64,000 nucleotides of DNA, from contig NZ_SJPI01000002.1 in the NCBI RefSeq assembly GCF_007859865.1, positions 1,384,721 to 1,448,720 on the forward strand, written 5' to 3'. The first letter of the stretch is position 1. Each line of letters begins with the position of its first letter. Below the pieces are notes generated by a model. It saw nothing but the letters and a program-made list of their open reading frames with translations. It ran no database searches and had not been told where the DNA came from. A program made the position numbers and the translations under genes. Positions 1-64,000 of this stretch are shown here, in pieces. Origin of the DNA: Rubripirellula amarantea (lineage in GTDB: Bacteria > Planctomycetota > Planctomycetia > Pirellulales > Pirellulaceae).

Positions 1-470
1 TTGAACCGGCACGAATGTCACTGACTAAGGTCGTGCCCGCCTCGGTTCCATCGGACTTCCATAGTTCTCGACCATGGGTGTCATCAATGGCCGTGAAGAA
101 CAGCGTTCCACCAAAATTAGTAAGTTGACCTGGACTAGACGAATTGCTTCCCGTCCGAATGTCGGTGACCAGACTGGTGCCCGCCTCGGTTCCGTCTGAT
201 TTCCAAAGCTCGCTACCATTGGCTTCATCACTGGCTCGGAAAAATAGCGTTCCTCCCACATTGGTCAGGAAAGCGGGAGAGGAGCTGGAGGTACCCGGCC
301 AAATATCGGATACCAACGTCGTTCCGGCCGCGGTACCGTCGGTGCTCCAAAGCTCGCTGCCCGTGTCGGGCGTGAAAGCAGTGAAAAACAGCAGGCTACC
401 GACCTCCGTCACATTACTGATGCTTGAACCCGAGATTTCAGGCAGCGAGTTGATGTCCAACAACAATTCG
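1..470 (-). repeat. ELWxxDGT repeats, 144-bp period, protein C
   Basis: Three copies of a 48-residue unit are visible: GSELWSTDGTAAGTTLV, GSELWKSDGTEAGTSLV and GRELWKSDGTEAGTTLV. The repeated bases at 57-60, 201-204 and 345-348 give an exact 144-base period. ELWxxDGT repeats probably build a beta-propeller or solenoid. The array runs off the left edge, so the copy number is unknown. Confidence 0.85.
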
Positions 471-2623
471 AACGCACCATCGACATAGCGTGATTCCACC
501 GCACCGACGTCCACGACGTCGTTGTGAACCCGTTTGAAACTCTCACCGCGTTGGTCGAACTCAATTGGGCTGTACACGATCGCTGGGTTACCCGCGTTGA
601 TTACCGGGCTGCCTGCCTCAATCGCGTGAGTGCGGGTCGGGCCGCCAAAGTTCCCCAGGTCTGTCAGGCCGAGATCGGTGACGACTTGGTTGTTCGTGCC
701 ACTGATGGTGCTGGTTATGGTGAACAGGTTGTAGTCACCGATAAACGTACCGCCCCCGCTGACATCGCCCTGGACGATTGAGTTATCGATGGTCGTTGAT
801 GCCGTATTGCCGCGATGGATCGCGTCACCCTCGGTTCCCGCCGATCCGCCAACGATGGTCGAAAGGTCGATGTCAAGCGCGGAGCCATTGGAAGTGAACA
901 GGTTGCCGCCGCGATCGGTAGCCTCGTTCCCCGAAAAGGTACTTTGAACGATGTCGACGACGTCACCGTTGTAGAAACCGCCACCATTTGCCGCAGCGTT
1001 GTCAGCGATCGTACTTTCGCTCAATGTGAGAGTACCGGTGCTGTAGATAGCTCCCCCGCGAGATTGCGTGGCGCTGCCTGTGATCTCAATTTGTTGGAGC
1101 GTTAGATCTTCGACACTTCGAATCGCGCCCCCATCGCCACTAGTCACGTCACCACCGGTCAGCGTCACACCGCTGATGCTGACGTTCAAGTCGGTGCCCG
1201 TCGAATCGTCGACGTCAAAGATGCGAAAGCCATCTTGGGTGTTGAAGATTCCGTCGGTGCCGTTACCCGCATCGATCGTTAATCGGTTGGCACCCGGGCC
1301 GGTGATCGTGACATCTTCGGTGATCGTGGGCAGCTGGCTGGCCAGCGAGATCGTCTCGGCAAATTGGAATAGCGGGCCAATCGTGATTGCGTTGTCACCG
1401 GCGATCGTGTTGCTCAGGTTGATCGCTTCACGAAGGCTCAGGTTCCCCAGCGAGTAGTCGCCATCATCAGTGTCCGAGGTCGAATCGACGACCAACTGGA
1501 ACTCGTAGGCACCAATGTCGATTCTGGTTCCTTCCACGCGCCGATACGGTTTACCGCGTTGGTCGAACTCGCTGGCGCTAAATGTAATTGCTGGGTCGCC
1601 AGAATTTAAAGCCGCACTGGTCGACAAAATGGCGTGAGTCTTTGTCGGTCCACCGTTGTCCGCCAACAGCAAAAGCCCAGGTGGCGTGCTAGTTTGGTTG
1701 CCGGTGCCTGAAATGACGACCGACGATGAAAAGATGTTGTAGTCACCACTAAGCGATCCACCGCTGGCCGATGCGGAACCATCGAAGATCGAATTCGACA
1801 CGGTTGTCGTCGCGCTGACACTAGCGAATGTCGATCCACCCAGCGCCGTGTTGGCGGCCAGTGTGCTTTGCTCGATGATCGCTGCGCTGCCATTCGCATT
1901 AAAGATCCCGCCACCACCGTTGGCAAAGTTGCCCGATACCGTGCTGCGTTGGACGGTGGTTGTCCCCTGATTGAATATCGCGCCACCATTTTCACCAATG
2001 GTGACACCATCATCCACCGCGTTACCTGACAACGTACTGGCGACGATCGACAAGACACCCAAGGTTGTGTTGGCGATGCCACCACCGCTGGTCTGAGATG
2101 CGTTCGTATCGACCACACTTTCAGTCAGTGTCAGCGTCTCGTTGTTCAGGATCGCGCCACCGCTGGCGACTGCGTCACCACCGGTGAACGTGATCCCGCT
2201 GATCGATACATTGATCGACGTTCCCGTGCTATCGTTGACTTCCAAAATCCGATATCCATCGGCTGTGTTGAACGTGTTGTCCGTTCCATCACCCGCGTCG
2301 ATGGTCAGGTTGTTGGCCCCGGTTCCCGTGATCGTCAGTGCATCGGTGATTGTGGGTAGCTGGCTGGTGATGTTGATTGTTTGCGGAGAATCAAACAGCG
2401 GTCCAAATACAATCTCGTCCGCCCCTGCCATCGAGTTGGCCAAAGTGATCGCTTCCCGCAACGAAACGTTGCCAGCCGTCGTGTTGCCGTCGACAACATC
2501 GTTGTTCAGGTCCACCTGCACCGATGCGAGCAACCGTCGTGACTCAAGCGATTCGACGATCATCTTGCGTTTGCGAAAAGCTTGACGAAGGCGTTGGCGG
2601 AGACTTCGTTGCGTTTTACTCAT
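1..2623 (-). CDS. Protein C: LEPR-XLL giant secreted protein with choice-of-anchor Q beta-helix units and ELWxxDGT repeats (3' end outside window)
   Basis: An open frame runs from the ATG at 2623 to the left edge (874 codons) with no stop, so the gene continues beyond the window. The N-terminus is basic (MSKTQRSLRQRLRQAFRKRK) and is followed by a LEPR-XLL-type motif, ESLESRRLLAS (about residues 24-34). Two tandem right-handed beta-helix units of the planctomycete 'choice-of-anchor Q' type come next (about 35-376 and 377-712). Both show NVSLREAI/NLSLREAI, TIDAG.GTD, VSISG.T.TGGD, STxSGN and NGGPT/FGGPTRTHAI. From about residue 713 there are ELWxxDGT repeats. The frame was checked at several points (codons at 2623, 1495, 1189 and 4). 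The start overlaps the stop of the upstream giant gene by 8 bases, suggesting translational coupling. The product is probably an exported structural or surface protein; its function is unknown. Confidence 0.9.
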   Translation of the reverse strand, partial: MSKTQRSLRQRLRQAFRKRKMIVESLESRRLLASVQVDLNNDVVDGNTTAGNVSLREAITLANSMAGADEIVFGPLFDSPQTINITSQLPTITDALTITGTGANNLTIDAGDGTDNTFNTADGYRILEVNDSTGTSINVSISGITFTGGDAVASGGAILNNETLTLTESVVDTNASQTSGGGIANTTLGVLSIVASTLSGNAVDDGVTIGENGGAIFNQGTTTVQRSTVSGNFANGGGGIFNANGSAAIIEQSTLAANTALGGSTFASVSATTTVSNSIFDGSASASGGSLSGDYNIFSSSVVISGTGNQTSTPPGLLLLADNGGPTKTHAILSTSAALNSGDPAITFSASEFDQRGKPYRRVEGTRIDIGAYEFQLVVDSTSDTDDGDYSLGNLSLREAINLSNTIAGDNAITIGPLFQFAETISLASQLPTITEDVTITGPGANRLTIDAGNGTDGIFNTQDGFRIFDVDDSTGTDLNVSISGVTLTGGDVTSGDGGAIRSVEDLTLQQIEITGSATQSRGGAIYSTGTLTLSESTIADNAAANGGGFYNGDVVDIVQSTFSGNEATDRGGNLFTSNGSALDIDLSTIVGGSAGTEGDAIHRGNTASTTIDNSIVQGDVSGGGTFIGDYNLFTITSTISGTNNQVVTDLGLTDLGNFGGPTRTHAIEAGSPVINAGNPAIVYSPIEFDQRGESFKRVHNDVVDVGAVESRYVDGAFELLLDINSLPEISGSSISNVTEVGSLLFFTAFTPDTGSELWSTDGTAAGTTLVSDIWPGTSSSSPAFLTNVGGTLFFRASDEANGSELWKSDGTEAGTSLVTDIRTGSNSSSPGQLTNFGGTLFFTAIDDTHGRELWKSDGTEAGTTLVSDIRAGS
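485..1494 (-). repeat. Choice-of-anchor Q beta-helix unit 2 of protein C
   Basis: A second copy of the same fold: VVDSTSDTDDGDYSLGNLSL, VSISGVTLTGGD, GGAIYS, STFSGN, FGGPTRTHAI, DQRGESFKRV and DVGAVESRY. It aligns motif by motif with unit 1, showing an internal duplication. Confidence 0.8.
1495..2520 (-). repeat. Choice-of-anchor Q beta-helix unit 1 of protein C
   Basis: About 340 residues, opening with VQVDLNNDVVDGN and NVSLREAITLANS and closing with DQRGKPYRRV then DIGAYEFQ. In between are short rungs such as GGAILN, GGGIAN, STLSGN and GGGIFN, typical of a parallel beta-helix. Unit 2 follows directly with the same order of motifs. Confidence 0.8.
2519..2623 (-). other. N-terminal basic stretch plus LEPR-XLL motif of protein C
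   Basis: Residues 1-35 contain about eleven Arg/Lys residues and then ESLESRRLLAS. LEPR-XLL motifs sit near the N-terminus of many very large planctomycete proteins and are thought to relate to export or sorting. No hydrophobic Sec-type signal core is visible. The same arrangement opens protein A, which supports both start choices. Confidence 0.75.
2616..2623 (-). promoter_or_regulatory. 8-base stop/start overlap between proteins A and C
   Basis: The end of A (GAG TAA) and the start of C (ATG AGT AA) overlap as ATGAGTAA. Only a weak GGA lies upstream of the ATG, so termination-reinitiation coupling is the likely way C is translated. It also shows that A and C share an operon. Confidence 0.75.
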
Positions 2624-5600
2624 CTGGATTCCAATCTTCGAAAATTTGGTCGACGGCTAGGTCGGACGTAACACGGCTTAGTGGTAGAGCATCGAAGTCA
2701 CTATCTGACTCGGTGCGAGGATCGTTCGCTAAAAGCGCAGCGATGGCTTTATCGGTAGGGCTGGCGTCACTCTCGTTCATCCAGAACGAAATGTTCTCTT
2801 GGTCGACCGGTGCGACAGAGGTCGGAAGCGCAGCGACATCGATGGGGACGTTGACAAGATGACTTTCCATCTTCAAGTCGATCGCTGGTAATTCCGCAGA
2901 TACGCGAAGTATTCGATTTACGGTTTCTTCAGCATCCTGCTGCGAGAGTACTTCGCTGACGGCTGCGTCTTCGTTTCTTGCAAGCGGCAGTTCTGATGCC
3001 CCGCTTCCGACGATGATGTCCACCGTCGTGGTCGATGTGCGTAGATCAAACAAGTAGGCGCCACCGGTGTTGTTGTTGGGTCGGTTGTCGAGCCAAGAGC
3101 CGATCACCGCTGAATCACCGCCCAGAGCAACGCTGATTCCATACTCATCACGCGTGGTGACTTGCTCATTGATCAGAATGCGAGTTTCACTCCACACGCC
3201 ATTCGATTGTTCGAACAGGTACGCGCGTCCTGAACTGTCACCACCTTGGTCCGCCTGAGTGGCTCCCACGGCAAGTCGCGTTCCTTCGAGCGAGACCGAC
3301 CAACCAAATCGGTCGCCTTGCAAACCGTCGCTGGCGAGAAGTTTTTGCAATTGCCCCCAGTTATCGGTGCCGCCGAGGTTCTGTTCGAACAGATACACCG
3401 AACCAAGTTGGTTCTTACCATTCTCGTCGTCTTGCCTTGCTCCCACGGCAAGAGTCCCACCGCTTATGGATACCGAGTATCCAAACTGATCTGCGACAAC
3501 TGAATCAGCAGGCTCGATCGCACTCAGTTCGCCCCAATTGCCAATGCCACCTGCATTGCGGCCAAACACGTAGACCGCACCGGTGTCCGTGCCAATTCCA
3601 TCGTGACGAAACGCTCCCACAGCAATCAGATCACCATCGATTGAAACGGATTGCCCAAAGCGGTCTCCCGCGGCCTGGGTGCTGCCAGTAATCTTTTTCA
3701 CTTGGCCCCAATTATCGATTCCGCCCTGGTTTCGCTCAAACACATAGGCGGCACCGGATGACGTGCCGACAGGGTCTGCAACGCTAGCACCAACAACGAT
3801 CGTATCGCCCGATAGTGCTACCGAGCGACCGAACAGGTCACGATTAAAAGTGTCATTTCCAGACAACTTCTTAACCAAGCCCCAATTATCGGCACCGCCA
3901 TGATTGCGCTGGAATACGTAGATCGCACCTGATCGGAATCCATTACTTGGATCCGTTTCTGCGCCAATTACGATTGTGTCCCCGTCAATAGCCACACTAC
4001 TACCGAAGTGACCACGAAGCCCTGACGCATCCAACGACCCGGTCAAGTGAGCGACCTCAGTCCACGTCGATTCTCCTGTTTTCTGATAGACGTAAGCTGA
4101 ACCCGCATCGCTAATTCCGTCCGGGTCATCTAAGAACGATCCTACGACGGCAAACTCACCATCCACCGCGGTCGCGTATCCGAAACGGTCGCCAGCACTC
4201 GCGCCAGTGTTGGTCAATTCAACGTCTTGAATCGCAACGGTGTACTCAAACGAATCTGAACCGGTGAATCCAGCATTGGGTGTGTAGGTGATCGTCCCGT
4301 CGCCGTTATCCGTCACGGTTCCGTTGGCAGCACTGCCTACACTTAGCACTTCGATCTCGCCGGTCGGCAAGTCATTATCTAAGACCGGAATCATCACGGA
4401 TGTATTGACCGGTGTAATGACACTGTCAGGATTAGCGAGCGGCAAATCACTTTCGCCCACAACAACCACCGAGGCGGTCGCAGTCGATTCGATTCCATCA
4501 CGGTCACGTATCGTGTACTCGAATGAATCCGTTGCCGTTTCGCTGGAATCCAAGTTGTCGAACTGACCATTGGGATCGTATTCGTAACTTCCGTCCGAAT
4601 GTACTGTCACCAAAGCACCAGAGGGCAAGACGACTTGCTTGCCGACGACGGTCGCGTCACCGTTGACCGCGATGACGAAGGTTTGGTCGTCGAGGTCTTT
4701 CTCCACATCATTGGCTAACAGGCCCATCGCACGGTAGTGCGCCGAAACACGATCCAGATTAAGCGCTCTGTTGTACAACGCGACTTCGTCGATCACGCCT
4801 GTGAAGTAAGCACCTTCGACACCTGATACCGATCCATCATGGAACCGAGTGTTGGTTCGGTAAGCAGCGATCCCAATATCGCCACCATTGGGACTCAATC
4901 CGCCTCCCCCACCAAAGTTGGTAACGGCCGAAGCAACCAATACACCATTGACGTAAAGCGACATTTCAGGGCTGTCGAAAACAGCCACGACATGATACTT
5001 GATATTGCTATCCACATCGGTATTGATAAACACCGGCGATCCGTCGTAGACACCGAAGTAAAGCTTCCCACCATCGATGTACAAGCTAGATCCGATGTTC
5101 GTTCCACCTTGTTCGTAAAGAACTTGTCGCGATCTAACGTCATCAGCACGGAAGATCACTTCAAACGACTTCTCAAGTGCATCACCGGTGTAGGTGTTGA
5201 TCAGATCGCTATCCTCGACGGCAACAAAACCGTTGTTGCTGAAGTAGCGCGAACGATCCTGGCTTGCGCCGACCAAACTAGCCATCGTCTTTGAACTGCC
5301 GACGTACACTCCATCAGGCGAGATTGGTGACAGTTCGTTAGCAGCAACTGTCCCTTGTTGTTCGCCGAAACGCCAGTAAGCAACGGGTTGGTCCGCGAGC
5401 ACTTGATCGTCATATCCACCCTGACGAACGACCAGAGGAGCCGAAGCCGAAGCCGTCGCGATGTCGTCGCCCGCTTCGGGAGCGTCATTCACACCGTGAA
5501 TTTGGACCGTCAATGTCGAGGTTACATTGGACAGTTCATCAGTGATGATGTAGTCGAATGTTTCCGACAGAGTTTCGCCCGCGGAAAGCTGCTCTATCGC

Positions 5601-8600
5601 TGGGTGATTCAGGTCCAGCGTGTAAACGTAGTCACCGGTCAATCGATCCCAATCTAGCGAACCGTAGACCCCGATGATGTCGACGGAATCACTCGTCTCG
5701 CCATTGAGTTTACGAATCCGTTTGGTAGCACCCTCATCAACATCCGTGACACTTTCCAAGATGTTGCCACTGACGGTTGGCTGATCGGCCACGATTTCAG
5801 CACGTTCGAGCAGAGCGACGGGAACGTCATTGACCCCCGTGACCGCAATCGACACCGTTCCCTCGTCCATCAGTCCAGCTTCGTCAGCAATAACATAGGT
5901 GAACGTGTCCACCACGGTGTCACCATCGGCAAGGGCATTCAGATCGGCGGAGCCGGATGGGTCGTATCGGAGCAATCCGTTTGCGTCGACCGAAACGATG
6001 GCACCCCTGGTCGTGACGCCGGTGAAACTGGCTAACGTAAGCCGGTCAAGAATGCCTTGATCAGTATCGTTAAGTGCCAAGATCGAGCGTGATCCATTGC
6101 TTAGGTGACGAATCTCGAGCGGATCGAGTTTTCGATTCCAAATGGAAACGTCATCCAAGCTACCGACAAGAGATTGTCCTGCTTGGAATCCGCCACCGAG
6201 GCTATCTTGATCTTGACCCAAGAAGGTACCGCCGTTGCTGATCAATAGCGACGCTTGGTTGCTCAAAGCGCGGAATCCTTGCGAGACCCCATCGACAAAT
6301 AATTCGGCTTGGCTGCCTACCAGATCACGAACCACAGCAACGTGATGGAACTCGTCGTCCGCAATATCATCAATGGTCCAAATGGCACTAGAGCCATTGG
6401 CAAACAAACGCACGGCGGTGCTGCTGGCCAACGCCACTGAGAATTCTTCAAACTCGGTGGTGTTAGCGGCGCTAATTAGCGTTTGATAGCCCGTCTTGGT
6501 CGTTCTAACTCGGAACGTCGCTGTAATATCGTCCGCACCATTGAGGACGCTTCGCGGAAGTTCGACGTAGTCATCGTTGAACACCAACGCGGTGTTGCCA
6601 CTTAGATCGGTATCCCAGGCTGGCCCAATGCCAGCGTCAACCGTAATACTAAGTTGGTCGGGTCCACTATCGAGTGTCGTATTGCCGCTGCCTTCATCGA
6701 AAGTCAGCCGGAAACCTAGATCACGCGAAATTACCAACGTTGAATCTTCATCGGTAGCAAGAGCGACGTCATCAACCGCCACGGGTGCAACATCGACGAT
6801 GATTGCATCAACCAACACGATCGTTTCGCCTCCGTCTTGATCCGTGACGGTAACGGTTACTTGATAGGTTCCATCTTGAGGATACGTGTGAGTGCCCGAC
6901 AGCATTCCACTGGCGACATTGCCAGTTTCGGTCACGGTGCCATCACCCCAATCGATACTGTAGTCGTGTGTGTCATTAATTCCGGCGTCGACCACAGTTG
7001 CCGTCAGCGTCACTGCCGCATTCTCTTCGCCTCCAACGCTATCGACAGCGACGGTAGGTGCCGCATTGTCAACGACAATTGTCTGGCTCGCAGACCGGAC
7101 CAAATCTTCACCCATAAACGTGTCGGTCACTGTGATAGACAACGTAAACGAGCCATCCGCTGTCGCTGTAAAGCCGAACGCCTCAGGGTTTTCTACAACG
7201 TCGGTCGTAAAGGTTTCTGAACCGCTAGGCGTCACCGTCCAAACAACCACTCGTGATCCCAACTCAGTAACGGGCGGAAGTCCTGCCAAAGAGAAACGCA
7301 TCGCGTCGCCTTCGGCGGCAACCGTCGGAGCCACGATTGCGATGACGTCGGGTGGGCTAACACTGATGGATAGCGACTGTGACGACGACAGGGTTGTTGT
7401 GTCACCGGTGTACTGTAGATCCGTTAGCTCCATGGAAAACACAGTTGACGAATCATCACCGCTTGGCTGAACAAACCCAAAGGAATCGAACACACGTCCG
7501 CTGCTGGCTAGTCCAGTCACGGTCTCGGTGTTTCCGTCGATAGTGACTGCTAGCGTTCCACCGCCGACATTGGCGTCATAGTCAATTGACCAAGCGTAGG
7601 AACCCGCATCGAGTGTAAAGGCTGGTGTACCAGTGGAATTGCCCGCACGAAGCCGGTTGCCACTAAGGTTTCGCCAACCAACGCCAAAGGTGTCCGCGTT
7701 AGCCGTGAAGTCGTCTTTATCAAAGAAGCCAAACCGCAAGTTGGTCAACGCGTTATCGGGATTGTCAAAAGTAACCGTACCCGATGCCGAGAAGCTGTCG
7801 GTGGCAACATCCAGAAAAGTGTCCAAGCCCGTGTCCGCCAAGTATGCACCAGGCGACCTGGCTTGGAATTGTCCGCCCACTCTGACCGGATCAATGGCGG
7901 CATAGTCGTTTGCGTCTTCGTCGTTGTTAAGCCCGCTCCAGGCGAACAAATCGGATGTGAACACATCGGTGATTGTGAGATCAACATCGTAGACACCAGG
8001 AACCACCGGAACGAAGTCTAGCGTTTCATCAGTGCCGGTGACCAACGTTCCTGCGTTGGAACCAACGGTCCATGCATAAGACCGCTCGACGGAATCCGAT
8101 GTCCCTCGTAGCAAACCATCTGGCCCAGTCGGACTCGATTCATCGGCAGTCACTGTTACGACGTTGCCAGCCAGGAACTCTTGTTCCCACACATCAATGT
8201 CAGATGACTGCCACAGCGGTGCGTTCGCACCAAGCGTGACATCACGGGCATTCATGCTGGCATCGGCGGCCAAAGTTCCCTCGGCTTCATCCAATCGCAA
8301 CCACAACTCAAGTTGCGAATCCTCAAGGTCAATCGCACCTCCCGCTGATGCATTAATGTCCGTTGAGGGAAGCGCCCGCGTCCAAATGGCCAGGTCGGCC
8401 AAAGAACCCTGCAGGGAACGTCCGGCTACAAAGCCACCGCCAGCGGAAACTAGTTCTTGCCCAACGACAAAACCGCCGACCGGAATCGACAGATTCCCGA
8501 CTCCAGCAAAAGCCTTCTTACCATAGGAAACTCCGTCGACGAAAAGTTCAACCATGTCGTCGGTGGTAGTTCGAACGACTCCGACGTGGTGAAAGTCGCC

Positions 8601-11600
8601 ATCGCCTAAATCAGGTACCGACCAAGTGCGACCTAACGATCCGCCGAGCACGACGCGGACCGCGTTGCTAGACGGCAAACGGACCAAGAGTTCGTTAGCC
8701 CCAGACGCCGAAGCAGCACTCAAGATAGCTTGATTGGCCGTACCATCGGAAGTAATCCAGAACGTCGCTGTAAAGTCCGCGGCGCCGTCTAATGTTACTG
8801 AATCAAGCGTCAATTGATCATCATCAAACATCAGTGCGGCCGGCTGAAGCTGACCTTCACTTGGAGTGATCACGACGGACGGTGAAACGTTGATGCGTTC
8901 GGTGAACTTAGTCGTAACCAACGAGTCGTCTCGCACCGACAAAGTAATCTCGTAGCTGCCACTGTACTGCGGGATAAACTCAAACTCGGTGTCACTTGAC
9001 GCCAAGATCCGCTGCCCGTTGTTCGCGACCACTTCCCAGTGATAAATCAAACGATCATCGATGCCGGCATCGGATGCACCTGACGCGTCAAACGAAATCG
9101 CGGAACCGACAACGTAAGGGCCGGGCTGCGTATTGAGACCGCTAATCGACGGAGCGGCGTTGCCAACGGTAAAGGTCGTCGAAACCGCGTCTTGCCCACC
9201 GTCTTGGTCCGAAATCGTTGCCGAAAGTGTGTACACCCCGTCGTCAATCGGAACATACATCGGCGTGAACACGTCCGGTGAATCATCGGACCACAGGCTT
9301 GGGGCGCCCAAGAATCGAACTTCACTTAGCCCGACGAACGACGCGTTTCCACTAACGTCATAATTGCTGTCCACCTCGATACGAACGAATCGAACGCCGT
9401 CGGCCAGTCCGTTCAAGCTGAACGATTGCGAAGGTTCGGCGTCCGAACCACCGGCCCGTTCCAGTATCGCATCCGCAACGATCAACTCGAGCTCTGCTTC
9501 GGTTTCACCAACGTAGACGTCGAACTGCTGGACGCCGTATCGGGTATTGTCAACTCCGACAAGACTTTCATTGAACTGCCAAATCAGAAGTTCGTCCAAA
9601 TCGAACGTCGATCCCAGATCGTATTGAATGTAGGCATCCTCAACGTCACCGCTAACACCAACATAGGGTGACGTCGCCCACATTCCGTCGAGGAAGACTT
9701 GGTCATGCGTGCTGCTGCCGATGGGAGACTGAAGGTTCAGACCACTGCCATCCACCGTTCGGGATGCCGCGTTGGCAAAGTTAAGGATGCTGCTAGCGGT
9801 AGCAAATGCCGGACTAGGAGTGACGACCCCCAAGATCTTCGCGTCATAACCACCAGCGGCCAAGTCATTCGCGACGGGGCCACTTCCTTCATTGAAGGAC
9901 CAGTACCCAACCAAGTTCGGCGAATTGTTCGGCACGCTGCCATCATCCAGGTCCGCGATTTCAGCGGCTCGCAATGCGCGGTTCCAAACTCGGAATTCGT
10001 CGATGCCGCCAAAGAACGAAGATTGACCAGAGAAGTCAGCACCGATGACAAGTTGTCCGCCATCGTCGCGGTATCCGATATCGGAGGTTTCAAATTTGGG
10101 TTCCAGGTCGCCGTTGATATACAAGCGAGTGCCGCTGGTCGGGTCCATCACTACGGCGACGTGTTGCCATTGGTCAAAGACGACGGGCTCGGACGTTACC
10201 AATTCACTTAGGCCCGTGTCGACGATCCAATTGACTCCGTCGTGTCGCAATGACCACCCGCCACCCCCAGTATTCGCGCTATCAAACACGTAACCCGATG
10301 ATGCGGTCGGCTTGACCCACGCTTCAAAAGTAGCACCGCTCGACGTGTCACTTTGATCGAGCGCCCAGCCCGTATCGACGAATCCAGTCCCATTGATGGA
10401 AATTGATCCGCGTGACAGATCGGTTGATCGGCCCGAGGGATCTGTGATGCTGAACCGACGCGCCAATTCTTTGGCGTCACTTCCACTGGCTTCGTCAATG
10501 ATGAAGCGATCCACTTCGACTTGACTGTTACCGTCGCCAACAAGAATCGGTACTTCGACGCGTACATTGCTAAGCGGAGTCCAAAGGCCGTTCTGGGCAG
10601 GGTCACTCGGGTCGATGAACGTCATCGATCCGTAATTCGAATTCGTAAGCGCACCTTGCGAGAACTTGGCCTGCATCAACTCGCCACCGCCAAATTCGTA
10701 GTAAACAATCGCGATTTCGTAATCGCCTGCTGCAAGGTTGATAGAGTCGACACGGTTTTGAAGGCCATGAACCCCTAGGTTATCGACGATCAATTCGCTG
10801 CCTTGGAACGTGCCGTCTTGATTGGCGTCGATCCAAATGGCACTGCCATCATCGCTGCGCGTCCCAAAAGAAACATCACCCGCCTCAAGCAGACTCCCGC
10901 TACCAACTTCGCCAACCGTGACCGTTCCCACCCATGCACCCGCAAAGAAGTCTGGACCAAGGGTTAGTCCTGAACGCGAGTCAGCATCGGAGGCGTTATA
11001 GTTCAGTTCGGTGTCAAGGAGTCTTGAGCTATCCGGCACGACCGACAATAGACTCGTCGCATTGACGGATTCATCGATAGGATTCAAATTTCCATCGCCG
11101 AATGTTCCATCGAACCAAAATTCGTTGAGCCCGTTGAACTCTGGTGCACCGAGCGTGATCGTTTGTCCTTCGGTAACACCTGAACCACCATTGGCGAGAT
11201 CAAGGTCAACAGCGGCGGCAATGACCGGAGCGGTATTTCGAATCAGTATGGGGAAGCGATAGTTACGAACCGCCACGATGGCGGTCCCATTGTCATTAGC
11301 AACAAAGGATGCCGGCGAAGCCAAGCCAAGTGCGTCGGTGGCGCCTTCGACGGACCAAGGAGCTGTATTGTCGACAAACCATGTCGCGCCCTCAAGATCG
11401 CCGTCCACGCCGTTGCCACTGCTGTCGACCGCAAGGATTCCCGAGCCGGAATCAAGTTCCCAATGAGCAATCAGGCTTCCTGAATTTCCAGATTCGTTCG
11501 TCGCTGCGATATCCCCACGGAAGACCTTGGCAACCTCCTGGATCGTAAGACTACGATTCCAAACCGCGAGATCAGCAATCGAACCGTCAAGGAATTGTCC

Positions 11601-14600
11601 GCCGAACTCGCCGATCGCGAATGGTAGCGTTCCCACGGGAAGGCCAGGGTTTGTCGTCCCTTGATCGACGGTCTCGGCAAAAGCCCCATCAACATAAAAA
11701 TCAACGGTGAAATCTGAATTCAGCGTCATGGCCACATGAGTCCACCGACCAATCGTTGGCGTGATATTACTGATGTAAGTATCAGCCGAGTTCTGGAACA
11801 GAACATCTCCGTTGACCACCGACAACTTCCACGCAGGGAAGCCAGGTGACGACGCAAGAATAGGATGTTCGCCGGATAGCGAGTCGAGTTTGATCCAGCC
11901 AGAGATCGTGAAGTCATCAGTCAATGCACCGAGGGCATCCACTGCATCGAGGCTGATGCGATCGTTGGTACCATCAAAATTGAGCGCGTCGATTGAGAAT
12001 GGAACCTCAACACGTTGACCTTCCTGAAAGACCAAATTCTGACCTGGATCGAGAACTCGCGTGGGAAGGGTCAGGGTGTCGAGGTCCTCTAGAGCCTGGA
12101 TCGTTCGAATGGTTGACGTTGAAATCGCGTCGACGCTGGTGTTTTCCAGCTTCAGCGAAGTCAGTTCTGGGAAAGAAGCCAGTTGGCCGATCTCTTGAAT
12201 TTGAATGTTGCCACTAAGGTCCAACTGACGCAGGTGGGACAGTCCAACCTTCTCGGTCGCTTGCGGTCCCGACGTGAGTTTTCTGGGACGCAACTGGCTG
12301 AAGTCCGCGTCGCTAACATTGTTCCCGGACAGATCCAGCGAGACCAAATTGACCAAATATTCGCCCAGATCAAGGTTCGAGATGCCACGGTCCGATGCAT
12401 CCAGGACCGTCAGAGAGGCCATCTCTGATGCGGTAAGCGGGGCGTGGAATTCCGGTGTAATTTCAAACGTATCCGTCGTCCAGGAAGGCCCATTGTTAAA
12501 AGTTCCATTGGTTAGCGTTCCGGAAATATCGCTGGCTGTAGTGCCCGATCCTTCATCCAAGCGGAAATAACTGGCCAGATCGGTCTCGCTAGACGAAACG
12601 GTCGATCGGAATGACTGATCGATCTCGTCTTCAGTTCGTGCGGTGTTCCAAATACGAACTTCATCCAACTTGCCATCGAAGTTGTAGTAGCTTGTCGACA
12701 ATTCCGTAGCACCACCGCCAATACGTAGCGGTCGGGTTTGGTTCGGCTCATATTTGCCAATCGTTTCCGCTACTAATTCGCCGTCAAGGTAGAGCTTCTT
12801 GGTTCCCGTGTATGCACCATTGGAATCGGGACCACTCATACTGTCGAAAACAATTGCGACGTGTGTCCAAGCATTCGGCGTAATGGCAGGTCCTGCGGTA
12901 ACGTCCCAGCCTCCGCTCCCGTTGCCAGTCCAGAACTGCCATGTGTCCTGCGGCGTGGCATACAGCATGTAGCCTCGCGTATCGTATCCCGTTGATGTCG
13001 AGAACGCCTCACGCGATGTGATGGCGGATCGATAGCTTCCCGTGCCACCTTCGACTTTAGCCCACAATTCGACGCTAAAGCTTCCCACTGGGTTATTCGA
13101 CGCGTGGAACGGCGCTTCGATGAAGTCGTTGCTGCCATCAAAGTCGACCGCGAAAGAACCAAGGTTGACCGACCTGGTGACTGGCCGGCCAAGTTGATCA
13201 TTGATGGCGGTTCGCAGTTGAACGGAGCCCTGATCAATGGCACTAATCTTGACGTCGTCGATAAACCAATCGTCATAGGTAGTGGGAGTACCCGTGACTC
13301 GAAAGCGAACTTGGAAATTGTTGCGCAAAGCCTGAGCTGGAACGACCAAAGTACGCTTCACGAAGACCGTCATATTGGGATCGCTGCCGCGTTGTTGATC
13401 GATCGGCGTCCAATTGGTGCCATCGACGCTGTACTCGACGATTAAGTCATCACCAGGATCGGGTGATTCGCCACCGCCGGTCTGCTGGTAGGCGTAACTG
13501 ATCTCTGCGGACGATGCCCGAGACAGATCCAGTGCCTGTGTGATGAGTTGATCGGCGTTGCCATTGAGTCGAGCCGATTTGACTCCACTCGGCTCACTGA
13601 TACCCGTCTCACTGACCTGAGGAGTTCCTACAAGTGGGGACCAACGGTTGCCGGTATCAAACGAGCCTTTTTCGAAGTCATCGAAAAATAGTTCAACGGC
13701 AAAGTCGCCGATAATTGGATCCAGGATGGGAGCATCATTCCCGAAGCTTGCTTGGCTGGATGGAACGGCGATATCCGCCGTATCGGAAATATCGCGGTCA
13801 CGAACTTCAACCGGTTCTCCGGCAAAGGTGTCAGTTCCACTACCACCGAACAATTCATCGAGTTCGTGGTTGCCCACCAACAGATCGCTTCCCTCGCCGC
13901 CTTCTAAACGATCGCGATCAGGCCATGACGATGTCTCGTGCGTGACTCCGCGTATCGGGGCGTCAAATTCGATCTTGAATAGCGAGTCGGCTTTCACGGG
14001 ATCGTAAACACGCACGAAGTAACGACCCGCGGGCACGTCGCGAAGACTAATCGCACCCTGATTCGCCTTCACAACGCCGCCATTCGTGTCGATCAAATCC
14101 ATCCGAATTGAGAGTGGACCATTAACCCGGACCGAATCCTTTGCCTTCCCATCGCCGATAGTCGTAAACTCAAACCACTTTTCTGTTGCGGTCGCAAGCT
14201 GGGACGTTGTAGGCGTTGTGACCGTCAAGACGCTGCTCTCGTCGTTGCCTGAACCTGCAGGAGTCCCAACCGAGTCGAGTGCGATGCCATAAGCGGAGAA
14301 CGAATCAATGTCGCCAAGCGCCGCAAGGTTTGCCGTCATCGTGATTGTGTTGCCGCTGTACGTGACAAGCGAATCGACGCCAAATCCAGTGGCTACGTAC
14401 TGACCGCTCGCGTTGGGACTGATGCTCCAGAAGATATCAACATCAAAGAAATCCGGCGTCGTCATCAATGGGCCATCGGTGTCTATTCCCAGAACGTAAT
14501 TCACGCCCTGAGCGGCACCGCTAGACGGATCAAGAATTGCCTGATCGGTTGTGAACGTGACTGCGATCGTCGTCTGCGTGATCGCTGAAATCGCAATATT

Positions 14601-17600
14601 GGTCAGGTCGATGTAGCCTGCTTGAAGGGAGTCGGCGGGATCACTTTCCGATGCCAGTGTCAATTCAGTCAACGAGAACGGTGCTCCCCCGTCATCGAAG
14701 ATCGCGGCGCGTCCTGTGCCACCGCGAGCTTCCACGAACGAGCCGCTGCCTGAGACGGAGTAGTTTTCCAAGACGGTGATCGTTTCGGGAATCGTACGCG
14801 GAGCAAGTGATCCGTAGACCACGTCAACCTGACCGGCCTGGCTAGCACCGTTGGGCGATGCGGAAACCGATCCGATGATCAGATCCGAAATGCCGTCCTG
14901 ATCCAAGTCAAAGTTAGGAGTGACCGAGAGCCCACTGCCGGGCTGATAGATACGTTGCCGAACCGGCGAGGCGCCGCTTCCGCTGGTGCTGCCAAGCGTC
15001 CCATCGGCGTGGACATTCGTCGAATCAAAGACGGCAACACCCGAAATTTCATTGAATCGGAACCAGGCATGCAGTCCGTTCTCATTGCCGGCGATTCCCT
15101 GTTCAGCGATCAGTGCAACATCATCAGCAGTTAACGCACGATTCCAAATTGAGACTTCGTCCATGTCGCCCTGGAACGCACGGTCGGTGACAAAGCTGTC
15201 ATCGGCAACGCCATTTTTCTCTTGCCCAAGCGCCAAACCGCCATCGGAGATTTCTATGGGGCCGATCGAGGATAAGGTTGTGCCTCCCACTCGATTTCCG
15301 TCAACATAGATATCCAGTGCGTTCGTCGCATCGTTGGATACGACTGCTAAGTGGTGATACTCGCCATCAAGCAGATTTGGCACGTTCACGAAGGTGCTGC
15401 TCTCGTTGACGAAGACTCGAATCCGTGAACTTTGCTCGAGGAAAATGCCGTACTGCTCTCCCGAGAACGATCCATCGGAGTTCTTGCCGCCACTGACAAG
15501 CGTTTGCCGACTGGCCGAGGGATTCTCCCGAGCCGAAGTGCGGAACCAAAGACTGGTGGTCATGCTTGCGAGCCCGTCCACCGCCGTGGCTGGTAATCGA
15601 ACGACCGCTTCATCCCCGTCAAAGTTTACGCCTTGGAACGAACGATCCGCGTTACTCGTTGGAAGTACCGCATCCGCTACGTCCAGCGACACAACGGTCT
15701 TGGACGTCGCCCCAAACCCGAGGCTCGTCGCAAACTGCTCAGCCACCGAGTTGAAGACATACGTTTGCGGTGCCTCAGCACGACCGCCGACACCGTCGAT
15801 TTCAAGTCTCGCGCCAGAGAAAACGCCGTCGTTGTCAAATGAGCTCGATCCAGTACCGACGACGGCTAGAGTCAAGTATCTGGCGTTCGAGGGAACTGGC
15901 ACGTCAAAGCGAGCAGGACTTTTGTCAAAGTCATCTTCTGCTGCTGGAATGGTTCCATTGAATCCCCAGACGCCACCGGTATTGACGATGTCTACCTTCA
16001 CGCCATTGACGTAACCTTCCAAAACACCCGTCGCGTCGCTAACGATCGCAACGGTACGAATTTCGGAGACGAAGTCGAATGTGCCATCATTGAATCCGGC
16101 ACGATCAGCGATGAAACGCATCGCTGCACTTCCTAAGTCGCCAGCTTGTCGAATCTCGTCAAGGTCAAACGTGATGAGCGAATCGGCATGCAGTCCAATT
16201 CCTTCCTCATGTTCTCGAGTCGAATCAAAGCCAAAGTCGCCTGTCGACTCGATGGCAACATCTTCATAGTCAGAGAAATCGTTTCTGGGTCCAGCTGAAA
16301 CGTCATGACCTGGCCACCCGAGCGATCCCGTCGAGGCAGCAAAGTTGAACGTGATGTTGGAGTTAGAATCAAGGGACAACGTACTCGAGCCGCCTTGCAC
16401 AATGTTGTCGACTCCAAGCGAAGATGTGGTTGCTATCGTTTTCGCTGTGTCCGTTAGCAGTGCCTCGGCAAGAGGCACGCTGCTTGCATCATCAAACAAG
16501 TTCCCCAGGGGAATCGCGTAGCTCGATCGACCGGTGACCGCGATGTCGCCTTTGCCGTCGCCATTGAAATCACCGCCGGTCGCAATTAGATCGGCGCCGG
16601 ATATCCGCGCGTCGACGTTGGACGGATCGACAATGGTCGAAACTGACTCGGCACCGTAGTGGACATCGAGCCCGTTAGGGCCGGCGAAACCAATGTCGTC
16701 ATAGCCATCGTTGTTCAAGTCACCTAAAGCAACGGGCCGGAAGCTTTGCAGAGAGTTGGTGGAGATCGTTACCAGGTAAGTGCTACCTGTGTCTGGTTGA
16801 CCGGGTGCGATCGGCGAGTTGTCCGACACCGTTTCGGCGGGACTCAAGAGATCAACCTTCGCGCTGATGCCGGCGTTGCCAAACAAAATGTCTTCGAGCC
16901 CATCGCCATCAACATCGCCAGCCACACGAGTTTCCAAATGCTTGAAGTCAACGCCTGAAGCCGCCCGAATCTCCATGAAGTGACCGGCTGTTCCCAGCGG
17001 CGTCCCAAGCTGATGCTCCGTCACCGCTTGCCCCGTGAAGACATAACCGAACGTGGTCGAAGGAGCGTCATACATTGAATCCCAAGTGACCATGATCTCA
17101 CTGCGTGCATCACCGGTCATCTCAAGCAGTTGAACATGAGCATCGGCGTAGGAAGACACACCCGATTCAGGAATCGCGATCGTTCGTGCGTTGTTGCCGG
17201 CACCTGCGGTGACCAAGTAGTCATTAACAAAACTGGTGCCCCACAATCGCGGCCAAGGAACGGCGACGCCCGACTGAATGCCGCCCGTGGGTCCGCCAAG
17301 CACCACCGTGATCACCGCATCGCCCTGCTCGGATCGAATGAACGCAAGATCGCCGAAGCCATCGCCATCGACGTCGCCGAATCGCTCGGCGGGTTGTCCG
17401 ATCGCCGAATGATCAATGATGACCTCAGCTCGATCGGATACCGAGGACAAGTCGTCCAGTTCCACCGGACCAAACAGCAGGTAGCTGCTGTTGAATCCGC
17501 TAACGATGAAGTCCTCGCGTGAGTCGCCATTGAAGTCGCCGATGGATTGCATGGACGACAATCCGCCAAGGCCAGTCGTGCCAGCGAGCCCAAACACGTT

Positions 17601-20600
17601 GTTGACGTAGTCGAAGGGTTCGCTCGCACCAACGTCAAGGCTACTGTCATTCATATCGACTCCCGCTCGTCCAGGAACAATCAGATCCAAGAATGGGGAT
17701 GCAAGATCGTAGATGTAGGCTTCTGGAATTGTGTCTTGCGGGAACAACGCCGGCTCGGCAAAGTAAATCGGGTACGCATCGTCGGCGAACGCCTCATCGG
17801 GTTCGTTGCCAAAGAGTTGGTCATCACCTGAATCTCCACTGATGCGGTCATTGCCAAGGTTACCAACCAAATAGTCGTTACCGGTTCCGCCCACAATCGT
17901 GTCTGATAGCACTCCACCGAAGATAAAGTCGTTGCCCGCGCCAGCATCAATCGCCAGCGCTGCCTCTGAAGCACCTTGTTCGAAATCGCCTAAGTCGATG
18001 CCGAACTCTTCGTAGCTACCCGAGAAATTTGCGTTCGCTCCTTGTGCGTTGCTGAAAGAAATTTCGCCGCTGGTCAGTGCTCGGTTGTAGATACGAACTT
18101 CACGGTACGCCGCATCGGACGTGGCCTCAGTCGTCGCTTTCGATCGACCCAACCATTGATTATCAGCGGTCAAGTCCGCCAGAGTGGCGTCGGTATCAAA
18201 GCTGCCAGCTTCAACCCCGTCCTTAAACCAAGTCACAACCGTCTTACCTTGATCGCCAGCCCCTTCGTCGATTACGAAGACAAGATGCACTTCCTGACCA
18301 TTGGTTAACGGGCTTAGAGTCCCGGTGACGGAATTGTTGTTGTCGCCGCCCACGCCATCGTCTCGCCAAGACACCGAATCCGTTCCACCATCCCTAAACG
18401 CCGCCGCAAAGCGATCGGCCGTATCACCACCGAAGTCAAAGATCCGAGCACCAGACTGAGTGTTGAACGGCGTGACCCACATTTCAAGAGTTGCCGAAGT
18501 TAACCCGCCCAGTACAGTATCGGGCAACTCGATGTAGTCCGATGATGCGTGCGGTCCACCAAACAAACGGACTTCACCACCACTTTGAGTGTTGCCGCCC
18601 CCATTGGACGTCGTCGAACTTCCCGTCAAATCGACGAGCACCGCATCCGCATCACCGACCGAGTCTTTGAAATTGCCATCCGTCTCGTTGAAGCTGTAAC
18701 GATGAATCAGCGAAGTGGTTAGCAGCGGAACAAACTGAAATTCTGGATCCGCGTGAACAACATCATCCCCGCTTCGCAGCACGAATTGAGTGCTCTCGAT
18801 GTCGCGAGTTTGGTAGTACAGGTACTCCTGTTCGAGCACCTCAAGTCCGTTCCCGTCCGTCGTCGTACGGTACGCCTGAGTACCAATGTCCCAAACCAAA
18901 CTGGTGAACTCGTAGCGATGCAGTCCCGTGTTGTATTTGATCGCCGCATAGTCTGGCACATCGAACCCGCGTCGATCTTTGTCGCCACCGAGGAACAGAA
19001 TGCGGTCATTGCCTTCACCACCTAGGAACTGATCACTTTGAGTCGTGAGTATGGTTTGCGTGGCAGGATCAAATTGAGTGTTAGGCTGATTGCCCTTCAA
19101 CGGTTTGGCATCAGGAATGATTTGGAATGTGTCATCGCCTGGGCCGCCGAGCAGCAAGTCACTTGATTGGCGATCGTAACCACCGGTCAAAACGTCGTTG
19201 CCTTCGTTACCAAAGATCCAGTCTTCACCTGCACCGCCCTGCAGAACATCGTTACCCTTGCCACCTAAGATAACGTCGCGCCGCACCAAGTCTTCGCGAA
19301 GCGCAAGACTCACTTTGGGGATGTCGTCAAGGATGGATTGACTTGTGGTTTCGGTGAAGTTGAACCGCAAATCATAGATCGTCGGCACCTTGATGGGGTT
19401 GCTTACTCGCAACAGGTAAATCTTCGCCGGGTCCAAATTGGCAATCGAAACACTGGTATTATCATCAATGGTATTATCAACCGAGGGATTAATCGCGTTA
19501 CCGTCGTCGGAAACGTCGACGCCCTTTTCAAAGATCGTCAACGTCAAACCATCTATCGGCGATGCACTCGCCAACTCAATTAAGCCGGCTGACGACATAC
19601 TTTCGACTTGGAACTGATACCAATCGTTGTCATCGGGGCTATCCATCGTAAGCCCGTTAAATTCAACCCCGTTTGCGTTTGGCACCGTACCGTCGAATGC
19701 AACGAAGTCTGCTTCTATGTCATCACCTAAAAGTGTTTGACCTCCCAACAACGGGAACGCTTGACTGACAATATCATTTCGTCCACGAAGACCACTTTCG
19801 CTGGAAGACGTTTCAGCGCGGTCGACAAGAATCGCGTTTCCAGCCTGAATCTGAACGACGTCATCTCCGTCGCCCGCATCAATCCAAACCGACTTTTGGA
19901 CTGTCGGACCAACCGTAATTTGATCGTTGCCGCCAAGCGCATCAATCAGAATGACAAGGAAATCACCTTCCGGTGGAACCAAGCTTGCAATCAAGTCAGA
20001 TTCGGGTGTGCCTACTTCGTCTGAGGCAGCAATCTCCTCGAGGTTTAAGCGGCGGGTTTCAGCGTCATCGTCAACCAGCACCTTATCAAGTCGGAACCTC
20101 AGCCCGTCATCACTCCAGATCGGATTTCCCTGACCGTCGGTGGCATCGAAGTCCAAACGCACCTGAGCTGCGAAGCTGAAATTCCCATTGTTCTCGGTCA
20201 ACCGAGTAATAAGGTGATGATCTGTCAGCAGCCCGGGTTCGGTGACAAAGTCCACATTGATGCGATCCGACGCGTTGGTCCCGCCCACATACCAAACTTG
20301 ATCCGATTCGCGAGCGTAGTCTTTCCATTCGTCGCCAATCTCACCATTGTCAAGAGATTCAAACGTCGATCCATCACTACGAATGAGCGTGTCGTCACCC
20401 CCGTTGCCGTACAAGAAGTCCAGTACCGTACCACCATAGAGAAAATCGTCTCGCTCGCTTCCAAGCATGCGGTTAAGTCCGGTGGATTCAAGCACGTAGG
20501 GCAAACGATACTGTCCTACCGGCAATCCATCGTCGAGGTCCAGAACGCCGTTGTTGTTCAAGTCACCATCGTTGCTGAACAAACGGCCTAGCTCGTCGAC

Positions 20601-23600
20601 ATAGACCCCAAACTGTTCGTCTTCAAGTTCACTGAAAGTCTTACGAGGGTCAAAACTCCACGCATAGAGTTCGTTGGTGCCACGACCACCGATCAGATCA
20701 TCACTGCCCTGACCTGCGAACAGAACGTCGTTGTCGCTCGCGGCACCCGTTCCAAGGTCACCCCACAAGCGGTCGTCGCCACCGAAACCGAACAAACGGT
20801 CACTGCCAATGCCTCCATCATGTTGATCGCGACCACTCGAACCAAGGAGCACGTCATTGCCACTGTTGCCGTCGAACACACCCGCGAAATCTCGCGAACG
20901 TTCCGCCAACGGACCGACATCAAGCGGTTCAAATCCTGGCGGATCGAAGATCTCTAGAATTTCGCCGGACTCGATCGCGGCTTCAGTGTAGAAACCGATG
21001 GTGTCGTCACCTGCGAGACCCGCGATCCGGAATTGTTCAATTAACAAATCTCCGTTCGAGTCCAACATAACGACTTGAATCGCGGTCCCGTTGTACAAGA
21101 CCGATGCCTGTTCGCCCAAGCCATTAAACTTGTTCTGCTTGCCAATCAAAATTGTGTCGTTGGCTGTCGTCCCGTTGACCGTCAAGATATCCGTTGCATT
21201 GTCATCAACGAAGTCACCTTCTCGCTCATTGCCAAAGTGACCATCAATGACGTCCGTTCCCGAATCGAAGTGCGCATCACTGCCAAGTGCGGTAGGCAAT
21301 ACAAACAAATCAATTCCGCTACCACCGTACTGCTTGTCGCTGCCCTCTTGACCTTCGATGTAATCGGTTCCTGCCCCGCCCCAGATCGTATCGTCGCCAC
21401 CTCCGCCATAGAGTTGATCCTCACCCGACCCGCCCGCCAGGATGTCGTTCGCACCATCGACGTCAGCTTCTGTTCCAAGTCCAACGTCTACATGGTCATC
21501 GTATCCCGCACCAACGAACTCATCACCAACGATGTAGTCATTGCCTCCATCACCGACCATGACTTCACGGCGGATGTTGCCGTGCAAGAAGTCACCGCCC
21601 GATCCGCCAAACAGTTGATCTCCGGCGATTACAAGTTGGTCGGCAAACTCAACGGCCGTCGAAACATCGGGAGCGTAAGCGTAAAGGTGGTCACGACCGT
21701 CGCCACCGTACAACCGTTGTCCAGCTTGGTTGCCAGATGCATCACCAGCATCGCCGTAGACAATGTCATCACCACCATCGCCGTAGACCTGATCAATGTC
21801 TTCATCGCCATGAACTAAGTCGCGACCTTCACCGCCGCGCACCACGTCATCGCCTGCGCCACCGGATACTAACTCGTCGTTGCCTGCCCCCGCATCCAAG
21901 TAATCGACGCCATCGCCCCCCTGCAAGTTATCAGAGTCGGATCCGCCAAAGATCACGTCGTTTCCAGCACGTCCCCGTAGTAAGTCACGACCATCATTGT
22001 TGTCGCCATCAATTGATAGGCCATTGACCAAAGCTGGTGTAATCAAGACAGCCGGCAAGTAACCGCCAGTCGTGATTCCGGCTTGTCCAAACTCAGCCAG
22101 ACCGGGATTCGAAGAATAGAGAACTTCCTTAGCAATGAAGTCCAAAGGCAGCGTGAAATCATTGGTCCCAAGTTCGTAGTTGGCGCGAGTGCCGATTACT
22201 GAACCACCGAACAGCACGTCGTTGCCAGAACCGCCATCGATGGTGTCATCGCCAAGGAGACCCACGATAAAGTCGTTTCCACCTTGTCCACTCAAATCGT
22301 CAATTCCGACTCCGCCGATCACATCATCGTTTCCATCACCCGCCAATACAACGTTGTCACCGTTGCCTGTGTAGATGAAGTCGCGTCCACCCAAGGAAAC
22401 AATGGTGTCGTCACCATCGAAATTTGAAAGTCGCAGTTGAGATGCCGTTGCAGCACCACTTGTAAAGGTTATCTCGCCGTCGTCACCGAGGATGTAGTTG
22501 TTGCCCTCTCCCGCGTTGACTTGATCACCTTTACCACCTGCGATAATTGCATCTCGGCCACTACCACCGGTAATCGTATCGACACCGCTCAGCACCGAGA
22601 ATCGGCTAGTTGCGCGAGTCGGTTGTCCGTTCAACATTTGTACAACACCGCGATCACCAATGATCACATTGTTACCGCCGGTGTCCACAATCTCGTCGGC
22701 TCCATTCCCTGCGATGATGACATCATTGCCTGCGCCAGCGTTAATCGTGTCCGAACCACCGTCGGCGGGTTGCAGACTTTGCATTGCCACAATCTCGCCA
22801 CCCGAAAGCGTCACTAGCGCTTGATCACCGGCGATGAAGTTGTTTCCATTTCCAGTGGTTACGCGATCGTTGCCAGAACCAGGCAAAATAAGATTATCGC
22901 CATCGCCAACAAAAATTGTGTCGTTGTCACGATACAAAGTGGTGGTTCGCACCGCTGAAACGACATGGTTACTTTCAGTGACAATTGCAGCATCAGCAAT
23001 GATCAAGTTGTCGCCATTCTTACCATCGATCGAGTCACTGCCACCGAGCCCAATCAGTCGGTTGTTCGCAAAGTTTCCGATAATGGTGTCGGATGCAGTA
23101 CTCCCGGTAACCCATTCAACATTGACCACTGTCCCCCGGTTCTTAGTGCCAGCTTCCAAGTTCACCGAAATGCTGGTTTGCCAAGCGGAATAGTCGAGAT
23201 GGTCATGTGAGCCACCACCCATGTCCAGTTCCTGCGAGATCTGAGCAGATGGGGCAATCACTACATGATCGTCGGCGGTACTTGTCGTAATGTTTTCGAT
23301 AGAGACGAAGTTCGCGAGCCGCGAAGCTGCTGCGTCGGCAGTACCACGGTCTCGAGCCGAAACGTTTACAAGCAAGGCAACGTTTTGAGGAGCAAGATTC
23401 AACCGATCCGAATCACCTCGACCGGCCGTCGCCGTTCCTAGCAATTGCCCAGTAAGTTTAGCGCCCGAATTAATCGTGAAAACATCATCCGAATCGCCAC
23501 CGGTTAGATTTTCAAAACGGTCGAACTCAAACGCCACCGCCGCGCCATCATCAAGAACGGTTCCAACGTCGATTCCTGCTATCGTCCAACCAGCATTGAC

Positions 23601-26600
23601 ATTGCGTCCGATCAACACATCATTGTTACTTGTTCCTGCCAGACCGACTTCGATGTTTGCAAAACTTCCAATCTGATTAGCTTTGCCGGTTTGACGATTG
23701 ACAATCACTGCGGTTGAAAGGCTGGTGTAGTCAAGCGTGTCCCGCCCACCCTTACCATCAACTTTACCGGACAAACTGCCGCCCGGATGGACGAAGAAAA
23801 CGTCGTCCTGATCACCACCGGTTAAGTGCTCCATTCCTTCATAATAGAACTTGTCATTGACGTTTCCTTTTCCAGGAGCGGTCAAGTTCCAACGATTTTC
23901 CGACGCGGTGCCGACGAGACTAGATACGGTTAACGTGTCAATCCCGCGTCCGCCAATAACGCGTTCAACGCCCTGAGTTTGAATCGGCTCGCCTAGTCCA
24001 TTGACTCCACCGTCAACGCGATTTGACCCACTCACGACCGAAACACTGCCATAGTTCACCGCAATGGATCGACTGAGTGAACTGAAGTCAAACACATCGT
24101 CGGTATCTGGCCCATCTTTGGATTCCGTAACAATATCTCGTCCCCAACTGTCGGCGAAAACATAGCGATCATTGCCGCCCCCGCCCATCATCGAGTCGTC
24201 CCCTAAACCGCCCGCAATAAAGTCGGCCGCGCTACCCCCGATCAAGGTGTCGTTACCAGCACCACCTATCAACCGCGCCGGTACAGTGACGCTCTCGTCG
24301 ATAACGATCGAGTCATTCCCACTGCCACCGGAGAACAAGATTCGCTTTACACCGGTGTAGGTTCGAATGGTGCTGTCGGGTTCGTTATCGCGATTGGTGT
24401 AGTCGAACGTGACCTGTGTCACCGTTTCGTTGTTTTCGTCTTGGTACTGTTCAACGTGGAATGATTCATCGGGGTCGTTTCCATAGAATCCGTTGCCGCG
24501 GTTGCTAGCTGTATCGCCAGCGTACAACGAGAGTGTCCCATCGCCGGATACTTCCGCGATTTGCGGCAGTGTGCACGAGTGACTGAAACTAAATAGTTCG
24601 GCATTGAAGATGTCAATAGATCCACCCTTACTAAAGAACAGCAAGTTGATCTCGTAATAGGCACGCACAAACGCTGATATGGAACCGTGAGCGTCAAACA
24701 CGCAGATTCCAGGGAAATCGAATCCTGTCGATGGAGTTGGATTGAGACGGAACAGGTCTGCTAATTCATCCAGGTAAATCTTGCCATCGTCGTCCGTGTC
24801 ATTCCAATTAAATGCAAGATCAGCGCGTAACCCGCCCTCAATACCAGCCTCAAAGATCCCTACGTCAACGGACGCACCGACAAAGGCTTCTAGACCAATA
24901 CCAAACTCGTCGATGTCTTCACCGCTGGTCACATCTTCCAGATCACCGAAGTAGAACCCATCGAAGAAGTTGCCCGTTTTTGCTATGCCCCGAGTGTCGA
25001 AACCAATGGAAAAGTCCAGGAATGCATCGAGGTTGGCACCGAACGTGGCATACAGAGGAACCGGAGGAAAAGGAATGGGTCCAAACTTCAGCTTGAACGG
25101 CACATTCAAGTCAAATCGCGGAATGTCCCATTGAATGATGTCTGCTGTTTCACCCGTAAACAGTTTGAATATGTTCGATGGATCGGACAACAATGGGATC
25201 TTGATTCCGAAACCTCCCTGACCTTTGCTGTTGGCCGACCCGGTGAGCTTCTTCAAAAGCGACTTTGTCTTCCCGGCATTGGCCATGCCTGAGTTGCCGG
25301 TTTGATCGAGCACGCCCGGTGACAGCCCGCCTCCTGAACCCATCGGCACAGTATCTAGCATGTCCTGTTTGACTTGAATCGGTGCGTTCTTATCGGTCAC
25401 GTCCATCGTGCCACCAGCAGTGGTCGTGTACGTCGCGGTGACTACGCCTGTCGGAGCCGTCGTGAATACGATCCTCGTCTTCTTAGCACTGCCCGCGGTG
25501 TACTTCACCACCTTGTAAGTACTCTTGGGAACTTCTACTCCATCAACAAATACTTTGACTGCCGTCCCCGTACGAGGATTACTCGGAAGTTCACGTTGAG
25601 TGCCTGACCCGGTCGTCGACACGTTGTTCGCGGCCTCGGGCTTTCCAGTTAGGTAGAAAGTTCCGAAGTTAATTTTGATGTCGTTGCCATCCTCGGCTAA
25701 CGCGTTGATGGTGTCGGAGATCTTAAAGATTTCCTGTATCAACCCCACAACCCGCTCAGCCTTCTTCGCCAGTTCGACCGATTTTGCACTGGTACTCGTA
25801 CCGAGAATTCCCAGGGTCAAGAACGTAATTCGAGGTCCGGACAATAGCTCTGAAAGATCGTTTAGTCCCGGAACCGGCGACGCCAAGAAATCGACCAGCG
25901 GTCGGATTGGGCCTACGTACGTGTCGAAGGCGTCAAAGACCGGCACGATCGCGCTGGACAAGAAGCTTCCAACGTCCAACGTCACATCGTGAATGGCAAC
26001 ATCAGGCAGTCCACCGCCGATCAAACCGTCACGAGTAGTAAGACCAATCGCCCAATCAACGGTCAGGTCAGCAGTCAGCGCGGGCAATCCAGCCAAATCG
26101 GTATCGGCTCGAAAACCAAGGTCTACGTAGGCTTCAGTTGAGATCCCAGCATTGAACAACTCTTTGATCGGTGTCGCAGTGATTTCCTTGAACTGCAAGC
26201 GATTCTTTGCATCGTCATCGGGGTTATCTATGTCGATAAAAATGTCGCCTTTAAGCCCCGTGCCTTTGGACAGACGACCATCACCGTCAAAATCACGTTC
26301 GGCGACCGAATCCACCATGTCGCCATCGCCGTTGTAGTCGATGCCGTCGGCTGATTCGCTCAATCGCGGACCTCGCGGAAGTCCCGTCGCGGAATCTATC
26401 CCAGTGCCACCATCATTCAATACGCCGTCGCGGTTGAGATCTTCGGTCGCATTGCTTTCAGCCAGCAAATTCAAGAAGAACAACTCGCCCTTCAAGTTTG
26501 TTCCCGGCTTCAAATTCACCTCGGCGGACAGCCCAATTTCCGGCGTACCGCTCGATGGCAGACCGTCCTCATAAACGACGTCCTCATTAAGCTGGAAAAA

Positions 26601-29600
26601 GAATCCCTCTTGTAAGCTGACACCGAAACCAAAATCAAAGTTGTAGTCCCAAGCAACTTCGACGCCTCCACTCGTTTCAACGCTGAAGACAAAGGCATCG
26701 AGGCCAAGATCAAAATCAACATCAAACGTGTCGCGTCCTGCCAAACTGAGGTTGATGAAGAACTCTAGTTCGTCAGCGGGTGTGGTAAGCGGATCTGAAA
26801 GAAACACTTCAACGTCCGCGTACTCCGCAATTTCACTAGCATTTGCGACGTTGGGATCGTCATCAAACAGGGAATCAAGAGCTAAGATATTCGCCCCTGC
26901 GGGGCCAAGCGTATTGAAAATAGATTGCTGCACTTCAGACGTCAGTGCCTGAATCCCACTAGACGAGGAATTGATAAGCGCCTCTAAGTCGGCAATCATC
27001 TCGTTCAAGTCACCGATGAACGTACCACCCAAATTTGCAACGTCACCGATGAGAGGCAACTTTTCAAGTAAGTCCGACTTCAATCCTGATTCGACTTGCG
27101 AAAGAACTGCCTTGGTCCCAGATATGATCTGTCCCAGACTTAACTGACTCATGTCGGTCAAGTTGCTTAGGTAGTCCGTGATGCCTGTGAAATCAATCTG
27201 TGGCGAACCGGGATGATCCAGGCTAACAACGACAGTGATCGCATCATCTACGGATAGTCCCGCTAAGCTTGCATCCAAAGACGCCGTTGCGATGCCAGAA
27301 ATATCGAAGTCAAGCTTGCTACTGAGCGGAGTCGCGGTAGAGAACACCTGCGAGAACGGAATTCCACCAATGTCGTTTCCGTCACTTGGAACAAGACCGG
27401 CGTCAACGCCCACAGAGATCATCGCCGCGCTAGGTGAGCCACTAGTGGCATATTCCACTGTCACGCCACCGCTAGTAGCACTCGCAAACTCGATGGTCGG
27501 TGGATTGGTTGAAACATTCAACGTGTAGTCGACAGCAGGATCAAGTACATTGCCCGACGCATCCGACACTATGACGAGATTTGCGTCGGGAACATCTGCC
27601 AAAACGAAATTGGAAACGCCTGAACCAACGGTCTCGGTAACGCTTCCCTGCAATTGCAAGTTGCCTGTCAACGCACCTTCAATACCGGCAATCCCCGCCA
27701 TCACGTTGAGGTTTGAATCTATCGATGCCGATAACGTTAATGCTGTCGAATTAAGCAAGTAAGGCGTGAATGTTCCAAAGCGAAACCCGAAGTCGAGATC
27801 AAGATTGCCGCCAACGGTGAAGTCGATGTCGGCACCCGTCGAAACGGTAACCGGGCCAAGATCCGGCAAATCGAAATCAAACCCTACCGTTTCGGTAACT
27901 GACTTCTCGATATCGATCTTGACGATCACGGTTCCTTGGAATCCGGCGAGCGACGTATCTGCATCGACGTAGTCAAGCGTCAGATCGAAGGCATCATCTG
28001 AAAGCCCGAGTTGATCCTTGATCGCATCGCCTAGCACTTTTCCGAAATTGCGACTTGTTGCAATTCCCTCTTGGATCCCAGTCACGGCCTCCAGCACACC
28101 CGCTTTGCCAAGGACGTCCGAAGGCAGACCGTCAACCGTGTCGCGCAGCAGCGTGATTGCACCGACGAGACGGCTAGTTCGCACAAAACTAATGCGCTGA
28201 ACCTCTGACGTTGTCCCAGTGACCCCTTGCGTTTCTGTTTTCGTTTGAACGGTGAGCCCTGTAGCACTGAGTCCATCAAGTTCGGCTACGTCTCCCTGCG
28301 CGGCATTGAAGGTCACGAAATAGGGACCACCACGATCCCCAGTGACATTATCAATGATCCCGGCGCCGAGCGCCGCGTTAAGCGCATTCTCCACTTCGAT
28401 AGCACTCGCCTCTTCTACGATCTCTAACGTCGTATCAGGATCACTAGCGCCTTGATCTAGAGACAGCGTGTAAACGTGGTTGGGATCAAGCAAGCCTTTG
28501 ACAATGGCCAGTTGTTCTTCGACGTTACGTTTGTCGTCTGGTGTTGCGGCAAGAGAATCAAGAATAGCTTCTAATTCACCAACCTTTTCTTGCAGAGCTT
28601 CGATGTCTGGACCAGCAAGTAGTTTCTCTGCGGCCGCAGCCAATCCATCGACGACATCTAAGATATCGTTTGGCGTCTTGTTGACGATTGGGATGGGGGT
28701 GTTCAAGCCATCAATGTCACTGTTCTGCAGCAGATCTACAACTTGCTGAATAACCCGGACCAGATCTTCGATCGAGAAGTTTTTAAAGCTGCCCAACGCC
28801 GCTTCAAGATTGCTCACACTAAAGTCTAGATCTGGCCTTAACGATCCTGGGACGTTCTCAAGTGAAACGTCGATCGACATAGGCGATGAGCCGCCTTGCT
28901 GGAATTCCGGCGGCAAGAATGTTAGCAATGATCCGTCTATCGGTAGACTCGCTGCGCCACCGTAATCAAACGTGGGCTCAAGTATATCGCCAAAACCAGC
29001 CGTTCTAAAATCTCGAAGACGCAACTTTCCATCGAGACTCTCATCAATTCCCGATGTGTCAGGATTATCCACATCATTGAGGTCAAGTCCCGCGTCAATG
29101 GTGAAATTCATCGTGCCATCAACGATTCCAAGATCCAATATGCCTAGCGAAGCAATCAGATCTATGTCGTCTGCTTCGATGGTGACATCGGCAAAGATCT
29201 TACTGCCAGCAACATCGACATAGAACTGATCGACCAAGTCACCTACAAACAACGGCTCGCTTAAAACCGTATCACCCGAATACGTTTCATCCTCAGCAGT
29301 ATCTGGATCATCCTCAACGGGAAGTTCTTCGCCAAGAATCTCTAACACTGCACCGATTGGGCTCACACCACCCGCACTATTAACAGCTAAGATCGTGAAG
29401 TGACTTTCGCCATCCGGATTCGACTTATCGACTAATTGCACGCGTCCTTCCGTGAATGAAACGGCGAGCACTGATGAACCGCCAGCGGCTAGCTGAATTG
29501 CGTTTCGAACATCACCTAGCGTTTCTGCAAAATCTAGGTTGACTGAGAACTCAGTTCCATTGCGAAGCTGAATCATCAAGTCATCCAGATCGCTCGTCTG

Positions 29601-32600
29601 ACCATTGCTAAATCCAAGGAAGCCTGATGTTCCGCCTGCAATCGTCAGCCCATTTACATTTCGAGCGTTAGATACCAGCATCAGCTTTCCATCGTCGACT
29701 TGAACTTCAATTGGACTAACCCGGTCCAATGGGTCGACGTCCAAGTCGACACCCAACTCTGGGATGTTGTTGGTGAAGAATGTGACCAAAGCAGCATTCA
29801 AATCACTTGCTAAATCGTCCAAACTCGTGTTGTCGGCAACGTCTGATGCAGGAACGGTCACGCTCACCAACTCAGCCGGCGCGCCATAACGTTTGACATT
29901 AAAGGCGAGAGTCAGGGGAGTCGCAGGATCATTTCGTCCGCTCGACGGAAGCGATCCGCCCGTCATTCCTACCGAAACGGCAGCACCTCGACCATCATCG
30001 AGGCTGCTAAGTAGGGTGCTGCCATTCACCGACTGCGTTGCCGGTGGATCAAGGTCGATGCCAACACCGAGTTCAATGCCCGCTTGAGCTGTGAACGACG
30101 CACGTCCGCCTCCGGCAATACCAAGCTCCGCAAAGCCAACGTCAAAGCCGGTCCCAAAATCCAAGTCAATTGACTGTGTGAATTCGGTCCCCAGAGCTAC
30201 GTTGAAGGTAACCGACCGAACTGGCGTTTCGGTATAGCCCAGCGATGCTGTAAACGGCTGACCATCAAACTCTTGCTGGATCAACCCGTTGAGAGTGTGA
30301 ACGAGTTCTTGAATCGTTCCAGCACGAAACGTAGCGCCTACCAATTGACCGGCTGATAAACCTAGCTCGCTATTCGCTGGATTTGCATCCGCTTCCTGGC
30401 CATCCGTAAAACCAAGAGCTGTACCACCCGTTATCGATAGTGTTTGAGTGGCACTATCGACTACCACTAATCGCATAACCGAGCCAACCATCATCGCTCG
30501 GACAAGGGAATCGATTCCTGCTTTGTCAAACTCTTGATTGATGATAGCTACCAAGTCAGCTGCTTGCAGCGAATCACTGGTTTGCGCCGCTGTAATCGCA
30601 ACATCAGTCACGTCGTCGTTAATCGCGATTTGCAACGTAACGTCGCTGACCAACTGAGCCGGCGCATCGGAAGCAGCGGTGATTTGAACCGTGCTAACAT
30701 CCATCGAGATTCCGACGGTCGGATCAACAGTACGGAATGCTAGTCGGTTCGCGTCAGCCGGATCAAAGATATTGATGCTGCGTAGATCACCAGTTTCAGG
30801 AGCGGCTTGATTCGTCGCATCAAAACGAATCCACATCGTGTGCAAGGTTACCTGATCTACAAACGCTTTCTGATCGACGCCTGAGGTATCTCGATAGACC
30901 ACGACGTCGCCTACATTAACTCCTAAACTGAAGAGGTTCAGTTCAGCGTCCAGGTCGACTTGGTAACGGTCATAGCCGTCAAGTGGAGCAACTGCGGGAG
31001 CAAGCGGGTCGTTCGTGACATCCGCAATTGATGGGATGGAAATTGCTTCGAATGCCGCTTGCCGCTCAGCGACAATCAGCACCGTGTTTGATTCTTCGTC
31101 GTAGAACAGTTCTTCGAAGACACTATTGATGTCTTCGAACAGATCGTCAATTGAGCTGTTATCCGCCGTGTCCGCCGCCAAAATGGTCACAAAGGTTGGA
31201 TCACCACCTTCGATACTGACAGCAAACGTCGCATCAGCGCTAAGCCTACCGTCGGTCACTGAAATGTCACTGTCGCCAACCATCTTGGGGTTGAAGTACA
31301 ACTGTCGAGCGAAGTCTTGTGTCGTGTCAACAAAGTTAACGACCTGACTAATCGCATCGTCGACAAACGGAATGCCTTCAGGAACGTTCAGTTCGCTGGC
31401 AATCGCTTGAACTGAATCACCTAGCTGTATGAACATCGTCACGACGGCTTCGGGTGTCAGCGCGTCAAAATCACCAATCGTATTTGTGATGGTGATATCA
31501 TCGAACAGATTGCCTAATTCACTAAAACTCGAGAATGTTGCGGGCCCACGGGAGCCACCAACTTCGGTGAAAATTTCAATTTGACCAGGGATTGTGACTC
31601 CGGCAACTTCCGGTTTGATTAGCAAACCGTCAATTTCGAATGCACCACTGAAACTAGCATCGAGTGCGTTTGATAAGTCGCCAACTAGCTCGTTGATTGT
31701 GACTTGCCCGTCCGGTACTGCTTGCGGGTCATCAATATCAATCGAAAGCATGGTTGTAAAATTTATGCCATCGTTGGACGAGATTGCCGTATCCTCGGAT
31801 AGCACCGCGCTGAGGAAACCAATCGAAGCACGCGCTCGGGGATCATCTAGGTTCGCGGAAAGTTCGACACTTACCTCCGGATCAACATCATCCACCACAA
31901 AGACGCGGTCTCCTGCCTCAATCCCATTCCCAAGTTTTATACCGAGCGGCAATCGAATTGCTGTGGCGGCAGACACCATAAACTTGCCAGATGCCTCAAA
32001 TTCCAAGCCTGCGATTTGATCGCCAAAGTCGAGACTTGTTTCAAACTCAACCGGCTCGGGTTCGAACGCTGGAGTAAAAGTGAGAGTCTGCGTGGATTCG
32101 TCGTACGCGATGTCGCCGAGATCAATTCCGAGTGGTCCGGAAAGATCTTCTAGCAGCTCGCCAATTGACGATGCCACCTCGCCCGGCTTGTTGTAGTTTG
32201 CCAGCGCGGCTCGTAACTGATCCCCAATCGAACCACCGGTTAGGAATGTCATGGCCGGTTGTGCCAACTCGGGAGAATCCTCACGTGCCGCGTCGTAACG
32301 AATCGTGACCTCTTCACCATCGACTGAATCGACGATTGCTTCAAAACGGTCCCCGCTAGTGGACAAAAATTTCATGACGTCACCCGGTTTGATACCGAAC
32401 GCGGACACTCCCTTGCCTAGAGTGTTCAATGAAACGCTGAACTTTTTGAAACCATCTTCGACAACCGGGGCCGTCATACCAAGGATTTCGTGCGCCGAGA
32501 AATCGCGAGGCTCGGCTGCAGACGAAAGCAACTCCCCGACGGACTTATTGATCAAAGGAATCTGAGTGCTGCCCAGTTGCCCATCTAAGACAGCATCGTC

Positions 32601-35600
32601 AAGCCATCGCGTGAGAGCGAGTAGTCCTTCCACAACACTTTCCGCCGACAAGTCCAACACCAAAGGTGCAAGATCGACCGCGAAGACCGGAGCATTCGAG
32701 TCAAACAAATCGGAGTCAACGATCTGAATGCTAGGAAGATTAGGTGCTGAAGGCCCAATCGAAGAGCCATACAAAGTCGCACTTAGATCGAAGTCAACAT
32801 CAAGTGAACCAGTCGGCGAAAAGCTGAGCCGATCGGTCATCGGCCCCGAACCGGAAGCCAACGAGATCGTCGCACCCGCAGCGATCTCTAGTGCTTGTGC
32901 TGATATATCGCCAGTGATCGGACCGATCGAAAACGCCAGACTCGATCCGGTACCATCAACTGATGCAGCAATCGTGACGGGTTCAAGATCAAAGAACGGA
33001 TCAATGCCATCAACTTCGCTCAATCCTATGCCAAACGATAAGTCCATATCGATTGCGGCGTTGACGTCGATCTGAGAATCTGAACTCACGTCAATTCCAT
33101 ACTGCGTCCAATCGTCTCCCAGAGAATCCAAAGACAGATCAACCGATTTGGTAGTGTCCGCATGCAGTGAGACATCGAACCTTAGCACATTGGTTTGTAA
33201 ATCAACGCCTCCAGAAATGCTTAATGGTCCAGCGTCTATGCGTCCCTTCAATTGACCTTCGCCTGCTGCATTAATCTTTTCAGCGATCGCCTTGCGAAGT
33301 CCCGTGAATGTCGGAAGTAATCCATCGTTAATCGAATCGTAGGAAAGGCTTGTGACATCGAACGTTGCGAAGTATTCAGCGGCGGTTGCTTGGAATTTCA
33401 ACAGGTCGCCCCAACCAACGTCACTGCCACCGATAAGTTCGTTGAGGGATCGCTCAATACCGGGGATCTGTTGATTAAGTGACGCTGTTTGCGAGATGGA
33501 GTCCGCTGCTTCGTCAAGTGAGTCCAGGATGCTTAGGATTTGGTCCTGCAGAGAGTCCCCTAACTCAATATCAATGATGACATCTGGCGTACCTTGAAAC
33601 AGATCTTCCGAGGCAACCGATAGAATCGGGGTACCGAAGTCGGCGAGTCGGAATCCAGTGACCGTATCTGTCAGATTTAACGGTAGCTGTAAATTGAGTG
33701 AGCCGCCTTTGGTCAGCGAAATTGCATCTCCAATGCTCGAAAACCCTCGGGAGATTTCATTGAAGGTAACCTTTCCGTTGCTATCAGGATCATTCAGAGA
33801 CAACGACACTTCTGCATCCATGGCGAATGACCCCTCTTCGATTGACGCCGTCAAATCACCAATCGTTAAATCAAGATCCAATTCGTCAATCGCGGCGCTA
33901 CCGCCAAGCACAAGATTCAAATCACGTAGGAACAGTCCCTCCTTGAAATCAAATCCTTGCGTTTGATCGTACCCCAGCGTTACTTCGAAAATCAGGTTCC
34001 CAGTAAAATCAAAATCGGCGTCACCGGTGATGCCATAGTCGCCGCCCAAGTCAAGCGTATGCGTACTCGTCGGCACGCCTCCGGCTAGGTCGCTAGCGTC
34101 GAACGCGAAGCGAATAGCCTTTTCTTCTGGTCCTGACTCATCTGTAACATCGATCCCGAGCCCCGACAGTTCTGTGACTAAGTCTGCGACGGTGTCGTTG
34201 GTACTATTGGTCAACGGATTAACAACTTTCTCTTGCCACAATGCTTCAACATCAACGAAGTCACTCAAGCTAACTCCGGTAAATGCCATCGCGGAGGCGA
34301 GTGGGCCTGTTTGTGTTGCGTCGGCTAACAACTCCTTGAACCGAGAAGCAGCTTCATTGAAAGCGTCGACCGGATTCACGATCCCAAGTTCCAACGCTTT
34401 GACGACTGATGCAAATTCGCTGCGTTCAAGGCTCGACTCTATATCGGACGACGCGTAACCCGTCACACCAAGCTCGTCTAAGATCTGTCCTTGCGCATAA
34501 GGATGGATGACCAGCTGTCCATGATTTACGGAGTCGTCTTGACCAGCAGCAGCGGCAGTGATGGGAACGAGTTTGAGCGAAGCTCCAATCCGTGTGTCAC
34601 TTAGAAATGGATCGATCGAAGAATAGGTTGGAACCGTGCCATCACCCGCGTGCCCCGACTCGGAATCTTGGTACCAAGTTTGGCCGTCGACTGGACTGCG
34701 ACCTATGAAGTTTGAAAACGACAATACTTCGTCGGTGAGAAAACCCTCGTCACTAGGTCCTGATCGCTCTATGAAGACGTCTTTCGTCCCCACCTCGGTG
34801 CTGTAGATCACCGACGTCTTGACGGTATTGTCGATGTAGCCATTGGGATCGACCCCCGCATTCAAATCAACGAGCAGATCGTTGACTAGCATACCGGCGG
34901 TATCAATCGTCTCAAATTCTCCATCGCCGTCAGTGTCGATTGCTTCGTACGTGGGCAACAAGTGTCGTAAGGCACCTACCGTCGCCTGGACGAAGTCGGC
35001 CTTATCCAAAGTCGGATTGCTAATGTCATCGGCGGTTGATCCAGGGTCGGGGCCAAAAATGGTCGCACCATCCTGCAGACGTTCGAAGCTTTGATTGACT
35101 ATTAGCGAAGCCGCGCGAGTGGTAGCGGACGAACTCCAGTCATCCAAAGACAAATTCCACGGGGCTGCCACTCCTTCATTAGGAACACCAGCCATCACGA
35201 AATTGCCAATCTGTGGCAGACCGCTTTGACCATAAGCCGCACTCTGAAGATACGCACGCGTAACCAAACCACCGGTGCTATGCGAAACGATGTCGACGTG
35301 TGATACGCCTGGGTGAATTGCCTTCACTTCATTAAGCGTGTGCGCCAAATAGTCGAGTCCGGTATCAAACGTAGAGTCAAGCAATTCCGCTGCGGTGACA
35401 TCGAGCGATCCGTCGGGCGAATTCAAAGCGTCCGCATCCGTGGGTGCAATCGGAACGCGCCAGTCCCAGAGCGATACGAACAGCGTTTGAGGATTGGCGC
35501 CGGTGGCCTCGGCCGCCGTGACGTAGCCAACGTTGTCCAAAGTCTGAACAAGGTTTTGGTACACCTGTCCTAACGGTTCAAGCGCTAGTTTGGATGGAGC

Positions 35601-35828: not shown

Positions 35829-35835
35829 GATTGCA

Positions 35836-35839
35836 TCCT
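35836..35839 (-). promoter_or_regulatory. Ribosome-binding site for the GTG start of protein A
   Basis: AGGA lies 7 bases upstream of GTG 35828. It supports GTG as the start, together with the conserved basic/LEPR-XLL N-terminus right after it. Confidence 0.6.
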
Positions 35840-35938
35840 ATTCTTAGACGCACTTGCAAGTAATTAACTGAACACGTGCGCGACCAAAGCCGGCGCAATC
35901 CATTGCCGTTTATGAAGGTTGGTACCTTGGAAAAACGT

Positions 35939-35953
35939 GTGATCCCTAATCAC
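35939..35953. promoter_or_regulatory. Inverted repeat GTGAT-N5-ATCAC, possible operator
   Basis: A perfect 5-base inverted repeat with a 5-base spacer, ~110 bases upstream of the protein A start. ACACGT or its complement occurs around it at 35872, 35935 and 35987. It could bind a dimeric regulator. Arms this short also arise by chance. Confidence 0.25.
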
Positions 35954-36200
35954 TTAGAGTCACCGTGTCGCCACCCCAACCAAAAACACACGTGAGCCAA
36001 AACCAACCTCACTAGCAAGCTAGCTAGCGTGGCCATGTTCCCCCACATAGGTGGCCAGGTCAATCCTGAACGTGCGTCCCCCACGGGAATGTTTGTCAAT
36101 CAATTCCGTAGTTCATGTAGTGTGCATTGGGGCACTGTTTGCACCGCTTTCCTGGGAGTAGCGAACATGGAACCTCAACGTTTTGAGCGACTCAAGTCGA

Positions 36201-36437
36201 TCAATGTCGACCTTGTCGCAACACCGTTACAAATTGACACGCAGTGCCCGCCGGCTTGACAGAATTGCCATACTCGCTGGCCAAGGTTGCCACGTTGGTC
36301 CGCTTGGTCGGCGAGCACGACCACGATCGCTGGCGGGCATCAACACGGACGCGGCGAGCAACCGTAGACGTCATTACCGCGAAATCAAATGCGAACAGCC
36401 GTCTAGTGATTCCGTCGGAGCACTCAACCCGCATCAT
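36201..36437 (-). CDS. Possible 78-residue ORF overlapping the end of protein B (doubtful)
   Basis: An ATG at 36437 overlaps the TGA of B by 14 bases, and the frame runs to 36201. The product is Arg-rich (MMRVECSDGITRRL at the start, VLRQGRH at the end), with no domain I recognise. It covers the inverted-repeat element at 36246-36338, so it is more likely a chance frame across a repeat than a gene. The overlap and same-strand position are the only points in favour. Confidence 0.15.
   Translation of the reverse strand: MMRVECSDGITRRLFAFDFAVMTSTVARRVRVDARQRSWSCSPTKRTNVATLASEYGNSVKPAGTACQFVTVLRQGRH
36246..36338. repeat. Long inverted-repeat element (10-bp arms, 73-base loop)
   Basis: GCCCGCCGGC at 36246-36255 pairs with GCTGGCGGGC at 36329-36338 (nine pairs plus a G-U in RNA). 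A second hairpin, GGTCG/CGACC with a 7-base loop, sits inside the loop. It lies 86 bases downstream of the stop of B. It could be a dispersed intergenic repeat, a structured RNA or a processing signal. Confidence 0.45.
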
Positions 36438-36625
36438 TCACGATCGCATCTATCGCGGAATCAACAAGCTCAGGCAACCACTCTGCTTCCTCATCTGAAT
36501 CGTCATCGTCGTACCACAGCAGTTGATCGGCGGTCGTAGCGTTGTCGGTGGTCATCGACGATTGATCTTCCGATGCTGAACGTCGTTCTATGTTGAACTC
36601 TGGTGACGTCGGCGAAACGTAGACA
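36424..36625 (-). other. Acidic C-terminal tail of protein B
   Basis: Ends LLWYDDDDSDEEAEW then LPELVDSAIDAIVNDAG: an Asp/Glu cluster next to an amphipathic stretch. Compare the acidic tail of A. It could be a C-terminal export signal, as in RTX proteins, but no secretion genes are in view. Confidence 0.5.
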
Positions 36626-39600
36626 TCGACGGTGCCGGTGTCAGTTCGCAAATCATAGACGTACGCTGCGCCCGAGTTATTGCTAGGACGATTATCGAGC
36701 CATGCCCCCACGACGGAAACATCGCCACGGACCGCCACCGAGATTCCGTATTCATCTGCTGTGGTGACTTGGTCATTGACCAGCACTCTCGTTTGACTCC
36801 ATGTACTTCCATCGGATTCGAACAAATACGCGCGGCCGGAACGATCGCCGCCACTATCGGCTTGCGATGCACCCGCAACAATCCGAGTGCCATCGAACGA
36901 GACTGAGATCCCCAATCGATCGCCAGCGTTGCCATCGTCGGCCAACAGTTTCGAAACGACGCCCCAGTTGTTGGATCCACCCTGATTGCGGCTAAGAACA
37001 TAAACCGATCCAAGCTGGTTGGTTCCGCCTTCGTCATCCAATGGGGCGCCGACGACCACTGTGTTTCCTTGGATCGCAACGCTGTAGCCAAAGTTATCCG
37101 CCGCCGCGCCGTCCGGTGCGGTGATGGCTTTGAGTTCGCCCCAAGCCTCCGTGCCATAACGATTGCGTTTAAATAGGTACACGGCACCACTGTCATTACC
37201 AGCCGCGCCATCGTGACGGAAAGCTCCGACTGCGATGTCGTCACCCCAAATCGAGACCGACTGCCCGAACCTATCACCGGCAGCTTGTGTGCTACCGACC
37301 AACTTCTTCACTTCGCCCCACTGACCGATACCACCGGAATCACGATTGAATACGTAAGCTGCACCCGAAGCGCTACCGACTGGGTCCGCCGTACTCGCAC
37401 CGACCACGATGGTGTCGCCTGAGATATCGACCGAACGCCCGAACAGGTCACGAGTGATCGTGTCGAGTCCCGTCAGTTTCTTGACGAGCCCCCAGTTATC
37501 AGTTCCACCCTGATTTCGTTCGAAGACGTATGCCGCACCCGCTCGGAAACCCAATCCACGATCGTACTGAGCACCCACGACCACCGTATCGCCATCGATG
37601 GCTACACTTGAACCGAAGCTAGACTGCGCACCGTTGGCTGTCGTATCGCCAACTAATCGAGCAACCTCGGTCCACGTTTGGTCCCCAGTCCTGCGATAGA
37701 TCACCGCCGAACCCGCATTGGTCAGCCCACCGGGATCATCAAGGTAAGATCCCACGACGGCAAGGTCACCGGCAATGTCGACCGAGAACCCCGACCGGTC
37801 GCCGGTAGTATTTTCCGGACTCGTCAGTTCAACGTCTTTGAATCCGATCGTGTAGTCAAACGAATCATTCCCGGTATAACCGGCGTCCGGTGTATATGTC
37901 AGCGTCCCGTCGCCGTTGCGAGTCACCGTTCCATGCAAACCGTCCGTATTCCCCACCAAAACAATTTCGCCGCTCGGTGAATCATTACCGATGACAGTGA
38001 CGGTGGTCGCCGTATCCTGCGGAACCACGACTTGGTCATCAATGGCGGCGAGCGCGCCGTCAGGGAAATCGGAAACGTTTAGTGTCAACGCTCTGGCAAA
38101 CGTGTTGCCCAGCGAGTCGGTTGTCTGAACTCGAATCGAATAAGTCGGCTTGGTTTCGAAGTCAAGCGTTTCGCCTTGGTTCAAGAACACTTGGCCGCCG
38201 CTGACGTGGAACCTCCCATTGTCCGTGTCTCCCGTTCCTGCAACCAACGCAAAATCGAATGCATCAAAAGCGTCATCGTCCACAGCGGACAATGTGCCGA
38301 AGAACGTATCGGTGGCCGACGTGTCAGAGTTCTCAAGAACTTCGATTTGATCGATCGCAATATCGACAGGACTGTGCAACACCAAAGTCGTTTGCCCTAC
38401 GACCGAACCTTCGTTGCCGGCAATGTCAGTGGCCGTGACCAGAATATCGTAGCGTCCCGAAATCAATGGCGTCGTCGTCGCAAGCGACCAAGTGCCATCC
38501 CCGTTGTTGATCGCCGGTAGCGTTGCCCCGTTGATCGTGACCTGGATCGCCGAAGCGGCATCCAACGGATCACTCGACGCCCCATCGGGGTTCGCAATCG
38601 TTCCCGAGAATACAGGCAAAGCCGTGCCCTGCAGCACCGGAGCCGTGATCGTCAGCGCCGGAGCAATCAAGTCAGCGTCACCAACCACGACCGTTCGAAT
38701 CTCACGAGTCAAACCGCCGTCGAAGTCGCGAATTTCAAACTCGACTTCGTAGACACCCGGTCCTGGGAACGTGTATTCAAAGTCAAAGTTATCCGCATCA
38801 ACGATGATTGGCAGCGTCGGATTGATCTTGATCACCGCGGTGTGATCATCACCTGCGGCACTATCCGTGAACGCTCCGCTAAACCTCACCGGCACATTGG
38901 CGGGCAAGTTGTCGAACACTTGCAAACTAGTCAGCACGGGGGCTTCGTTGGACACGATCAGTCGGTGAGTTTCGGTGACCGACGTGTCGTCATCGTCGAC
39001 CGTCAATGAGATCCAGTAAGTGCCGTCGTCATCGGGAGTAAACGAAAGCTCATTCGTCAGGCTCTCCGCAACAACCGCTTCATTGTCCGTCGTGACCGTC
39101 CAGCGGTAGGTCAATTCCAACGTATCTTGGGCACCGGGTTCAACCAGCGTCGATCCCGTGTTAAACGTCAGCGGAGTTCCCTCACCCGCAGTCGAGGCCC
39201 CCACGATGGAAAACTGCGGCGCGACGTTACCGACCGTCAAATCCACCGTCACGAAGTCTTCACCTCGTCGCTCGCCCGAATCATCCAGCGTATCCGCATC
39301 AAAGCGACCATCGACTTCATCATCAAAGACCGTCAATTCCAGTGTGTACAGTCCATCGTTGATCGGCGTGAACGTAAAGTCAGGATTATTAAACGTGATG
39401 TCTGGATCACTCGAAGAAACCACAACGTTTCCAGCCGAATTCTTAATCACCCAATTGAACCCCAGCACATCGCCACTAGCATCCGACACAAACTCCCGAG
39501 CATCAAACACCAACGGAGTTCCCTCGGTCGTTGTTGTCGGAATCAACAGCGGATCAATCACGGGTAACGCATTGTCGGGCTGAACGTTGATGAACTCAAG

Positions 39601-42600
39601 CTGCGAATAGACCGGTTGGCTCAGCGCGTCTAAGGCACCGTCCCATGCTCGGATGGCGACCAGGAAACTCTCTCCGACTGGTCGGTTATCAGCGAACGTG
39701 TGCTGAACTTGATCACCCGAGGCCTCGACGTCAAACGTCGTTCCGTCGTAATCGAAATCCCATTGGATCGTGAGCGTATCATCCCCGGGGTCACTAAACA
39801 CAGCCGATAAATCAACAGGAACACCTTCGATAATCCCAGTTGGAACGACCAGTTCGCCATCGAGAGTTGGCAAGACGTTAGCGATCGTGGCGGTGATAGT
39901 CGACGGAGCAGAAACCAATTGGTCATCGTCGTCAAAGACAGTCACCGTTACGGTGTAGTCACCGTCATCGGCATACACGTGCGACAAATCAAAACCAACG
40001 ACTCCGGTGTTCGTGTCCCTTGACTTCAGTGGAACAAATACGACGGTTCCGTCACCGTAGTCGGCTTGAATTCGCAAGGTGTCGGAACCGTCGCGAACAA
40101 ATCCGCTACCGGTCCACTCCGACGCCTCGTCCACAACCACGCCACTGGGTTGCGTCACGGTCGTGATTTGCGGTGCGGTCGCACCCACGATGACGTCGTA
40201 TGAATCCACCACTGCTAGTTCATCATCAAGATCCGTGATGGAAACCATCAGCGTGTAGATCCCGTCGTCTGCGTACCGATGGTTGAGTGTGAATGATCGT
40301 GATGCGAGCGCGCTGCCATCGAACGTTTCCACATTACCATCGCCATAATCGACAAGTGCTTGCCAAGAATCATCACCTGGATCGCCGAATGAAACCGTGT
40401 AGGACCAGTCCACCTGTTCGCTGGCAGGCGGCAGACCGTTCAAGGTAAGAGTCGGAGCGACGGGATTTACCGTAACCCGTTGAGCATCAACGTAACTAAG
40501 CGGATCGGCGGAAGCGCCAAACCCGTAATCCGGAATACCGCTTGGCAATAAGCGATACAAAATGGCGTCGACGTCTGGGCCGGTCGCTTTGTTCTGAAGG
40601 TCTGACAGAGTGATCAACAGCGAATCATCGGCAAGCAGTTGGGTTTGCGGAACACTGAAGACTCGCTCGGGTCCAAGTTCAAGAATTCCAGCGGTTCCAA
40701 ACGTAGAATCCAAGATTCCCGCGGAAGTCAATTTCTTGACCGTTGGTTGCCAGGTGATTGTCGATCCAGAGACGAGAGCTTGACCGACAAGGTAGGCGTT
40801 GTCAGACGAGTCGACGAGCAAATTCAAGATATCCTGCGTTCCGCTGCCCAAGCTATTCACACTTCCGCTGGTTCCGAACGTCGAGTCAACCGATCCGTTG
40901 GCAAGCAGTCGTGCGACCAACCAGTCACGGTTGCTTGACAGCGTGCTCTGGATGGCGAACAACACTCTACCGGTAGAATCAACCTCGATGGCCGTTGGGC
41001 GATCATTGCGTCCATTGCCCACCGTCGCGGCGAGTGTGGCGACTCCGTTGACTCCGTACGTCGAGTCGGTGGCACCGCTTGGCAACAGCTTCAAAACGTT
41101 TGCGGTTTCGTCCGCTGTATAGTTTCGCATGGCGGCGACATAAACCGAACCGTCGCTCTCGAGCGCGAACGCATACGGATAGAAGTCAGAGAGTCCGATC
41201 GCCTGGAATCCGGACGAACCAAACGTTGCATCGAGTTGGCCGCTGGCGTCCAGCCCGATCATGGCATAGCTGCCGCTTGCGTTGATAAGAGTGCGTGTGG
41301 CACCATCGGGTAGCAATTTGGTGATGACCGTACTGAGTGAACCACCAGGAGAAACGAGTGTTTTGCCATTGTTACCGTACGTAACATCCGCCGTTCCATT
41401 GCTGTTGAACCTCATCGCGATGAACGAACTGCCCTGCTTCGCACCCACGACAAGCTTGCCGTTTGCGTCAAGATGCAGACTGGTGGGCTGATACGTCGTC
41501 AGGCTCGCAATTCCGTTGGAACCGAACGATGAATCGACACTTCCATCGGGAAGTCTCGCCACCAGATATCCGCCCGACGTTCCGGCTGCGCCACCCGTGA
41601 TCGTGCGATAAACAGCCGTGATCGTGCGTCCGCTTGAGTCTTCCACGCTGGCCGCTGCAGCCTCGTCCTGACCCAAGTCAATCGAGATGCTGCCGTCGCC
41701 AACCACGATTGAGTCAACCGTCGTGCGAACTTCGTAGTCACCGTCGTCTGGGACGATAAACGTTTGCGACACTTCGGTTCCGTTGATACCCGAACCATCG
41801 CCGATCACCAGATCGGTCCATGGCGCAGATGTCACCACCGTGAATTGGTCTTCGCCGATCTTCTGCAGCAACTCAAAACGATACTTCGCCTGATTGGCTC
41901 CTTCGGGAGCCGAGATTGTCGACGAGAACGTGTGGTAGCCACCTTCGAGCAGCGTTAACGGTTGGCTCGAAACGACAACGTCCAACGCACCAAAATCCAG
42001 ACCACTAATCGCCTGACCAACCCCCGGCAGGGCTCGATAAGCGCCGCCAACAGTTTGACCGATGGCCCACAGTTCGCGCCCATGCAGTCCGTCATCCGCG
42101 GACAAAATCAATTCGGATGCTAGTTGCGATATGTCGTTGGGGTTAGAGCCTAGAGGACCTAATCGAACGTCTGCGACCTCGACTAGCTGGGAACCTTCAA
42201 GACGGTGCAGTTTCGGCAAACCAATCGAACTGCCTGCCGTCACGTAAAGTTGATTGTCGACGACGGTTAATTTGGGTTCAGAATCAGCAATGCGTCCTGC
42301 AGCTAATGCGCCAAGCCCAAACAGTGCGCCATCCGGAAGCAAAACCCGATTGACGACCGTGCCGCTATTGGGATCCAGAGTGTAGAGGTCACCTTCTGCG
42401 TTGGAGGCATAGAGGTACTGACCGTCAAACGCGAGACCCTGTGGATGGCTGCCCGACAACGAGAACGTGCTAATGATTGCTTGGGTTTGCGGATCAAACT
42501 CCGAAATCTGGCCGCTGTCACGAATAACAAACATTCTACTGGTGTCGTCTCCACCGATGCCACCACTTGGAGTGATCGCGGTGAACGTTGTTCCCGAAGA

Positions 42601-45600
42601 AGAATTGTAGCCGTTGTGCCTGCGTATAACTGTTCCATCAACGCTGTAGAACAGCGGGCTTTGGAAACCCTTGATTTGAACGTCATCAAGGTTCCATCCT
42701 GAATATGTCACCGAGGAATCTGTAGTCCCGAGTCCGAACCGAACTCGCACGCTACCCGCATTCGCAGCTTGTGCGGGAAGCGGAATGGATTGGAAACGCC
42801 AAGAAGTCTCCACCACGCTTGAAAACGCTGGGTTCTCCCAGATGGTTGTCCAGTCGCTTCCGTTTGTGCTCAGTTGAATGTACGCATGATCGTAATAGGC
42901 GAACTCAATGCCGAGCCAGCGTTGGAAATCAAGTGTTATGTCACTAAGACCGATCGTGCTAAACGCAGGAGAAGTTGCCCAATTGGTCGATGCTAAATTA
43001 TTTGCGTAAGCGCCTGACAGGTTGTATCCGAGCACCTGGGCCCCGGTGTAACCGCTCGCCGGATCGCCTGCGACGCCCTGAGGAACTCCGTTGGCCCACG
43101 GAGCAGAGAAAGACCAACCATTGCTGGTCGACCAATCACTCCAATTGGCGATGACGGTTTGATTGGACGCATTGGCACCAATGCCATCAACAACACCACT
43201 TGCGGCAGTTGATGTCTTTGAGAGAACCGTTCCTGTGAACGAATCTATTCGATAGAGCGCGTTCGGCTCATCGTCGGAGTTCACATACAGGAGCGTTGCT
43301 CCTCCCTCTGCGATTGAAAGTCCAATGTTCTCGTGGAAGGCCTGCAGGTTTCCTGGTGCCTGAAAGCTCGCTACTTCCGCACCGGTCGCCGCATTAAACT
43401 GAACAATCTGACCGGTGCTAGGTCGAACGCCCCAAACGCCGTAGGATCCATTGATCCGACCACGAAGCTCTATCGCGCCTTGTTGCACTGACGCCAGTTG
43501 CAATTGTCCAGGCTGGTCGACGGAATCCACGACGAGATAGGTATCGCCGTTGAACACGGAAATCTGAGGATCGTCCGGCAACTGGAACCCGCTAGGGATC
43601 GACACCGCTTCGGCAACGGTTGCGTTGTCATAAACCCAGAGTTTGCGTTCCGTTTCGCCAGCAGCAGTTCCTACGAAATAGAGATGCCCCGCCTGCTCCC
43701 GCAAGTTAATCAGATTCGTCCCCTCAACTGGTACGAATAGCTCAGTAACCTGATATCCATCTAAGCGATAAAGTGTCTGCGAGTCAGGTTTCGAAAGTGT
43801 GCCTGAAACCGAATACAAGGTACTGCCAATTTGCAGATGTTCGCGTACATTGACCAACGGCTCACCATTGATTCTCGCCATGGCGATGTCGAGGGTCAAA
43901 CCATCGGCAAACCAGACCACTGGTTCATAGGCGGTCGGATTGAAAGACTGATCAGTCACCCCGTCGTCATTAAGTACGACCAGCAAAGGATCGTAGTTGT
44001 TCGGCCCGCCGACACCGTAGTCCGCTTGCGACGAGAGAAACATCCTACCCTGAGCATCAAACACAGGATTGTTTCGTAAGCCGCCTCCTGTTTGCGGATA
44101 TTCGTATCGGCCATTGTCGCCAAAGCTAAGGTCTGGAGTTCCATCCGCGAGCAATCGAGCAACAAACTCTTGGGAGCTTGCTGCGTCGGCACCGACCACC
44201 ATTCGATTCTGCGAATCGATTCCGATTTGGTACAGATAATCGTAGACTTCCGTCGAAAGAACGAAACCATTGACTCCGAAAGTTGTGTCAATCAAACCAG
44301 CAGGTGTTGCTCGCAAAGAAAACGGACTACTTCCGTCGACTCCTGCGAAGACGAAACCTCCGCTCTCATCGATCCTCATTGATCTAGGTAGCCGAGAAGA
44401 AGATCCAAGGTCAATCAGTCGCTTGCCACTTAAACCAAACGCTGCATCAAAGACACCATTGCTCGTCAGTTTGGCGAGGAGAACTTGATTGCTCGAAGCG
44501 CCTGACACATAGCCACCGACAATGAAACTGCCGTCGGATATGCGAGATAAGTCAAACGCGTACTCAGAAGCAGTTGTGTTAACGTAGCTGTAGCCGGAAG
44601 TGCCAAAGCTAGTGTCGAGATCTCCAGCTGCATTCAGTCCAACCACGGCAATATCAGATTGTGAGTTCTGATAAATGCTTCCCAAGAGAACCACTCTACC
44701 GTCATCCAACGCAACGAAGTCCGTGACTCCAAAGTTTGGAATACTAACGGTCTTTAGTCCGTTGGATCCAAATCCAGTTTGTGGATTACCAAAGCGGTCG
44801 AATTTGTATAGAAATGTCTCGGAGCCAAGACTTCCACCGACAACAATAGAGCTTTCAGTAAACTGCACATCACTAATGCTGAAGTAAGTGCTAAGCGTCA
44901 ATCGCAATTCACCATCGCGACCGAAGCTAGGATCTGGAACTCCATTCGACTCGTAACGATAGAGCCTCAGAACCGGTGGCGTGAATTGATCTCCTTCATA
45001 GGTGCTGATGGCAAACAGGATTCGGCCTTCGGGATCGATAGCAGCAACGTGTGGCCCGGTGTCGAAAGATTCGATAGTCGGGTAATGAATTTCACTCGAA
45101 CCGCCTATTCCCAAGCCAAGTCCATTGCTAGATCCCTCGAACCAGACGCCAGACTGACCGCTCAGTACAGATTCCACCGTGGAACCCGTCGTGACAATAG
45201 GTGCAGAAGCAAGTCCATACAGGCCATGAGTCGCGGAGCCCTGCGATAGAATCGTTCCGAAGTTACCTGGGTCAGCATCTAGAACATAGATAGTTCCCGA
45301 TGCGGTTGACGCAAACAGCTGCGTCCCATCAAAAGCGAGACCTTCAATGTCTGAAGCAGGGGCCGCTACCATTCGGATGAAAGAGTCGGTATCCGCATAC
45401 GGATCAAACTCGCGAATTTCAGCATTGGTTCCGTCGTTGAAGAACGCAAAAGTTCGTCCATTATCGTCGCCGCCGACGCCGCCGGTCGGTGACTCAGCAG
45501 CCCAAGTAGGCGTTTGTGATCCGGAGTATCCAGTTTGCCTTACGAGCTCGATTCCATCGCGACTTAGAAACAATGCATTGGGACGAGCAGTCACTCGGAC

Positions 45601-48600
45601 ATTGTCAATATTCCATCCAGCGTTCCCGAACGATGAATTGACAGGCCCTATGCCAAACCTGAACTGCACCTGATCGTGATCGGCTGCCATTGGCAGGGAC
45701 ATTCGTTGCGCGGACCACTCGTAGTCGTAGACACCGTCGGTGGAAGACCAAAGGTTTGTCCAGCTTCCACCGTCCAGGCGTATTTGAAGGTTGGCTAAAT
45801 CGCTGTAGTTTACAAATAGCTTGCGATCGAACTCCAGTAAGACATCAACCATGCCGCGAGTTGAAAACGCGGGCAGTGTTGCGTAATGCGTCGTCGACAA
45901 ATTTGTCGCGTAGGCGCCCGCCAAGTTGTATCCAACGACGTTTGGCCCATCGAAACCACTCGATGGATCACTGTTGTTTCCTTGCGGAACTCCGTAAGCC
46001 CATTGGCCGGTATATGTCCAGCCCGGATCAGTATCCATGTCGGCCGAATACAGTTCGCGGAACGACACGTCGGCGCCTAAGCCATCAACACCCAGGGCAC
46101 TGATCACTTCAACACTGCGTTGCAAACCCGTTGCCGGGTCAAGGCGATAAAGCTTTGTCGGATCATCATCTGAGTTGACGTACAACAACGAATTGCCAGC
46201 CTCGCTAATCGTCAACCCAATCTGTGTATCAGTAGGCTGCAAGTTTCCAGGTGCGGGAAAGCGATCGACAATCTGTAGCGTGCCAGAATGGTAGCGAAGA
46301 ATATCGCCGGTTTGCGGTTGCACGGCCCAGAGTCCACCACTAACTAGCGACGCGACTTCTTGAGGCTCAACACCATCGAACGACCACAACGTTCGCCGTC
46401 CAATCGTTGGCTCCGCCGTGAACAACAACTGTGACCCCACCACCGTCAGACCCTGAGGGTCTAAACCAGCGGCACCGCCAAAGGTAAGCTGTTCTAGCGT
46501 ATCGGTTGAGGGGACAAAGCGAAAAAGTTGTCGCCCCACTCCCGCCTCAAAACCAGTGACATAAATCTCGCCGTTCCAAAGCGTCAATTCGTCAGCCGAG
46601 AATCCATTCGCCGACGAGAGTTCTTCGACATGGCCGTCTCGATACCGTTGCAACTGTCGACCTTTCGAGCCGCCGCGATCGGCCGTGAAATAGATGGCGT
46701 CATTAAATTCCACAAGATCTGCCGGCGTTCCCGAGAATGAGTCCGGACCAAGATCGAACAGCTTGCGATAGTCGTGTTCGCTCCCGCCCTGGGTTTCGGT
46801 TTGGTTACCCGGTAGCTGCTGGCGGACGTCGTAGCTGCGATTGGATTCCAGTCCGTTGAATTGGTAGCCGCCGTCTAACGCCGTCACCGTCAGTGTTTCA
46901 CCGAGATCAAACAGGCCATTGACCAACTCGGGAACGTAATCGCTCCCGACGTAGCCATCGAGGAAGATCGTTGTACCTTCGTCGCCTGGTTCGACTTGAG
47001 GGTTTTTAGTTGCATTCGACAATTCAGCGATCTCTTCATCACTGAGACCACGATTGAATGCTGCCACGGCGTCGAGCGATCCTTTGAATCGATAACCCAG
47101 GTTCATCGGAGAACCACCAAGCGTCAGTTGCAAACCAGTCGGAGCGGCTGGAACGACATCCGCGTTGATGGCGAGCGTCAACTCTTGTTCGATGCCGTCA
47201 ATCCACAAGCGACCGTTAGCGATCGAGTCATTGTGGAACTCGGCGATCACGTGTACCCAGCGATCGGCGAAGCCTTCCGCCGTTGCCGACCAGTGTCCTC
47301 CTGGGGCGCGGCCGAACCCGAAGCGCCCACCTGCAAAAATAAGATGCTGCGTGCTGATGCCCAGTGGCACACGCCCAGTGTCGTCTGCCGTGCCGTCCCA
47401 CTTCATCATGAACGAAACAGTGTTGACTCCATCAGCAGTCTTGTCGAACGAGTACGCATTGACCGCATCATCAACGGAGATCATACCGCCGTGGAATTGA
47501 TAAGCGTTATCACCACTATTTCCCCAAGCACCAGCGACTCCAAGAGAAACGCCAGTCGCGGGTACGATGGCGCTCGAATTGCCTTGGACCTCGCTGATAA
47601 CACCAATCTGCGTTTCATTGAGTGGGAAGAACTTTGACGCATCGAGATCCTGCACCACTTGTTGAACATCATTGCTGCCACTTCGGAAACCGTCTCCGTT
47701 TTCGTCGAGATACTTCGTTCCCGATAGCACGCTCTGTCCCACCGAAACCGTAAAGGTCTTGGTGACGGATCGTCCGGTATGATGTGGCGTGACGCCAGCG
47801 GAAACCTGGGCACGAATTTCCTCCGTCGTTAAGGCGCGATTGAACATCGCGAATTCGTTGATACGCCCGTCGAATCGGAACGAACTAGACGTCGCCCAGC
47901 CGCCAATTGTTGCGATTGTCGTGGCGTTTTTCGAAACAGGCGCACTGCGAGATCGAACGAGAACTTGTTCGATTCCGTTAAAGTACAGACGACTAGACTC
48001 GGGCGATCCGTTTGCGAACAACGCGGTAACATGGACCCAATTGTTATAGAGTTCCGTTGCGGGTGCCGCCCAAGAATCTGACTGGTTGGAATTGAACCCA
48101 AAGACAACCTGACCGCTGTAAATTCCTGTCGTTGCGTTGACAAAATGCAAATCATATCCGTCAAACCCAAATGGCATGAGTCCATTGGTCCCATCCCAAT
48201 TCAACCAAAACGAAACAGTATTAAACTCACTAGGCGTCGACGTGACGTTCAGGCCCGACAAAGCAACCGCTCCGCCGTGGAAGTCCACACTAGCGGGATC
48301 TCCGTTGATTGGTGTCTGAAGACTGGTTGCAACCCCTCCACTCACAACGCCATCAATTTCATTTCCTGAAATGTCCTCGGTAATCCCTGCAGAAACATCA
48401 TCGAGCGGCCAGTAGCCAATGAGCCCAGATGTTTCCAAGATGTTTTGCCGGTATCCATCGATGTTCTGCTGCATTGCTTCTGCGGTGACCGACACAGTCA
48501 CGAGGCCTTCGTAGTCGGTAGTTGATTCGACTTCAATGTCGTAGCTTCCTGGACGAGCTTCGATTACGTCAAGGTTGACGCCCGCAACATTGCTTGTGGC

Positions 48601-51600
48601 AGTGACTCTCGCATACTCACTGCCCGAAACTCGAACTTGGGCCGTGCCATTGCCCTGAGTTGGGATCGCAATTGGCGCGACCGAGGAGACAGCGATTGGA
48701 TCGTATCTTTCCGCCAACACGCCCTTGATAAGTGTCGTCGCTGGCTCGGCAACGACTACCGATTCCTCAATAGCTTCGCCATGCACAAACAAGCGAATGC
48801 CTTCCAACGCCGCATCGTTGATGAAGACACCATTGACAAGTGCGAACAGGTTCTCGTTGCCAGTGTTGAGGTTATTCAATGGAGCAACCGAGTTGCCTGT
48901 CGTGCCAAACAAACCGCTACCGAGCAAAAGTCCGTACCAACCCGGCTGCAGAATCGCATCGATTTCAACAACGGCATCAACCGAATCGCCAATGGACATC
49001 GGGATCGTTGCATGAGCAATCACATCAGGTGTACTCAAGTCAGTAGAGTCAGGAAAATCGTTGGCTGAGTCCAACGCGACGATAGTAGCAAACGGACCGT
49101 CACCACCAGCGGTTTTTAAATGGGCACCAACTTCGGTAACTTGCATCGGCTGATCGACGTAGAAACGAGTTCCCACGAACTGCACTGGGTTGACCGATGC
49201 ACTGGGAACTCCCACAACGGAACCGACCGGTCCCAAATCTGCCGTTTTAAATTCCAGAGGCTCGGGTTGTTCAAGTGCAGGCAAAATCACCGCTTGCGCT
49301 CGCTCACCAAGAGGATTGCCTGACAGATTGAGAACATCGAGTTGGGGAGCGCCACGGCGCTGCAGTCGGATGCTGTCGATACTGACTGCTCCTGCGCCGC
49401 TACCCTTGATGGTCACTTGCGTGGTTCCCAGTTCTCCTGATTTCACTTCTAAGCTATCGATCGCTTTCCAGGCTACGTCGCCCAGGTTTTGGTAATCGCC
49501 GATGGCTGTGGGCTTGGATTGATCGACCAGCACCTCGCGACCGCCATCGGTCAGGTAAAGCACTTGCCCGTTAGCGACGTCAGCTCGGTTGAGTACCAAG
49601 CGTCCGTTGATCTCGCCACCGAATTGAACATCAATACTCGTTTCGGGGATCAAAGTCGCGAAGACGCCGTTGCCAAACGCTGTAACGGTCGTAGTGGAAC
49701 CACCGTTTTCAAAGCCTCGTTCACGCAGTTGTTGTAACGCACCATCCACACCCAGACGCGGATTGACAATACCTGCACCATCATTGAGGTCATCCCAACC
49801 GACAAACAACAGCATGTCATAGCCAGAGTAATCCTGACTAAATCCGAGCGGCCCCATGTCAACTCGAAGCAGAGCCGCAAAAGCATCGCTCGGCGCGATT
49901 CCTTCGACTCGGTTCTTGGTCGTGGGATCATCGGAGTTCAGCAAGTCAGACGAGAACACACGATCGCTTGACAAACGCAGCGTTGCACCAGAGGCATCGT
50001 CATAGTCACCTAAGAATCCGAACGCATCTGCACCGTGGTACAAGCCCACGATATTAGGTGATTCAACTCCGACACCCAGAAACGGATTCGAACTGAGGAC
50101 AAATCCTAGCGGATCATCCGAAGTGGAGAATTGGTTCTCGTTGATTTCTGATGAATTGCTGACAGCAAACGAGGTGACGCCTTGCACGTTGTCGAGGTGA
50201 ATGAAGCGTCCATCGCCACCCTGAGTTCCACCTTGGCCGCCATCGGTGTTGACTTTTCCTGTTGTCGAAACAATTTCCGACGCAACAAACTTCACCGTGC
50301 CGCCTGCACCGCCACCGCCAGCTCCGCCAACTCCGCCAGCTCCACCCGCACCGCCTTTACCGCCGACGCCACCAGAGCCTGCGGCCGCAGGAGCCTTACG
50401 GTTTGTATTACCGTCTCCCCAAGAACTGTACGTGCTGCTTGTAGGACTTCCGCCGCCATTGCCGTCGTAGCCTGTGTAATAGCTCCCCGAGGCAACTTGC
50501 CCCGGTTGCCCGGCAAGTCCGTCACCACCAATAGATTGAAAGTCTGCGTTGGCGATCAGTAGACCCATGGCGTAAATTTCGAACGCGCCAGCGCCAGCAC
50601 CGCCAATACCGCCGACTCCACCGGCCTGTCCTTGGCCGCCGTCGCCACCGCGCCCGCCCCCGCCGCCGCCATGGCCGCTTGCCGCATGGTAATACGTCGT
50701 ACCGCCGGTGCTGTTGGTGACACCATTACTGCCCGGCATGGGGCTGGCACCACCGCCGCCGCCGCCGCCGCCAGCGCCGCCACCAGCTCCGCCACCACCA
50801 CCACGACCGGTTCCGCCGCCGCCGCCACCGGACAGCAACAAACCCGCAAGGTTGTTGGTGCCTGGATTACCCGCCCCACCTGGGCTTCCGCCTTCGCCAG
50901 CTTGTCCTGCTGTTCCGTTCTCGCCTGTCTTTCCAGCCGCACCCGATTGCCGATAACCGGGAACTCCCGCACCGTCACCAAATGTTCCCGAATTGTCCGC
51001 TCCTGAACCACCATCACCGAATATTCCCGAGTTGTCCGCAGCAGCACCACCCGTGGCGCCAGACGCTCCACCACCCGCTGCATTGTTGAATCCACCCTCT
51101 CCTGGCACCGTTGCCACCAAGCCACCCGTTCCGATCAGACCGGCTGCCCCAGTTCGACCTGAGTTTCCGCTTGGACTAGCCAGCCCAGCAAAGGCGACTG
51201 CGCCTATATTCTGCTGCCAAGGGCCACGTCCCCCGTTTCCTCCCGCCCCTGTTAGCGTACTTTGAGATTCGGTGTCCCAAGTCCAAGCCTGTCCTTGAGA
51301 GCCTTGCGAACCTGCGTTGTCTCCACCCGGTCCTCCACTGCCTCCTCTTGCATCATTGGAACCGACCGTACCACCGCCTGGACCTGCGGTTTGCTCGTCT
51401 GCTGATGCTTTGAAAATCACGTCGCTGCCAAGCACGACGTCGTTGGCCACCACGATCGACAACGGTCTTTCGCCAGCCGCTGAAATGGTTGTTTCGCCAC
51501 CGATACGCAAGTCACCAAACACGTAGAACCGCGCGATACCTTCTTCGACCGTCGCAACGAACGGCGTCCCGAAGAATAGATCGGCAAAGTCATCGTCGCC

Positions 51601-54600
51601 AGCGATGGTCAGATTCGTCGTGTTAATGATGACGGTGCGACTTTCACTGGGCAGCTCTGCGCCGGAAAGCGACCGTGTTGTAAACGGGCTCACGCCAAGG
51701 TCACTGAGCGTCGTTGCCTGCGCAGGATTTCCAACACGATAGGTGACTTCCGAATCAAAGCGAGGATTATCAGTCCAGGTGGTGAAGATGTCGTAGACGC
51801 CTGGCGCGATATCTTCAAAAGTAAATGTCGCACTCGCCTCGGTCGCTTGAGAAGCAATCAACCGGTACTGTCCCTCAAAGGCACTCGCGTTTTCGCCGCC
51901 ACCAAAGCCTGTGCCGTTCTCGAGATAGCCTTGTCCACGATCATCCGTGGTCAGGATTGACTGCCCTAGCAGAGCATCAATCGAATCAACGCGATTGTTG
52001 TCCAAATCAAGCCAATGCAATCCGCTCAGTCCAGCTAGCGCACTGATGTCTCTTATTTGGTTGTCGCTGAGCGTAAGAACCTGCAACTTGGTCAAATTGG
52101 CAAGTTGATCGACTGCATAGGCGTCGTCAGGGAGAAATTTAGAGACGTTCATGCGCCAACTTGGTTGAACACCACCCACGGAAACAATACTTCCATCGGA
52201 CTGCAATGCAACGCCGTTTAGCCGATCGTCTAAATCGTTTGCTCTAGCGACAACCCTGCCGTTCTTTCCAAACGAAGAGTCAAGCTGACCATCTTCTAGA
52301 AAACGATGGATCGTTGGGTCCCATGGAGCACCTGTTATCGACAATTGAGTCTGTAGTCCGACTACCACAATCCTTCCGTCGGACTGCTCCTCAATATCGT
52401 AAACACGTGAATCGGAACCATTGAAGTTAGTGATCCCTAGCGATCCAAACGTTCTGTCCAAAGATCCGTCTGCGTTTAATCGAGAAACATACGAACGGTA
52501 GATTGTCGATGCGTCCGAACTGACGATAGTACCGGCAAGCAAAATCTTACCGTTGTCAGTCAGTTCGATTGCTTCGCCAAAACTGTAGGTGTCGGAAAAC
52601 ACATGAAATGCAGTACCTCCATCACCGAAACTGGTGTCTAGCTGACCGTCTCTGGTAAACTGCAAAATAGCGATGTTTCGCCATGCTTGACCAGCATCGT
52701 TGTACGCGTAGGCGGTAACGACGATCTCCCCACTCTCCCGGATCTCAATATCTCGTGCTTCTGAACGATTCGGACCAACCTGCTGATATACCGTGCCGCC
52801 ACTGCCAAACGTTGAGTCGAGTTGACCGTTCGAATTAAAACGCGCTAGGAAGACATCACGCGTCGTTGATGATGAGCTCGTCGAGGAATAACCCGCGACC
52901 ACAATCTTGTCGCCCTGCAACTCAACAGCCGACGCGATGTCGTGATATTGGAAATCAGTTTCCACAACTCCTAGCGTGCCGAAGGATGAATCAAATGTTC
53001 CATCTTCAAGTAACTTGATCATGGCGAAGTTCCATTCGCCACTTTCAGTGTCACGGGTGTACCCGACGGCAATAATCTCCCCAGTTGGAAGAATTTTCAG
53101 CCCCTGAACCAGTCCTTCATCATCGCCAATCTTTTTGATGACCGAACCATTGGTGCCAAAGCTTGCGTCCAGTGTGCCATCGGGATTGAATCGAGTCACA
53201 GAGAATTGATTATCGCCAAAGGAGCCGAAGCTGTACCCTGCCGCCACGATTCGATCCTTCTGGTCGACTCCAACAGCATAGCCAAACGAATCATCGTCGA
53301 TGCTGGTATACGAATCCAAAGCGCCGCTTTCGCCGTGTCCTCCAAAGCCCCAGTCGGGTTTACCTGCCGCACCGATGCTCAAGCCACGCGCGCTCAATTT
53401 ACGTAGTTGGGTCAGACCACTAACGTCTCGCAAGTCGTAACTGGTACCTGCCGCACCTGGAGCAGTCGCCAAGTCGTCGACTTGTTTTTCGCCACTGAGG
53501 TCATCCAAGCTTAAGAAATTTAGGTACAACAATCGCGATACCGGTTCCAAAGGTCGATTGACGGTTGCAGGGTACGCCTCGTTTGGTGCCGCGATGATCG
53601 GATTGAAATCGAGATCGAGGTACTGCAAATTCTTCAAACCCAGTTCGCCCTGTTCTTCTCTACCGAGTCGAATGCCAGGCTCGAACATCGACAGATTGCT
53701 AATCGAGTTGTCTGCGAGCGATAGGATCTCCAAGTTCGTGGCGTACTCAATCCCAGCCAGGTTAGACCGAATCGTGTCGCCGATACCACTGGTCAGTGAA
53801 TTGCCGTCACCGTCACGCGAATAATCGTGGAAACCGACATCAATCACATCAAAATCGTCGGCCAGACCCAAGCCACTTGCATCGAGTTCAATCAATCGCG
53901 TTAGGTCGCTGGCACGGAGCGTTGGAGATTGCAGGAATTCGTTGCCTGTATCATCGGTAACAAAAACTGCCAGCCCAAGTTCGTGAGCGATTAGGCGCTC
54001 AAGAATGCGGTCGGTGTCGTCTGGATCAAATGGCACGTCGAAGTCGATCGGGCGAGCCGAAATGCTGCTGAATTCGTGCTGAGCGGGCAGGACCCGAATG
54101 TTCCGTTCCACATCGCCAAAGTTGTAAGGAGCGCCATCGTAGAAAGGTCCCAAGACCGTTCCGAGGTCGCGCACTTCGAGTTCTTCCGCAGTAATAGTGT
54201 CGATGCCCAAACCACCGTAAATTCGATCGACGTAGCCATTGCCTTGAATGAAGTCGTTGCCCAAGCCGCCGCTTATCTCGTCGCGATCAAGCACCGCATG
54301 GGATTCCCCCATCTTCGGTGCTTCGATTTCAATCGCATATTTTAGCTGTACGTCACGCCGGTAGCTGGCAATCAATGCATCTCGTTCTGCGAAACGACCT
54401 TCTGCCGTTAACCTGCGATAGACGATGCTGTTGGCATCTTCAAACGGATCGTAAACACGGATCGCATAGTCACCGGCGGGCAGATTCCGCAAGTCCATGA
54501 TCGCGAGCGAATCACCCAGCAGGCTTCCATCAGTGTCGTACACGTCAGCAACTAAACCATGACGCAGTGACGTCTTGATTGTCAAGTTGGACGGTTGCGT

Positions 54601-57600
54601 GATGGATGGCGAAGCTAACTCCAGAGCGTTAAATGAGATTGCGCCTGCGGTTGTATCGCTTGAGATTCGTAGCGTCAGTCGAGTTCGACCAGCGGATAGC
54701 GCATCGCGAACCTGTTGAGTCAAATCGAGTACCGCCGAACCGCTAACTTCGACGTCCGACAACATGACCGAACTGTGCTGACCAAGCGTGTTGTGGAATC
54801 GAGTTGCCGGTGACGTCGTGTCGGCCGCATCGGGCGCGAAATCACCTTCTCGATCCAAGACTTCAACTTGCAATTCGTAATCTTGATCTCGCAGGATTTG
54901 AGACAGAGCTGTTGAAGAAGACCCAATGGATCGCACTTGCAGCCGCGAACCGAGACTGCCAAGCGCCTCGCCATAGATCCACTCGTCACCCGCAACAATC
55001 ATCCCCGTTCCAAGTTGTCCGTTGTTGGCGATACCTTGCTGAGTGTCGATGGTGGACCAAGTTGTACCGCTGCGAGTCAACATCACAGCTTCGCCGCTAT
55101 CGGTCAGTCCGGTGTCGTCGGCAAGCGGACTGCCGATGCTCAGTCGATCTCCATCGAGCGACAAAGTCGCGCCAAAATTTCCACCGGTCATGCCCGCAAG
55201 AATCGTTTGCGAAACCGTATTTGTCGCATTGTCACGAACAAGGACCGCCCCACCGTTGTCGCCGGGAGCAGAAGCGATCCACTGGGTCGAGTCCGCAACA
55301 ACGAATGCGCCAAAGCGGCCGCCAGCAACGGGAGTGGCCTGTGTGAACGAGCCAACATGGGCAAACGTATTGGTTCCGCTACGTGAGTATCGCGCCACTG
55401 CTCCCGCGTCTGTCACGATCATTCCACCGCCAACATCAACGTCACGATCGGGAGCACCGACAAGCAAATCGGTTTCGGTTAGTGCGAAAGCAGCACCAAA
55501 ATGTTCAGGTTGTGGCGAGATACTGGATTGCAACTGCGACAGGAACGTCCAGGTGTTTCCACTGAGCGTGTAGAAGTGAACTGCACCTCTTTCGTTGCTG
55601 AAGCTCAACTCTTTGGGAGCACCAATCGCCAGCAACCCGTTATTGATCGCGACGCTGTTGCCAAACTCATTGGTTTGATTGGAGTTGCCGCCCAATATCG
55701 AACGGTGCAAGATCTGGGTTGGCGTCCAAACGGAGTTGGTCAACCGATAGATAGCGACGGAATGATCGCTGCCATTGCTGAGGATGCCACCAATAGCAAG
55801 CGTGTCACCGTCAATCGCGATGCTCTGCCCAAAATTGATGTTCGACGACACGAAGTTACCAGCGACACTGACCGGAGCTTCCAGTGTCGTCTCGAGTTCC
55901 CATTGTCCATTGGTACGTTGGAACAGATAAACTAGACCTGGGCCAACGCCATCGCCTGTACCAACAACCATCGTATCGCCTTCAACGGCAATCGATTGAA
56001 TGCCAACGTCCCACGGCGTTGCCGCAGCACCAAGATCGATGCCGTTGAGGACGAGTTCTGCAAGTTCAATACCGTTGGGATCATCCGTGTACGTCATGAA
56101 ACGTGATAGGTCTACTTCAATGATCGAAACGAGGTCGTCGGTTCCACCAGCCTGAAGCGCAACTGACGTTGGACCGGTTGAGCCGTCCGGATTCCTTGCC
56201 AACACGCCGCTGTGGGTCTGAATCTGCGATTGATCTGTGCCTAACAGTGCAGTGCGTACACGGTCGGTTTGCGAACTTTCGTAAGTTTGCGGTGCCGCAG
56301 GACGGCTGGTGGATTCGACTTCGCTTCCGTCATCGCCAATGCGACTGCGAACTTTCAGCACGTCGCCGATCTGGCCATCGCCTAGCGTCGAGAACTTGTA
56401 CCAACGCTGACTATCGGTGACGGAAAGATGATTGAACTGAGCCGTACCGGTAGCCAGCAATCCGATCTGCCCACGGTTGAGTACAGCGTCGAAATCGTGG
56501 CTCAACACGCCAACTCCGTCAATCGACAAAGTTGCCACATCGGTGCTGGTGGATAGTTGCAACTCAGTGGTTACAGAAATCGGCGCAGTTGTCGCGCTCG
56601 CTACGATCGTCCACTCATCATCACTAGCAGGCGTTTCCTTGACGACTGTCGCGATGACGAACTTGCTGGTATCGGAATCGTAGCCAGCGAACTTGTACGT
56701 CACCCGACCGCTGTTGGCCACGCGATAGTCAAAGACGATCCCAGCACGACCATCGACTACGGAATCAAGGTTCACCAATGCGCGATAATCCAACCATAGG
56801 CCTGGGTTCGTCGCTGTGGGTGCGGTTTCGGGAAGTGTTCGCACGGAAGCGGAAGCCGCTGAACCGACAAGTTCTAAGTTCTCGCCAACGATTTCGCTTT
56901 GATCAATTACGGGACTGAAGCGATTGAGCGTTTCCATGACGGCGAAATCAAGATCGCCGCTGCCGAAGAGTTCTTCCGTTGTGCGGAACGGCTGTCCGTC
57001 AGCTTGTTCCACCAAGTACAAACCGCTTTCGGGAATGTCGCGGTTGGTCAACCACTCAAACCCAGCATTAGGCAACGCTGCCGAGCGGGGTGAACCGTAG
57101 AACGTGTAGACACGACCGGCGTTCGCATCGAACCCGTTTGAGAGTCCGATCGTGGAATTCGCTCCACTCGAAGCCACTAATAAGTCCGCAAACCCATTTT
57201 GATCGATGTCCCACATTGGTGTCGATGACAAGATCCCAAAACCATCGCCGGTCGCTTCGCCGCTAAGCGTTGCATCAGCTTGGGACAGATACCGATACAC
57301 TCCGTTAGAATCTTGATTGAACGTGTCACGCCCTTCAACCGACTCTTGCAGTGATACAGCACCCAATCCGTAAAACACGCTTACACTGCCGCGGTCATCC
57401 AGTAACGTTTCGCTGCCTGATGCATCAACCAAGCTGGTACTCGGCCTCCCGATGGCGACATCAGTTCGCCCATCGTTGTCAAAGTCGCCAGCGTTGACGA
57501 AAATCCGGCCGCTGAGCCACTGGTCTTGCGGCGAGTCAATTCGGATCTCGGCCAACCGAGCATTAAGAGTGACAAATCCGCCGCCAGCCAATTCAGATCC

Positions 57601-60600
57601 AGGTGCATTGTGGAATACTTGAGGAGTTGCCGATTGGTAGCTCTTGGTTCCACTGATGATATAAACACCACCATCAGTGTGCGGACCGATAAACAGATCG
57701 TCGTCTTTCTGCTGATCTTTACTGACCGCGAAATCACCGAAACCATCCTGATTCACATCGCCAACCGCATGTGGGTAAGCCAAGGCAAAGTCCTGCCAAA
57801 CGAACACATCGGAAGTCAAGTCAATGGAAGCCGATGAATTGCCAACCAAGTAGGCGCGACCGACATTAGGAAGCCTCTCTGATCCAAACATATGGAGGAA
57901 CTCGGCGTAGCTTGAATCCACAAGTAGCAACTCGTCCCCCGGCGTCGCATCCACATCGCCGACGTTAACAAACCTATAGGATGAATTTGACGGTTCCAGC
58001 GTGAAGTTGGGCGGCAAGCTAGCGGAACCAAATTCGTTACTTCGATCCGTCGTGTCGGCCGTCAACGTGGTCAAAATCGTCGCTGAGTTGACATCCAATC
58101 CCGCGCCGCTGTAAACGTGACCTAGTAAATTGGATCCGTTTCCAGTGCTAGCGATGAAGGCAATGTCCTGTCGTCCGTCGTTGTTCCAATTGACCGACTC
58201 GATTCTTGTTCCTGACAACCCCGAAGCGAGCGTGATCGTTTTTGATGGGCTCGCTTGAAGGACTTCGCGTGATAAGCCTGAACCGCCACTATAGATTTTC
58301 AGTGTGTTCGTACCACTCAACACCGCGATGTCTGCAGCACCAATGACGTCACCAATGAAGTTACCAATCGCAATCGCGCCCTCGGTCGCTGTGCCCACTC
58401 GGTAGATCACGTCAGCTCGCCCGCCGATTCGGTAAAGCTCCTTGGAATTCGTCAGGTCATTGCTGCTGTCGAAATTGACGTCATACGTCCAGTCTTCGCC
58501 ACGAACACGGAAGTCCTTGACGGCGTCGCCGTTCAGGTCGGTGGTGTCGATGCGGAATTGGCTACGTGGATCGACAGGACCAAAGAACACATAGGCGTTG
58601 GCGTTGTCGGCGAATACATAGTCTGCTTTGCCATCGGCGTTGAGATCGCCACTGCCGACGAATCGAGCCAGCGGTGAATTTGCGGTCACCCCATCCCACG
58701 CAAATGCATCTTCGACGACAGGTTCAATGCGCACGGCATCGGCTTGCAACCGTCCAATCGCGCCGGCCTTCAGGAAGACTCGCAGGAATCCGTCAACGAC
58801 TTCGACGACCATGGATTTGCCGCCATTTTGACCAGCAGTTCCGGTTCCCGCTTCTTTGAGTTGATGCCATGAGGTGCCACCCCAATGACGATCGCTCGGC
58901 GACGCGAGTTGAGTCACTGACTTTGCGCTAGTTCCATTGGGTTCGTTGTCAAACGGATCCGTCGAAACGGAATAGATTGCTGACGCGGTACTGTCGCTTT
59001 CCGCCGTCCAAGTTGTCTGAATCGTGTATCGACCATCCGGTAAACCTGTAAACGTCCAGCTCGCGAAAGGACTTCCTAGTGTCGCATCGTCTTCGCCGTT
59101 GCTGCCGATGCGAACCAGGCCAATTTCTTCTGAGCGTTCCGGATCGAATTGCAACTTTCCAGCGAATAGGACGCCACCTGATGGTGTGACCACCGCTTCT
59201 TTAACCACAAAACCATCGAGCTGATCGATCGCAACGATTCCCGAGTCACCAAAGCTCACATCAGGTAGACCGGCTGAGTCAAAGCGAAGCTGAAGATTCG
59301 TTGCGGTTTCATTGGTGAAGTCGGTCGACTGGAGTGTTATCTGAGGAGACGCAGCGCCGGTAATCACCAGGTCAGGATTGTAAAAGTTGCCGCCGGTGTA
59401 TTGCGTCAACTCCACGTAGCCAGTCGTGTTGAACGTAGTGTCCAGAGCACCGGCGCTCGTTAGCTTCATCAAGAACGGGTAGCTAGTTTCGGAGAACGAA
59501 GTCGCATCGTAAGCACCCGAGACGAAGAGCGAACCGTCGGACGCTCGTTCAAGATGGCGAGGAGCCATGCGCCCCGTTCCAAAGCCAAACTCAAAGGCTC
59601 CGCCCACTCCAAATTGGGCATCCAAAACTCCTGCCGAAGTCAGTTGCACGACGGCGACATCGCTGTCGAGGCTATCCACTCTCTTTTGAATCAGCAGAGC
59701 CAGACCGTCGTTCGATGTGAACTGGAAATCGAGGATAAAGCTTCCCGCCGGTATCGAGTAGACGCCATTGGACGTCCACACCGATTGTCCGCCAAACGTT
59801 GAAATCGTTCCATCGGACAACACTCGTGTCAGCGTCGCGACCTTGTTCCCGCTTTGCATCGCTTCGCCAAAGACAAAAATGTCTCCAGATGGCGAAACGC
59901 GAACCTGTCGCGTAGTGACATTTGACAGTCCCGCGGTGGTATACGCGGGATCGAGGTCGACGGAGAACGTGTTGTCGCGAACACCGTTTGCATCAATGCG
60001 ATTGATCGACTTGCCGCCCGCGAGATAGTAACCGCCCGCTTGATCCTCCATCAAGAATGACGCAGACACGCTTTCCAGCGCCGCCGTACCCTCAATGCCC
60101 CAGCTCGAGTCTGCACTGCCGTCGGGCAAGAAACGCTTAACGCTCAGCTGAACTTCGTTTGTCGTAAAGTCATAACCAAACTGCGACACAGCGATTCGAC
60201 CTGTCGAATCGACTAGGGTATCGCCTAAGAAGTTGTATTCCAAATCGGTGGGAAGGGAGCTGAACCCGCCTCTTGCGAATTGATGTGAGGGGCTACTTTC
60301 ACCCGACGCATAACCGCTGGCAACAGATTGCCAATTTCCGCTTGTGAAGAAGTTAAGGCTCGTGTCGTCTACCAACGTTGGTCCCACCACACCAAACTCG
60401 ACACCAGTTTGCCGAGGACGTGAACCTGAGAGTGGATATGCCAGTGTCGAAGTGTAAACGCTTGATGCCTCGAGCCGAGTCATCGGCATTGCACCGGGTT
60501 GGTCAGGCGTTCCAGGGGCACCATACGGCATATAGCTGTTGGAAGGATCCCCAGAATTGCGTACTCCACCGCCATCGAGTTGCCAATTGCCGGCGATGAT

Positions 60601-63600
60601 GTCGTCACCATCTTGTCCGAGTAAGATGTCGTCACCTTCGCCGCCGAAGATCAAATCGCGACCCGCGCCGCCGCGAATGAGATCATTGTTAGCACCGCCG
60701 TAGATCCAATCATTCCCCAGTCCACCATCGACTTCGATCGAAGCGAATGCAGTGGCCCTCGTTTGGATGTCGCCGCGATAGATGCCGTAGGATTGACCAC
60801 CAAGGATCAAACCAGGATCGGCGTGGAACACGTCAGCTCCGTCGCCCAATTCGACTAAAGTTCGTTCAACGTCCTTAGCCTTGAAGAATGCGAATTCCTG
60901 AGCGTATTGGTCCGCGTCGTAAGGATCTTGCACAAACGAATTGGAAAGCATGTCCCAAACTAAGGTCGTGAACTTGTGACGATGCAAGAATCGATCATAT
61001 CCAACGACGACATAATCACGAATCGGGTCGCCCTGATTGTCCAAACTACCACCGACGTACAACACTCGATCGTCGCCAGCACCGCCAACGAACAGATCTG
61101 CGGTCGCTGAGTCACCAGGTCGACCTGTCAGAGGATTGACGGGCAGCGTGTCGGCGATGATTTGGAAAGTGTCGTCGCCTTCGCCGCCAAAAAGCAGGTC
61201 TTCAGCTTGTTGGTCCTTACCACCGGACAGGACGTCATTGCCGAAACCACCAAACACCCAATCTTCGCCCGAACCACCCGCTAAGCGGTCGTTACCAGTG
61301 CCACCAATGATGACGTCACGGCGTTCGTACGTTGACTGGTTGCTGAAGTCGATTGGATTGTTTCGTCCGTAATCAAAATCAGGACGTTGCTGCAAACGCT
61401 GCGATGTGACCGAGAAGATTTCAAAATTGGTTGCTGCACCCAGATCAAACTCGGCGCCTGTTCCAGCGTCCGTTTGATACGCTTCGGACGCCACGATCAC
61501 TTGCAAGAAGTACTTGCCCTTCGCCAGTCCCTCAAAGTCCAAAACCGCGCGACCGCTGGAAACCCACTCAGGGTGCTGATCACTGTCCTCGCCGTCGGGA
61601 AGCAGATCCTCCAACATTGTTTGCGTGCGCAAAACATTGCCGTCTTCATCAACGAGTCGCAGTTCGAGCACGTTACTAAAGTCAGGTGTCTGATCATCTT
61701 GGTCGAGCGATGCGACCGAGCGGATGCCGATGCCCGAGCCGACGGTGCCGGTTTCTTCCAATGCTAACGAATACCAAGCCGATGGATTTTCACCATTAGA
61801 AACGACACCAACCTGTTGACGTTCGGGCTGGAAAGTCAACAAATTGTTGATCGCATAGGCCGAAGCACGATCCACATTACCGACTGGCTTTTGCTGGCCG
61901 ATACGGGGAACGATGGAATATCGTGCTGGACCACCCGATACCTGCAAGAAATATTCGCTGCTGGCTTGCTGGAAGTACTCGAAATTTGTCCCGCTACCGA
62001 TTTCGGAGACATCCAAGGCAACTCCACCGCCAATCTCGCGAACGGTCGAGAACGTTACCTGATTTTGCCGCGCGATCGCGGTGACGGCATCCGGTGCCCA
62101 AGGCGCAATCTTCACGTTGGTAATAGAACTCTTAATCGCCTGAGCGATCTCACTGGCGGACGCAGTCAGGCCGAAGTCTTCCTTGGTGACCGAGTTCACC
62201 GAAACTTGAATTTTCTGTTCGTTCGAAGTTGTTGTGTACTGCGAAAACTCAATCAAGATCGTGGGCTCAGCAACCAATAGTTGAGTCGTTGCGCCGACAA
62301 GTCCCGATGCGTCGAGCGTCAACCCATCGAGTCGTCGCCCTGAACGCAGGCCGATCACGGGTCTGCTGTTGGCTGCACTAGGCAGACCCGCATCGTCGCG
62401 GAGTACTACTTCCAGCTCACCTGGATAAAACACGGACGAACCACCCATCGTGTAGAGCGCCGACGCGATTGCCGCAGCTTCAGCGTCAAAGGCGATCGGC
62501 GTTGTCGTCTGGCCACCATACGACAACGTGTACGTGCCACCCGAAGCGCCGTCGATTTCCAATCGCGCGTAACTGCCTCCATCGAGTTGGAAATCTGTTC
62601 CATCAAGTGATGCTGCATCGGTTGACGTTGGCACCACGAGACTGGTCAACGGCAAAACTGAACTCAGCGCACCGCTGACCATTTCAGCGGTGCGGAACGC
62701 GCCACCAGGTTCATGGACTGTGGCCGAAACCGTGGCCGTAGGCGTGTGCGATAGAACTTCCAGGGATTGCCCGGTGCTGGCTTCCAATAAATCAAACTGG
62801 AACCAATCGACATCGGCAGCGTCGGAAAGCGTTAGGCCTGTCGCTTCAGCGATTTGGTGAATGGCAGCGAGTGGTTTCGTCGATGCACTAGCGGCGGCCT
62901 GCTTGGAATCATTCGGTTCCGCGATGTCGGTCGACTGAGCCAGTTCGATGCCGATCTTGTACTCGGTTGGTATCGCGCCCACGGAGAACACTCGCAAGTG
63001 ATACGTCTTGTCCTTGACCAAGCCGACGTCGCCCAGGTCGATCGGGCTGTCGCTCAGGCTAGGATTGATCGAACCAGGATTGGTTTGTCGCATCGCCAAC
63101 AAGGTATTGCCGTCGTAGAGCGAGTAGTCCAAGTTGACGCGGTTGATTCCCGATACGGATTCGACTTCGAGCAAGTCGCCCATCAGCGCATCCTTGCTCA
63201 GTTGGAACTTGTACCAATCGACGTCTTGCTCATCGCTTCTCGCGCTGTCAAAGGTCAGTCCTTCAAACACTCGGCTACTATCAAGCGGCTCGATAGGATC
63301 AAGCGGTAACGTGATTGAGCCTGAAGAATTTAGCGCCGTCGATTTGGCTTTCGTGTCGTTGCGATTGCCAAACGGATCAGTTCGATCGGGCAAGAATGAT
63401 ACTTGAGGTTCGATTTGTACGGTGTCGTCGCCGGCTCCAGCATCCACCCAGACCGTTTTCTGCACGGTTTCGCCAACCGTGATCGTGTCATCGCCGCCGA
63501 GCGAGTCAATGATGATCGCCAAAAAGTCAGCTTCGGGACCGAACACTTTTTCGACGATGTCGGTGGACGTGACACCAAAGTTTTCAAGCTGCGTGATTGT

Positions 63601-64000
63601 TGAAACCTCTTGACCAGGGTTCGCGGCGCTGGGACGCACGCGAACGTTTTCAGCCAACAACACATCATCCATACGACTGTGAACCGCTTCGTCGTTACGA
63701 TCAAACGCCGAGAACGAATCGAATCCGTTGAATCGTGGATCAAACGATCCCGTCGTGCTGAACGTGACTTGGTGACGCCCGAACAACGGGTTGTAAGGGT
63801 TGGTGACATAGTTGATGTCGATGTCATCGTCGCCTTCCGAACCCGCCAGATACCACGCAGCATCGGTGCTCTTGGCGTATTGCTTCCAAGCGTCATCCGT
63901 CGTCAGGTCGTCTTCACGATTTCCAAAAGGCGTGCCGTGGCGAGTGACAAGGAGGTCACCGTTCGTACCGCCGCCGCCATTGCCGTACAAGAAATCGAGC
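36424..64000 (-). CDS. Protein B: giant RTX/FG-GAP/LRR/delta-60/PKD/cadherin-like protein, paralogue of protein A (5' end outside window)
   Basis: An open frame of ~9,190 codons enters from the right edge and ends at TGA 36424-36426; the true start is outside the window. Order from the right: RTX and PPC-like units, RTX, golvesin-like domain split by delta-60 propeller 1, FG-GAP propeller, lectin-like sandwich, PPC-like domain split by an FG-GAP propeller, LRRs interrupted by delta-60 propeller 2 and by a golvesin-like domain holding a glycine-rich block. These are followed by LamG B1 in an Ig-like domain, an SdrD_B-like domain split twice, delta-60 propeller 4 in a PKD-like domain, a PKD array, a cadherin, a cadherin-like domain enclosing the last FG-GAP propeller, and an acidic tail. 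Motif order follows the C-terminal half of protein A. I see no cysteine. It is probably an exported, calcium-binding surface protein. Confidence 0.93.
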   Translation of the reverse strand, partial: LDFLYGNGGGGTNGDLLVTRHGTPFGNREDDLTTDDAWKQYAKSTDAAWYLAGSEGDDDIDINYVTNPYNPLFGRHQVTFSTTGSFDPRFNGFDSFSAFDRNDEAVHSRMDDVLLAENVRVRPSAANPGQEVSTITQLENFGVTSTDIVEKVFGPEADFLAIIIDSLGGDDTITVGETVQKTVWVDAGAGDDTVQIEPQVSFLPDRTDPFGNRNDTKAKSTALNSSGSITLPLDPIEPLDSSRVFEGLTFDSARSDEQDVDWYKFQLSKDALMGDLLEVESVSGINRVNLDYSLYDGNTLLAMRQTNPGSINPSLSDSPIDLGDVGLVKDKTYHLRVFSVGAIPTEYKIGIELAQSTDIAEPNDSKQAAASASTKPLAAIHQIAEATGLTLSDAADVDWFQFDLLEASTGQSLEVLSHTPTATVSATVHEPGGAFRTAEMVSGALSSVLPLTSLVVPTSTDAASLDGTDFQLDGGSYARLEIDGASGGTYTLSYGGQTTTPIAFDAEAAAIASALYTMGGSSVFYPGELEVVLRDDAGLPSAANSRPVIGLRSGRRLDGLTLDASGLVGATTQLLVAEPTILIEFSQYTTTSNEQKIQVSVNSVTKEDFGLTASASEIAQAIKSSITNVKIAPWAPDAVTAIARQNQVTFSTVREIGGGVALDVSEIGSGTNFEYFQQASSEYFLQVSGGPARYSIVPRIGQQKPVGNVDRASAYAINNLLTFQPERQQVGVVSNGENPSAWYSLALEETGTVGSGIGIRSVASLDQDDQTPDFSNVLELRLVDEDGNVLRTQTMLEDLLPDGEDSDQHPEWVSSGRAVLDFEGLAKGKYFLQVIVASEAYQTDAGTGAEFDLGAATNFEIFSVTSQRLQQRPDFDYGRNNPIDFSNQSTYERRDVIIGGTGNDRLAGGSGEDWVFGGFGNDVLSGGKDQQAEDLLFGGEGDDTFQIIADTLPVNPLTGRPGDSATADLFVGGAGDDRVLYVGGSLDNQGDPIRDYVVVGYDRFLHRHKFTTLVWDMLSNSFVQDPYDADQYAQEFAFFKAKDVERTLVELGDGADVFHADPGLILGGQSYGIYRGDIQTRATAFASIEVDGGLGNDWIYGGANNDLIRGGAGRDLIFGGEGDDILLGQDGDDIIAGNWQLDGGGVRNSGDPSNSYMPYGAPGTPDQPGAMPMTRLEASSVYTSTLAYPLSGSRPRQTGVEFGVVGPTLVDDTSLNFFTSGNWQSVASGYASGESSPSHQFARGGFSSLPTDLEYNFLGDTLVDSTGRIAVSQFGYDFTTNEVQLSVKRFLPDGSADSSWGIEGTAALESVSASFLMEDQAGGYYLAGGKSINRIDANGVRDNTFSVDLDPAYTTAGLSNVTTRQVRVSPSGDIFVFGEAMQSGNKVATLTRVLSDGTISTFGGQSVWTSNGVYSIPAGSFILDFQFTSNDGLALLIQKRVDSLDSDVAVVQLTSAGVLDAQFGVGGAFEFGFGTGRMAPRHLERASDGSLFVSGAYDATSFSETSYPFLMKLTSAGALDTTFNTTGYVELTQYTGGNFYNPDLVITGAASPQITLQSTDFTNETATNLQLRFDSAGLPDVSFGDSGIVAIDQLDGFVVKEAVVTPSGGVLFAGKLQFDPERSEEIGLVRIGSNGEDDATLGSPFASWTFTGLPDGRYTIQTTWTAESDSTASAIYSVSTDPFDNEPNGTSAKSVTQLASPSDRHWGGTSWHQLKEAGTGTAGQNGGKSMVVEVVDGFLRVFLKAGAIGRLQADAVRIEPVVEDAFAWDGVTANSPLARFVGSGDLNADGKADYVFADNANAYVFFGPVDPRSQFRIDTTDLNGDAVKDFRVRGEDWTYDVNFDSSNDLTNSKELYRIGGRADVIYRVGTATEGAIAIGNFIGDVIGAADIAVLSGTNTLKIYSGGSGLSREVLQASPSKTITLASGLSGTRIESVNWNNDGRQDIAFIASTGNGSNLLGHVYSGAGLDVNSATILTTLTADTTDRSNEFGSASLPPNFTLEPSNSSYRFVNVGDVDATPGDELLLVDSSYAEFLHMFGSERLPNVGRAYLVGNSSASIDLTSDVFVWQDFALAYPHAVGDVNQDGFGDFAVSKDQQKDDDLFIGPHTDGGVYIISGTKSYQSATPQVFHNAPGSELAGGGFVTLNARLAEIRIDSPQDQWLSGRIFVNAGDFDNDGRTDVAIGRPSTSLVDASGSETLLDDRGSVSVFYGLGAVSLQESVEGRDTFNQDSNGVYRYLSQADATLSGEATGDGFGILSSTPMWDIDQNGFADLLVASSGANSTIGLSNGFDANAGRVYTFYGSPRSAALPNAGFEWLTNRDIPESGLYLVEQADGQPFRTTEELFGSGDLDFAVMETLNRFSPVIDQSEIVGENLELVGSAASASVRTLPETAPTATNPGLWLDYRALVNLDSVVDGRAGIVFDYRVANSGRVTYKFAGYDSDTSKFVIATVVKETPASDDEWTIVASATTAPISVTTELQLSTSTDVATLSIDGVGVLSHDFDAVLNRGQIGLLATGTAQFNHLSVTDSQRWYKFSTLGDGQIGDVLKVRSRIGDDGSEVESTSRPAAPQTYESSQTDRVRTALLGTDQSQIQTHSGVLARNPDGSTGPTSVALQAGGTDDLVSIIEVDLSRFMTYTDDPNGIELAELVLNGIDLGAAATPWDVGIQSIAVEGDTMVVGTGDGVGPGLVYLFQRTNGQWELETTLEAPVSVAGNFVSSNINFGQSIAIDGDTLAIGGILSNGSDHSVAIYRLTNSVWTPTQILHRSILGGNSNQTNEFGNSVAINNGLLAIGAPKELSFSNERGAVHFYTLSGNTWTFLSQLQSSISPQPEHFGAAFALTETDLLVGAPDRDVDVGGGMIVTDAGAVARYSRSGTNTFAHVGSFTQATPVAGGRFGAFVVADSTQWIASAPGDNGGAVLVRDNATNTVSQTILAGMTGGNFGATLSLDGDRLSIGSPLADDTGLTDSGEAVMLTRSGTTWSTIDTQQGIANNGQLGTGMIVAGDEWIYGEALGSLGSRLQVRSIGSSSTALSQILRDQDYELQVEVLDREGDFAPDAADTTSPATRFHNTLGQHSSVMLSDVEVSGSAVLDLTQQVRDALSAGRTRLTLRISSDTTAGAISFNALELASPSITQPSNLTIKTSLRHGLVADVYDTDGSLLGDSLAIMDLRNLPAGDYAIRVYDPFEDANSIVYRRLTAEGRFAERDALIASYRRDVQLKYAIEIEAPKMGESHAVLDRDEISGGLGNDFIQGNGYVDRIYGGLGIDTITAEELEVRDLGTVLGPFYDGAPYNFGDVERNIRVLPAQHEFSSISARPIDFDVPFDPDDTDRILERLIAHELGLAVFVTDDTGNEFLQSPTLRASDLTRLIELDASGLGLADDFDVIDVGFHDYSRDGDGNSLTSGIGDTIRSNLAGIEYATNLEILSLADNSISNLSMFEPGIRLGREEQGELGLKNLQYLDLDFNPIIAAPNEAYPATVNRPLEPVSRLLYLNFLSLDDLSGEKQVDDLATAPGAAGTSYDLRDVSGLTQLRKLSARGLSIGAAGKPDWGFGGHGESGALDSYTSIDDDSFGYAVGVDQKDRIVAAGYSFGSFGDNQFSVTRFNPDGTLDASFGTNGSVIKKIGDDEGLVQGLKILPTGEIIAVGYTRDTESGEWNFAMIKLLEDGTFDSSFGTLGVVETDFQYHDIASAVELQGDKIVVAGYSSTSSSSTTRDVFLARFNSNGQLDSTFGSGGTVYQQVGPNRSEARDIEIRESGEIVVTAYAYNDAGQAWRNIAILQFTRDGQLDTSFGDGGTAFHVFSDTYSFGEAIELTDNGKILLAGTIVSSDASTIYRSYVSRLNADGSLDRTFGSLGITNFNGSDSRVYDIEEQSDGRIVVVGLQTQLSITGAPWDPTIHRFLEDGQLDSSFGKNGRVVARANDLDDRLNGVALQSDGSIVSVGGVQPSWRMNVSKFLPDDAYAVDQLANLTKLQVLTLSDNQIRDISALAGLSGLHWLDLDNNRVDSIDALLGQSILTTDDRGQGYLENGTGFGGGENASAFEGQYRLIASQATEASATFTFEDIAPGVYDIFTTWTDNPRFDSEVTYRVGNPAQATTLSDLGVSPFTTRSLSGAELPSESRTVIINTTNLTIAGDDDFADLFFGTPFVATVEEGIARFYVFGDLRIGGETTISAAGERPLSIVVANDVVLGSDVIFKASADEQTAGPGGGTVGSNDARGGSGGPGGDNAGSQGSQGQAWTWDTESQSTLTGAGGNGGRGPWQQNIGAVAFAGLASPSGNSGRTGAAGLIGTGGLVATVPGEGGFNNAAGGGASGATGGAAADNSGIFGDGGSGADNSGTFGDGAGVPGYRQSGAAGKTGENGTAGQAGEGGSPGGAGNPGTNNLAGLLLSGGGGGGTGRGGGGGAGGGAGGGGGGGGASPMPGSNGVTNSTGGTTYYHAASGHGGGGGGRGGDGGQGQAGGVGGIGGAGAGAFEIYAMGLLIANADFQSIGGDGLAGQPGQVASGSYYTGYDGNGGGSPTSSTYSSWGDGNTNRKAPAAAGSGGVGGKGGAGGAGGVGGAGGGGAGGTVKFVASEIVSTTGKVNTDGGQGGTQGGDGRFIHLDNVQGVTSFAVSNSSEINENQFSTSDDPLGFVLSSNPFLGVGVESPNIVGLYHGADAFGFLGDYDDASGATLRLSSDRVFSSDLLNSDDPTTKNRVEGIAPSDAFAALLRVDMGPLGFSQDYSGYDMLLFVGWDDLNDGAGIVNPRLGVDGALQQLRERGFENGGSTTTVTAFGNGVFATLIPETSIDVQFGGEINGRLVLNRADVANGQVLYLTDGGREVLVDQSKPTAIGDYQNLGDVAWKAIDSLEVKSGELGTTQVTIKGSGAGAVSIDSIRLQRRGAPQLDVLNLSGNPLGERAQAVILPALEQPEPLEFKTADLGPVGSVVGVPSASVNPVQFVGTRFYVDQPMQVTEVGAHLKTAGGDGPFATIVALDSANDFPDSTDLSTPDVIAHATIPMSIGDSVDAVVEIDAILQPGWYGLLLGSGLFGTTGNSVAPLNNLNTGNENLFALVNGVFINDAALEGIRLFVHGEAIEESVVVAEPATTLIKGVLAERYDPIAVSSVAPIAIPTQGNGTAQVRVSGSEYARVTATSNVAGVNLDVIEARPGSYDIEVESTTDYEGLVTVSVTAEAMQQNIDGYRQNILETSGLIGYWPLDDVSAGITEDISGNEIDGVVSGGVATSLQTPINGDPASVDFHGGAVALSGLNVTSTPSEFNTVSFWLNWDGTNGLMPFGFDGYDLHFVNATTGIYSGQVVFGFNSNQSDSWAAPATELYNNWVHVTALFANGSPESSRLYFNGIEQVLVRSRSAPVSKNATTIATIGGWATSSSFRFDGRINEFAMFNRALTTEEIRAQVSAGVTPHHTGRSVTKTFTVSVGQSVLSGTKYLDENGDGFRSGSNDVQQVVQDLDASKFFPLNETQIGVISEVQGNSSAIVPATGVSLGVAGAWGNSGDNAYQFHGGMISVDDAVNAYSFDKTADGVNTVSFMMKWDGTADDTGRVPLGISTQHLIFAGGRFGFGRAPGGHWSATAEGFADRWVHVIAEFHNDSIANGRLWIDGIEQELTLAINADVVPAAPTGLQLTLGGSPMNLGYRFKGSLDAVAAFNRGLSDEEIAELSNATKNPQVEPGDEGTTIFLDGYVGSDYVPELVNGLFDLGETLTVTALDGGYQFNGLESNRSYDVRQQLPGNQTETQGGSEHDYRKLFDLGPDSFSGTPADLVEFNDAIYFTADRGGSKGRQLQRYRDGHVEELSSANGFSADELTLWNGEIYVTGFEAGVGRQLFRFVPSTDTLEQLTFGGAAGLDPQGLTVVGSQLLFTAEPTIGRRTLWSFDGVEPQEVASLVSGGLWAVQPQTGDILRYHSGTLQIVDRFPAPGNLQPTDTQIGLTISEAGNSLLYVNSDDDPTKLYRLDPATGLQRSVEVISALGVDGLGADVSFRELYSADMDTDPGWTYTGQWAYGVPQGNNSDPSSGFDGPNVVGYNLAGAYATNLSTTHYATLPAFSTRGMVDVLLEFDRKLFVNYSDLANLQIRLDGGSWTNLWSSTDGVYDYEWSAQRMSLPMAADHDQVQFRFGIGPVNSSFGNAGWNIDNVRVTARPNALFLSRDGIELVRQTGYSGSQTPTWAAESPTGGVGGDDNGRTFAFFNDGTNAEIREFDPYADTDSFIRMVAAPASDIEGLAFDGTQLFASTASGTIYVLDADPGNFGTILSQGSATHGLYGLASAPIVTTGSTVESVLSGQSGVWFEGSSNGLGLGIGGSSEIHYPTIESFDTGPHVAAIDPEGRILFAISTYEGDQFTPPVLRLYRYESNGVPDPSFGRDGELRLTLSTYFSISDVQFTESSIVVGGSLGSETFLYKFDRFGNPQTGFGSNGLKTVSIPNFGVTDFVALDDGRVVLLGSIYQNSQSDIAVVGLNAAGDLDTSFGTSGYSYVNTTASEYAFDLSRISDGSFIVGGYVSGASSNQVLLAKLTSNGVFDAAFGLSGKRLIDLGSSSRLPRSMRIDESGGFVFAGVDGSSPFSLRATPAGLIDTTFGVNGFVLSTEVYDYLYQIGIDSQNRMVVGADAASSQEFVARLLADGTPDLSFGDNGRYEYPQTGGGLRNNPVFDAQGRMFLSSQADYGVGGPNNYDPLLVVLNDDGVTDQSFNPTAYEPVVWFADGLTLDIAMARINGEPLVNVREHLQIGSTLYSVSGTLSKPDSQTLYRLDGYQVTELFVPVEGTNLINLREQAGHLYFVGTAAGETERKLWVYDNATVAEAVSIPSGFQLPDDPQISVFNGDTYLVVDSVDQPGQLQLASVQQGAIELRGRINGSYGVWGVRPSTGQIVQFNAATGAEVASFQAPGNLQAFHENIGLSIAEGGATLLYVNSDDEPNALYRIDSFTGTVLSKTSTAASGVVDGIGANASNQTVIANWSDWSTSNGWSFSAPWANGVPQGVAGDPASGYTGAQVLGYNLSGAYANNLASTNWATSPAFSTIGLSDITLDFQRWLGIEFAYYDHAYIQLSTNGSDWTTIWENPAFSSVVETSWRFQSIPLPAQAANAGSVRVRFGLGTTDSSVTYSGWNLDDVQIKGFQSPLFYSVDGTVIRRHNGYNSSSGTTFTAITPSGGIGGDDTSRMFVIRDSGQISEFDPQTQAIISTFSLSGSHPQGLAFDGQYLYASNAEGDLYTLDPNSGTVVNRVLLPDGALFGLGALAAGRIADSEPKLTVVDNQLYVTAGSSIGLPKLHRLEGSQLVEVADVRLGPLGSNPNDISQLASELILSADDGLHGRELWAIGQTVGGAYRALPGVGQAISGLDFGALDVVVSSQPLTLLEGGYHTFSSTISAPEGANQAKYRFELLQKIGEDQFTVVTSAPWTDLVIGDGSGINGTEVSQTFIVPDDGDYEVRTTVDSIVVGDGSISIDLGQDEAAAASVEDSSGRTITAVYRTITGGAAGTSGGYLVARLPDGSVDSSFGSNGIASLTTYQPTSLHLDANGKLVVGAKQGSSFIAMRFNSNGTADVTYGNNGKTLVSPGGSLSTVITKLLPDGATRTLINASGSYAMIGLDASGQLDATFGSSGFQAIGLSDFYPYAFALESDGSVYVAAMRNYTADETANVLKLLPSGATDSTYGVNGVATLAATVGNGRNDRPTAIEVDSTGRVLFAIQSTLSSNRDWLVARLLANGSVDSTFGTSGSVNSLGSGTQDILNLLVDSSDNAYLVGQALVSGSTITWQPTVKKLTSAGILDSTFGTAGILELGPERVFSVPQTQLLADDSLLITLSDLQNKATGPDVDAILYRLLPSGIPDYGFGASADPLSYVDAQRVTVNPVAPTLTLNGLPPASEQVDWSYTVSFGDPGDDSWQALVDYGDGNVETFDGSALASRSFTLNHRYADDGIYTLMVSITDLDDELAVVDSYDVIVGATAPQITTVTQPSGVVVDEASEWTGSGFVRDGSDTLRIQADYGDGTVVFVPLKSRDTNTGVVGFDLSHVYADDGDYTVTVTVFDDDDQLVSAPSTITATIANVLPTLDGELVVPTGIIEGVPVDLSAVFSDPGDDTLTIQWDFDYDGTTFDVEASGDQVQHTFADNRPVGESFLVAIRAWDGALDALSQPVYSQLEFINVQPDNALPVIDPLLIPTTTTEGTPLVFDAREFVSDASGDVLGFNWVIKNSAGNVVVSSSDPDITFNNPDFTFTPINDGLYTLELTVFDDEVDGRFDADTLDDSGERRGEDFVTVDLTVGNVAPQFSIVGASTAGEGTPLTFNTGSTLVEPGAQDTLELTYRWTVTTDNEAVVAESLTNELSFTPDDDGTYWISLTVDDDDTSVTETHRLIVSNEAPVLTSLQVFDNLPANVPVRFSGAFTDSAAGDDHTAVIKINPTLPIIVDADNFDFEYTFPGPGVYEVEFEIRDFDGGLTREIRTVVVGDADLIAPALTITAPVLQGTALPVFSGTIANPDGASSDPLDAASAIQVTINGATLPAINNGDGTWSLATTTPLISGRYDILVTATDIAGNEGSVVGQTTLVLHSPVDIAIDQIEVLENSDTSATDTFFGTLSAVDDDAFDAFDFALVAGTGDTDNGRFHVSGGQVFLNQGETLDFETKPTYSIRVQTTDSLGNTFARALTLNVSDFPDGALAAIDDQVVVPQDTATTVTVIGNDSPSGEIVLVGNTDGLHGTVTRNGDGTLTYTPDAGYTGNDSFDYTIGFKDVELTSPENTTGDRSGFSVDIAGDLAVVGSYLDDPGGLTNAGSAVIYRRTGDQTWTEVARLVGDTTANGAQSSFGSSVAIDGDTVVVGAQYDRGLGFRAGAAYVFERNQGGTDNWGLVKKLTGLDTITRDLFGRSVDISGDTIVVGASTADPVGSASGAAYVFNRDSGGIGQWGEVKKLVGSTQAAGDRFGQSVSIWGDDIAVGAFRHDGAAGNDSGAVYLFKRNRYGTEAWGELKAITAPDGAAADNFGYSVAIQGNTVVVGAPLDDEGGTNQLGSVYVLSRNQGGSNNWGVVSKLLADDGNAGDRLGISVSFDGTRIVAGASQADSGGDRSGRAYLFESDGSTWSQTRVLVNDQVTTADEYGISVAVRGDVSVVGAWLDNRPSNNSGAAYVYDLRTDTGTVDVYVSPTSPEFNIERRSASEDQSSMTTDNATTADQLLWYDDDDSDEEAEWLPELVDSAIDAIVNDAG
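36630..37840 (-). other. C-terminal FG-GAP propeller of protein B
   Basis: FGSSVAIDGDTVVVGA, FGRSVDISGDTIVVGAS, FGQSVSIWGDDIAVGA, FGYSVAIQGNTVVVGAP, LGISVSFDGTRIVAGAS, YGISVAVRGDVSVVGAW. It is closely related to the protein A propeller (3.0-4.2 kb), with shared runs such as STQAAGDRFGQSVSI. It is nested before the last strand TGTVDVYVS of a cadherin-like domain. Confidence 0.9.
37840..38660 (-). other. Bacterial Ig-like, cadherin and cadherin-like domains of protein B
   Basis: PALTITAPVLQGTALPVFSG ... SGRYDILVTATDIAGNEG (Ig-like). IEVLENSDTSATDTFFGTLS ... LDFETKPTYSIRVQTTDSLG (a true cadherin-type repeat, with the LDFE.....Y.I.V...D pattern). AAIDDQVVVPQDTATTVTVI ... GTLTYTPDAGYTGNDSFDYT (cadherin-like, host of the terminal propeller). 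Confidence 0.8.
38660..40490 (-). repeat. PKD/Ig-like array of protein B
   Basis: About six consecutive units: LVDYGDGNVETFDG...HRYADDGIYTLMVSITDLDD; IQADYGDGTVVF...HVYADDGDYTVTVTVFDDDD; IQWDFDYDGTTFD; FNWVIKNSAG...INDGLYTLELTVFDDE; YRWTVTTDNE...DDDGTYWISLTVDDDD; FEYTFPGPGVYEVEFEIRDF. These are uninterrupted spacer domains. Confidence 0.85.
40490..41660 (-). other. Delta-60 propeller 4 of protein B, inserted in a PKD-like domain
   Basis: ARLPDGSVDSSFGSNG, MRFNSNGTADVTYGNNG, IGLDASGQLDATFGSSG, LKLLPSGATDSTYGVNG, ARLLANGSVDSTFGTSG, KKLTSAGILDSTFGTAG. The host before it ends PDDGDYEVRTTVDS, and the strand after it is AQRVTVNPVAPTLTLNG. Confidence 0.8.
42090..46770 (-). repeat. ELWxxDGT-like block with duplicated WAVQPQTG/MAM-like unit and delta-60 propeller 3
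   Basis: ELWxxDGT-type phrases: DAIYFTADRGGSKGRQLQRY, EIYVTGFEAGVGRQLFRF, LLFTAEPTIGRRTLWSF and, at the far end, LILSADDGLHGRELWAIG. Two related units lie inside (about 46.4-45.2 kb and 43.5-42.3 kb): LWAVQPQTGDI/VWGVRPSTGQI, PAPGNLQPTDTQIGLTI/QAPGNLQAFHENIGLSI, LLYVNSDDDP/LLYVNSDDEP, VGYNLAGAYATNLST/LGYNLSGAYANNLAS and GWNIDNVRV/GWNLDDVQI. The MAM-like part of each is a jellyroll. Confidence 0.7.
43900..45090 (-). other. Delta-60 propeller 3 of protein B
   Basis: YRYESNGVPDPSFGRDGEL, YKFDRFGNPQTGFGSNG, VGLNAAGDLDTSFGTSG, AKLTSNGVFDAAFGLSG, RATPAGLIDTTFGVNG and ARLLADGTPDLSFGDNG are successive delta-60 blades. The propeller lies between the two duplicated units of the ELWxxDGT-like block. 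Confidence 0.8.
47000..47650 (-). other. LamG domain B2 inserted in the SdrD_B-like domain
   Basis: TVSFMMKWDGTADDTG, RWVHVIAEFHNDSIANGRLW, LDAVAAFNRGLSDEEIAEL. It shares its layout and phrases (SFW/SFM, NWDG/KWDG, FHGG) with LamG B1, so the two are likely recent duplicates of each other. Confidence 0.8.
47795..48450 (-). other. LamG domain B1 inserted in an Ig-like domain
   Basis: LIGYWPLDDVSAGITEDISG, TVSFWLNWDG, WVHVTALFANGSPESSRLYF, INEFAMFNRALTTEEI. The strand before the insert is GLVTVSVTAE (~48.5 kb) and the one after is TKTFTVSVGQ (~47.75 kb), which read as the last two strands of one Ig-like unit. Confidence 0.8.
50190..51410 (-). repeat. Glycine-rich (PGRS-like) block of protein B
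   Basis: About 400 residues dominated by GG, GA and GGX steps, e.g. GGGTVGSNDARGGSGGPGG, SGGGGGGTGRGGGGGAGG, GHGGGGGGRGGDGGQGQ and VGGKGGAGGAGGVGGAGGG. It contains duplicated units ADNSGIFGDG/ADNSGTFGDG. Short beta-helix-like strands flank it (LRIGGETTISAAGERPLSIV before, TVKFVASEIVSTTGKVN after). It may form poly-glycine-II-like packing or a flexible coat. Confidence 0.85.
50753..50772. repeat. In-frame CCG/CGG trinucleotide microsatellite
   Basis: Six to seven consecutive CCG units on the + strand (CGG Gly codons in the gene), with a second shorter run at 50813-50826. Slippage would add or remove glycines without breaking the frame. Confidence 0.8.
51960..53980 (-). other. LRR domain of protein B interrupted by delta-60 propeller 2 (52125-53345)
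   Basis: LRRs: TRLIELDASGLGLADDF, NLEILSLADNSISNLSMF, NLQYLDLDFNPIIAA, LRKLSARGLSIGAAG. A delta-60 propeller then follows (VTRFNPDGTLDASFGTNG, IKLLEDGTFDSSFGTLG, ARFNSNGQLDSTFGSGG, LQFTRDGQLDTSFGDGG, SRLNADGSLDRTFGSLG, HRFLEDGQLDSSFGKNG). LRRs then resume (LANLTKLQVLTLSDNQIRDI, LHWLDLDNNRVDSIDAL). Confidence 0.85.
54390..56400 (-). other. PPC-like domain split by an FG-GAP propeller (protein B)
   Basis: The host begins RWYKFSTLGDGQIGDVLKVR (~56.35-56.41 kb). It resumes at NLTIKTSLRHGLVADVYDTD (~54.59 kb) and continues LRNLPAGDYAIRVYDPFE. In between are ~560 residues, including a propeller with INFGQSIAIDGDTLAIGG, FGNSVAINNGLLAIGAP, HFGAAFALTETDLLVGAP and FGATLSLDGDRLSIGSP. Protein A carries the same host domain uninterrupted at 13945-14205. 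Confidence 0.8.
56420..57050 (-). other. Lectin-like beta-sandwich of protein B
   Basis: GIVFDYRVANSGRVTYKFAG, KFVIATVVKET, TTELQLSTSTDVATLSIDG and NRGQIGLLATGTAQFNHLSV resemble the 3-keto-disaccharide-hydrolase/LamG-type sandwich used as a binding module. Family assignment is tentative. Confidence 0.5.
57080..58690 (-). other. FG-GAP/VCBS beta-propeller of protein B
   Basis: FVGSGDLNADGKADYVFAD, VNWNNDGRQDIAFIAS, VGDVNQDGFGDFAVSKD, NAGDFDNDGRTDVAIG and WDIDQNGFADLLVASSG. Homologous to protein A 16.5-17.6 kb. Confidence 0.85.
58715..60390 (-). other. Golvesin-like domain split by delta-60 propeller 1 (59080-60265)
   Basis: The N-terminal part is LVDDTSLNFFTSGNWQSVAS then GYASGESSPSHQFA. The C-terminal part begins SWTFTGLPDGRYTIQTTWT and ends FLRVFLKAGAIGRLQADAVR. 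Joined, they give the usual golvesin/xanthan-lyase-type domain. Between them lies a ~390-residue propeller of delta-60 repeats (KRFLPDGSADSSWG, LTSAGVLDAQFGVGG, LTSAGALDTTFNTTG, FDSAGLPDVSFGDSG). Confidence 0.8.
60590..64000 (-). other. RTX and PPC-like region of protein B (collinear with protein A 17.8-20.4 kb)
   Basis: FLYGNGGGGTNGD at the edge, then AIIIDSLGGDDTITVG, VQKTVWVDAGAGDDTVQI, a PPC-like unit (VDWYKFQLSKDALMGD ... TYHLRVFSVG), a second unit (VDWFQFDLLEASTGQ), SGGTYTLSYGGQ, a third (AWYSLALEETGTVGSG ... GKYFLQVIV). RTX follows (RRDVIIGGTGNDRLAGG, 61.1-61.33 kb), then FTTLVWDMLSN, GADVFHADPG and VDGGLGNDWIYGGANND. Protein A lacks the extra PPC-like material at 61.4-62.9 kb. Confidence 0.8.

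Follow-up and report, generated by a model that had tools for sequence, protein, structure and literature searches.

Gene content of the window

The window, a 64,000-nucleotide stretch of the Rubripirellula amarantea genome, carries two giant reverse-strand genes encoding proteins A and B (Table 1). The open frame of B runs from 36424 to window coordinate 79368, beyond the window end. The two proteins are paralogous: A 4263-5495 matches B 4178-5480 at 33% (E = 9e-116), and their C-terminal modules (A 10452-10951 and B 13758-14262) match at 60%. The N terminus of A scored 26.6 bits against Planc_extracel (PF07595; cut-off of 25.5), while B remained below the cut-off at 19.2 bits. Weak lipase/thioesterase-like matches were found at the start of A, and the N-terminal part of B matched VWA7_N and FlgE_D2. 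RTX nonapeptide repeats are present in both proteins as HemolysinCabind matches; no such match and no RTX beta-roll was found at either C terminus, both of which consist of Big_9 and FG-GAP_2 followed by a short tail. Insert types identified by Pfam were LamG, DUF5122/delta-60 and FG-GAP, and assignments to “PPC” and “ELWxxDGT” were made by eye.

Table 1. Proteins A and B, their C-terminal modules and their inserts (names give residues; coordinates are those of the window)
Feature	Coordinates	Strand	Remarks
Protein A	2616..35828	-	11,070-aa ORF; protein itself at 2619..35828
Protein B, in-window part	36427..63999	-	Residues 5124-14314 of 14,314-aa frame
A C-terminal module	2976..4475	-	Big_9 + FG-GAP_2 propeller
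B C-terminal module	36583..38097	-	Type as in A (Big_9 + FG-GAP_2 propeller)
A 9699-9914 LamG	6087..6734	-	In Big_9/cadherin-like domain; host halves 6735-6830, 5814-6086
A 10131-10368 LamG	4725..5438	-	In second Big_9; host C half 4434-4724
A 8991-9215 LamG, permuted strand order	8184..8858	-	Near first strand of PKD-like domain
A 9294-9468 lectin-like (by eye)	7425..7949	-	Before last strand of same PKD-like domain
A 7557-7793 LamG	12450..13160	-	Inside LRR N-cap (cap named by eye)
A 7378-7534 Reelin/MAM-like	13227..13697	-	Just N-terminal of LRR cap
A 7053-7210 insert	14199..14672	-	In PPC-like stretch (host by eye); missing from G001
A 6461-6717 NPCBM-like	15678..16448	-	Adjoins a LamG, between FG-GAP repeats
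B 8666-9088 delta-60 propeller	52105..53373	-	Inside LRR; LRR parts 53374-53691, 51958-52104, 49246-49353
B 9226-9956 glycine-rich block	49501..51693	-	In golvesin domain; halves 51694-51957, 49354-49500
B 10572-10791 LamG	46996..47655	-	Inside SdrD_B; SdrD_B parts 47656-47733, 46783-46995, 41989-42048
B 10863-12440 multi-propeller insert	42049..46782	-	1,578 aa; in same SdrD_B
B 12047-12261 MAM-like	42586..43230	-	Inside propeller of multi-propeller insert
B ~11103-11270 MAM/Reelin-like, first copy	45559..46062	-	Paralogous nested unit
B 12552-12958 delta-60 propeller	40495..41715	-	Putatively before last strand of a PKD-like domain (by eye)

Domains nested within host domains

The sequence-only reading had proposed that many host folds are split by complete foreign domains, in at least ten cases. 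Comparison with homologues bore this out: at least ten inserts lie within other domains in A and B together (some hosts named by eye). Of the 13 inserts with an un-inserted homologue, A holds 8 and B holds 5; about 11 of the 13 sit inside a host domain, again with some hosts named by eye, and four insertion points lie within a Pfam domain found whole in a homologue (two Big_9 in A; golvesin and SdrD_B/LamG in B). The seven inserts hosted by Big_9, PKD-like, SdrD_B and golvesin domains measure 175-1,578 aa, all longer than the host Pfam models (80-132 positions), with host size taken as Pfam model length for these beta-sandwich hosts. Because the scaffold without inserts aligns unbroken to relatives and hosts are whole in un-inserted homologues, we regard the comparative evidence as decisive; judged by these sequence alignments, A and B contain domains within domains that are present in some relatives and absent from others.

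In A, the LamG inserts of both Big_9 domains are missing from genome G001, where Big_9 (1-89/89 in each case) runs unbroken over the insertion point; by sequence, this point lies close to position 20 of 89, as would suit an insert leaving after the first host strand, in a split host of low AlphaFold pLDDT. Related inserts occupy the second Big_9 site in five other scaffolds. The PKD-like domain hosting two inserts is contiguous at both sites in at least seven genomes; the LamG site is filled in G212b and G213b, and G213a holds a 60% identical insert at the lectin-like site, for which a Pfam search gave no name. Also missing from G001 are the LamG of the LRR N-cap (96.5 bits; cap contiguous there), the neighboring Reelin/MAM-like insert, whose best Pfam match was Reelin_subrepeat-B (29.9 bits; cut-off of 27), and the NPCBM-like insert (18.7 bits, below the cut-off of 23.9).

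In B, the LRR/delta-60 site is empty in six homologues (G213, G212c107, G212c7, G037c22, G055 and G193), filled in G222, G037c121 and G207, and filled by other or weakly similar sequence in G088 and G014. The golvesin site is empty in two (G213 and G055), where Golvesin_C spans 17-131 and 2-132 of 132 positions, a count that leaves out G088, whose flanks match too weakly, and G014, whose contig stops within the glycine-rich part. For nesting of golvesin inside the LRR of B, nothing was found in support beyond the LRR splice gain described below. The SdrD_B/LamG site is empty in six homologues (G213, G212c107, G055, G207, G022 and G077; non-aligning G037c121, G037c22, G212c7, G193, G088 and G014 left out) and filled in G222, and SdrD_B is intact over the insertion point and above cut-off in G022, G077 and G207. 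For the multi-propeller insert, G022 and G211 each gave a single HSP over both SdrD_B junctions, which may represent other SdrD_B copies (G211 has no frame in the long-gap alignment and rests on its HSP). This site is filled in G222, a run of unknown residues separating the two frames of that genome. Long-gap alignments of the multi-propeller insert with most homologues consisted of many short blocks of 22-35% that may be due to chance, and G222 alone was used.

The MAM-like domain at B 12047-12261 is missing from G222 (flanks 38% and 43% identical), and the nested units carrying the two MAM-like copies share 42% identity over 385 columns. One stretch of B holds inserts three deep, with a predicted middle level; the sequence-only reading had some inserts nested two levels deep. 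By Pfam, the “MAM-like” insert in A is closest to Reelin_subrepeat-B, and the B domain scored 15.6 bits against InhA-like_MAM, below the cut-off of 26.9.

Splice constructs and structure prediction

Thirteen cases were evaluated with Pfam as ten splice constructs, comparing host pieces in natural and swapped order. Four of ten gained for the expected family: both Big_9 hosts of A LamG inserts (48.2 versus 33.9 bits at A 9699-9914; 48.8 versus 36.8 bits at A 10131-10368), the B LRR (LRR_4: 61.4 versus 44.5 bits) and golvesin. No gain was found for the other six (both C-terminal Big_9/propeller constructs, A PKD, B PKD, SdrD_B and FG-GAP). As splicing around the FG-GAP_2 propeller in the last Big_9 brought no gain (A: 58.8 versus 60.4 bits; B: 52.4 versus 53.6 bits), nesting of the C-terminal propellers is not claimed. 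The spliced B PKD construct, from the putative host of the delta-60 propeller at B 12552-12958, gave no PKD match, and this construct and SdrD_B gave only a weak match to another family (DUF7490, 20.5 bits; CarboxypepD_reg, 13.5 bits). Among homologues tested by Pfam, 0 of 2 for PKD were above cut-off and 1 of 4 for SdrD_B was below it; two LRR homologues showed weak LRR matches, of which a single family in a single homologue exceeded the cut-off.

In the AlphaFold model of A 9583-10010, built on an alignment of 8 rows, the PKD domain and the core of the A 9699-9914 insert were resolved, the latter as a predicted pentraxin/LamG jelly roll, but the split Big_9 (pLDDT of 27-53, block means) and the first LamG strands were not. 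A second model (A 8880-9570; 5 rows) was of low confidence (mean pLDDT of 46). Host halves were thus not seen packing together, and the suggested continuous shaft with sideways inserts found no footing in either model; as both models left the split hosts poorly defined, a shaft with lateral heads is something we infer.

The six constructs without Pfam gain, and the failure of AlphaFold to assemble the hosts, would be expected if the inserts were independent domains placed in ordinary linkers, with the “halves” as divergent full domains and the nesting an illusion of weak sequence matching. We consider this highly improbable: single Big_9, Golvesin_C and SdrD_B domains span the insertion points in natural un-inserted homologues, and the host alignment is contiguous in at least seven genomes. 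For Big_9, golvesin and SdrD_B, the linker explanation is already contradicted at the level of sequence.

Gain and loss of inserts across the family

The cross-genome comparison advised by the sequence-only reading found sites empty or filled in different family members. With inserts removed, the A scaffold gave one tblastn HSP over three junctions with 40-47% identity in at least 7 of the 241 genomes of the family (at least G212, G039, G215, G035, G027, G001 and G033; E = 7.3e-102 to 6.5e-129), and at 30% in at least G003 and G225; three candidates were scored per genome, and these counts are lower bounds. The G001 match also spans a fourth A junction. A and G001 are co-linear in a long-gap alignment (45.9% identity over 7,354 aligned pairs; score of 13,176 versus 501 by chance in one shuffle and 583 when reversed), with 13 segments of >60 aa in A and 6 in G001 lacking a counterpart.

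Across the family, A-type scaffolds hold 30 insert segments of ≥90 aa, and 7 loop regions are used in at least two scaffolds. A single insert family was found at different loops, and a single loop holds different families. The best scaffold tree has ∼22 state changes (summed); because 11 of its 19 inner branches are open, change counts and orthology are unsure (G031, G187a, G187b and G003a were kept though poorly aligned or without host stretches). That sites are empty in some family members and filled in others supports the earlier suggestion of modular gain and loss at loops: as relatives share the scaffold and fill different slots, the common frame seems to gain, lose and exchange binding modules. 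Alternatively, the inserts could be ancestral and “empty” homologues deletions, through loss-dominated decay of a once fully loaded megaprotein. The insert at reference positions 9285-9298, common to A, G212b, G039, G118, G129 and G216b in one clade (98/95; polarity unrooted), fits such decay. Decay is nevertheless unlikely, as several inserts are rare (2 filled/20 empty in the 8829 region; 1 filled/19 empty at 9165) and one insert family at different sites requires movement or duplication.

GC3 of 16 inserts (0.49-0.62) fell inside the spread shown by 220-aa windows from A and B, and nothing clearly points to a recent foreign source; 15 of the 16 were lower than pooled host stretches (0.591). 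Reading the junction DNA by eye revealed no obvious repeats indicative of target-site duplication, which is uninformative because ∼40% protein divergence would erase them.

Proposed function

In our interpretation, A and B are in all likelihood exported scaffolds whose accessory domains are exchanged in host loops of a kept frame, with multi-headed adhesins the most likely role. The conserved frame would comprise beta-sandwich domains (PKD-like, Big_9/cadherin-like, SdrD_B) together with LRR, golvesin and propeller domains. Whole accessory domains, chiefly jelly rolls of the LamG type and propellers, sit in host loops, often (by sequence) beside the first or last strand, and would be gained, lost and exchanged at recurrent loops among family members while the frame is retained. 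The frame may provide reach, and the inserts may be laterally presented binding heads, much as RTX adhesins do with their split domains; here we infer the geometry of the shaft, the binding and the adhesion, while nesting and the presence or absence of inserts are seen in the sequences.

It is less likely, though worth weighing, that the giants are structural matrix, predation proteins or enzymes with inserts as spacers or catalytic accessories. The lipase/thioesterase-like matches in A and VWA7_N and FlgE_D2 in B would suit such roles, and the inserts are candidate heads with no known ligand for any. Against this, 19 of the 30 insert segments on scaffolds are linked to a single group, which includes the LamG inserts of A, a lectin-type fold, and RTX split-domain heads described in PMC12077191 include carbohydrate-binding modules.

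We tentatively suggest, at somewhat less than even chances, that specific scaffold loops are reusable sockets for exchanged binding modules, which also move between sockets. Exchange would probably involve recombination via the conserved flanks of the host, and modules may move in both normal and circularly permuted strand order. If so, these genes would be a natural plug-in display whose binding repertoire evolves by cassette exchange.

Comparison with known systems

The split-domain ligand-binding regions of RTX adhesins were reportedly treated by Graham et al. in 2024 (Proteins 92:933). PMC12077191 describes RTX adhesins in which ligand-binding domains project from split domains, including a two-level case. 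Whole domains interrupt Ig-like or other hosts in AhLap of Aeromonas hydrophila as they do in A and B; in AhLap, the chain exits one split domain past its first strand. AhLap has three ligand-binding domains among >40 domains in total, compared with at least ten cases in the two larger proteins here. A and B further differ in their PKD-like, Big_9, SdrD_B, golvesin and LRR hosts, their phylum and the mapped presence and absence of inserts; unlike AhLap heads, their inserts are candidate binders, judged from a LamG/pentraxin-like fold.

Domain insertion occurs in ∼20% of multidomain proteins according to an ECOD survey (PMC13114784), which gives the same A1-B-A2 arrangement of discontinuous host and complete insert, and six levels of nesting in cyanobacterial RNA polymerase. 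In that survey the insert is smaller than the host in 77.0% of events (median of 115 versus 199 residues), the opposite of the beta-sandwich hosts of A and B. Lineage-specific insertions of bacterial RNA polymerase, as outlined in PMC11515920, likewise place lineage-differing domains on a conserved frame, there an enzyme core and here a modular exported scaffold. Work on planctomycete giant genes (among others PMC5177795) deals with very large ORFs from the phylum of A and B; among titles and abstract openings found in an open-licence library, none mentions nested domains in them.

The sequence-only reading had not recognized a whole megaprotein built in this way, a point that the literature answers in part. 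The principle is already known from split domains in RTX adhesins and from domain insertion, which is common; new in A and B are the scale, the family-wide map of gain and loss, site reuse and inserts exceeding their beta-sandwich hosts. The family provides a natural record of which Ig-like, PKD-like, SdrD_B, LRR and golvesin loops tolerate inserts of ∼150-1,500 residues, in many cases exceeding the host in size, which bears on discontinuous-domain folding and protein engineering. The split-domain adhesin principle may extend to planctomycete megaproteins, with the inserts as candidate binding heads, suggesting that a giant protein can diversify via modules plugged into a conserved frame.

Host domains in un-inserted homologues

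Of 241 family genomes including its own (G numbers below, with letter suffixes for loci and c numbers for contigs), 110 matched the scaffold of protein A, freed of its inserts, at E ≤ 1e-12. Three candidates were scored per genome, and counts of genomes with empty sites (host contiguous across the insertion point) are lower bounds. A single unbroken match over about the first 645 query residues crossed three junctions at 40 to 47% identity in at least seven genomes (G212, G039, G215, G035, G027, G001 and G033) and had the same span at 30% identity in at least two more (G003 and G225); in G001 it crossed a fourth junction too. The G001 homologue of A (9,894 aa, same genus) was then aligned with A over the full length, with long gaps permitted (score 13,176, compared with 501 after shuffling G001 once and 583 after reversing it), giving 45.9% identity over 7,354 aligned pairs, with 13 A-only and 6 G001-only segments of >60 aa. 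Natural G001 holds two full Big_9 domains (Pfam, 1-89 of 89), and two LamG domains of A each map to a point inside one of them (see Table); another A-only LamG splits an LRR cap for which G001 has an uninterrupted counterpart. A and G001 may be orthologues or older paralogues, the scaffold tree being poorly resolved, and the G212 genome carries one empty and one filled copy.

Among 241 genomes including its own, 23 matched the scaffold query of protein B (LRR, golvesin and SdrD_B) at E = 1e-6; 14 loci were inspected, 13 with a usable frame. The LRR/delta-60 site was empty in six (G213, G212c107, G212c7, G037c22, G055 and G193), held a delta-60-like filling in G222, G037c121 and G207, and a weakly similar or other filling in G088 and G014. 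For golvesin and its glycine-rich block, G213 and G055 had an empty site, seven loci a filled one and G014, at a contig end, a partly filled one. The SdrD_B/LamG site was empty in six, with gap edges within ~10 residues of each other, and filled in G222, the rest being unaligned there. In natural un-inserted homologues, Pfam matches enclosing the insertion point reached 47.4 and 45.9 bits for Golvesin_C (cut-off 31.6) and 46.5, 35.0 and 32.1 bits for SdrD_B, against a cut-off of 29.7. A fourth SdrD_B homologue (G213) scored 21.7 bits, below that cut-off; two PKD homologues had no Pfam recognition above cut-off, and LRR matches were weak in two LRR homologues, with one above cut-off (LRR_4, 33.2 bits, G037c22). 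For the 1,578-aa insert in the LamG-bearing SdrD_B of B, G022 and G211 gave a single match over both SdrD_B junctions, possibly to other SdrD_B copies. The domain-in-domain nesting that the sequence-only reading had claimed for A and B is borne out by whole Big_9, Golvesin_C and SdrD_B domains lying across insertion points in un-inserted homologues.

Splice test and predicted structure

Naming by Pfam worked well for the inserts (LamG, DUF5122 and FG-GAP) and badly for the hosts. Reading covered A 5601-11070 and B 8601-14314; junctions were placed by eye for 13 cases, and 10 constructs with inserts removed were scanned with Pfam, the same pieces in swapped order serving as control. The expected family scored higher in natural order in four constructs: both A Big_9 domains (no. 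1: 48.2 vs 33.9 bits; no. 2: 48.8 vs 36.8), B LRR_4 (61.4 vs 44.5) and B Golvesin_C (28.8 bits over profile 22-132, below the cut-off of 31.6, vs 24.7 over 22-78). No gain was seen in 6/10 (both C-terminal Big_9/propeller cases, A PKD, B PKD, SdrD_B and FG-GAP).

Structure prediction, proposed earlier as a check on whether split halves pack together, modelled the insert core but not the host halves. In the model of A 9583-10010, block-mean pLDDT was mostly 73 to 88 for PKD and up to 95 in the LamG core, vs 27 to 53 for the Big_9 halves and 27 to 43 for the first LamG strands. Pentraxins were the best Foldseek matches (serum amyloid P, TM 0.69 of target), which identifies this core of the insert as a pentraxin/LamG jelly roll. 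Mean pLDDT of the second model was 46, and the two predictions neither support nor refute folding of the hosts.

Recurrent sites and insert families

Inserts were mapped across the family by aligning 19 loci from the top of the A-scaffold search, and also A, B and G003, with G001 8153-9480. Between G001 8560 and 9420 there were 30 insert segments of ≥90 aa (B excluded), two of which, both in G216b, probably belong together as a single insert. Seven regions, at most ~40 residues wide, were occupied in two or more scaffolds, and positions 8582 and 9165 in a single scaffold each. Minimum changes at eight regions (3, 2, 1, 5, 3, 3, 1 and 4) summed to 22 on a 22-row scaffold tree, a soft count because 11 of 19 inner branches are open.

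Inserts at 9285-9312 formed one clade (98/95). A clade of G118_8858, G118_9165, G124_8852 and G129_8852 (scaffold of origin and G001 insertion position; 99/99) spanned two sites; a weakly supported group (83/79) of A_9061, A_8747, G212b_8750 and G179a_8582 spanned three. A second insert family (five members, ~46-59% identical) occurred at two sites, and the 9049-9061 region held LamG in A vs this second family in G118 and G179a. Modular gain and loss at loops, as earlier suggested, is supported by these empty and filled sites at the same loci across family genomes. A_9061 and G212b_8750 matched in two blocks of swapped order (49-214 to 3-175; 5-40 to 183-217, E = 1.7e-4), a circular permutation; LamG inserts are found in two strand orders at different host sites.

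Nesting depth in B

Within the 1,578-aa insert a unit occurs twice (42% identity between the copies over 385 columns), each copy being a propeller-like stretch with a MAM/Reelin-like domain set into it. G222 lacks the second MAM-like domain, and the sequences flanking it (38 and 43% identical) are directly joined there; by eye, outer propeller blades surround the nested unit. The order would run from SdrD_B through outer and inner propeller to the MAM-like domain, making three insert levels, the outermost and innermost marked by empty sites and the middle one a level that we infer. Judged from sequence, golvesin and its glycine-rich block would form two levels in the B LRR, the outer one without an empty site.

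Giant frames in and around the window

A and B are paralogues, with several co-linear BLAST blocks in common (longest 33% identical, E = 9e-116) and a C-terminal module 60% identical between them; both contain RTX calcium-binding repeats. The planctomycete export motif PF07595 scored above cut-off in A (26.6 bits) and below it in B (19.2 bits). The end of A is overlapped by a third giant frame that also carries the shared C-terminal module, which makes a head-to-tail row of three giants in this 6.95-Mb genome. In A that module is 54 to 66% identical to at least 12 other places in the genome, B included. Among A-scaffold homologues, all five with an inspected C-terminus finish in an EF-hand/dockerin-like tail; in this lineage the tail appears to have been exchanged. 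The N-terminal VWA7_N (38.0 bits) and FlgE_D2 (47.2 bits) matches of B are odd company for an RTX/LRR giant, and lipase/thioesterase-like matches in A were weak (DUF7379 30.2 bits, Palm_thioest 17.2, both below cut-off).

Table. Coordinates of the giant frames and their features
Feature	Protein residues	Window positions	Genome or G001 coordinates
Window			C2:1384721-1448720
Protein A, minus strand	11,070 aa	2616-35828	
Protein B, minus strand	14,314 aa	end at 36424, start beyond window	
Third giant frame	4,465 aa	2-2656 and upstream	C2:1373979-1387376
Another giant frame, with LamG domains, cut by contig end	at least 8,622 aa		G000:C2:1-25866
Longest A/B block	A 4263-5495 / B 4178-5480		
C-terminal module (Big_9 + FG-GAP_2), A	A 10452-10951	2976-4475	
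C-terminal module, B counterpart	B 13758-14262	36583-38097	
Lipase/thioesterase-like matches	A 174-239	35112-35309	
VWA7_N and FlgE_D2 matches	B ~70-1600		
LamG in first Big_9	A 9699-9914		G001 9061/9062, in Big_9 9043-9143
LamG in second Big_9	A 10131-10368		G001 9298/9299, in Big_9 9277-9389
LamG in LRR cap	A 7557-7793		
Duplicated unit, two copies	B 10990-11400; B 11980-12360		
Second MAM-like domain	B 12047-12261		

Comparison with known systems

With a Big_9 added, the A scaffold freed of inserts matched 9 of 294 genomes from the phylum at E = 1e-20; among the non-own matches listed, mainly the cadherin-like part was covered, and some crossed the second Big_9 junction unbroken (G050). Among the open-licence papers searched, none was listed as describing nested domains in Planctomycetes giants. 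Split domains project ligand-binding domains in RTX adhesins of Gammaproteobacteria, with a two-level case in AhLap (PMC12077191), and a survey places domain insertions in ~20% of multidomain proteins, nested as deep as six levels; the insert was smaller than its host in 77.0% (PMC13114784). This kind of nesting is therefore already known. Function as an adhesin with lateral heads is the most likely reading of A and B. Both are missing the C-terminal beta-roll and are thus not RTX adhesins in the strict sense. The new parts are the scale, the host types, inserts exceeding their beta-sandwich hosts and the presence/absence map of recurrent sites.
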